From a virus, in the IMG/VR virus record IMGVR_UViG_3300021425_000104, positions 1 to 32,242 of that record: a DNA stretch of 32,242 nucleotides. One strand, given 5' to 3'. Position numbers and translations under genes: made by a program. Positions 1-32,242 of the stretch are shown here, piece by piece (positions within the stretch are counted from its first letter, which is position 1; each line of letters opens with the position of its first letter). Under the pieces are notes generated by a model, which ran no database searches, was not told where the DNA came from, and saw nothing but the letters and a program-made list of their open reading frames with translations.

Positions 1-8
1 AGAAAGAC

Positions 9-452
9 ATGATTGATCCATTTACGGCGCTTGCGGCTGTGAAATCTGCCGTATCCGCAGGCAAGGAACTGGTAAATGTCACCAAGCAGATTGGTGAGTT
101 CTTCGACGGAGTAGATGAGTTACGCGCTGCCCATGAGAAAAAGAAAAACAGTTTGTTTTCAGGTTCTGATGAAAATGCAATGGAGACGTTTGTGAACTTA
201 CAGCGGGCCAAAGACGCAGAGGAAGAGCTTCGTCAGATCGTAATTGCAACCAGAGGCTTCAGTGCATGGGGGGAATTGCAAGCCATACGGGTGCAAGCAA
301 GAAAAGATCGAAAGGCAAAGCTTGAGGCTGAGAGAAAGCGCAGAGCAAAGCGGATTGAACGTATTATCGTTTACGGTGGTTCAACAATTATTGTTTCAAT
401 AATGATTGGAATAACGGTTGTAATAATCTTAGCAAAGCAGGGTAGACTATGA
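9..452 (+). CDS. small phage protein with C-terminal membrane anchor
   Basis: 147 residues. The N-terminal two thirds is charged and helical, with a Lys/Arg-rich helix at about residues 95-118. One strongly hydrophobic segment follows at about 119-142, rich in Ile and Val, with a short basic tail. The layout is a soluble coiled-coil head on a single C-terminal transmembrane helix. The N-terminus (IDPFTALAAVKSAV) resembles proteins I recall from marine T7-like phages that sit near structural or lysis genes, but their function is not known to me. The start at base 9 is preceded by only eight bases, so its ribosome site is partly outside the window. The stop overlaps the next gene by four bases (ATGA), implying translational coupling. 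A lysis-related or virion-membrane role is possible but only inferred. Confidence 0.75.
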   Translation: MIDPFTALAAVKSAVSAGKELVNVTKQIGEFFDGVDELRAAHEKKKNSLFSGSDENAMETFVNLQRAKDAEEELRQIVIATRGFSAWGELQAIRVQARKDRKAKLEAERKRRAKRIERIIVYGGSTIIVSIMIGITVVIILAKQGRL

Positions 453-703
453 GTGACGGTCTAAGCGGTGTGGGGTCAGCCCCATTCAACATTCAGTCAG
501 ATATCCATCAACAAACTCAAAGCCGTGAGAGAATAGAAGCACATCTTGCTGAACAGAGGGTAGCCAAAGAACATCGCGCAAATCACACACACCTAGAGTC
601 ACTTAGAGAGCAAAGACTAGATCTAGGAAAAGCCTACGACAGATTTGGAGCAAAGACTACTGCCGATAGACCACAGGGAACTAACATAAACATAGAAGTT
701 TAG
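449..703 (+). CDS. hypothetical small phage protein
   Basis: 84 residues, hydrophilic, rich in Gln, Arg, His and Glu, and predicted mostly helical between about residues 20 and 65. No membrane segment, signal peptide or family motif is recognised. Its ATG overlaps the stop of the upstream membrane-anchored gene, so the two are probably one transcript and may act together. Its stop codon TAG is part of the palindrome at 702-718, and the convergent terL gene ends only 13 bases further on. Function unknown. Confidence 0.65.
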   Translation: MSDGLSGVGSAPFNIQSDIHQQTQSRERIEAHLAEQRVAKEHRANHTHLESLREQRLDLGKAYDRFGAKTTADRPQGTNINIEV

Positions 704-718
704 TTCAATAGAACTTTT
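702..718. terminator. AGTTC-AATA-GAACT palindrome between convergent stops
   Basis: AGTTC at 702-706 and GAACT at 711-715 form a perfect inverted repeat with loop AATA, followed by TTT. It fills the space between two convergent genes and includes the stop codon of the plus-strand one and the start of the terL stop region. It can act as a weak bidirectional terminator. It is also one of 13 copies of a dispersed palindrome, so a protein-binding role is equally possible. Confidence 0.55.
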
Positions 719-2225
719 AATAATACTCTATCGGACGTTGATACTTGGGTTCATCGTCCCAATCATCTGACTCAGCCTTTACCCAACCGCCCTGCCTAAA
801 CCTCAATAGTGCTTGAGTGGTAGAATCCACATAGTCATCATGCTCTCCTGATGGGAAGGCAGCACATTCCTCTATAACCTCATGTGCCCACTGGGTGGGT
901 GGGTGCCATATGGATCCACTGGCAAACAGATCAGTCACAGCATTTGCTCTAGCAATTTTATCCTGCCCGCGAGAAGGAGTAAACTCTGTAACTGGTATGC
1001 CCATTGCCCTCAGTTCAAATATTAGTGGGGCACCAGACGCTTTCTTCTCCACGATCATTTGATCTGGCTCATACTCCATGTACTTTTCATAGGCAGCACG
1101 TTTTAGATCTGGAAACTCAAGCTTTTCCTTGTAGGCATCCAGCATAATTAAGTTAGGTTGGCTACGCCCCGTATCATCAGGGTGGTAAAATACCCCCCAT
1201 GTGGTGCAAGCACTATAGTCAGATCTCTGTGTCTTGAGGAACGCGGTGTCCCAAGACTGCAATATGATCTCACAGGGGGGTGGGCTAGGCCTGTCCCACT
1301 CTCTCCACCACTCACGCTTGATGAGCGCCCCTTCCTCAGACGTGGGATTTTGTTGATATTGGGCATTCCACTTTGAAGGTGGAAGTTCTGCCCTCAAAGC
1401 ATCCAGTTCATCCATTGACCAGAACTCAGGCCAGAGGGGTTTACCCGAAGGCATTATAGCTGGGAACTCAATTACCTCCCAGTCGTCCATACCTTTCTTA
1501 TTTCCTGTAGATTTCATTATCTGCCCAGTCAGATCTCTCAGGGACCAGCGTGTCATCACGACAATGATAGCACCGCCCGGTTGTAATCGCTGACGTGGGC
1601 CAGATGTGTACCATTCATACACACGATCATAGACTTCTGGGTTGAATTGTCCCTGTTGGGCGTCCTGTTCTGAGTGAGGATCATCAATAATTAGGAGATC
1701 AGCACCTTTACCAGTAACTGCCCCACCAACACCAATAGCGAAGTAGTCACCGCGCTTGTTTGTGTTCCACCTTCCTGCCGCTTTGGAGTCAGATGACAGA
1801 GTTATACCGCTGAACACGTTCTGGAAGTCCTCAGATTGTATGAGGTTTCGCACCTTCCTACCAAATCCAACTGCCAACTCAGCAGTGTGGGCGGTTTGAA
1901 TGACTTTCTTTTCAGGATATTTACCTAGAAACCATGCTGGCAGTAAGTAAGAGGCAAACTCTGACTTGGTATGGCGGGGTGGCATGTTGATAATCAGACG
2001 TTTTAACTCGCCACTAGCCACACGCTCAAACGCACTCGCCATTTTCTGGTGATGCCGCCCACTAATAAAGCTAGGCCACATGAGATTCACAAAGGAAATG
2101 AAGTCTTCTTTAGCTTTCTTCTTGTTCTGCACATCCTCAAGAGCCTCAAGATCCTTGAGAAGGGCAGCTTTCTCATTGGGTGGGAGCTTTGATATCTGAG
2201 ACAGAACTTGACTTAAATCTCGCAA
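717..2225 (-). CDS. terL: terminase large subunit (TerL)
   Basis: 502 residues, the normal size for a phage packaging motor: an ATPase that threads DNA into the prohead and a nuclease that cuts it. The ATPase domain shows a Walker-A-like PPRHTKSE at residues 82-89, Walker B LLIIDDPH at 177-184 and the coupling motif VVMTRW at 222-227. The RNase-H-like nuclease domain shows SWDTAF (Asp326), IVEKKASG (Glu393) and HDDYVDS (462-468), the expected acidic metal ligands. The start is TTG at 2225, with a strong AGGGGGA site five bases away and no in-frame ATG before residue 49. It is transcribed after terS but separated from it by 353 bases. The 5' leader contains 17-bp AT-rich tandem repeats that may regulate it. 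Confidence 0.97.
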   Translation of the reverse strand: MRDLSQVLSQISKLPPNEKAALLKDLEALEDVQNKKKAKEDFISFVNLMWPSFISGRHHQKMASAFERVASGELKRLIINMPPRHTKSEFASYLLPAWFLGKYPEKKVIQTAHTAELAVGFGRKVRNLIQSEDFQNVFSGITLSSDSKAAGRWNTNKRGDYFAIGVGGAVTGKGADLLIIDDPHSEQDAQQGQFNPEVYDRVYEWYTSGPRQRLQPGGAIIVVMTRWSLRDLTGQIMKSTGNKKGMDDWEVIEFPAIMPSGKPLWPEFWSMDELDALRAELPPSKWNAQYQQNPTSEEGALIKREWWREWDRPSPPPCEIILQSWDTAFLKTQRSDYSACTTWGVFYHPDDTGRSQPNLIMLDAYKEKLEFPDLKRAAYEKYMEYEPDQMIVEKKASGAPLIFELRAMGIPVTEFTPSRGQDKIARANAVTDLFASGSIWHPPTQWAHEVIEECAAFPSGEHDDYVDSTTQALLRFRQGGWVKAESDDWDDEPKYQRPIEYY

Positions 2226-2238
2226 GCCGTTCCCCCTA

Positions 2239-2319
2239 TATATATCAGGTAAACAGTTATATACCTTTAACTGTTATATACCTTTAACAGATATATAACT
2301 TATCTATACCTGATATATA
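2239..2319. repeat. 17-bp tandem repeats inside a 13-bp inverted repeat
   Basis: Two directly abutting 17-bp repeats lie at 2250-2266 and 2267-2283, sharing GTTATATACCT. A more diverged third copy follows. They are flanked by a perfect 13-bp inverted repeat: TATATATCAGGTA at 2239-2251 and TACCTGATATATA at 2307-2319. The same 17-bp unit recurs, in the opposite orientation on the plus strand, at 13827-13893. Regular spacing and AT-richness resemble replication iterons or stacked binding sites for one regulator. Confidence 0.7.
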
Positions 2320-2497
2320 ATAGTAGTAAATATATAATTTGTTGTTTTATGAAAAAAGTTTAGAAAAGTTCAAGGTTTTATAAAGTAGTTCACAAGGTTC
2401 ACAAGGTTCATAGGGGGTGGGGTCTCTGTTTCACCAGATTTTGAGATTATTTGTGTGTAATACTATGTATGGTCAGAATAATCGGGCGCGACGATCA

Positions 2498-2521
2498 GGG
2501 GGGGATGGGGGTGGGTGGGGG
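2498..2521 (+). other. G-quadruplex motif
   Basis: Four G-tracts (7, 5, 3 and 5 guanines) are separated by loops of only two, one and one bases. This matches the standard G-quadruplex pattern with very short loops, which favours a stable structure. The G strand is the plus strand, the non-template strand being opposite for minus-strand terS-terL transcription; in the terS-terL transcript the sequence would therefore be C-rich. Another G-rich run lies at 2412-2423. Confidence 0.7.
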
Positions 2522-2555
2522 TAAAACTCCTTTTAATTCTGTGCGTGTGCGAGGC

Positions 2556-2573
2556 AAAAGTTCAATAGCACTT
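2556..2573. promoter_or_regulatory. dispersed palindrome, variant AAAGTTC-AATA-GCACTT
   Basis: AAAAGTTC at 2556-2563, loop AATA, then GCACTT at 2568-2573. The right half differs from GAACTT by one base. It lies immediately downstream of the terS stop codon (2579-2581) on the minus strand, where it reads as a short hairpin followed by TTTT. Confidence 0.5.
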
Positions 2574-2578
2574 CTTTT

Positions 2579-3109
2579 TCACATGCCCAGCCGCTTCAGC
2601 CGTGCTTCAATATCAGCTTCGATCTCATCCGCGCTGCGCTCTGCTTTTTCTGTGGTTTCCACGCGGTCGATCCATAGCCCGCAGTTCTTTCCAAGCAGCT
2701 CCAAGGCCCGCACCCTTGCGCCATCCTGCACGTTCTGGTCCAGAGCAATATCTTGAAGCTGTTTCAAAACCAGATCCGTTCGAGAGAGGCCCAACACGCG
2801 CTGCTCTGCTTCTTTTTCCACAGCTAACTGCTCCAGCCTAGTTGAGACCTTGGGGTTCTCTGCCGCGAGCCTGTAGGCTTCTCTATGCACTGTAGCATCT
2901 GCCATGTTCTCCGCATCATACGCGGCTCTGTAGGCTTCTGAGAAGCTGCTGCCACCCATCACCGCCATGCAGAAAGCTTCCTGCTTGTCTGTCAGTTGAC
3001 TTACTCCAGCGGCAGGAGATCGCTTGCGGGTTTTCTTTGGTTCACTGGCAGCTACAACTGTGAGCTTTGGCTTGCCTTTTGACGTGCTGCTTGTCGGTTC
3101 TTTTTTCAT
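2579..3109 (-). CDS. terS: terminase small subunit (TerS)
   Basis: 176 residues. TerS proteins recognise the packaging site and load the large subunit on DNA. The first 35 residues are basic and probably disordered. Residues 36-100 (SQLTDKQEAFCMAVM then FSEAYRAAY) match the helix-turn-helix and helical region typical of phage small terminases, including the characteristic LT.KQ.AF and EAYRAAY elements. The C-terminal half is helical and acidic, as expected for the oligomerising and TerL-contacting region. The ATG at 3109 follows an AGAGGC site. Position directly upstream of terL on the same strand supports the call. The 5' end of the gene carries the first of three GACGTGCTGC-type repeats that continue into the upstream promoter region. 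Confidence 0.88.
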   Translation of the reverse strand: MKKEPTSSTSKGKPKLTVVAASEPKKTRKRSPAAGVSQLTDKQEAFCMAVMGGSSFSEAYRAAYDAENMADATVHREAYRLAAENPKVSTRLEQLAVEKEAEQRVLGLSRTDLVLKQLQDIALDQNVQDGARVRALELLGKNCGLWIDRVETTEKAERSADEIEADIEARLKRLGM

Positions 3110-3125
3110 CTCATGCCTCTTTTTC

Positions 3126-3310
3126 TCAATGTTTTCAGTGTGAGGTATTATTCCACCCCACTAGCAGCTTGCAATATCTGCCCCGCGAAACCCTTCCAAA
3201 AACCGCCTTGTTCTTGTCATTTTCCAGACCACCTGACTTTTCCCCTTTTTTTGACGTGCTGCACGTGATTTGTTCCAATTTATCCAATGTTTTCAATGGG
3301 AGGTATTATT
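3126..3310. repeat. duplicated 27-bp segment and GACGTGCTGC repeats upstream of terS
   Basis: Bases 3126-3152 and 3284-3310 match at 24 of 27 positions (core CAATGTTTTCA and GAGGTATTATT) and each contains a -10-like box. The decamer GACGTGCTGC also recurs at 3081-3090 and 3253-3262, with ACGTGCTGC again at 3363-3371, so the upstream region looks like two and a half copies of a roughly 110-170 base promoter unit. Confidence 0.65.
3147..3174 (-). promoter_or_regulatory. promoter-like boxes upstream of terS (proximal)
   Basis: On the minus strand, TTGCAA (3169-3174) and AATAAT (3147-3152) are separated by 16 bases, close to sigma-70 spacing. They lie about 40 bases upstream of the terS start and point toward it. 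The -10 region lies within a 27-bp sequence duplicated at 3284-3310. Confidence 0.5.
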
Positions 3311-3335
3311 ATACCACACCCTCTCAGCCCCTCAA
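3308..3335 (-). promoter_or_regulatory. promoter-like boxes upstream of terS (distal)
   Basis: On the minus strand, TTGAGG (3330-3335) and a perfect TATAAT (3308-3313) are separated by 16 bases. This is the better of the two duplicated promoter-like elements. Transcription from it would run through terS and into the terL leader. Confidence 0.55.
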
Positions 3336-3394
3336 AATACCCCGCGAATCACCCCTGATTTTACGTGCTGCGTCTCCATCCAGATCCCCGCTGC

Positions 3395-3415
3395 AAAAGT
3401 TCTATTGCACTTTTT
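3395..3415. promoter_or_regulatory. dispersed palindrome, AAAAGTTC-TATT-GCACTTTTT
   Basis: AAAAGTTC (3395-3402), loop TATT, then GCACTTTTT (3407-3415), with one mismatch in the stem. It lies in non-coding DNA about 85 bases upstream of the distal terS promoter boxes, not next to any visible stop codon. That position is easier to explain as a binding site than as a terminator. Confidence 0.5.
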
Positions 3416-3419
3416 ATAC

Positions 3420-3863
3420 CAGCCAAACCCCTACTTTTAAAGGCTTTTAGTGCTAAGGTAACTTTAATCAACATTAGGGGTTTACAAGGGAGTCATAAGC
3501 TGCCATAAGGGTACTCGAAGGCGGGGGGGCAACGAGCCTAGCGCTCACAAGCCCCGCTGGACAACGCCGCAAGGCCCTTGGCAATCGCCCCAGTTTGGCA
3601 TTCCCGACCGCGAGGTCATCAGGGTTTCGATCAGATGAGACGCTCACTACGAGGCATCAACCCTCATACGCGTGGGCAACTTCAGAGCTTAAACGTAAAC
3701 GCTGCGAGTGCCGCCACTGGGAAACGGGCTAGCAAGGCGGTTGAATGTAGAGAACACCAGCTTGCAGTAGTAGTGACGCTTTGAAGCCCACAATGTGAAC
3801 TAAACTTTGTAAGCGCCGTCTGTGGGATGGCGCTTGGATGGTTCAGTTTTGAAAGGTTTAAGA
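3420..3863. other. 444-base non-coding region, possible structured RNA
   Basis: This separates the leftward terminase unit from the rightward early genes and presumably holds their divergent promoters. Bases about 3510-3760 are clearly more GC-rich than the flanks and include a run of seven G (3523-3529) and several possible stems, for example CCGCC with GGCGG around 3712-3740. A 68-codon open frame exists at 3578-3784 but is Arg-rich, has no visible ribosome site and starts at TTG, so I do not call it a gene. No tRNA, tmRNA or RNase P signature is recognised. A non-coding RNA is an inference from composition only. Confidence 0.4.
3811..3843 (+). promoter_or_regulatory. leader hairpin, copy 1, followed by GGATGGTT
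   Basis: AAGCGCC (3811-3817) pairs perfectly with GGCGCTT (3829-3835) around an 11-base loop and is immediately followed by GGATGGTT (3836-3843), 20 bases before the next start codon. A second copy with swapped outer base pairs lies at 5470-5501. Confidence 0.65.
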
Positions 3864-4016
3864 ATGACCAGATTTTTTATTAAAGACGCTGACGCGGCTG
3901 TCACCGCGATTGACTGCTTCGCATCGTTCTGCATGTCTGCCGCCGATGGCAATACTGTCAAGGCTGCGTTTGAATTGGCTAGTTTTCTGGCTGCTATCAA
4001 AAACTCTGTTTCGTAA
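3864..4016 (+). CDS. hypothetical 50-residue protein
   Basis: ATG at 3864 with a GAAAGG site seven bases upstream, ending in TAA at 4016. The same frame is open from 3822, but the ATG at 3864 has the better ribosome site and lies just beyond the leader hairpin. The product is small, Ala-rich and probably two short helices (AAVTAIDCFASF and VKAAFELASFLAAI); the second is mildly hydrophobic. It is first in the rightward early cluster, a typical position for small host-takeover proteins, but no function can be assigned. Confidence 0.55.
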   Translation: MTRFFIKDADAAVTAIDCFASFCMSAADGNTVKAAFELASFLAAIKNSVS

Positions 4017-4030
4017 GGGGGTGTCATCTT

Positions 4031-4147
4031 CTGAAAATTATTATTGCGATTTACATCTGGGCAGAGACGCTGCCCTTGATACACAAGGTTGCCTTGGTTG
4101 CAGCCATCAACGCAGCGATACTTGCCGCTGCCTACCACCTTGGATGA
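4031..4147 (+). CDS. possible 38-residue membrane peptide with CTG start
   Basis: An open frame from CTG at 4031 to TGA at 4147 encodes a peptide of which most is hydrophobic: KIIIAIYIWAE, then VALVAAINAAILAAAYHLG. It would form one or two membrane helices. There is no ATG, GTG or TTG in a good position, but CTG lies nine bases after a strong AAGGGGG sequence (4015-4021) that otherwise serves no gene. It ends just before the ribosome site of the next gene. A minor holin-like or early membrane protein is conceivable. It could also be chance. Confidence 0.33.
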   Translation: MKIIIAIYIWAETLPLIHKVALVAAINAAILAAAYHLG

Positions 4148-4158
4148 AAGGGGAAACC

Positions 4159-4344
4159 ATGAATACACCCAGAGATCTGGCAATGGCCTTAGTCGATACC
4201 CATGCAGCAACTGAGCGGCAGATGCTGCAAGCTTGCTTGAAATATATGTCATGGGATGAGGTGAGTGAAATGCTCAAGATGAACGAGTTCTTAGACATAT
4301 TCCCCGCTGGATATGCTGAAGAACATTATCAGGTAAATGTGTGA
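4159..4344 (+). CDS. hypothetical 61-residue protein
   Basis: ATG at 4159 with AAAGGGG about eight bases upstream. The product is helical and mixed in charge, with Met-rich helices (MLQACLKYMSWDEVSEMLKM). No motif is recognised. Upstream codons in the same frame exist but use Cys- and Arg-rich sequence unlike the rest, so the internal ATG is chosen. It is followed 14 bases later by the next gene, suggesting one early operon. Confidence 0.65.
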   Translation: MNTPRDLAMALVDTHAATERQMLQACLKYMSWDEVSEMLKMNEFLDIFPAGYAEEHYQVNV

Positions 4345-4358
4345 GAGGAGAAAGCACA

Positions 4359-4700
4359 ATGGCTTCAATTAAATCTGCAATCCAAAACATTAATGCGTCA
4401 GGCATCTCTATCGAGATCGTCATGGACAACGGCATCAAAGGTGATCACGTCTTGACCATCAAATCAAATCAAGAAAATCGTTATGCTTGGACATATACGA
4501 TGACTGACCCGCAGGGAAATCACTGGCGTCTGCGCTCAGATTATTTCTTGCATGATGGTTTGAATGAGTTCGATCAGGAAGACATATTCCATGTCAGCGC
4601 CATGGCCCAAACAGTGATGGCAACTGGTCATCAATGGGATAAGGGCGGCTCACTAATCCAAGACGGTTTCGCCATAAGACGCGAGATGATGCAAGCATAA
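4359..4700 (+). CDS. hypothetical 113-residue protein
   Basis: ATG at 4359 follows GAGAGGAG by eight bases; a GTG at 4341 in frame lies upstream of this site and is less likely. The protein appears to be alternating strands and helices (ISIEIVMDNG, DHVLTIKS, RYAWTYTMTDPQGNHWRLRSDYF), as in a small alpha/beta fold. No catalytic motif, membrane segment or signal peptide is seen. Function unknown. Confidence 0.72.
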   Translation: MASIKSAIQNINASGISIEIVMDNGIKGDHVLTIKSNQENRYAWTYTMTDPQGNHWRLRSDYFLHDGLNEFDQEDIFHVSAMAQTVMATGHQWDKGGSLIQDGFAIRREMMQA

Positions 4701-4702
4701 GG

Positions 4703-4748
4703 TTTTACACTACATGCCCCGTGATCGTGCGGGGCATTGAGGGTAAAA
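4703..4748 (+). promoter_or_regulatory. two-part hairpin in intergenic leader
   Basis: ATGCCCCG (4714-4721) pairs perfectly with CGGGGCAT (4730-4737) around an eight-base loop. An outer stem of TTTTAC (4703-4708) and GTAAAA (4743-4748) can close beneath it. There is no U-tract, so it is unlikely to be an intrinsic terminator. It sits 37 bases upstream of the next start codon and may be an RNA processing site or leader structure. Confidence 0.5.
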
Positions 4749-4785
4749 TCGCCCATAACATTGTCAGCCTAGAAGGAAGATACAG

Positions 4786-5451
4786 ATGGCAAAATCAGCA
4801 TTTCAAATCCAAGACGCAACCGTGAACCTGATCGGCAAAGCGGAGCAACAGATCGGCTCTCTGAAGGCCGATAACAAGGCAAACAACGAGGTTGCCAATG
4901 GTCACAAGATCGGGGCCTATTGCGAGCTTATCGCTGCGCTTGCGCCCGTCAAGTTGGTCAAGGGCAACCTGCCCCGCGCTGCGTCCAAACAAGTGCGGGA
5001 AGCGCTCGCTGTTGCTGGTCTGAAAGAGGCCACCATCAAGCGTTACATGGAGAACTCAGTTGGTGCGATACGGCACTTTGAGATCAGCGGCATGGCGAAT
5101 GCCACCGCCACCATGGTTGGTGAGTTCTTTGAGACCCACAATATCGACAGCGAGAACAAGCTGGCGAAGCTGGTCAAAGGTGAGGGCGGTAAGTCCAAAG
5201 CCCAGCGGCTGGCTGAGCAGGTTGTCGGCAAGTGGTCCACAAAGAAGGACGACAAGGGCAACGCGGTACAGGGTGACGTGTTCAAAGATGGCCTTGATGA
5301 CGCTGAGCTTGAGCAGTTCGAGGATATCATGCGGGAGCTTTTGGCTGCGCGTACTGCCTACCGCAATGCTGAAGCAGCTAAGGCTGCTGAGGCTGCTGCG
5401 TCTGAAGAGAACCAAGACGTGAATGCCGTGATGGCGCAGTTCGCTGCGTAA
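4786..5451 (+). CDS. hypothetical 221-residue helical protein
   Basis: ATG at 4786 preceded by GAAGGAAG. The protein is almost entirely helical. Residues 1-110 contain basic helices (LVKGNLPRAASKQVREALAV, then GLKEATIKRYMENS) that could contact nucleic acid, including a possible helix-turn-helix-like segment at about 65-100. The C-terminus (about 170-215) is acidic and Ala-rich with coiled-coil character. Base composition is GC-richer than the recombination genes further right. I do not recognise the family. Its size and position within the early block suggest an expressed early protein. The stop codon is part of the palindrome at 5450-5467. Confidence 0.75.
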   Translation: MAKSAFQIQDATVNLIGKAEQQIGSLKADNKANNEVANGHKIGAYCELIAALAPVKLVKGNLPRAASKQVREALAVAGLKEATIKRYMENSVGAIRHFEISGMANATATMVGEFFETHNIDSENKLAKLVKGEGGKSKAQRLAEQVVGKWSTKKDDKGNAVQGDVFKDGLDDAELEQFEDIMRELLAARTAYRNAEAAKAAEAAASEENQDVNAVMAQFAA

Positions 5452-5471
5452 AGTTCGTTTGAACTTTTTTT
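5450..5471 (+). terminator. AAAGTTC-GTTT-GAACTTT palindrome with T-tract
   Basis: A perfect seven-base-pair inverted repeat (5450-5456 and 5461-5467) with loop GTTT is followed by more T, giving seven T in a row (5465-5471). It starts within the stop codon of the upstream gene. Of all copies of this palindrome this is among the most terminator-like, though the stem is AT-rich and short. Confidence 0.6.
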
Positions 5472-5501
5472 GCGCCGCCCGTTGGTGGCGCAAGGATGGT
5501 T
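5470..5501 (+). promoter_or_regulatory. leader hairpin, copy 2, followed by GGATGGTT
   Basis: TTGCGCC (5470-5476) pairs with GGCGCAA (5487-5493) around a ten-base loop, then GGATGGTT (5494-5501) and the ribosome site. Compared with the copy at 3811-3843 the outer two pairs are exchanged (AA/TT versus TT/AA) while pairing is kept. Confidence 0.65.
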
Positions 5502-5518
5502 TAAAAGAGGAGTGAGTG

Positions 5519-5650
5519 ATGAATAAATGGACACCAGAAGAGATCATTGATTTCTATGATGCCAACCCTGACGTGACACTGCGTCAGCTTTCAGTCGTTA
5601 CAATGCGTAGCGTTTCAGAACTTAAAATGATTTTGATGGGGGGAAAGTAA
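5519..5650 (+). CDS. hypothetical 43-residue protein, possible HTH
   Basis: ATG at 5519 after a strong AGAGGAG. The peptide (WTPEEIIDFYDANPDVTLRQLS...) has two helices separated by a turn, with LRQLSVVTMRSVSELKMIL resembling a minimal helix-turn-helix. Short proteins with a TPEEI.DFY...P..TLRQL pattern are familiar to me from marine phages, without known function. Its stop overlaps the next ATG (TAATG), so the two genes are translationally coupled. The 16 bases GGAGTGAGTGATGAAT around the start are repeated exactly at the gene starting at 10580. Confidence 0.7.
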   Translation: MNKWTPEEIIDFYDANPDVTLRQLSVVTMRSVSELKMILMGGK

Positions 5651-6165
5651 TGCCTAAGTTTTTAGTTTTCAAAGCGCACCTGACAAAGGTGGATCGTGAC
5701 ATCGTAAACGGTGAGACCGTCAGACATGGCGGCTGGGGCGCAACCCCAAAGCTTGCAGCCTATGCGGCTGTTTCGCATTCTATCGGCGGCTTGTCTGACG
5801 CGGATTGCATTGAGAGAGAAGTGGATGTTTTAGCTGCAACAATCCACCGCGTTTATGTTCATGGCATCACAGCCATGGCTGACAGTGTTGAGCAGATGTT
5901 TGAGTATGACAACGCGCCATGGGGATGCGAGGCTGTTCAGCCAAGCTATCATGCCAAGGGTTTGCGTAGCCTGTCTGTCGGGGATCTGGTCATGGAAATC
6001 CCAGCGGGTGATGGCGAAGGGTTCTCGCACCCCAATGCTGAAACGACTTTGTACCTGTGTGCGAATGCAGGTTGGGCGAAGTTGTCTGATCGTGCGCGTC
6101 ATGCATTTATTGCAGACATGCCAACGCTGGAAAGAAAAGTGAACGCACTAGAGGAGGCTGCGTAA
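5650..6165 (+). CDS. hypothetical 171-residue protein
   Basis: ATG at 5650 overlaps the previous stop. The sequence looks like a mixed alpha/beta domain: an N-terminal strand (PKFLVFKAHLTKVD), a glycine-rich stretch (HGGWGATPKLAAYAAVSHSIGG), a central helix and a C-terminal segment with GDLVMEIP and TLYLCANAGWAKL. No recognised catalytic motif, signal peptide or membrane helix. It is GC-richer than many neighbours and lies in a chain of coupled early genes. Function unknown. Confidence 0.7.
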   Translation: MPKFLVFKAHLTKVDRDIVNGETVRHGGWGATPKLAAYAAVSHSIGGLSDADCIEREVDVLAATIHRVYVHGITAMADSVEQMFEYDNAPWGCEAVQPSYHAKGLRSLSVGDLVMEIPAGDGEGFSHPNAETTLYLCANAGWAKLSDRARHAFIADMPTLERKVNALEEAA

Positions 6166-6440
6166 TGAAAGAATACACTTATCACATTGACGCTGGGCAC
6201 GGCTACTTGGAAGTGCCCTTGGCTGATGCCTTACGGCTTGGCCTGACGCTAAAAGATTTCGCGCATTACAGCTTTGCGCGGGTCACTGAATTGTTTGTGC
6301 CAACCCTCTACCTTGAAGAGGACTGCCACATGTCAATGTTCTTGGGCGCGATGGAGTCCAAGGGTGAGCAATTCAAATTGATTGAAATTGTCCATGACGG
6401 GGATGCGCCCTGTCGGGAATATGGTCGGATCGAGGGGTGA
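6165..6440 (+). CDS. hypothetical 91-residue protein
   Basis: Start ATG overlaps the upstream stop (TAATG), with GAGGAGG in the end of the preceding gene acting as ribosome site. Sequence elements are YTYHIDAGHGYLEVPL at the N-terminus and a C-terminal strand FKLIEIVHDGDAPCREYG, suggesting a small alpha/beta fold. The His/Asp-rich DAGHG motif is notable but not diagnostic. No family recognised. Confidence 0.7.
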   Translation: MKEYTYHIDAGHGYLEVPLADALRLGLTLKDFAHYSFARVTELFVPTLYLEEDCHMSMFLGAMESKGEQFKLIEIVHDGDAPCREYGRIEG

Positions 6441-6441
6441 T

Positions 6442-6687
6442 ATGACAGAGAGTGAGATTGATTTTCAACGGCAAATGGAAAGGCAAACATCAACCATGAT
6501 TAGCTATGAAACCGTAACCGCTGCCATGGCGAAGGCTGTTGCCATGGTAGAGAACTTGAACCCTGACGGGTCAATCAACTGGAACTTTGTGGACGCTGAT
6601 GCCTTCATGGAATTGGCCCCAAACAACTGGGATGTTGACAAGTTTTATTGCTTGTTTGAGGAAATTGCAGAGGAGCAATATTCATGA
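6442..6687 (+). CDS. hypothetical 81-residue acidic protein
   Basis: ATG at 6442, one base after the previous stop, with GAGGGG upstream. In-frame codons further upstream overlap the preceding gene and lack a ribosome site. The product is acidic and helical (VTAAMAKAVAMVENL, then a Trp/Asn/Asp-rich stretch and a C-terminal helix CLFEEIAEEQYS). A small DNA-mimic or anti-host protein is possible in this context, but there is no direct evidence. Confidence 0.65.
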   Translation: MTESEIDFQRQMERQTSTMISYETVTAAMAKAVAMVENLNPDGSINWNFVDADAFMELAPNNWDVDKFYCLFEEIAEEQYS

Positions 6688-6800
6688 ACAGTCGCATTTC
6701 ACGGCGTGAGAAGCGTCTGATATTTGTAGAGGCCTTCCTGTCTGGGATGGTCTTCACCGCTGCCATGGTTCTCATGGTCATCGTGATGATGGCTCTGTGA
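6684..6800 (+). CDS. 38-residue single-pass membrane protein
   Basis: Begins ATGA-style within the end of the previous gene (6684) and ends TGA at 6800. The first dozen residues are basic (MNSRISRREKRL); the rest is one hydrophobic, Met-rich helix (GMVFTAAMVLMVIVMMAL). This is the layout of a small inner-membrane protein with cytoplasmic basic N-terminus. It could be a small holin or pinholin for the SleB hydrolase encoded further on, or an early membrane effector. AGGAG in the preceding gene serves as ribosome site. Both ends overlap neighbouring genes, which supports it being real. Confidence 0.6.
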   Translation: MNSRISRREKRLIFVEAFLSGMVFTAAMVLMVIVMMAL

Positions 6801-6988
6801 TGTACTGGGCAGTTTGGGAAGAGTGGGGCACCAACTATCGCAGATATGCGGAAGCTGAGACCCGCGAAGGGATTGATCAAAAGATCCTGACTAGAAGTGT
6901 GTACCCGCCTAAGCGTCACACTATTCAAATTTTTGTAAAGTCTGAGGAGACAACCAATGAAACTATCACAAGCACAAACCATCGTTGA
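6800..6988 (+). CDS. hypothetical 62-residue protein
   Basis: ATG at 6800 overlaps the stop of the small membrane protein (TGATG). The product begins MYWAVWEEWGTNYRRYAEAETREG and continues with a basic strand-like region (KRHTIQIFVKSEE). It overlaps the first 32 bases of the MoxR-like gene, whose own ribosome site TGAGGAG lies inside it. The sequence resembles small beta-rich phage proteins, with no function assigned. Confidence 0.55.
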   Translation: MYWAVWEEWGTNYRRYAEAETREGIDQKILTRSVYPPKRHTIQIFVKSEETTNETITSTNHR

Positions 6989-7994
6989 GAGTGCAATCAA
7001 CTTCAACATGGATCTATCCGATGGGCGTGATGCCCAATATATCGTGCCATATCCTGTTGGCGGCGCTGGCCTTGGTAAGACAACCATGATCAAGCAAGCC
7101 ACTGCCAACGTATCAGAGCAGCGCGGTGTTCCAATGGAATGCCGCATTATTTCGCTGGCGCAGTATGACCCGACAGAAATTGCGGGTTGGACAATCCCTT
7201 CAGAGGATCGCAGCCACATGGTGCGGATGCGTCCAGACTGGATGCCGACAGATGGCTATGGTGTCATCTTTTTGGATGAGCTACCGCAAGCCATCGTGGC
7301 GTGTCAGAACATTGCAGCGCAGATCACAAACGAGCGCCGTGTGGGGCCGCATCACTTGCCTGATGGCTGGGTTGTAGTTGCCGCTGGTAACCGCATGTCG
7401 GACCGCGCTGGCACAAACCAGATGCCTTCTCACTTGAAGGACCGCATGATGTTCTTGGAGATCGAAGCGGATCTTGATGACACGCTGGCATATTTCAACT
7501 CTGTGGGCGTTGACTTTCGCGTCAACTCCTTCCTGCGCTTTCGCCCTGAGTACCTGCACAAGTTCGACAGGGATGCCAATGCTTGCCCATCACCGCGTTC
7601 ATGGGAGCGTGTCAGTTCAATCTTGTCATGGGGTCTTGATCCTGTGTGCCAGCTTGAGGCTATCGCTGGACAGGTTGGTCGCGCAGCCGCTGCCGATTTC
7701 AATGGGTTCTTAAAGATCCATGAGACGTGCCCTGATATCGACGCGCTGATTGCAGATCCCATGGGGTCCGATATCGCAGACGATCCAGCCGTTGCCTACG
7801 CAATCACGGCAAACCTTGCGTTCCGCATGACAGACAAGAACGCGCATAACATCATCAAGTATTTGATGCGCTTGCCACAGAAAGAGTTCGCTGTGTTCTG
7901 TGTCAAGGATGCGCTGAGCCGCAACAAAGACCTCAAGAAGGTCAAAGCGGTTCGTGATTGGATCATGACAGAAGGTCGTCACATGATCCTGTAA
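6957..7994 (+). CDS. MoxR-like AAA+ ATPase
   Basis: 345 residues, a single AAA+ module. Walker A GGAGLGKTT is at residues 35-43, Walker B VIFLDE at 103-108, sensor 1 region VVVAAGNR at 139-146, and a likely arginine-finger region HLKDRM at 159-164. The C-terminal half is the helical lid. This matches MoxR/AAA_5 ATPases, which work with VWA-domain partners to remodel or activate protein targets. The partner is encoded just downstream (8274-9404), with one small gene between. Phage MoxR-VWA pairs are known but their targets are not. ATG at 6957 follows TGAGGAG. The stop codon leads straight into the palindrome at 7993-8014. Confidence 0.9.
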   Translation: MKLSQAQTIVESAINFNMDLSDGRDAQYIVPYPVGGAGLGKTTMIKQATANVSEQRGVPMECRIISLAQYDPTEIAGWTIPSEDRSHMVRMRPDWMPTDGYGVIFLDELPQAIVACQNIAAQITNERRVGPHHLPDGWVVVAAGNRMSDRAGTNQMPSHLKDRMMFLEIEADLDDTLAYFNSVGVDFRVNSFLRFRPEYLHKFDRDANACPSPRSWERVSSILSWGLDPVCQLEAIAGQVGRAAAADFNGFLKIHETCPDIDALIADPMGSDIADDPAVAYAITANLAFRMTDKNAHNIIKYLMRLPQKEFAVFCVKDALSRNKDLKKVKAVRDWIMTEGRHMIL

Positions 7995-8014
7995 AAGTTC
8001 AATAGAACTTTTTT
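7993..8014 (+). terminator. AAAAGTTC-AATA-GAACTTTT palindrome with T-tract
   Basis: A perfect eight-base-pair inverted repeat (7993-8000, 8005-8012), loop AATA, extended to six T. It begins inside the stop codon of the MoxR-like gene. It may end or attenuate the early transcript, or bind a regulator. Confidence 0.6.
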
Positions 8015-8034
8015 GGGTAGGTCTAGGCCTACCC
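8015..8034 (+). promoter_or_regulatory. hairpin GGGTAGG/CCTACCC
   Basis: GGGTAGG (8015-8021) pairs with CCTACCC (8028-8034) around TCTAGG. It directly follows the AAAAGTTC palindrome, the same arrangement (AT palindrome then GC hairpin) as at 5450-5493. There is only a delayed T-run (8043-8047), so intrinsic termination is uncertain. Confidence 0.45.
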
Positions 8035-8075
8035 ACAACCAATTTTTGTAACCTTGAACTTCTTTGGAGAAGCCT

Positions 8076-8261
8076 ATGAGTGATGCCGTTGTAATGAATG
8101 TCTATGAAATTTGGGTTGAAGAGAGACAAGTTTTTTCTTTGAAGGTCGAGGCTTTGACAGCCGACGATGCCCTAAGAGAGGTCGAAGGAAGATATCGAGA
8201 AAATTATCTAAAGTTTAAACGCGATGCCACATACCATGATGGCAACGTAGAATTTCTGTAG
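8076..8261 (+). CDS. hypothetical 61-residue protein between MoxR and VWA genes
   Basis: ATG at 8076 with TTTGGAG upstream. The sequence reads as strand-strand-helix-strand (VMNVYEIWVEE, VFSLKVEALT, ADDALREVEGRYRENYL), similar in outline to small domains that phages insert between partner genes. Lying between the ATPase and its metallopeptidase/VWA partner, it may be part of that module. No specific function is assigned. Confidence 0.7.
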   Translation: MSDAVVMNVYEIWVEERQVFSLKVEALTADDALREVEGRYRENYLKFKRDATYHDGNVEFL

Positions 8262-8273
8262 AGGAGAGTTCAG

Positions 8274-9404
8274 ATGGATGAACAAACAAAAGTATCGCGC
8301 TCTATCACGCGCCTTGTGATATCGCACCCGTTCTTTGGGTCAATGGCCCTGAGCCTCAAGATTGAGGCTGATGAAGACATCCCAACCATGTGCACCGATG
8401 GCAAGTTCATCAAGTGGAACCCTGATTTTGTGGCGAACATGTCAGAAGAGGAAACCACTGGGGTGATGGCGCATGAGGTCATGCATGTTGGCATGAAGCA
8501 CAACCTGCGGCGCGGTGATCGTGACCCAGAGCGCTGGAACATTGCGTGTGACTATGTGATCAACCCTATCCTGATTGAGGCTGGGTTCTCGCTTCCCGCT
8601 GGTGGCCTGTATGACGAACAGTATGCAGACCTTCCCGCTGAGCGTGTCTATGACATGCTGCCAGAGGACGTGTCGCACCTGTCACAGGCTGGTGGCATGG
8701 GCGGGGTGATGGACACCACCAAAGAGGGTGGACAGGCACTGTCTGAGGCTGAGGTTAAGCAGATGGAAGCCGACATCAATTCCAAGGTCATGATGGCTGC
8801 GAATGGTGCCAAGTCTGTTGGCAAGCTGCCAGCATCTATTGAGGCCTTGGTGCAGCGCATGAAGCGCAACCAGATTGACTGGGAAGAGAAGGTGCAGCGT
8901 TTCATGGGTGGTGATCAGCCTGATGACTACTCAATGCGCCGCCCTAATCGTAAGATGTTCGATCAGGTTGGGGTGCTTGGCCCCAGCATCGTGGGCACTG
9001 GTTGCGGTGACGTTCTTGTGTGGATGGACAGTAGCGGATCTGTGGCTGATCGTGAAAGTGAGTTCTTCTTGGGTGGGCTGAATGCAATCAGCCGTGACGT
9101 GAAGCCCAAGTCAATCACAGTGATCACATGTGATGCTGAGATCCAGAGCGTCAAGCGTTATGAAGAGGGCGAAGAGATCACCCTGTTCAGCAACAAAGGT
9201 CGGGGCGGTACATGTGTGCAGCCTGTGTTCAACTACATTGAGAAGCACAATCTCAATGTGGATAACATGATCTGCTTCACCGACATGGGGATCTTTGACT
9301 ACCCAGATCGTGCGCCAGACTACCCAATCTTGTGGGTGTCTTCATATTCTCGCGGCAAACCTGCACCGTTTGGCGAGACAGTTTACCTAAACACAGGAGA
9401 TTGA
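8274..9404 (+). CDS. metallopeptidase-like plus VWA-domain protein (DUF2201-type)
   Basis: 376 residues in two parts. The N-terminal part has HEVMH at 67-71 in the context VMAHEVMHVGMKHN, followed by RWNIACDYVIN at 88-98. This is the zincin-like signature of the putative metallopeptidase domain found with DUF2201/VWA-like proteins. The C-terminal part has a VWA-like MIDAS start WMDSSGS (Asp252) and later FTDMGIFD. Proteins of this build are partners of MoxR ATPases, here encoded just upstream. The linker at about 140-190 is Met- and Glu-rich. Both HExxH and DxSGS are intact, so metal binding is likely. The substrate is unknown; it could be a host complex remodelled during infection. ATG at 8274 follows GAGGAG. 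Confidence 0.88.
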   Translation: MDEQTKVSRSITRLVISHPFFGSMALSLKIEADEDIPTMCTDGKFIKWNPDFVANMSEEETTGVMAHEVMHVGMKHNLRRGDRDPERWNIACDYVINPILIEAGFSLPAGGLYDEQYADLPAERVYDMLPEDVSHLSQAGGMGGVMDTTKEGGQALSEAEVKQMEADINSKVMMAANGAKSVGKLPASIEALVQRMKRNQIDWEEKVQRFMGGDQPDDYSMRRPNRKMFDQVGVLGPSIVGTGCGDVLVWMDSSGSVADRESEFFLGGLNAISRDVKPKSITVITCDAEIQSVKRYEEGEEITLFSNKGRGGTCVQPVFNYIEKHNLNVDNMICFTDMGIFDYPDRAPDYPILWVSSYSRGKPAPFGETVYLNTGD

Positions 9405-9405
9405 A

Positions 9406-9645
9406 ATGACTAACGAAATTAAATTTCTAATGGAGATGTTTGAGATGCATGTCTCTTACATCATGGATGCAAACCAAGACCTCACATATGATGAGGCACA
9501 TGCTGTCGCATGGGAGCATGGCAAAGATGGGCTGCTGCGATATCTTGATGCAGATATCAACACCAAATCTGAGCTAACCTCAATGATAAGGGATCGAAGA
9601 GCCAACGATCCCGCTGGAGAGGGGAGATACAATCATGCTAGCTGA
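9406..9645 (+). CDS. hypothetical 79-residue protein
   Basis: ATG at 9406, one base after the VWA gene stop, with CAGGAG upstream. The product is helical and acidic (MEMFEMHVSYIMDANQDLT, then YDEAHAVAWEHGKDGLLRYL) with a basic tail. The end overlaps the SleB start by 11 bases. No family recognised; translational coupling to both neighbours is likely. Confidence 0.65.
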   Translation: MTNEIKFLMEMFEMHVSYIMDANQDLTYDEAHAVAWEHGKDGLLRYLDADINTKSELTSMIRDRRANDPAGEGRYNHAS

Positions 9646-10096
9646 ACTTTGCTTGGCACTGGCAGTGTACCATGAGGCCAGAGGCGAACCCCTGATAGGG
9701 CAGAAGGCTGTCGCTGAGGTGGTGATGAACCGTGTTGCATCAGATAGGTTCCCAGACACGATATGCGAGGTCGTGATGCAGCCTAAACAGTTTTCGTTTG
9801 TCAGTCCTAATGGATGGGCTGGCATACCCACAGACCCAGATGTATGGGCTGACGCTGTGAACATATCTCAAGACGCGATAGGCAATCATCTTGATGGTCA
9901 ATCATATTTTGCCAACAAGGCAATGCTGTATTATCATTCTACTGAGGTCAGCTTAGTGTGGACTAAAAGTTTATTTGAACTTTTTACCTTGGGGAACCAC
10001 ACGTTTTACTCTGACCCTCTGACAAAAACCAGCAAGCCAAGGGAGAGACCTGTTGGAGATACAATTAGAAAGGATGATGGAGTTGGCAAAGGATGA
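9635..10096 (+). CDS. SleB-type cell-wall hydrolase (Hydrolase_2), probable endolysin
   Basis: 153 residues. The opening CLALAVYHEARGEP (Glu14) and GQKAVAEVVMNRV, then FPDTICEVVMQPKQFSF, are the hallmark blocks of the SleB/CwlJ cell-wall hydrolase family, which cleaves peptidoglycan glycan strands. Glu14 is the likely catalytic acid. There is no signal peptide or membrane segment, so export would need a holin; the 38-residue membrane proteins at 4031 and 6684 are candidates. ATG at 9635 has GAGGGGAG upstream. The C-terminal 50 residues are basic and low in predicted structure. The gene overlaps the next by 44 bases. One dispersed palindrome lies inside the coding sequence. Confidence 0.87.
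   Translation: MLAELCLALAVYHEARGEPLIGQKAVAEVVMNRVASDRFPDTICEVVMQPKQFSFVSPNGWAGIPTDPDVWADAVNISQDAIGNHLDGQSYFANKAMLYYHSTEVSLVWTKSLFELFTLGNHTFYSDPLTKTSKPRERPVGDTIRKDDGVGKG
9965..9984. promoter_or_regulatory. dispersed palindrome inside SleB gene
   Basis: AAAAGTTT (9965-9972), loop ATTT, then GAACTTTT (9977-9984), one mismatch in an eight-base-pair stem. It encodes part of KSLFELF in frame. Confidence 0.4.
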
Positions 10097-10382
10097 AGAT
10101 CGTTTGCGTAAACTGCGTGATGAACCAAACGCATGGCAAACGAGAAAGTTCTTGGGAACTACAGTGCATACGCCTGAGCATAAAATTGTGAACGTGATGA
10201 GGCGCAGAACCTGTTGGACCACCCAAGAAATAAAAGACAGGGCCAAGCTGAAACTTGGAACAACCCTGCAAATTCTAAAGAAACTTGAGAAGCATGGCAT
10301 TGTAAAATCAAACAGGCCAACAGAAGCAAGAGCAGTCATATGGGAGCTTAGTGATGAGCATAAAAAATCCAGAAGAGCTTAG
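10053..10382 (+). CDS. winged helix-turn-helix protein, possible regulator
   Basis: 109 residues from a TTG at 10053 that has GGGAGAG seven bases upstream. The first ATG (10074) has no well-spaced site. Residues 52-100 (TCWTTQEIKDRAKLKLGTT, LQILKKLEKHGIVKSNRP, ARAVIWELSDE) match a MarR/winged-helix fold: recognition helix, then a two-strand wing. Such proteins bind short palindromes, so it is one candidate reader of the repeated AAAGTTC-N4-GAACTTT sites. It overlaps both neighbours, indicating coupled translation with the SleB gene. Confidence 0.72.
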   Translation: MEIQLERMMELAKDEDRLRKLRDEPNAWQTRKFLGTTVHTPEHKIVNVMRRRTCWTTQEIKDRAKLKLGTTLQILKKLEKHGIVKSNRPTEARAVIWELSDEHKKSRRA

Positions 10383-10551
10383 CCCGTTTCAAGAGGCTCA
10401 GTTAAAATTCTTTAGGCGTCAGGTTGATAATCTGCTTGATGAACAGCTTAGTCGTGACCCACGCCCCAACTTAGATAGAGAAATTTTCTATGCGAGAGAG
10501 GAGCTTGATCAATATGTCAAAGGTCTAAGGGAGATAGGCAAGCTAATATAA
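10354..10551 (+). CDS. hypothetical 65-residue helical protein
   Basis: ATG at 10354, seven bases after GGGAG; an in-frame GTG at 10351 is too close to that site. The product is highly charged and helical (SPFQEAQLKFFRRQVDNLLDEQL, then FYAREELDQYVKGLREIGKLI), probably a helical hairpin or coiled coil. It overlaps the winged-helix gene by 29 bases and may be a partner of it. Its stop codon lies in the palindrome at 10550-10566. Confidence 0.6.
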   Translation: MSIKNPEELSPFQEAQLKFFRRQVDNLLDEQLSRDPRPNLDREIFYAREELDQYVKGLREIGKLI

Positions 10552-10566
10552 AAGTTCAAATGAACT
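10550..10566 (+). promoter_or_regulatory. dispersed palindrome AAAAGTTC-AAAT-GAACT
   Basis: AAAAGTTC (10550-10557), loop AAAT, GAACT (10562-10566), followed by AAAG rather than a T-tract. It begins in a stop codon and lies 13 bases before the next start. With no T-tract it cannot be a normal intrinsic terminator, which argues for a binding or translational role. Confidence 0.5.
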
Positions 10567-10579
10567 AAAGGAGTGAGTG

Positions 10580-11353
10580 ATGAATGAATATGATCCTTGG
10601 TTAGCGTACCAAAGAATACGCAAGAACAATACTGCCATCATCGACTATGTGTGCAGTCAGTATGGTATCACGGGCAAAGGCAAACAGCTTATGACCCTGA
10701 GAACATACGGTGCCCTGCAAAAGGGATTTGATAGTGACCCAGAGCTATGGGATCCTATACTCGAAAAGTATGGGCAAGGCGCAATAACAGATGCCAACAG
10801 TTATCTGTCAGGCCTCAGAAGCAAAATACGAACTGCAAGATCTGCTTGGAAAACATACAAGTTTTCAAACAAACTGCATGACGAGAAGGAAAGGAGTGTA
10901 CAGTTTGCAGATCAAATCCTCAACAGAACATACCCGTCTCAGTCTTTTGATGTTTATGGCGTGGAAAGTCAGGCAGATGCTCCATCTTGGAAATGTAGAT
11001 CAACCTTCCTTTCAAGGTATTCTTCTCATGAGGTTCGTGTACCATTGTCATGGAACACAACTGTGTATGAAAAGGACATTGAGGTTGTGCAATCAGGCAA
11101 AGGCCCTCGCTTCATACTGCAAGCCAAGGAGCGCAAGATTGATCGTCTGAATGAAGACGACATATCCGCTTACAAATGTAAGGCCCTGCATGTTTACAAT
11201 GGCAACCTATTGGATGAAGATCTATGGGTATTGAAGGGCAGTGGATACAACCAAAATGTTATCGCGTGTGGTGAGGATTTTCTGATGACTGAAAGGCTAC
11301 TTCAGAGACGCATCAAAAAAGCCGTGATGAAGGCAATGGAACTGGAGACATAA
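10580..11353 (+). CDS. hypothetical 257-residue protein
   Basis: ATG at 10580 after AAAGGAG; the start region GGAGTGAGTGATGAAT is identical to that at 5519. The N-terminal 95 residues are helical and basic. Residues from about 125 on are strand-rich and include a Trp/Cys-containing stretch (APSWKCRSTFLSRYSSHEVRV is split across this area) and a C-terminal part with FILQAKERKIDRL and ALHVYNGNLLDEDLWVLKG. No catalytic motif I can name. The last 30 residues are a basic helix. AT-richer than the MoxR-VWA genes. Function unknown. Confidence 0.7.
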   Translation: MNEYDPWLAYQRIRKNNTAIIDYVCSQYGITGKGKQLMTLRTYGALQKGFDSDPELWDPILEKYGQGAITDANSYLSGLRSKIRTARSAWKTYKFSNKLHDEKERSVQFADQILNRTYPSQSFDVYGVESQADAPSWKCRSTFLSRYSSHEVRVPLSWNTTVYEKDIEVVQSGKGPRFILQAKERKIDRLNEDDISAYKCKALHVYNGNLLDEDLWVLKGSGYNQNVIACGEDFLMTERLLQRRIKKAVMKAMELET

Positions 11354-11581
11354 ATGAAGATGGCATTAGAGATAGAGCGAGAGATTGATTCGATAACTGA
11401 TTGGATGGATGTGAATAAGGGTATCTTTCCAGACAATATGACCTTCAATCAGATGGTCGTATTAATTGATGGCCTCATAGAAATATATGCAATGAACGAT
11501 GCCAGAAAAAATATCTGTGATTGCGTTCAAAAGATGGCTATACTTTATTCCATACTTGAGAATGATCAATCAGTTCATTAG
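11354..11581 (+). CDS. hypothetical 75-residue helical protein
   Basis: ATG at 11354 directly abuts the previous stop, with CTGGAG upstream as ribosome site. The protein is acidic and all-helical (EIEREIDSITDWMDVNK, MVVLIDGLIEIYAMNDARKN, MAILYSILEN) and contains two Cys close together. It is the last gene of the rightward early cluster and is followed by a strong terminator. Function unknown. Confidence 0.62.
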   Translation: MKMALEIEREIDSITDWMDVNKGIFPDNMTFNQMVVLIDGLIEIYAMNDARKNICDCVQKMAILYSILENDQSVH

Positions 11582-11647
11582 TATTCTTCCTGATCGGGCG
11601 CACCTAAACAGTAAAAGTCCTGCCTTACTGGCCTAGCGCCCCAACTG

Positions 11648-11692
11648 CCCCTGACTGAGTGAGCTTTCGCACTCAATGGTCAGGGGTTTTTT
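11648..11692 (+). terminator. strong Rho-independent terminator
   Basis: CCCCTGAC (11648-11655) pairs with GTCAGGGG (11679-11686). An inner stem TGAGTG/CACTCA (11656-11661, 11670-11675) extends it past a three-base bulge, and six T follow (11687-11692). This ends the rightward early transcript. Confidence 0.92.
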
Positions 11693-11697
11693 CTCAT

Positions 11698-11732
11698 AAA
11701 AAAAGAGTGGCCCACCTTAGCAGAGCCACCCT
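11698..11732 (-). terminator. Rho-independent terminator for leftward genes
   Basis: Read on the minus strand, AGGGTGGC (11732-11725) pairs with GCCACTCT (11711-11704) with one G-T wobble, followed by seven T (11704-11698). It ends the leftward primase/RusA transcript and faces the plus-strand terminator just beside it. Confidence 0.85.
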
Positions 11733-11775
11733 TTAATTTGTAGAGTGAGGAGAGGCCCCATGAAAGCCTCAAGTC

Positions 11776-11961
11776 CTAGCTATCATTCAAATCTGTATCA
11801 GTCAAACTATTAAATAGCTTCTCAGATAATTGATTTATTACAACTATTGTTTCTCTGAGATTGAGTTCAACGCTACAAGGCTTGCCATCTTTCCATATGT
11901 AAAGGACTGGACCCTTGCTGCCATCTCTAACGGTCACCACTGTTTTAGAAAGGTAGTTCAA
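11776..11961 (-). CDS. hypothetical 61-residue protein downstream of primase-helicase
   Basis: The best start is TTG at 11961, seven bases after GAGGAG inside the end of the primase gene, giving a 17-base overlap. A TTG at 11976 lacks a site. The sequence is strand-rich at first (TVVTVRDGSKGPVLYIWKDGKPCSVELN) and then helical (LRETIVVINQLSEKLFNSL). It looks like a small accessory protein translated from the same leftward message. Function unknown. Confidence 0.55.
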   Translation of the reverse strand: MNYLSKTVVTVRDGSKGPVLYIWKDGKPCSVELNLRETIVVINQLSEKLFNSLTDTDLNDS

Positions 11962-13732
11962 TATCCAACTCCTCAATGTCTATCTGTTCAAAGTTATCCT
12001 GATCTATCTTAACGGGATTTAAAAATGGGTCAGCATTCTTTTGTTGATAGCTGGAGGTGATGGTATTGAAGTCAAGCTCAGTAAACCCCTGCTTACCAAC
12101 CCAAGAGAACCGACACTTCCAGATGTGTATCTCTGATGACACTGAGTTCACTGGGTCTGGCCTATGCACAGACATTCCGACATCTGCCTTTGCAAACCAT
12201 GCGGCAGATCCAGATATATCATACCCCTTTGGCACTGGCACCTTGCCGTCTTGGCCTCTCAGCATCTTTGCTGGGTGGGCGACGAACCATATGTGAATGT
12301 CATGAGCCTGAGCAAACACCCTGATCCTTGTAAGGATATCAGATATCCATTCAGTTTCATTCTTATCGCTTGGTCTTTGGATGTAGTTATAAGGATCTAT
12401 CACCGCACCTCGAATGCCATGGCGAAGGACAGCAATCTTTAATCTTTCAATGATGCTATCTATTGAGGACAGTGACCCGTCAGCTTGGTACAAAAAAGAA
12501 AAGTGCGATTGAACAAATTTCTTACCCGCCTCTAGCTCACGTCTAGTCAACCTTTGAACATTACCATCAAAGAATGGTTTGCCCAGCCACTTACTTATGA
12601 GCTTGGCAATGTGTAGCCTTGGTTCATTCTCGAATGAACAGATACCAAACTTCCAACTGGTTTTCTCAGCCATGTTGACCATGATCTGATCGACGAACTC
12701 AGACTTTCCTGACGATGGGTGACCAGTGACAATGGTGATCTGCCCACCAACAATAGTGTAGTAATTATCCACGTTGTCATAACCAGTGCTTTCACCCTTG
12801 CCCATTCCCTTCTCATAGATCTCATCAACCTGATCATAGAAATGAGAGGCATCATACAAACCAGCGACAGGCCACGGCTTGCAACCCGTAACAATTTTAT
12901 CAATCCCGTCCCTGCCATACTTGATTAGAACGTCATTGGCATCCTTACAGTCTTCTGGGAACTCCACCTTCCAGCATACATCTTTACCTATGCGCCTTGC
13001 AATTTCCTCTGCCATTGCCTGACCAGCTTCGTCGTTGTCAGTGGCAATCACAATCCTGTCAGCATTTTCTAGCTGCTTCTTGGCATCCCAAAGAAATTTG
13101 AATTTGTTATCGTCAGCGGGGTCAATCTTTTTATCAACCACCTTCATTACTGCCCCGTTGGGCACAGATACTACGCTGTCGTAGCCCGTCTCCATAAAGG
13201 CCAGTGCATCCATTTCCCCCTCGCAAATGATAATCCAATCATTCAGTTCTACATTATCCAGATTGAAGAAGGATTGGGGTGATCCGTTGCACGAAAATCC
13301 TTTGTCAGTTATTGACCTGATCTTTGATGCGTATACGTGACCGTTGTTTTTGTATGGGAATGTTATGCATTCTGTCTCAGACCCGATAGACTGGATCCAA
13401 TGATTGACTGATTTCAATCCAGCCTTGGTTGCCGTTTCCTCTGATATGCCCCTGCTCTTTAACCAAGAAACTGCCCCATCAGACAGGTTCGTTTCATTGA
13501 TTTGCTTAGCGACAATCATAGGCCTTACGTTCTCCCTGACCTGATCTTTTAAAAATACATAACCTTCTGAGTTGCAGTGCCAACATTGGTACACTGCCAT
13601 TTCTGTTTCAACCTTTAACGAAAGGGTTTTATTTTTTTTCTTGCGGCTATGGCTGCAAGTTGGACATGCTATTTTGTGTTGACCTGTTCCCAACTTGAAA
13701 GCCTCGCCACGAACTTTTAGTTCGATTGACAT
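11945..13732 (-). CDS. T7 gp4-like bifunctional primase-helicase
   Basis: 595 residues. It carries the full set of domains for making primers and unwinding DNA at the phage fork. The zinc-binding motif has Cys23/Cys26 and Cys50/Cys53. The TOPRIM primase core has IICEGEMDALAF (Glu171) and VIATDNDEAG (Asp231, Asp233). The RecA-like helicase has GHPSSGKS (337-344), Walker B GAVIDPYN (Asp446) and a later WFVAHPAK. The C-terminus is acidic and ends in LPF, as T7 gp4 ends in an acidic tail with a terminal Phe that docks the polymerase. ATG at 13732 follows AGAGGA. Upstream lies the AT-rich repeat cluster at 13827-13915, a candidate origin or control region. No polymerase gene is in this window. Confidence 0.95.
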   Translation of the reverse strand: MSIELKVRGEAFKLGTGQHKIACPTCSHSRKKKNKTLSLKVETEMAVYQCWHCNSEGYVFLKDQVRENVRPMIVAKQINETNLSDGAVSWLKSRGISEETATKAGLKSVNHWIQSIGSETECITFPYKNNGHVYASKIRSITDKGFSCNGSPQSFFNLDNVELNDWIIICEGEMDALAFMETGYDSVVSVPNGAVMKVVDKKIDPADDNKFKFLWDAKKQLENADRIVIATDNDEAGQAMAEEIARRIGKDVCWKVEFPEDCKDANDVLIKYGRDGIDKIVTGCKPWPVAGLYDASHFYDQVDEIYEKGMGKGESTGYDNVDNYYTIVGGQITIVTGHPSSGKSEFVDQIMVNMAEKTSWKFGICSFENEPRLHIAKLISKWLGKPFFDGNVQRLTRRELEAGKKFVQSHFSFLYQADGSLSSIDSIIERLKIAVLRHGIRGAVIDPYNYIQRPSDKNETEWISDILTRIRVFAQAHDIHIWFVAHPAKMLRGQDGKVPVPKGYDISGSAAWFAKADVGMSVHRPDPVNSVSSEIHIWKCRFSWVGKQGFTELDFNTITSSYQQKNADPFLNPVKIDQDNFEQIDIEELDIELPF

Positions 13733-13826
13733 GGCTGGTTCCTCTTCTCTACCCCGCCAAGGTAGAATATAATTACTGCCCCAGTCAACCAGAAACTTTC
13801 AAAGAAATCAAAGGCCTATATCTAGT

Positions 13827-13915
13827 AGGTATATAACTGTTAAGTTCTATATCTATTAAAGGTATATAATTGTTAAAGGTATATACCAGTTATTATATAT
13901 ATATATATTATATAT
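13827..13915. repeat. 17-bp iteron-like repeats plus AT-rich tract, candidate origin
   Basis: Copies of AGGTATATAAYTGTTAA start at 13827 and 13860, and a diverged copy (AGGTATATACCAGTTAT) at 13877, so spacing is 33 and 17 bases. An uninterrupted run of T and A about 26 bases long follows (13890-13915) and overlaps the end of the RusA gene. The unit is the reverse complement of the repeats at 2250-2283. Iterons beside an easily melted tract, next to the primase-helicase gene, fit an origin of replication. A shared regulator site is the alternative. Confidence 0.55.
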
Positions 13916-14288
13916 CTGGCAGATTTTTTATGTCACATGAAGAAACTCTAATTAAAGTTCGAGGGTTCTCACGATCCAAGCCCCAGTAAATAAACTTTTG
14001 TTTTACCTGCCTGTCGTTTGCATAGATTTTATCTTGCATACAATCGAGAATAAGGCTCTCATCAAGGTCTGGTCTGCGTGTTGCGTAGTAGATTATCATC
14101 TCTACCTTCACGTCATCTTTCGTTGGGCAGTCAAGCACTGGACACTGCTTTGCGAAGGCATCGACATACCCTCTGGCTTTGGCAGATTTTATAAATGCTG
14201 GCCTACCCCTGATGACAACAGCCTTGCGGCTGTTAGCCTTGGATGCTGGCTCTCCAAGGATTGAAAAACTTATGTCAAAACTTCCCAT
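13908..14288 (-). CDS. rusA: RusA-family Holliday junction resolvase
   Basis: 126 residues from ATG 14288, preceded by GGGGGAA; an in-frame TTG at 14300 lies upstream of that site and is rejected. RusA enzymes cut four-way junctions made by recombination and replication. The signature block ATRRPDLDE (Asp74, Asp76) followed by LDCMQDKIYANDRQV (Asp92) reproduces the spacing of the three essential Asp of E. coli RusA (70, 72, 91). The N-terminus (FSILGEPASKANSRKAV) also fits the family. It lies upstream of the primase on the same strand, so replication and junction processing are probably co-expressed. Confidence 0.9.
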   Translation of the reverse strand: MGSFDISFSILGEPASKANSRKAVVIRGRPAFIKSAKARGYVDAFAKQCPVLDCPTKDDVKVEMIIYYATRRPDLDESLILDCMQDKIYANDRQVKQKFIYWGLDRENPRTLIRVSSCDIKNLPDI

Positions 14289-14312
14289 GTATTCCCCCAA
14301 AAAGAACTATTG

Positions 14313-14325
14313 CCATCTAAGATGG
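14313..14325. promoter_or_regulatory. palindromic candidate operator in divergent intergenic region
   Basis: CCATCT-A-AGATGG is a perfect 13-base palindrome midway between rusA (leftward) and the exonuclease gene (rightward). Upstream TTGCCA (14310-14315) overlaps its edge and could be a -35 box with a weak TATTCA box 17 bases on. A regulator bound here could control both directions; the XRE-type protein at 15252 is a candidate. Confidence 0.5.
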
Positions 14326-14359
14326 ACTATGGTATTCAACCTAACAGTAGGAGTGAGAA

Positions 14360-15268
14360 ATGAAAATAACAAATAATTACGGGCTTCCTGACCCGTTCAT
14401 GAACTTTGTCAGGAACGATAAGTACACAAGAGGCAAGGCTGATATCAGTGTGACTACGCTGATCGACAGCCCTCGCATCAGGTTACTTGTTGATGATCAC
14501 AAGGATAAACTGGAGTCAGATCTTGTTGATATGATCTGGCCTATCTTTGGAACGGCAGTGCATTCTGTTTTAGAAAGTTCAATAGAACAAAAAAACACAA
14601 TAGTGGAGGAGCGTCTATACGCATCCTGCAATGATTGGACTTTATCGGGTGCCCTTGACCATCAAGAGATCCTTGAAGACGGGCGCATCAGGGTAACTGA
14701 CTATAAGGTTACATCTGTCTGGTCTGTAATCCATGGTAAAAAAGAATGGGAGTATCAACAGAACTGCTACGCTTGGTTACTCAGGCAGAACGGCAAGGAT
14801 GTTGAGAGCATCAGGATCTGTGCAATCTTGAGGGATTGGCAGAAGCGTAAGGCTGCAACCGATAGCGACTATCCAAGCGCACCTGTTGTCATCATTGACC
14901 TTCCATTGTGGACACGGGATGAGTGTCAGAAATATGTAGAGGAAAGAATGTCTCTGCATCAAGAGGCGCAAATAAATTATGATATCCATGATGAACTGCC
15001 TTTGTGTTCAGAGGCAGAGAAGTGGGAGCGCCCAACAACCTATGCTGTAATGGCAAAGGGAAAGAAGAGAGCCATCAGGGTTTTGGATACTCAGTTTGAG
15101 GCTGATGCCTACCTTGAGGGATTTAAATCAACCAGTGCGCTGGACCCAAAACACCTAACCATTGAAGCCAGAAAGGGCGAGAAGGTCAGGTGCGCTGGAT
15201 ACTGTTCAGTGTCACATTTATGCGATCAATATTTGAAGGAGAGTGAGGAAGATGAGTACAGCAATTAA
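14360..15268 (+). CDS. Cas4/RecB-like PD-(D/E)XK exonuclease with Fe-S cysteines
   Basis: 302 residues. The nuclease core shows GTAVH (His68), LSGALDHQE (Asp100), VTDYKVTS (Asp114, Lys116) and QQNCYAWLL (133-141), the ordered motifs of RecB/Cas4-type exonucleases. One Cys (216, in LPLCSEAEKW) and three near the C-terminus (278, 282, 288; spacing CX3CX5C) match the four-cysteine iron-sulphur staple of Cas4/AddB-type nucleases. It probably resects double-strand ends to give single strands for the annealing protein encoded two genes on. ATG at 14360 follows TAGGAG. It heads the rightward recombination operon, opposite rusA. The 3' end overlaps the XRE gene. Confidence 0.88.
   Translation: MKITNNYGLPDPFMNFVRNDKYTRGKADISVTTLIDSPRIRLLVDDHKDKLESDLVDMIWPIFGTAVHSVLESSIEQKNTIVEERLYASCNDWTLSGALDHQEILEDGRIRVTDYKVTSVWSVIHGKKEWEYQQNCYAWLLRQNGKDVESIRICAILRDWQKRKAATDSDYPSAPVVIIDLPLWTRDECQKYVEERMSLHQEAQINYDIHDELPLCSEAEKWERPTTYAVMAKGKKRAIRVLDTQFEADAYLEGFKSTSALDPKHLTIEARKGEKVRCAGYCSVSHLCDQYLKESEEDEYSN
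14574..14588. promoter_or_regulatory. dispersed palindrome inside exonuclease gene
   Basis: AAAGTTC (14574-14580), loop AATA, GAAC (14585-14588), followed by a run of A. The 11 central bases are identical to the copies at 702 and 7993. It encodes ESSIEQ in frame. Confidence 0.45.
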
Positions 15269-15650
15269 GAGATATTTATCTGAGCATAAAATATCTCAGA
15301 GAGATATGGCGAGAGAGATCGGTATTAATGTTGCTACCATGTCTAAGATAGTCAGAGGTGAGAGAATGCCTCGCATAGATGTGGTGGAGCGCATTGAGAT
15401 TGCCACCTTTGGAGATGTAGGTCCACGTCACTTCTACAAAAATCCAGATATTTGGAGTGAGGTGTCAAAGCTAGAAGATGCTAAGTGGGCAAAGGTAAAT
15501 ATTGATAGAGGTAAAAAGAGAACACATTCCGATAGGGGAAAAAATGCAGAGTTAGAGGATGTCAGCTTTGAAGAAGATTTAAATGATGATTTAATTCCGT
15601 TTCAAGAGTTGTCTTCTTGGGGTAAACTGAAACGGTTGTTTGGGGGTTAG
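15252..15650 (+). CDS. XRE/Cro-C1-type helix-turn-helix protein
   Basis: 132 residues from ATG 15252 after GTGAGGAAG; an in-frame GTG at 15243 is less likely. Residues 1-50 are a classic Cro/C1 helix-turn-helix (YLSEHKISQRDMAREIGIN, then VATMSKIVRGERMPRID). The C-terminal 80 residues are charged and have no autoproteolysis motif, so it is not a LexA/CI-type cleavable repressor. It contains an internal DDLIPF, similar to SSB tail motifs. It may repress the divergent rusA/exonuclease region or read the dispersed palindromes. The gene overlaps the exonuclease end by 17 bases and is co-transcribed with the recombination genes. Confidence 0.85.
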   Translation: MSTAIKRYLSEHKISQRDMAREIGINVATMSKIVRGERMPRIDVVERIEIATFGDVGPRHFYKNPDIWSEVSKLEDAKWAKVNIDRGKKRTHSDRGKNAELEDVSFEEDLNDDLIPFQELSSWGKLKRLFGG

Positions 15651-15652
15651 CG

Positions 15653-16396
15653 ATGGCTAAGAAAACTGTATGGGAAACACTCAGAAGTATTGATGTGTCT
15701 GAGTATACCAAAAAGAAAAACGGCATGACCTATCTATCATGGGCACATGCTTGGGGTGCATTGAAAGATGTTTATCCAGATGCCACGTTTGAAAAGCATG
15801 TCGAGGAAGGAAACATTCCCTACATGATTGACGTTCATGGGTTCGCTTATGTGCGTGTTACCGTAACTGCCAGCGGAGAAAGTGCTACTGAACTTTTTCC
15901 TGTACTGGATTATAAGAACTCGCCAATTAAAAACCCTAATGCTTTTCAGATCAACACTGCCCATCAACGTGCAATGACGAAGGCCATGGGCTATCTGGGT
16001 CTGGGTCATTACATCTATGCGGGTGAAGACTTGCCGCCAGATGATGGCGCAGAGCCTCAGACGCAAGCCTCTGTGGTCAAAGTTGACCGTGAATTTCAAG
16101 AGGATAAAGGGAAAAAGCCAAAGGCTAAGCCAACTTCACCGCCGCCCTCAGCAACTGAGGCGTCATCAGGTGACGTGAAGAAGAATGCGTCTGAGGAAAA
16201 CTGGGATAAGACCAAGGATCTAATCTCTGAAGTTGTTAAGGCTTCATCGGATATAGAATGGTTGAATGGTGTGTATCGAAAGAACCTTGGTCCAATCAAT
16301 CAACTCAAGGACAACAGTCCAAAGTTGTATGAAGAGTTAATGAATGACTTTTCAAAACGTAAATCTGAACTCAATTCAAAAGGAGATCAATCATGA
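15653..16396 (+). CDS. DUF1071-like single-strand annealing protein
   Basis: 247 residues. The N-terminal domain (WETLRSIDVSEYTKKKNG, MTYLSWAHAWGALKDVYP, then AFQINTAHQRAMTKAMGYLG and GLGHYIYAGEDLP) matches the DUF1071 group of phage annealing proteins, related in role to Redbeta and ERF. They pair complementary single strands made by an exonuclease such as the one encoded upstream. Residues 125-175 form a Lys/Pro/Ser-rich linker, and the last 70 are helical. The ATG is two bases past the XRE stop with GGGGG upstream. The gene overlaps the SSB-like gene by four bases. A dispersed palindrome lies inside it. Confidence 0.85.
   Translation: MAKKTVWETLRSIDVSEYTKKKNGMTYLSWAHAWGALKDVYPDATFEKHVEEGNIPYMIDVHGFAYVRVTVTASGESATELFPVLDYKNSPIKNPNAFQINTAHQRAMTKAMGYLGLGHYIYAGEDLPPDDGAEPQTQASVVKVDREFQEDKGKKPKAKPTSPPPSATEASSGDVKKNASEENWDKTKDLISEVVKASSDIEWLNGVYRKNLGPINQLKDNSPKLYEELMNDFSKRKSELNSKGDQS
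15879..15898. promoter_or_regulatory. dispersed palindrome inside annealing-protein gene
   Basis: AAAGTGC (15879-15885), loop TACT, GAACTTTTT (15890-15898). It is the GTGC half-site variant, with one mismatch in the stem, and encodes ESATELF in frame. Confidence 0.4.
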
Positions 16397-16689
16397 GTCA
16401 GTATCCACCACGCGGAGCGTTGTTTCAAAATCAAAATAAGCAGAAGGAAACTCAGCCAGATTACACTGGCAACCTTGAGATCCCAAACGATGTTGCTCAG
16501 GATATCGTCGCTCAAATGAATGAAGGCATAGAGGCTCCAAAGATTGACCTCGCTGGCTGGAAGAAGGTTGGTAAAAGTGGTTTGCCTTTTGTGTCTTTGC
16601 GTGGGAACTTAGAGCGCAATCGCAGGGATGGAGCTTCATCTTTCCAAGCGCCAAGCAATAATGTTTCCAATGATGAAATCCCGTTCTAG
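16393..16689 (+). CDS. SSB-like protein with acidic DEIPF tail
   Basis: 98 residues; ATG overlaps the previous stop (ATGA) with AAAGGAG upstream. The N-terminal 30 residues are Gln/Asn-rich. A short conserved-looking core (IDLAGWKKVGKSGLPFVSLRG) could be a strand pair that contacts single-stranded DNA. The C-terminus is NDEIPF, almost the DDDIPF tail by which bacterial SSB recruits partners. It is about half the size of E. coli SSB and lacks a full OB-fold that I can trace. Placement next to the annealing protein supports a role in coating or handing over single strands. The function is inferred from tail and context. Confidence 0.65.
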   Translation: MSQYPPRGALFQNQNKQKETQPDYTGNLEIPNDVAQDIVAQMNEGIEAPKIDLAGWKKVGKSGLPFVSLRGNLERNRRDGASSFQAPSNNVSNDEIPF

Positions 16690-16693
16690 TGCT

Positions 16694-16906
16694 ATGGCTA
16701 AGAATGATTTTCTCAAAAACTTTAAGGTCGGTGAAGATCTTTTAGACGCTCATGAAGCGGCAGCACTCCTGTCAATTCATGTAAAGACTTTCTACAAATG
16801 GACAAATGAAAAGAAAGATTTTCCTAGAGCCATTGAGTTTAGTCCACGCATGAAACGCTGGAGAAAATCTGAGATCACAACTTGGGTTGAGAGCTTAGGT
16901 GTATGA
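16694..16906 (+). CDS. AlpA/excisionase-type helix-turn-helix protein
   Basis: 70 residues from ATG 16694. The core LLDAHEAAALLSIHVKTFYKW, then FPRAIEFSPRMKRWRKSEITTWVESL, is the AlpA/MerR-like DNA-binding layout: a helix-turn-helix, a wing carrying R-R-W, then a helix. In phages and prophages these act as excisionases or transcriptional activators. No integrase is seen here, so excision cannot be claimed. The ribosome site is weak; ATG codons upstream in the same frame (from 16628) overlap the SSB-like gene and also lack good sites. Confidence 0.8.
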   Translation: MAKNDFLKNFKVGEDLLDAHEAAALLSIHVKTFYKWTNEKKDFPRAIEFSPRMKRWRKSEITTWVESLGV

Positions 16907-17337
16907 GTACAGGCGGTGAAATAGTACCGTATGAAACTCAGGCTGACTTCAGCAATGAGGAGCGTGTGGCTAAAATACTTGCTGAAAAATGGCGTTGTGA
17001 AATGCAGAGAAACAAACCTCTCTCTGCGTTTGACTACATCGCTCACAGAGGCGGTAAACCAACCGCCTTTGTGGAACTTAGAAGGCGATCCGTTAGCTTT
17101 CATAAGTACCCTACGGTCATAGTTTCTATAACCAAATTCACATCAGCTAAAACACATACTGATGTCACGGGATTGCCCTGTCTGTTTGTGTGTGAGTGGA
17201 CTGATGAGATTGGTTACATAAACTTAGACTGTAAAAAAGATTTTGTTCTGTCCGGTGAGGGGTGGAACAGAAGAAATCCTTCACATGAAGTGGAGGTAAT
17301 TGGTCACATCAAGACCAGTGATTTTATTCTATTGTAG
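16903..17337 (+). CDS. possible PD-(D/E)XK-fold phage protein
   Basis: 144 residues; ATG overlaps the AlpA-like stop (ATGA). The order helix with Glu (RVAKILAEKWRCE), then FDYIAHRGG (Asp44), then AFVELRRRS (Glu58, Arg60), then a buried strand TVIVSITKF and LPCLFVCEW resembles a small restriction-endonuclease-like fold. Arg sits where Lys is usual in E-x-K. This could be a nuclease or a non-catalytic DNA-binding relative; I do not recognise a named family. Location in the recombination operon fits a DNA-processing role. Confidence 0.6.
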   Translation: MSTGGEIVPYETQADFSNEERVAKILAEKWRCEMQRNKPLSAFDYIAHRGGKPTAFVELRRRSVSFHKYPTVIVSITKFTSAKTHTDVTGLPCLFVCEWTDEIGYINLDCKKDFVLSGEGWNRRNPSHEVEVIGHIKTSDFILL

Positions 17338-17351
17338 AGTAGGAAAGTAAA

Positions 17352-18212
17352 ATGAACCTTAACTTGTATAGGAAAGCAACCAAAGATGTCAGAAGAAACT
17401 TGGTTTCCAGTGAACCAAAGGCTGACATTGTTTTAATAGATCCAGACTTCGCACAGGAACTTCTGAAGCGAAACACCATGAACAGGAAGATATCTCAAGT
17501 TCATGTGAAAAGCATTACGCATGATATGGAAAATTCAGACTTTGATTTTAATGGTGATGCAATAAGGATATCAAAAGATGGTGTTCTTCTGGACGGTCAG
17601 CAAAGACTAACTTCCATAATAAACTCAAACAAAACAATTCCAACTGTATTTGTTAGAGGTTTAGAAAAGGAGGCAATGGACACTATTGACAGTGGAAGAA
17701 AGAGAAAGCACTCAGATAGGCTTGCTATAAGAGGCGTATCTAACGCAAGTGCTGTGTCTGCTGTGCTATCAAACCTAGTTAGATTGGGTAAAAGGTATGA
17801 GGGATGGGGAGTAATAACTCACAAGCAACTAGACAATGTTTTAGAATTGCATCCAAGGGTTATTGATAGTGTTTCTTTCACCAGAAAGGCATTCAGAAAT
17901 ATAGAAAATATCTTAGCAGCCATACATTACATTGGTGTTTATAATAACGATGAAGAAACCGCTAATGCTTTTGTGCAGGTGTTTCGTGATGGTCAGTCTA
18001 CATATGAAGGTGACGCGGCTGTGTTTGCAAGAAATCATTTGATTGATGATATGGGCAAGCAAAATCCATCATTAAGAATGGGGTCAAAGTACAGGGCAAA
18101 GTTTGTTGTTCAGATGTATAATAAATTTGCTGCAAGAAAATCTGTTACAACTTCCCGCATACCTGCAACCTTTGAAGTCATTGGCTGGGATACAGATGCG
18201 CTTGGAGTATAA
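17352..18212 (+). CDS. ParB/Srx-fold protein
   Basis: 286 residues; ATG at 17352 after TAGGAAAG. The N-terminal 105 residues have the ParB/Srx pattern: ISQVHVKSITHDM, then GDAIRISKDGVLLDGQQRLTSI with DGQQR at 81-85, then IPTVFVRGL. A MDTIDSGRKRKHSDRL block follows, as in many phage and bacterial proteins of this group. The rest is helical. Related domains bind DNA, cut it, or hydrolyse nucleotides, so the activity cannot be named. The sequence is AT-rich compared with the early genes, like the rest of this operon. Its stop codon lies in the palindrome at 18210-18227, and a terminator follows. Confidence 0.78.
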   Translation: MNLNLYRKATKDVRRNLVSSEPKADIVLIDPDFAQELLKRNTMNRKISQVHVKSITHDMENSDFDFNGDAIRISKDGVLLDGQQRLTSIINSNKTIPTVFVRGLEKEAMDTIDSGRKRKHSDRLAIRGVSNASAVSAVLSNLVRLGKRYEGWGVITHKQLDNVLELHPRVIDSVSFTRKAFRNIENILAAIHYIGVYNNDEETANAFVQVFRDGQSTYEGDAAVFARNHLIDDMGKQNPSLRMGSKYRAKFVVQMYNKFAARKSVTTSRIPATFEVIGWDTDALGV

Positions 18213-18227
18213 GTTCTATTGCACTTA
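18210..18227 (+). promoter_or_regulatory. dispersed palindrome TAAGTTC-TATT-GCACTTA
   Basis: TAAGTTC (18210-18216), loop TATT, GCACTTA (18221-18227), one mismatch. It begins at the first base of the ParB-like stop codon. A full terminator lies only 64 bases downstream, so a separate terminator here would be redundant. Confidence 0.5.
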
Positions 18228-18290
18228 TTAGTGAAGTGATCTATAGTTCCTTAACGCGAGGGGTTTGGTCACTTTACGTTGCTAGATATG

Positions 18291-18322
18291 AAACCCTCTC
18301 AGAGATATCTGAGGGGGTTTTT
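18291..18322. terminator. Rho-independent terminator between convergent operons
   Basis: AAACCCTCTCAG (18291-18302) pairs with CTGAGGGGGTTT (18309-18320) over 12 pairs with one T-G wobble, loop AGATAT, followed by TT and then A. On the plus strand this gives five T (18318-18322). The T-tract overlaps the stop codon of the giant minus-strand gene, so the element may work in both directions. Confidence 0.88.
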
Positions 18323-21300
18323 ATATTCCTTGAGCAATCAGTATTCCCTGACGGGTTATCATCTTTCTTTGCTCAACCAGTTGCTTGACGATGCGATCCT
18401 TTTCATCTTGCGGCAAACGTGAATCATTCACTGCCGTAATCTGCTGAGAGATCTTCCGTCTTGCTGATTCGATCTTCCTGATTTGCGGAGCAATCCTAAG
18501 CTCTGCCTCGAACCTAGATATAGCACTGTTGATGCGGTCCACGTCACCGCGCTGAGCCGCCTTCTTGTACTCAGCCGTTGCCCTGTTTACCTGATCACGA
18601 ACCTCAATGTATTGAGACACGTCATCCCTGCTGGATACGCTGCGTAAAACCCTACGCATGAACGGGATCTCAGTGGCAATATCTTCTGCGGATTCTGCGG
18701 CAGCTATTCTTGCTGGTGCTTCAGCGGTACGCTGCACAAACCTACCAGCGCCACCCGTGATGTAATCGAACCAGAACTCCAAGGAGTTTGGTGACCAATC
18801 AATCCACCCACTCAGTGTCTCAGTCCCACCCGTCAACTCATTAAGAGCCTGTGTTATTCCAACCGCTGTTGGAGATGTATTGTTCCAGTACAGGCTGCTT
18901 TGTGATGCCACCTGATTTGGGAATGCCTTCTTAACAATATCTCTGCCAGAGAAGTCTGTGTTGGTTCCGTACAGCGAGATGAAGGGATCAAACACAGTGG
19001 GTGCCGCGAAGTTCAAGAAGCTTTCAGTGCCACCCAGCGGGTTGAATATCTCAAGGGTTGTGCGCCCAATGGATGCTCCGATCTCTGATGGATCTGATCT
19101 ACCTTGAGCCATCTTGGCAAAGTTACGCCCGACATTGTGGAATGCGTTCATGCCGTATGGCATTGGTATGGAAACATACCCACGCCCAAAGGGATCAACT
19201 ACATCTGGCAGCATGAACACCATGTTATGTTCCAGAATGTAGTCTGGGATCTTGTCGTACTGCTTTACCCCATCCTCATCTTCGTCTGACATCATTGAGT
19301 TGATTATGTCCTGCGTAAAGCCAACAGCTATAACGCCACCCATGATGTTGCGAACCTTCTTTGAGCGAGCCAGTGATCTCAACAGGAAGAAGCTGCCCTG
19401 CAAGGACGCATTGTAGAACAGGTACAATGAGTTCAAGAATGCCTTGTTGTCACCACCCTTGCCAAAGTCTACGGTCACACTCCTTGCGGCCTGTGCCGCT
19501 CTCTCCTTGGTGACGCCACGACTAACCAAAGCGTCATAAGTGCTAACACGAATGGCGTTTTCCACCACAAGGTTTGAGTTATCCATGAACTCTAAGAGCT
19601 TCTTACCCTTGGCCTTCATCAACCCAAGCTTACCGCTCGCATCAGAGATGTCTGACAATGTGGATTGAAGATCAGATATCTGATCCTGCAATGTGGTCAT
19701 TGGGTTGGCAGCACTCGCACCACCGTATGCTCTGAACTCCTTGTATTTCTTTGCCCAGTCAGAGGAATCATCCTTGTTTAGGATGGATCTTTTCAAGCCT
19801 TTTGCTGCCTTCAACACATTCCTAATCGTGTCTTTTCTCAGGCCATCCATTTCAAACTCACTGACCTGTATGCCAGCGGCTTGAACGTCACGAATAAAGT
19901 TGGAGATAAAGAACTCTGGGTTCCAAGATGTATTAATGTTTGACAGGTATCTGTTTACCTTAGCCAAACCTCTGGTGATTGCGGCAGCATTGCCAGCATC
20001 CCAAATGTTTTCTCCATTGAATGCACCAGCAAGATTGTTGTCATAGAACTGAAGGACTTTTTCTTTTCCATCTTCTTTTACAATGGCGATTGATGGGTCA
20101 TCACGATAGGTTCTCGTTGGCTTGATGACAACCGCACCGTTCTGCATCACACGGGCTGATGGTGGTTGATCTAGGATCTCAGCATATCCAGACATGCCTT
20201 GAGGGTTTGATCTAACTAGATCAAGCATAGACTTACCAACCTTGTTGCGCTCGCCACGAACAATAGAGTTTGTGTTTTGCAGGATGGTACTTGCTAGAAT
20301 ATCTCTGCCGTATGATCTACGACCCAAGGCCCTTTGGTCTTCTCTACCCATAGCGCCATATCTAGCTGGCTTGCCGCTACCATAGACGCCCTCTTGATCA
20401 ACTTCAAAGTGACCTTTAAGGGGCACATAGAAATCAAAGTTACTATCTTCCATGTCGCCTATGTTCATGTCACTTGACTGAAGACCAGCCGCAACTCGAA
20501 CAGCGTTAGTGTCATCGACAATGGCACGAACAGCATCCTCAGCCTGACGCAAAGCTATTTTGTTTTGCGGATCAAGGCTATCAAACCAGTTGAGTATTGC
20601 ATCAGCCTCTGCATCAGTCATGCCTGAGCCAGCATCATTGGTGGGGTCCACCGTTCTGATGTATGCGTTTCTCTCCTTGGCGTGTTTTGCATAGAGATAA
20701 GTATCTACGGCGGATAAAGCTTTTGATTTTGTTCCCTCAAACGTGAACTCAGCAAGGCCTTTACCACCACCAGAGTTAGCATTTGACAGTGCCTTTAACT
20801 GTTCAACCTGCTGCTCTGTGATGTTCATGTTTTTGACAGCATCAGTGGCAGCTTTGTAAATTGTTTCCTTGCGCTCAGTAATCTTACTGCCAGCAATACC
20901 TTCACTCAGTTGTTGCTTCAGATACGGGTCCATGCTGTCAGCGATCTTGTACTGAGGATTTATTTCCTTCAGTTCTTTGATCATTCTGCCAACAGGAATG
21001 AAGCTGTCCTGTGCCTTCTGAATAAATAGATCCGCTCTTTTCTGTGCTTTTGTCTTGTCAGTGAAGGGCACCAAGCGCAGAGCTTTACCAACCCAGTCAG
21101 CGATATCAGTGTAGCGTGTCACACGATCCGCTTGCATCGCGTCGAGACCCGTGCCGCTTACAGTGTTCAGTGCGCTCAGTTTGATCTGGCTGTTGCGGAT
21201 CTTCTTGCGATCCTTCTTGTCCATAACTGGGAAGAATGTCTTAACGTAATACGGACCCTTTCCGCTGTTACGCTTGCCACGCTCAAGGACAAGGCGCAGG

Positions 21301-24300
21301 GGTGGGCTTTTAGCCATGCGGTTATCGAACCACTCCAAAACCAAGTTGCCTCCTGACGGGTACGCTACAACGCTCTCACCGTCCTGATAGCCTTGGCTCT
21401 TCCATCTGTGCAGTGTGTCGTAGATGGCTTTCTCTACTCGCTTGTACCCTGAGTTCTCTACAAGCTCCTTGTCGTGCAGTCTTTGCTGTATGTGATAGAG
21501 GCCACCACCGTTATCAAACTGGTCATTGCTTCCTTCAGTAAGAAGGACAGGGATAACCTCACCATCAGTCTCCTGTATACCGCCATATATAATGTCAGTC
21601 AGAGTGCCAGTTCGTTTGACTGGAGTTCTGATTGCTTTGTATGGATCAATGGGTATTTGAGAAAGCTTCTGTGGTGGAAGTTCATTTGAACTTTCTACAC
21701 CTTCCATCGTTGACAGATCTACGTCTGCCTCTGTGATGAATGGCGCTGCCTCTAGTGCTAGTTCTCTAGGGGCGAAGAAGTCTCCCTCTGCAATCGTTGG
21801 CTTAACTGCATCAACGCTTCCGCTACCCGATCCATCTCCTTCTCGTTGAGAGATGACACCAGCGAGTCTTCCTCGCTCTGTTGCGGGGAGTGAATTTTTG
21901 ATTTTGTCATCGCCTATACCTTTGTTTTTCAGGATGTTCAGGGCACCGTCAGCGTAATCGTTGTCATCACCACGGCCCTTACGGACACCACCAGCTTCAA
22001 ACAAACGCTTCTCAGCGTACCACATAAGGGCTTGGAAGTCAGCATTAGTTATATCAACACCAGCTTCATCCTTGAGGATCTGCCTTGCACGATTGGCAAC
22101 CTCACGCATTGCAGTTCTGTCCTGTGCGCTGCGAGGATCTTCTTGTAGTGTTGGGATCAGCTTCTTCTGATATGTTTCAGCGGCCCTCAGAAAGTCTGTC
22201 TTTGACGGACGTGATGCAGCAGCAAGTTCCTTTACTGTTGCGGCGTCTCGACCAACAGGAGTTTTACTCTTGTTAAGACTGAACTCATACTGTCCAGATG
22301 TAAGTAAATCCTCAACAGTATCTTTGTATGCCTTGGTGTAATAATCTTTATTCCAGATCTTACCAATCACAGGAGCTATCAGAGGTATGTCTGTCTTATC
22401 CATTGTGGATATGTTCAGTTTTCTTTGAGCTTCAAACAGAATGTTTCTATCCATGTCTGTCAGGGGCTGGTCTACTTCAGTAATAAAGTTCCAAACCTTA
22501 TCAAGGTTCTGCTCTATCAGCTCGTCTGCATATTTTACTGTGGGGTTACCAGTGATGCGGTTGGCAAAGCGCATCCACCACCTGTCCATGGTTAGAGGAT
22601 CGTAATTACCTCTAAGGTTTTGGTAGAAGCCGTTGCCAATCTTTGGACCTAGTATATACGCCACAGACACCATTGTATCTGCCTCTTCAGCCCCACTTGC
22701 TTGGAACTCTTTGGGCAAATCTTTAACTCTATTAGCCCCAAGGACATTGAGCATTGTTGTGTTAAGGTCTTTCTTTGGCATCTGCATGGTTAGCAAAGCC
22801 TCAATGTCATTTGATGACATGCCCTTACGGCTCAGTGTATTCCAGAACTCAAAGGCAGATAGCATAGACCCACCTTGAGCGCCTGATCCTTTGACTGGGA
22901 ATGTGCCATCATCACTAGCTTTCCAAGCGTCATACTGCTCAGATGCAAACCTGTAGTTGTCTATAACTGACAAACCGTTTGATGTGATGGCAGTTGCAAA
23001 ATCAAAGGCGTGTTCTGCTGCTGGATCATACTCAGAGTTTGGAGAACCGTCAGGCCTCTCCGGTGAGACCTCTGGATATACAGGAAATAAAATACGCTTA
23101 GCCAGTTTTAGTGTGGAGTCATACCAACCAAGAGCATCACTGCCAGATATTAATGCTGCCTCAGCTTCAGCCGCCATGATCCTTGCTGCGTCTTGCTTGT
23201 CACGCTCTGAATTTATTATGTCCAAAGGCGGCACGTTACGCAGGCCAAGAAGTTTCTCAGCAAAGCTAACTAATGTCTCTGAGCCTTCTTTCTTTTTAAA
23301 TTGAGGCTGTCCTGTTTTTGGATTAAGGTAATCAAGTATACTCGCATCACGTTGGGCTGGTGTCAGTGGCACCATTGATCTCTTAATGCCAAGAGCCTCA
23401 GTGTCTATGTCACCAAAGGTTGACTCTATCTGATCTGATATGATAGATGTCTCAGTAGAAGGAGTTATGTCAATGGCAGAAGAAGCTTTTGCTCTAGTGG
23501 AAGACGGAACTTCCCGTGCAGTAATATTTAAATCAGATGGCACATCATCAGTACGAACACTGGATGGATCCATCAAACCAGTGGGCAGTCTGGTTGGAGA
23601 AGAGATACCAACCGCAGATGATCTACGGGCATTCCGCGCAGCTTCCAGCATGGAACTCTCTGCGCTTCTCCAAGAAGACTCAGCTTCCTGACGGGAGATA
23701 CCTGTCCGATCTAGGGCAGCTTGGAAAGCAGCATCATAATTACGATAGCTCTTTGCGATAGATGCAAAGTATTCTGCCTGTTGATCCTGTAGTTCCTGTT
23801 GAGTTTTGTTTCTCCACTCTTCAAAGATCAGGTGGCCCCGTGCTTTCTTCTCCGCCTCAAGCTCTCTTAGTGGCAGATACCATTCAACCAACTGACCGTT
23901 AGGCATACGAATATCAAACGCAATGATGCGCCATCCCCATTCCTTTGGCTCAAACAATTTGTTTGTGTCGATCTTAACTAGGCTTATGCCTTCCTTGAGA
24001 AGCTCATCGAAGATAGCTGGAACGTCTCTGAAGTCATCAATAACAGTCTTGAACCTGTAAGAATCACGGATGTGTGATGCGTCATGCCAAGGCTTGTTCG
24101 CCAAGATAGATGGTCTGCTCGCCTTCTGAGTTACCTTTGACAAGTCTTTGATGTTGTCACCTGACTTGGTGCCAAACTTCTCATCAATCCTTTTGATAAG
24201 ACGTTTAACAAGAGGCACATTCTCTTTCGTTAGCTTTTCTATCTCTGCCCGTATCTGGTCATTGGGGGCATTGGTGTTGATAGGCATCCTGATGTTCTCA

Positions 24301-26771
24301 GGCGCAACACTATCCTCCTCAACAACTGCATCAATAGGTATAGCTGACTGCTTCGCAGTAGTTACTTCTGTGCGTGATGTCGGGGTCTGTGTGACTGTGG
24401 TTACAGGAGCGCGATCAGCAACACTGCCAGCACCAATCCCACTGAATATAGCACCAACATTATTAAAGCCATTGTCAACATGTGCCCCTACTATGGACCT
24501 AAAGAAATCACCTATCCGCTTGAACAAAGGTCTGGATGTTCCAACATTTTTTAATCTGCCAGCAGTGTAGTCACGATACATCTCTGCAATCGCTTCCTCT
24601 TCAACAGCAGATAGCCTACCCTTGTCTCCCTTCCGACCGACAAGCTCACCGTTAAGCCTACCAGCGCGGTCCAAGTAAGAGTAAGATCTCTTCTTTCCTT
24701 CTGGATTTACAAACTTTGTTTTCTTGGCAGCTTTCTTTAGAAGGTTTATTTCCTTGGGCGTGAAGACATTCATGTCCACAAGTGCATGAACTGCCTCATG
24801 GTTCATCACCTCAGCAACGCTGTTAGTGTAGTCAGCGTCAGACAGTGAGGGATCGTATACACCAAGAGCCAAGGTAATTGCCTTCTCCTCGCTCATTGGA
24901 TCGAACTGACCTTCAACCAAACTATCTTGACTGCCAATAACCTTCTGGCCCTTGAGGCCAACACGCTTGAGACCCATCTTATCCAGACGTTCTCTGAGGT
25001 TATTCATCACAGCCTCTTCACGCTGTGTATACTCAGGCTTCTTCTCGACTTGCTCTTTGCTAAGGCCATCGAAGATGGTTCTGGTTTCGCCTCTCTTCTC
25101 AGCCGCCTGAAGCTGTGGGCCTATCTCTGCCTTCAACTGCTCAGGAGTAACTTTACCGGGTACTGATTCGATTTTCTCAGAAGCTTGAACTTTATAGTCA
25201 TCTGGTAAAGTAACCAACTTCTGTTGGTTCGATTCGAGCCTTGCGTTTAATTTGTTCAATTGAACTTTTTTACTATCAAGAGCCGCCTGAACCTCTTCAG
25301 CCTTTACTGCATTACCCCGTGTATCTTTGCCTGTCTGGGTTGCGTATCTTAAATCCAACTCAAGTTGCGGAATATCCTTGGCAATTTTGTTTGCCTTAAC
25401 AACAACATTTGCGCTGTCACGTCTGATATTATCCAGCACTTTCTCTGCCATCTTCGTGGGTGGAGTGACAGTATATCTATCAGTCTTTGCACGTTGGCTC
25501 TTGGATATCACGCCCTGTGTTGTAAGGGAGTCTCTCGCTTGCTTGATTAGGCTGTCTGTTTGTTTCTGAGTTTCACCTGAGAGGCCAGCTTTTTGCAGGG
25601 CAATCCTAGCCTTGGGGAACTTTAGCTCACCCTCAACACGCATAGATGAAAGCACTATATCAGCAGCACGATTAACAACTTGATCTTCTGGAGTGGCTGT
25701 TGGCGCGGGTAATGCCAACTGAACCTGTGGCTCAGGGGCCGCAATGATATCATCAACTTCTTTGGCTTCTTGCTGTATTTGATCCAAGCCATATGCAAGC
25801 TTTGTTCTGGCTACTTCCTTTAGTTTAGTGATGTCTTCATCAAGCTGTCTTTTGCCAGCGTCAGGGGATACAGCCCCGCCAACGGTGCCAATGCCACCGC
25901 CCAAGATGCCAGCAGCAATACCAGCATCAATGTATTCTTGTATCGCATCATCGCTATCAATAGGCAGACCTGCCTGTGCCCGTTCAATAAGTTGTTGTGT
26001 GATCTCTGTTGGAACTTCTGTTGCAACGCCAACGCCAGCACCCTTTGCCGACCTAGCCCACAGGCTACCAGCCCCAGCCCTTAACGGCGTAAAGGCTAAT
26101 ATCTTACCAGCAATACCCTCAATAGCTGCCTGTCCACCAGCAGCAATAAGGGCTTTCTCTACATTAACAGCATCAAGCTCACCAGCCTCAACCTGTTCTT
26201 CTTGCCTTTGGACATTGCCGCCAAATAGAAGTGGGAAAGATGCAGCCGCACCACCAATAACAGTACCAGTGGCAGTGCCTAAAGGTCCAAAGAACGAACC
26301 GATTGCAGCGCCAGTCCCTGCACCAGCCAGAGTTGTTCCCAGAATAGGGGCCTGTTCACCAGCCAACTCACCAGCGAATGACAGTGCGCTGCCAACACCT
26401 TCAACATCTTGACGTGTTGTTCTTATTTCTTCTTCCATCAAGGCTTGCAGATCAGCCTGTGACTTCTCTTCTAGCTCACGACCAAACTGCTCAACGCCTT
26501 CAAGGCCAGTGCCAGCCCCTGCATATTCTAGAGCGGTGCCCGCCAATGATTGTATTTGCTCTATGCCACGACGAAAGCCACGGCCTATGGCGGTGCTATC
26601 CTCATCGGTTGGCTCAGGTGTAGGGGCAGCAGCAGCAACAGGTGCTTGTTGACGCTTCGATAGAAGGAAGTCGTTTATCTGTTGCTGTTCATTCTCAGTG
26701 GGTTCTGTTCCAGAGATATTTACTGAGTAGTCAATTCCTGTCTGAGGATCTTTGACAAATATTACAGACAT
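18321..26771 (-). CDS. giant polyvalent virion protein (2816 residues)
   Basis: One open frame over a quarter of the window. ATG at 26771 follows GAGGAAA. Segments by eye: short strand-rich head (1-25); Gly/Ala-rich hydrophobic stretches (about 142-190 and 280-305); helix-turn-helix-like region (365-440); coiled coil (450-530); a zincin-like NHEAVHALVD (HExxH at 658-662); a RelA/SpoT-like segment (about 860-1000, with IRDS near 901 and NGQLVEW near 960); a motif LTMDRWWMR near 1393; a BECR-nuclease-like segment (about 1715-1860, GGGLYHIQQR to YYVKTFFPV); and an LPD38-like C-terminal region (about 2270-2560, NPEFFISNFIRD and FLNSLYLFYNASLQG). This is the build of phage polyvalent proteins thought to enter the host with DNA. 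As last gene of the structural run it is in the place of T7 gp16. Domain limits are approximate. Confidence 0.85.
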   Translation of the reverse strand: MSVIFVKDPQTGIDYSVNISGTEPTENEQQQINDFLLSKRQQAPVAAAAPTPEPTDEDSTAIGRGFRRGIEQIQSLAGTALEYAGAGTGLEGVEQFGRELEEKSQADLQALMEEEIRTTRQDVEGVGSALSFAGELAGEQAPILGTTLAGAGTGAAIGSFFGPLGTATGTVIGGAAASFPLLFGGNVQRQEEQVEAGELDAVNVEKALIAAGGQAAIEGIAGKILAFTPLRAGAGSLWARSAKGAGVGVATEVPTEITQQLIERAQAGLPIDSDDAIQEYIDAGIAAGILGGGIGTVGGAVSPDAGKRQLDEDITKLKEVARTKLAYGLDQIQQEAKEVDDIIAAPEPQVQLALPAPTATPEDQVVNRAADIVLSSMRVEGELKFPKARIALQKAGLSGETQKQTDSLIKQARDSLTTQGVISKSQRAKTDRYTVTPPTKMAEKVLDNIRRDSANVVVKANKIAKDIPQLELDLRYATQTGKDTRGNAVKAEEVQAALDSKKVQLNKLNARLESNQQKLVTLPDDYKVQASEKIESVPGKVTPEQLKAEIGPQLQAAEKRGETRTIFDGLSKEQVEKKPEYTQREEAVMNNLRERLDKMGLKRVGLKGQKVIGSQDSLVEGQFDPMSEEKAITLALGVYDPSLSDADYTNSVAEVMNHEAVHALVDMNVFTPKEINLLKKAAKKTKFVNPEGKKRSYSYLDRAGRLNGELVGRKGDKGRLSAVEEEAIAEMYRDYTAGRLKNVGTSRPLFKRIGDFFRSIVGAHVDNGFNNVGAIFSGIGAGSVADRAPVTTVTQTPTSRTEVTTAKQSAIPIDAVVEEDSVAPENIRMPINTNAPNDQIRAEIEKLTKENVPLVKRLIKRIDEKFGTKSGDNIKDLSKVTQKASRPSILANKPWHDASHIRDSYRFKTVIDDFRDVPAIFDELLKEGISLVKIDTNKLFEPKEWGWRIIAFDIRMPNGQLVEWYLPLRELEAEKKARGHLIFEEWRNKTQQELQDQQAEYFASIAKSYRNYDAAFQAALDRTGISRQEAESSWRSAESSMLEAARNARRSSAVGISSPTRLPTGLMDPSSVRTDDVPSDLNITAREVPSSTRAKASSAIDITPSTETSIISDQIESTFGDIDTEALGIKRSMVPLTPAQRDASILDYLNPKTGQPQFKKKEGSETLVSFAEKLLGLRNVPPLDIINSERDKQDAARIMAAEAEAALISGSDALGWYDSTLKLAKRILFPVYPEVSPERPDGSPNSEYDPAAEHAFDFATAITSNGLSVIDNYRFASEQYDAWKASDDGTFPVKGSGAQGGSMLSAFEFWNTLSRKGMSSNDIEALLTMQMPKKDLNTTMLNVLGANRVKDLPKEFQASGAEEADTMVSVAYILGPKIGNGFYQNLRGNYDPLTMDRWWMRFANRITGNPTVKYADELIEQNLDKVWNFITEVDQPLTDMDRNILFEAQRKLNISTMDKTDIPLIAPVIGKIWNKDYYTKAYKDTVEDLLTSGQYEFSLNKSKTPVGRDAATVKELAAASRPSKTDFLRAAETYQKKLIPTLQEDPRSAQDRTAMREVANRARQILKDEAGVDITNADFQALMWYAEKRLFEAGGVRKGRGDDNDYADGALNILKNKGIGDDKIKNSLPATERGRLAGVISQREGDGSGSGSVDAVKPTIAEGDFFAPRELALEAAPFITEADVDLSTMEGVESSNELPPQKLSQIPIDPYKAIRTPVKRTGTLTDIIYGGIQETDGEVIPVLLTEGSNDQFDNGGGLYHIQQRLHDKELVENSGYKRVEKAIYDTLHRWKSQGYQDGESVVAYPSGGNLVLEWFDNRMAKSPPLRLVLERGKRNSGKGPYYVKTFFPVMDKKDRKKIRNSQIKLSALNTVSGTGLDAMQADRVTRYTDIADWVGKALRLVPFTDKTKAQKRADLFIQKAQDSFIPVGRMIKELKEINPQYKIADSMDPYLKQQLSEGIAGSKITERKETIYKAATDAVKNMNITEQQVEQLKALSNANSGGGKGLAEFTFEGTKSKALSAVDTYLYAKHAKERNAYIRTVDPTNDAGSGMTDAEADAILNWFDSLDPQNKIALRQAEDAVRAIVDDTNAVRVAAGLQSSDMNIGDMEDSNFDFYVPLKGHFEVDQEGVYGSGKPARYGAMGREDQRALGRRSYGRDILASTILQNTNSIVRGERNKVGKSMLDLVRSNPQGMSGYAEILDQPPSARVMQNGAVVIKPTRTYRDDPSIAIVKEDGKEKVLQFYDNNLAGAFNGENIWDAGNAAAITRGLAKVNRYLSNINTSWNPEFFISNFIRDVQAAGIQVSEFEMDGLRKDTIRNVLKAAKGLKRSILNKDDSSDWAKKYKEFRAYGGASAANPMTTLQDQISDLQSTLSDISDASGKLGLMKAKGKKLLEFMDNSNLVVENAIRVSTYDALVSRGVTKERAAQAARSVTVDFGKGGDNKAFLNSLYLFYNASLQGSFFLLRSLARSKKVRNIMGGVIAVGFTQDIINSMMSDEDEDGVKQYDKIPDYILEHNMVFMLPDVVDPFGRGYVSIPMPYGMNAFHNVGRNFAKMAQGRSDPSEIGASIGRTTLEIFNPLGGTESFLNFAAPTVFDPFISLYGTNTDFSGRDIVKKAFPNQVASQSSLYWNNTSPTAVGITQALNELTGGTETLSGWIDWSPNSLEFWFDYITGGAGRFVQRTAEAPARIAAAESAEDIATEIPFMRRVLRSVSSRDDVSQYIEVRDQVNRATAEYKKAAQRGDVDRINSAISRFEAELRIAPQIRKIESARRKISQQITAVNDSRLPQDEKDRIVKQLVEQRKMITRQGILIAQGI
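21677..21695. promoter_or_regulatory. dispersed palindrome inside giant gene (1)
   Basis: GAAGTTC (21677-21683), loop ATTT, GAACTTTC (21688-21695). The inner six base pairs (AAGTTC/GAACTT) are perfect. It encodes ESSNEL on the minus strand. Confidence 0.4.
25254..25271. promoter_or_regulatory. dispersed palindrome inside giant gene (2)
   Basis: GTTC (25254-25257), loop AATT, GAAC (25262-25265) then a T-run. The left flank is TTT instead of AAA, so this is a partial copy. It encodes KVQLNK on the minus strand. Confidence 0.3.
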
Positions 26772-26793
26772 AGTATTTCCTCATTGATCAAGA

Positions 26794-29292
26794 CTACGGA
26801 TTAACTGTTTGTACGTTGGCTAACTGCGGGTATGCCATACCCTTGTACTTATTTATTTCGCTTTCCAAAAGCCTTGCTTGGGCTGCTTTCTCTGCCAATT
26901 GCTCTGGAGTGAATGGTGTTACCTGACCAAAATCTCCCAGTGTACCTTCTCTAGCAATATCTGCTTTTAGTTTGATTAATTCTTCACGCAAATCACCAGC
27001 TTCTCTGAGCAAGCCAACTCTCTCTGTTCCTGTCATTGTCTTTGGTCTATTGGCTTTAGCTAAAGCTGCCTCTCTGGAAAGACGTGAGCTTCTTGCCTTC
27101 TCTTCTAGGCCCATCAGGCCAAGGATATCCGCATCGTATTGGCTCTTAGCCTTCCTCAATGCGCCTACGCCAGCAAGACCAGCTTCACCTATGGCACCAC
27201 CAAGTGTTGGGTTCTTAGATGCCATCAATGCCAGACCAGCTTGTGCCAAAGCCATGTACTTGTCTGTCTCTCTATCCTTCTCTCTGTCTGAAAGCATCTG
27301 CGCTATGCGAGCTTCCAAACCTGTAGCTGCACCACCAGTGGGAACAATGCCACCACCGCCGCCACCACCACCAGCGTCATCTGATACTAACTTGCTTACA
27401 TCTCCAAACGAAAGCGCGTTGCTTGCTGTATCACCCGCAGTGCCCAATGTGAAACCATCTGGGATAGATGCAATGCCCTGAGATAATGTTGAATCAATAC
27501 CCTCTGGCTCTGTGGCAAAGGCTGTTGGTGTTAGTCGTGTGGGCTGTACAGCATCCTGTTCTTTTGACTGTGGTATAGGTAGACTTTCTACAGCCCTACC
27601 TACAAGATCTCCAAGGCCACTGCCTTGAAGAGTTTCGCCAACAATGCTTGGGGTCTCAAGGCCACTAATGTCGAGAGAGGCTGGGACAAAAGGACTGTCT
27701 GGGTCTACAAGACCAGTATCTGGATCCACTCCCCTAGTGCCGATTGGCATCATGCCTACAGGAGACTTTGTGAAGTCTGCGCCTTGCTTCTGAGCAACAT
27801 CTATTGCTTGCATGGCCTCGCCGCCACTAACCCCAACCAGCTTTCCACCAGCAACTTTAAACATATTGCCAGCATCGTTTACCAAATACTCTGTGCCGCC
27901 ACTGACTACTGGGCTAAGGCCTAGCTCTGATATGCCTCTTTGACGGGCAGCTTCATCTGCCGCTTGGGCTTGTTCTAAATCTGGGAAGAAACCACTTGCT
28001 GTTGTTTCTGGTCCAGTAACATCAGGCATTCTGTATGTGTCATCAGTAACAGGCTGAGATAAAACATCTACAGGCAGAGATCCACCCGGCCTACCGCCCC
28101 TCATCTCTTGACTTTTAAAGAATGCTTCCAGACCTTTTTGTCTTTCTAAATCTTCTCTTGCTATTTGATCTGGAGTTTTGGGTGGCAGTAAGTTCTTTGA
28201 TATATCATCATAGAAATCTTCGCTCTCATCCATATAATCCTTGCCACCAAGGTAGCCTCTGAGTTGAGTTTCAGGATTATCTACTCCCGCAAATTCAGCA
28301 AGTGGAGAATCAGGTGGAATGTTCATATTGTTAAAGAGTAGCCGCTCTTCAGCCTTATCCGCTGGAGTCATTGGCTTTCCAAATGTTCGCTTGTTAAAGC
28401 TCTCTATTGCGTCTCTATTTTCGTACTGTCCAGTCAAATCAAGATCAACAGTTGGGCTTACATCACTAATACTTGGCCCAGATAAATTAGGTCTCTGCTC
28501 TTGTTGATCTCTAATAGCTCTGGCAAGCTCTTGTTGTTGCGTAAATTCAGTGGCGAGCCGTGCCTTCTCCATCTCTGACAACGCTGTTGGCTGAGTAGCA
28601 GCGGTAAGTGTAGCAGGTCTCTCCCCACCCATGCCAAGACTAGGCGGTACTGCTGGACGAGTGTCTGTAACTTCCATTGAAGCAGGGCTAAACGGTCTAG
28701 CTGAACTTAACGTGGAATCAAGAGTTGGGCGCTCTGGAGCGGCTTCTTGTAACACTTCTGATCCTAAAGGTGTGGCGCTCTCTTGTCTTTCTGGCCCTAC
28801 GTTTGCTTGACCTCTGACAACCCCCAGAACTCTAGGATCTGTAACAGATTCTCTGCTGCCATCAGGGTTTTCAACATAAACTTCTCCATCTGGAAATGCA
28901 TAGAACCTAGCATTACCTACCTTAACAAGCTTACCACCCTCGCGCAGCTTCATAATTCCACCCTCAGCCATGCGCTGTGGTGCCCGTGTCGCTGCCGCTG
29001 GCATCATCTCATTCATACCAGTGTTTTGTGCAATAGAACTTTTTGGAGCCATAGCTCTGGCAGCATCAGCAATACCACCTTGTGGCATACCCGCAGCCAT
29101 CACTACCTCTTCAGCTACAGTGGGCATATCTTGTGCCTCTCTGCGCTTGAACTCATCACGCATACGCTGACGCCGCTTTAGCTCCGCTGTGATAAACACA
29201 GGCGGTGCCATCCCTGTGGGCATTTGCATTTCTTTTACTAGAGCCTGATCAGGTAGGTCTTTAAGGGCTTCAGTCTGCTCTAAGATGTTCAT
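26794..29292 (-). CDS. large structural/internal virion protein (832 residues)
   Basis: The start (MNILEQTEALKDLPDQAL, then MPTGMAPPVFITAELKRRQRMRDEF) looks like a conserved N-terminus I associate with marine phage structural proteins, followed by MAEGGIMKLREGG. The central 400 residues are Pro/Gly/Ser-rich with little predicted structure. A Gly-rich linker (eight Gly around residue 650) leads into a helical C-terminal region: KYMALAQAGLALMASKNPTLG, which includes a hydrophobic patch, then LAGVGALRKAKSQYDADILG and a coiled coil. It overlaps the upstream gene by four bases (ATGA) and precedes the giant gene by 22 bases, so all three are one operon. By position it corresponds to T7 gp15. A virion location is inferred. 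Confidence 0.78.
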   Translation of the reverse strand: MNILEQTEALKDLPDQALVKEMQMPTGMAPPVFITAELKRRQRMRDEFKRREAQDMPTVAEEVVMAAGMPQGGIADAARAMAPKSSIAQNTGMNEMMPAAATRAPQRMAEGGIMKLREGGKLVKVGNARFYAFPDGEVYVENPDGSRESVTDPRVLGVVRGQANVGPERQESATPLGSEVLQEAAPERPTLDSTLSSARPFSPASMEVTDTRPAVPPSLGMGGERPATLTAATQPTALSEMEKARLATEFTQQQELARAIRDQQEQRPNLSGPSISDVSPTVDLDLTGQYENRDAIESFNKRTFGKPMTPADKAEERLLFNNMNIPPDSPLAEFAGVDNPETQLRGYLGGKDYMDESEDFYDDISKNLLPPKTPDQIAREDLERQKGLEAFFKSQEMRGGRPGGSLPVDVLSQPVTDDTYRMPDVTGPETTASGFFPDLEQAQAADEAARQRGISELGLSPVVSGGTEYLVNDAGNMFKVAGGKLVGVSGGEAMQAIDVAQKQGADFTKSPVGMMPIGTRGVDPDTGLVDPDSPFVPASLDISGLETPSIVGETLQGSGLGDLVGRAVESLPIPQSKEQDAVQPTRLTPTAFATEPEGIDSTLSQGIASIPDGFTLGTAGDTASNALSFGDVSKLVSDDAGGGGGGGGIVPTGGAATGLEARIAQMLSDREKDRETDKYMALAQAGLALMASKNPTLGGAIGEAGLAGVGALRKAKSQYDADILGLMGLEEKARSSRLSREAALAKANRPKTMTGTERVGLLREAGDLREELIKLKADIAREGTLGDFGQVTPFTPEQLAEKAAQARLLESEINKYKGMAYPQLANVQTVNP
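29028..29044. promoter_or_regulatory. dispersed palindrome inside 832-residue protein gene
   Basis: GTGC (29028-29031), loop AATA, GAACTTTTT (29036-29044). It shares the 16 bases GTGCAATAGAACTTTT with the reverse complement of the copies at 3395 (all but the outer flank) and the core of 18210. It encodes KSSIAQ on the minus strand. Confidence 0.42.
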
Positions 29293-31013
29293 CCTGTTAA
29301 TCCTCTATACAGGCCCAATCCAGATATACCTGCCCCCAAGGCTTGCTGTATTGGATTATATGCTTGATAGGTAGCCGTGCTGATATCAGGTTGTATAGGC
29401 ATACCGCTAAGTAAACCAGCAAACCTTTCATACTGACGCATTGGGTAGTCTTGCTGACGCAAGAAGTCCTGATATGCAAGGTCAAGTCTTGCCTGATCCT
29501 CTCCCCTAATGTCACGACCAATGGTCTCAAGTAGCTGGGCACCCTGTATGTCTGCTGCCCTTGCTCTCTCGCCATAGTCTACAAGCCCTCTACCAGCCCC
29601 TAGAGCAGCCTGATACGCAGCTAGGCCCTGACCTGCACCAAACTGTCTTGACGCTTCTCTAGCAGACTGCACACGCGCTCTCTCAGCGGCCTCTGCTGCC
29701 TGTACTCTAGCAGCCTCATCAAGGCTTATGCCCTGAACACGGGCAAGCTCCGCAGCTTCAGCCGCTTGGACCCTTGCGGCCTCATCTAAGCTAATTCCCT
29801 GTGTGCGAGCAAGCTCTGCTGCACGTGCATTTTGCACCCTTGCATCCTCTGCAACATCAATGCCTTGAACACGCGCTCTTTCCGCAGCCTCTGAAGACTG
29901 TATTCTAGCTGCCTCGTCCAAGCTAATCCCTTGAGTTCTGGCAAGTTCAGCCGCCTCTGACCTCTGGACTCTAGCCGCTTCATCAAGACTAATGCCTTGG
30001 GTACGTGCAAGTTCAGCCGCTCTAGCGTTCTGCACTCTGCCAGCTTCCCCAGCACGACCAGCTTCCATTCTGCCGATCTCACTAATATTTAAGCCTTGAG
30101 TTCTACCAAGCTCCGCTGCACGGCGGGCGTCAACTTCCATCTGTGCTGCCCTGTCAGCTTCAAACGCCTTCATTGCTTGTTGGAACGCAGCCTGACTTCC
30201 AGCCGCTTGGATATCACCAAGTTGCTCTCGCAAACCTTCTTCTGCCATGCCTTGCTGTACAGCCTGACGCGATCCACCAAGTGCCCCTGCGGTTACTGCG
30301 CTAGCGTCCCTTGCAGCTTGACTTCTGCCAAAGTCTTCACGGGCCTCACGCTTCTGAACATCCACAACATTCTGCATGTATGGGTCCATATACTGCTGAA
30401 CTTCAGCCCCAGTAAACTGACGGGCTGGATCAAAGTCATATTGATCAGCAGTCTGCGCGGAGAACTTAGCTTCTTGGAAGTCTGCGAATGGGTCAGCACT
30501 GCCAGCCCTGAAGCCAGCGTATGGATCTGCCCTACCAGCTTGAAAACCTGTGTACTCAGTGCCTCTACCCGCTCTAAAATCAGCGAATGGATCTGCGGAA
30601 CCTGCACGGAAGCCAGCATATGGGTCAGCCCTGCCCGCTTGGAACCCTGTGTATTCGTCAAATGCGCCTGTATTGTAGTTAGCTAACCCCTCAAGGCCCG
30701 CAATCCCTCTGCGCTGTAGGGCAACCGCCTCATCAAGGCCCCCAATAGGTGTTTCAGCAATACCACGAACCATAGCGCGGGATGTATTGATATCACCGTA
30801 GTCTTCAGATCCAGCTATACGCTCACCGCCATACGGCACATATGTAGACTCACCCGCAAGATCCCCGTATGTATCAGGGTCATCAGGATAAAAGGGTTGT
30901 GTCGCCTCTTCCGCACCTTTCAGAAGTCTACGAAAGTACGGGTCTGCATATTCTGGCAGACTTACTGTTCTTGTGGTGCCGCCAGACTCTACCTGCTGTG
31001 ATCCCTTGCCCAT
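29289..31013 (-). CDS. repeat-rich structural protein (574 residues)
   Basis: ATG at 31013 with GGAG upstream. The N-terminal 115 residues are Pro/Gly/Tyr-rich. Residues about 119-184 are six 11-residue units of the form xFxAGxADPxA, arranged as two 33-residue blocks. Residues about 295-455 are a long series of 22-residue units (AAELARTQGISLDEAARVQ plus three), each two 11-residue halves, which fits a hendecad, right-handed coiled coil. The C-terminus ends GAGISGLGLYRGLTG. The protein is Ala/Arg/Gln-rich. By gene order it corresponds to T7 gp14, an ejected internal virion protein, but there is no sequence similarity I can show. Long helical rods suit a virion or ejection-tube component. Confidence 0.78.
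   Translation of the reverse strand: MGKGSQQVESGGTTRTVSLPEYADPYFRRLLKGAEEATQPFYPDDPDTYGDLAGESTYVPYGGERIAGSEDYGDINTSRAMVRGIAETPIGGLDEAVALQRRGIAGLEGLANYNTGAFDEYTGFQAGRADPYAGFRAGSADPFADFRAGRGTEYTGFQAGRADPYAGFRAGSADPFADFQEAKFSAQTADQYDFDPARQFTGAEVQQYMDPYMQNVVDVQKREAREDFGRSQAARDASAVTAGALGGSRQAVQQGMAEEGLREQLGDIQAAGSQAAFQQAMKAFEADRAAQMEVDARRAAELGRTQGLNISEIGRMEAGRAGEAGRVQNARAAELARTQGISLDEAARVQRSEAAELARTQGISLDEAARIQSSEAAERARVQGIDVAEDARVQNARAAELARTQGISLDEAARVQAAEAAELARVQGISLDEAARVQAAEAAERARVQSAREASRQFGAGQGLAAYQAALGAGRGLVDYGERARAADIQGAQLLETIGRDIRGEDQARLDLAYQDFLRQQDYPMRQYERFAGLLSGMPIQPDISTATYQAYNPIQQALGAGISGLGLYRGLTG
29650..30130 (-). repeat. 66-bp coding repeats (22-residue units)
   Basis: About six tandem copies, some diverged, of a 66-bp unit encoding AAELARTQGISLDEAARVQ plus three variable residues. 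The middle copies differ at a few codons, and one unit (ERARVQGIDVAEDARVQNAR) is more divergent. DNA similarity is high enough for slippage or recombination to change copy number. Confidence 0.8.
30463..30660 (-). repeat. two 99-bp coding repeats (33-residue units)
   Basis: Two nearly identical 33-residue blocks starting YTGFQAGRADPYAGFRAG, 99 bases apart, each built from three 11-residue sub-units. The second block diverges at its end into QEAKFSAQT. Confidence 0.8.
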
Positions 31014-31014
31014 C

Positions 31015-31431
31015 CTATAACTCCATGCGGTATGCTATATACTCTGAATAAAAGCCGTTCCCCCGTAAAGCTCTTTCCCAACCTTTTCTGCCATAACCTT
31101 CTAAGTGTTGACAGTCATTTTCTTTTGCGAAGCGACCTATTGTTTCAATAACAGTGTCTTTCCACTTGTGTAGTTTAGTGCCGCCAACAAAATCAAGAAC
31201 CATAGCCTTCCTTCTAGGGTATGTTGCTATCCTTGTTGTTATTGCAGCGACCATATTATCCTCTTCATCAAGAACTACCCAGAGAACGTATATGTCTCTA
31301 AGGATTCCATCTAAAACATCTAAGATGTTTATCTTCCCCCTAGATGTATCCTCAACGCTCTTCCTTAGTAACCCTTCAACATCCTTCCAAACATGCTTTA
31401 CAGCCTCTTTAGGAACTGTGCTAACTCTCAA
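31015..31431 (-). CDS. GNAT-like internal virion protein, T7 gp13-like position
   Basis: 138 residues, the same length I recall for T7 gp13. The order helix (VPKEAVKHVWKDVEGLL), strands (YVLWVVLDEEDNMVAAITTRIATYP, then AMVLDFVGGTKLHKWKDTVIETI) and C-terminal GYGRKGWERALRGNGF fits an acetyltransferase-like fold as used, often without known catalysis, by phage internal core proteins. The start is TTG at 31431, which lies in the GGGGGTTG end of the upstream gene and overlaps it by 11 bases; no ATG is available. It precedes the 574-residue gene by one base. Function as scaffold-associated or internal protein is inferred. Confidence 0.68.
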   Translation of the reverse strand: MRVSTVPKEAVKHVWKDVEGLLRKSVEDTSRGKINILDVLDGILRDIYVLWVVLDEEDNMVAAITTRIATYPRRKAMVLDFVGGTKLHKWKDTVIETIGRFAKENDCQHLEGYGRKGWERALRGNGFYSEYIAYRMEL

Positions 31432-32242
31432 CCCCCACCATCTCCCTTATTTTTTCTGGAGCTTTCTCTTCAGACTGATTGATGATGTCTAAGAAATCAC
31501 TGCCAAACTCGTCTTGGATAGCCTTGGTTGTAGGCTGTCTCATGACGAACTCCCCCTCAGTGAGAAGAACATCTTGCTCACCGTCTAATGATGCAGGGAT
31601 CATGTCATCTTCACCAGATCCATCACCCATGCCCTCAACCATTCCCTTGTCGCCGTTGGCAAAGCGCTCAATGGTGTCATCAAGAACACCAGACTGCACT
31701 TTTTCTACAAGATCTTCCAAAGCTTCTTGACCGTACTTGTCAAGGAATATTCCAAGAGCAATCTCTGGCGCATCAGACAATCCCTTGATTGCCTTTACTG
31801 CCTCAACGATCACATCCTTTTCATTCATGTCTTCTTGCGCTTCTACCTCACCGCCCTCTGCAAATCCTAAAGCTGTTGTTCTTGCAAGGGGGTTTGCGCC
31901 TTGAAGATCTACAAGTGAGAACGGATCTTCAGGAATGCGGTTAAGGCTAGGCGGAACATCAAACCCGTTGTTGGAGTCAAACAACTTAGCCTCTTCTCCC
32001 AGATAACCAAAGTTTGGGTTTGGTCTAGCAAAAGGATCTATGGGCCGTGGTCCAAAATCAGAAAAAATAGGGCCAGTAGGGAGTCCAATTGAATCTACTA
32101 TACCAAAAGACTGCTGTTGGAATACATTTGGACCAAATCTATTCTTAGCCATCGTCTCAACTTCTTGAATAAATGGCTTAACCTTTTCGCCAGTAGTTGA
32201 GTTAATGCCCTGTGTAAGCGCATTAGCCAATGGATTAAACGC
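31421..32242 (-). CDS. structural protein, 5' end cut by window edge
   Basis: At least 273 residues; the frame is open to the last base of the window, and although a TTG lies at 32230, the true start is probably beyond. The N-terminal half is Pro/Phe/Asn-rich and little structured. Residues after about 125 are helical and acidic. A block MVEGMGDGSGEDDMIPAS, then LDGEQDVLLTEGEFVM, matches a repeat pattern (GPGxGxxDxIPAxLxxGEFV) common in phage structural proteins, thought to be virion-associated. Upstream of the gp13-like gene in the same operon. Exact role unknown. Confidence 0.75.
   Translation of the reverse strand, partial: AFNPLANALTQGINSTTGEKVKPFIQEVETMAKNRFGPNVFQQQSFGIVDSIGLPTGPIFSDFGPRPIDPFARPNPNFGYLGEEAKLFDSNNGFDVPPSLNRIPEDPFSLVDLQGANPLARTTALGFAEGGEVEAQEDMNEKDVIVEAVKAIKGLSDAPEIALGIFLDKYGQEALEDLVEKVQSGVLDDTIERFANGDKGMVEGMGDGSGEDDMIPASLDGEQDVLLTEGEFVMRQPTTKAIQDEFGSDFLDIINQSEEKAPEKIREMVGVES

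Follow-up and report, generated by a model that had tools for sequence, protein, structure and literature searches.

Palindromes of the form AAAGTTC-N4-GAACTTT are dispersed over a 32,242-base viral record from IMG/VR (the window), which covers roughly half of a ~60-kb genome from a group of uncultivated marine phages, and they are selected duplex-DNA sites rather than RNA hairpins. We propose, with a probability of about 0.5, that these sites are genome-wide operators for a phage-encoded protein, for which the early protein gp4786, acting through its helix 81-97, is the strongest candidate, and that the bound protein would form stoperator-like roadblocks or anchors.

The large terminase encoded in the window is 50-59% identical to those of 023Pt_psg01, DSL-LC04 and the Pelagibacter phages HTVC023P and HTVC027P. 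Neither the palindromes nor the early block (gp4786, ATPase, VWA, primase, RusA and the gene at 14360) was present in the 50-kb stretch read of each of these four phages. Phages like HTVC023P and HTVC027P have terL in common with the group of the window but lack both gp4786 and the array. A relative of 62,279 bases (G007) has overlapping ends and is nearly complete. Genes were called as simple longest open reading frames and their start positions are approximate; because this procedure affects starts only, the stop-codon statistics given below are untouched. Three gene labels were assigned by eye, without a profile match: Cas4-like (14360), RusA-like (13908) and ParB-like (17352).

Scanning the window with up to three mismatches gave 14 matches to the palindrome where 1.69 were expected, and none of 100 dinucleotide shuffles of the window reached this count. 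An earlier sequence-only reading had described 13 dispersed copies as a non-random set, and 12 of the 13 are among these matches. A weight matrix built on relatives identified 14 strong sites in the window (Table 1), consisting of all 13 listed copies and one that had been missed, at 12500-12517. The strong sites score 20-28 bits and fit W3-GT[T/G]C-N4-GAAC-W3. By comparison, the looser matches at 10145-10162, with a score of 8.6 bits, and at 11990-12007 are probably due to chance. The start positions given earlier needed small corrections; the first copy occupies 700-717 (not starting at 702) and the last 29025-29042 (not 29028). The remaining descriptive claims held: the spacer is four bases in all 13 copies, a GCAC/GTGC variant is found in five of them as well as in the new copy at 12500, and five copies (700, 5450, 7994, 10551 and 18210) lie at stop codons. 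The site immediately beyond terS is also found in most relatives with the same site type (type A, below), and several type A and type B relatives have a site within ~45 nt of the end of the AAA ATPase gene.

Table 1. Predicted operator copies in the window, with the candidate reader gene and its neighbours
Feature	Sequence	Position	Strand	Context
Predicted operator	TTAGTTCAATAGAACTTT	700..717		Stop of gene 449-703; 25.8 bits; pattern scan and weight matrix
Predicted operator	AAAGTTCAATAGCACTTC	2557..2574		Immediately beyond terS 3' end (terS 2579-3109, minus)
Predicted operator	AAAGTTCTATTGCACTTT	3396..3413		Between terS and early genes
Predicted operator	AAAGTTCGTTTGAACTTT	5450..5467		Overlaps gp4786 stop codon
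Predicted operator	AAAGTTCAATAGAACTTT	7994..8011		AAA ATPase gene stop codon
Predicted operator	AAAGTTTATTTGAACTTT	9966..9983		Within SleB-like gene, 70 nt upstream of winged-helix ORF
Predicted operator	AAAGTTCAAATGAACTAA	10551..10568		Stop of gene 10351-10551
Predicted operator	AAAGTGCGATTGAACAAA	12500..12517		Within primase-helicase gene, FVQSHF codons; 20.6 bits
Predicted operator	AAAGTTCAATAGAACAAA	14574..14591		Within gene 14360-15268 (Cas4-like by eye)
Predicted operator	AAAGTGCTACTGAACTTT	15879..15896		Within Sak single-strand annealing gene
Predicted operator	TAAGTTCTATTGCACTTA	18210..18227		Stop of gene 17352-18212, convergent junction
Predicted operator	GAAGTTCATTTGAACTTT	21677..21694		Within 2816-aa gene
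Predicted operator	TTTGTTCAATTGAACTTT	25251..25268		Within 2816-aa gene
Predicted operator	TTTGTGCAATAGAACTTT	29025..29042		Within 832-aa gene; four mismatches to full pattern; 21.3 bits (weight matrix)
gp4786		4786..5451	+	221-aa uncharacterised early protein, best reader candidate; homologue in every site type
AAA ATPase (phrog_1297)		6957..7994	+	gp4786 neighbourhood in types A, B and C
DUF2201 metallopeptidase-like + VWA-like protein		8274..9404	+	Conserved partner of ATPase

Shuffle controls and conservation in relatives had been named beforehand as tests of the set. When these tests were run, the counts lay far above those in shuffles, and the sites were conserved in close relatives (98-99% identity). 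Relatives of ~60 kb carry ~20 copies per genome, a 20- to 40-fold enrichment corresponding to about one site per 2-3.5 kb, and most of 160 related loci have 1.5-6 sites per 10 kb compared with 0.09 expected. The enrichment holds for most relatives down to ~65% primase identity. One phage contig of the group (NYWV01000005.1, 62.5 kb, 68% primase identity) is tentatively associated with a Porticoccaceae metagenome-assembled genome (MAG), the only MAG containing a relative, and may point to a host; it contains 23 type A matches, or 21 once its end overlap is removed.

Placement was analysed for 203 sites called in 11 type A and 3 type B records. Sixty-one sites lie at -5 to +40 nt from a stop codon, where 11.6 were expected. 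A site is present at 40% of convergent junctions, whereas the share is 13% for tandem and 12% for divergent junctions; this distribution disfavours a role as promoter operators. Within genes, site density rises from 0.105 per kb in genes shorter than 600 bp to 0.267 per kb in genes longer than 3 kb. The sites are also evenly spaced: the coefficient of variation of the spacing was 0.33-0.63 in 10 of the 11 type A records, the remaining one (G014) being not clearly even, whereas random placement gives ~0.9. Evenness is less clear in the three type B records (p = 0.03, 0.13 and 0.78; G011 and G016 are not clearly even) and borderline in the type C and MAG records (p = 0.06-0.08). As a separate observation, the 2816-aa protein (gene 18321-26771), whose gene contains two of the copies, is conserved in its C-terminal part but diverges rapidly in its N-terminal part.

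Pairing between the two arms was examined in 284 non-redundant type A sites, with shuffled right-hand letters as the control. There was no covariation in the stem, every variable pair being at or below the shuffled expectation; for example, pair 1-18 was formed in 0.40 of the sites compared with 0.52 after shuffling, and pair 6-13 in 0.69 compared with 0.73. In many sites the two flanks are both TTT or both AAA, which leaves the outer triplets unpaired. A T-to-G change in one arm, which would be a mismatch in any hairpin, occurs in a third of the sites (53 + 34), whereas only one site carries it in both arms. Information falls to background about two bases beyond the 18-bp core, indicating a site of ~20 bp of duplex DNA. 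The idea that the palindromes are bidirectional intrinsic terminators would account for the A-tract ahead of and the T-tract behind several copies and for the preference for gene ends and convergent junctions. However, this explanation is very improbable given the unpaired outer triplets and core mismatches, the copies within essential genes on both strands, and the separate standard terminator at 18290. Pairing at or below chance, the one-arm G variant and the absence of a T-tract at copy 10551 rule out an RNA hairpin or intrinsic terminator as the main role, in agreement with the earlier view that simple termination does not account for copies that lack a T-tract or are next to a full terminator.

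The copy at 12500 is present in 34 of 44 type A primases. Among 24 non-redundant type A primases, synonymous diversity at the FVQSHF codons was 0.12 compared with a gene mean of 0.50. The only windows with clearly lower synonymous diversity were at residues 573-581, close to the end of the gene, where the low value probably reflects the few sequences that extend there. At the same position in type B primases the codons vary and other residues occur (FVREHF, FVKEHF). Thus the synonymous codons are nearly frozen in type A and free in type B, indicating that this copy is under selection at the DNA level. Moreover, the His/Asn alternation in the type A FVQS(H/N)F peptide (CAC/AAC) corresponds to the permitted G/T variant of the site. 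Judging from these alignments, the peptide looks constrained by the overlapping DNA site, being nearly fixed in type A and freed in type B.

The relatives fall into three site types with a common overall geometry. The type A consensus consists of W3-4, GTKC, an AATT-like centre, GMAC and W3-4. Type B records (17 in the data set) are exemplified by G010, G011 and G016, which contain no type A sites and 7-11 dispersed copies of TTTGTAC-N4-GTACAAA. Type C is represented by two contigs (G020 and G027) with 13 and 14 copies of AAAGTT-N6-AACTTT, compared with 0.3 and 0.6 in shuffles; the type C contig was recovered by a type B profile search, even though poor peptide patterns limited that search. 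Phages L359-L360 and L368-L370 bear type C sites, and in L359-L360 several copies lie directly ahead of a likely ribosome-binding site (AGGAG). A TGGTCC-N4-GGACCA palindrome found in G007 and G008 was rejected as a further type, as its seven copies are clustered in one repetitive gene. In a primase tree rooted on type C, type B forms one clade (support 100/99) nested beside its sister, a type A clade (L071-L083). In the tree of the 14360 gene the same type A clade also groups with type B, although type B as a single clade is less supported. Hence type B is derived, and type A is not merely a phylogenetic label. Such a pattern is consistent with two changes in the specificity of a sequence-specific reader.

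In the search for the reader, we compared seven widespread proteins found in types A, B and at least one type C record, counting the columns that are conserved in type A but in neither of the other two types. gp4786 had the most such columns (13 of 221); the other proteins had fewer per residue (terS, 8/176; 14360 gene, 9/302; primase, 7/595; VWA, 6/376; RusA, 2/126; ATPase, 1/345), and as types B and C are one clade each, the correlation between reader and site type amounts to two switch events. Three of the 13 columns (82, 86 and 89) share one face of the putative recognition helix, residues 81-97 (EATIKRYMENSVGAIRH). The changes on this face include R86K/E89K in type B and R86Y/E89R in type C. 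The type A form of the helix is roughly [ED]AxxK[RK][YL]x[ED]N, with a few rows deviating, whereas that of type B is roughly [ED][GS]MAxK[ML]xKN and that of type C roughly SQAKY[YF]YRH. The type A clade that is sister to type B has RDAVAKKYIEN, which is the A form.

In the AlphaFold model of gp4786, helix 81-97 directly follows helix 64-76, with a mean confidence of ~90 or more, and we read this arrangement as a putative helix-turn-helix. No relatives of gp4786 were found in PDB, Pfam or PHROGs, tblastn found no homologue in annotated phage records, and a Foldseek search with the model gave no PDB match at E<0.001, its sole close fold match being an uncharacterised phage protein. From the type-specific columns and the model we infer that gp4786 binds the palindromes. 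In types A, B and C, the genes for gp4786, the AAA ATPase and the DUF2201/VWA protein share a neighbourhood (4786-9404 in the window). The label of the VWA protein differs between databases, PHROGs giving 'HNH endonuclease' and Pfam a metallopeptidase-like domain.

TerS also differs between site types, and the sites could be packaging or DNA-maturation signals read by the small terminase subunit. In favour of this idea, every type encodes TerS, its family binds DNA, it has the eight type-specific columns noted above, and a site immediately follows its gene in most type A relatives. Against this idea, ~20 evenly spaced sites at gene ends are ill-suited to a single packaging start, and positions 56 and 75 of TerS are identical in types B and C despite their different sites, making TerS an improbable reader. 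A host nucleoid or regulatory protein is scarcely more probable. The site type tracks the phage clade and could equally track the host group, but the Porticoccaceae MAG was not enriched outside the phage contig tentatively associated with it: it has 16 matches in total, those on contig C14 being phage, compared with 15 for a control pattern.

The sequence-only reading had named an XRE protein (15243-15650) and a winged-helix protein (10053-10382) as candidate readers. Neither proposal survived, as blast finds both proteins only in the closest relatives of the window, whereas sites are present in relatives with 60-70% identity. Consistent with this result, an HTH_3 profile search detected no XRE domain in nine site-bearing records (G004, G005, G007, G008, G009, G012, G014, G015 and G018). 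Among near-identical relatives, helix 2 of the XRE protein differs (QRDMAREIGI or KQTDMAKQLGI) while the palindromes are unchanged. It follows that immunity stoperators of the L5 type, read by either protein, are a highly unlikely explanation; the sites are indeed dispersed and at gene ends and the XRE domain is real, but most site-bearing relatives have neither protein. Furthermore, searches of the phage records, several of which are fragments, detected neither a tyrosine integrase nor a serine resolvase nor ParA, arguing against an immunity role. An AlpA-like protein (16628-16906) is widespread in types A and B but was not favoured, since its recognition helix varies strongly within type A while the site is constant. 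gp10577 was rejected because blast did not find it in type C genomes and it is poorly conserved within type A. The ParB-like protein (17352-18212) was also set aside; with no ParA, no Pfam match and no counterpart in several site-bearing genomes, there is no sign that the array belongs to a ParB/parS system. This protein has a DGQQRL motif and is 36-37% identical in two very close relatives (G001 and G003) compared with 95% in a third (G017), suggesting that its gene is being exchanged.

In the mechanism that we favour, a sequence-specific protein encoded by the phage, most likely gp4786 through helix 81-97, would recognise each operator of ~20 bp as a pair of half-sites. The bound protein would form roadblocks or anchors, located as far as possible at gene ends but also within genes that are long. 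Its likeliest action would be a stoperator-like holding back or segmenting of transcription elongation in a phage without visible lysogeny genes. Site placement is compatible with such a block, and the bias towards gene ends and convergent junctions is in keeping with proteins that impede or terminate transcription, or that are barred from promoters. Genome organisation is an equally good fit to the even spacing and to the recurrent copies in long, essential genes. As a sequence-specific genome organiser, probably the same protein, bound to the same sites, might instead bridge, compact, segregate or mark phage DNA. This is a possibility to which we give less weight, although it would explain the spacing, the higher internal density in long genes, the symmetric and unoriented sites, and the presence of sites in both structural and early regions; a long C-terminal helix in the gp4786 model could dimerise or bridge. 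Conversely, the gene-end and convergent preference is more easily explained through transcription, even though avoidance of promoters would also produce it. On balance the roadblock function is slightly ahead, and binding would presumably block elongation rather than only organise the DNA.

Stoperators of cluster A mycobacteriophages such as L5 and Bxb1 number 20-30 genome-wide, with many between genes, and each group has its own site consensus matched to its own protein (PMC6550527). The analogy with L5 that was drawn at the outset is apt in that the palindromes are a non-random, gene-end set of likely protein sites, with tens of near-identical sites per genome in L5-type phages compared with 14 in the window and ~20 per 60-kb relative. 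It fails in other respects. L5 stoperators are 13-bp, asymmetric, bound by monomers and oriented with transcription (PMC6550527, PMC9283540), whereas the sites described here are two-fold symmetric, often within long genes and evenly spaced. In addition, L5 is temperate, whereas we found no lysogeny genes and identified no homologue of the L5 repressor, the XRE candidate for an immunity repressor being absent from most site-bearing relatives.

The Streptomyces phage phiC31 likewise has multiple sites dispersed over its genome. Its repressor sites are inverted repeats, as here, but phiC31 is temperate with a known repressor, and to our knowledge neither its site sequence nor its repressor is related to those described here. 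Numbers of 18-30 dispersed repressor sites are cited for phiC31 and L5 (PMC4557955). Our search of the literature on dispersed phage palindromes turned up temperate systems only. The lytic phages T1, Stevie and TLS have 16-20 intergenic repeats that were likened to stoperators (PMC4319613, PMC11447400). Unlike the present sites, which are symmetric and lie partly inside genes, those repeats are asymmetric and oriented and lie mostly between genes. They have no proposed reader, whereas the array described here has a candidate reader and shows specificity switches.

Dispersed arrays of binding sites are best understood in temperate phages, and neither a role nor a reader has been assigned to the repeats of T1, Stevie and TLS. 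Should gp4786 prove to be the reader, it would add a DNA-binding family for which no structural relative was found in PDB. More tentatively, gp4786 may be the first member of a new family of phage proteins that bind DNA sequence-specifically, docking at ~20 evenly spaced sites in each genome of lytic marine phages. Together with the AAA ATPase and VWA protein encoded nearby, such proteins would organise or segment the phage chromosome, and their specificity would have changed at least twice via one helix face. With three natural specificity types, matching changes in a candidate reader, and sites fixed in essential genes, the group allows both the protein-DNA code and the function of the array to be tested directly.
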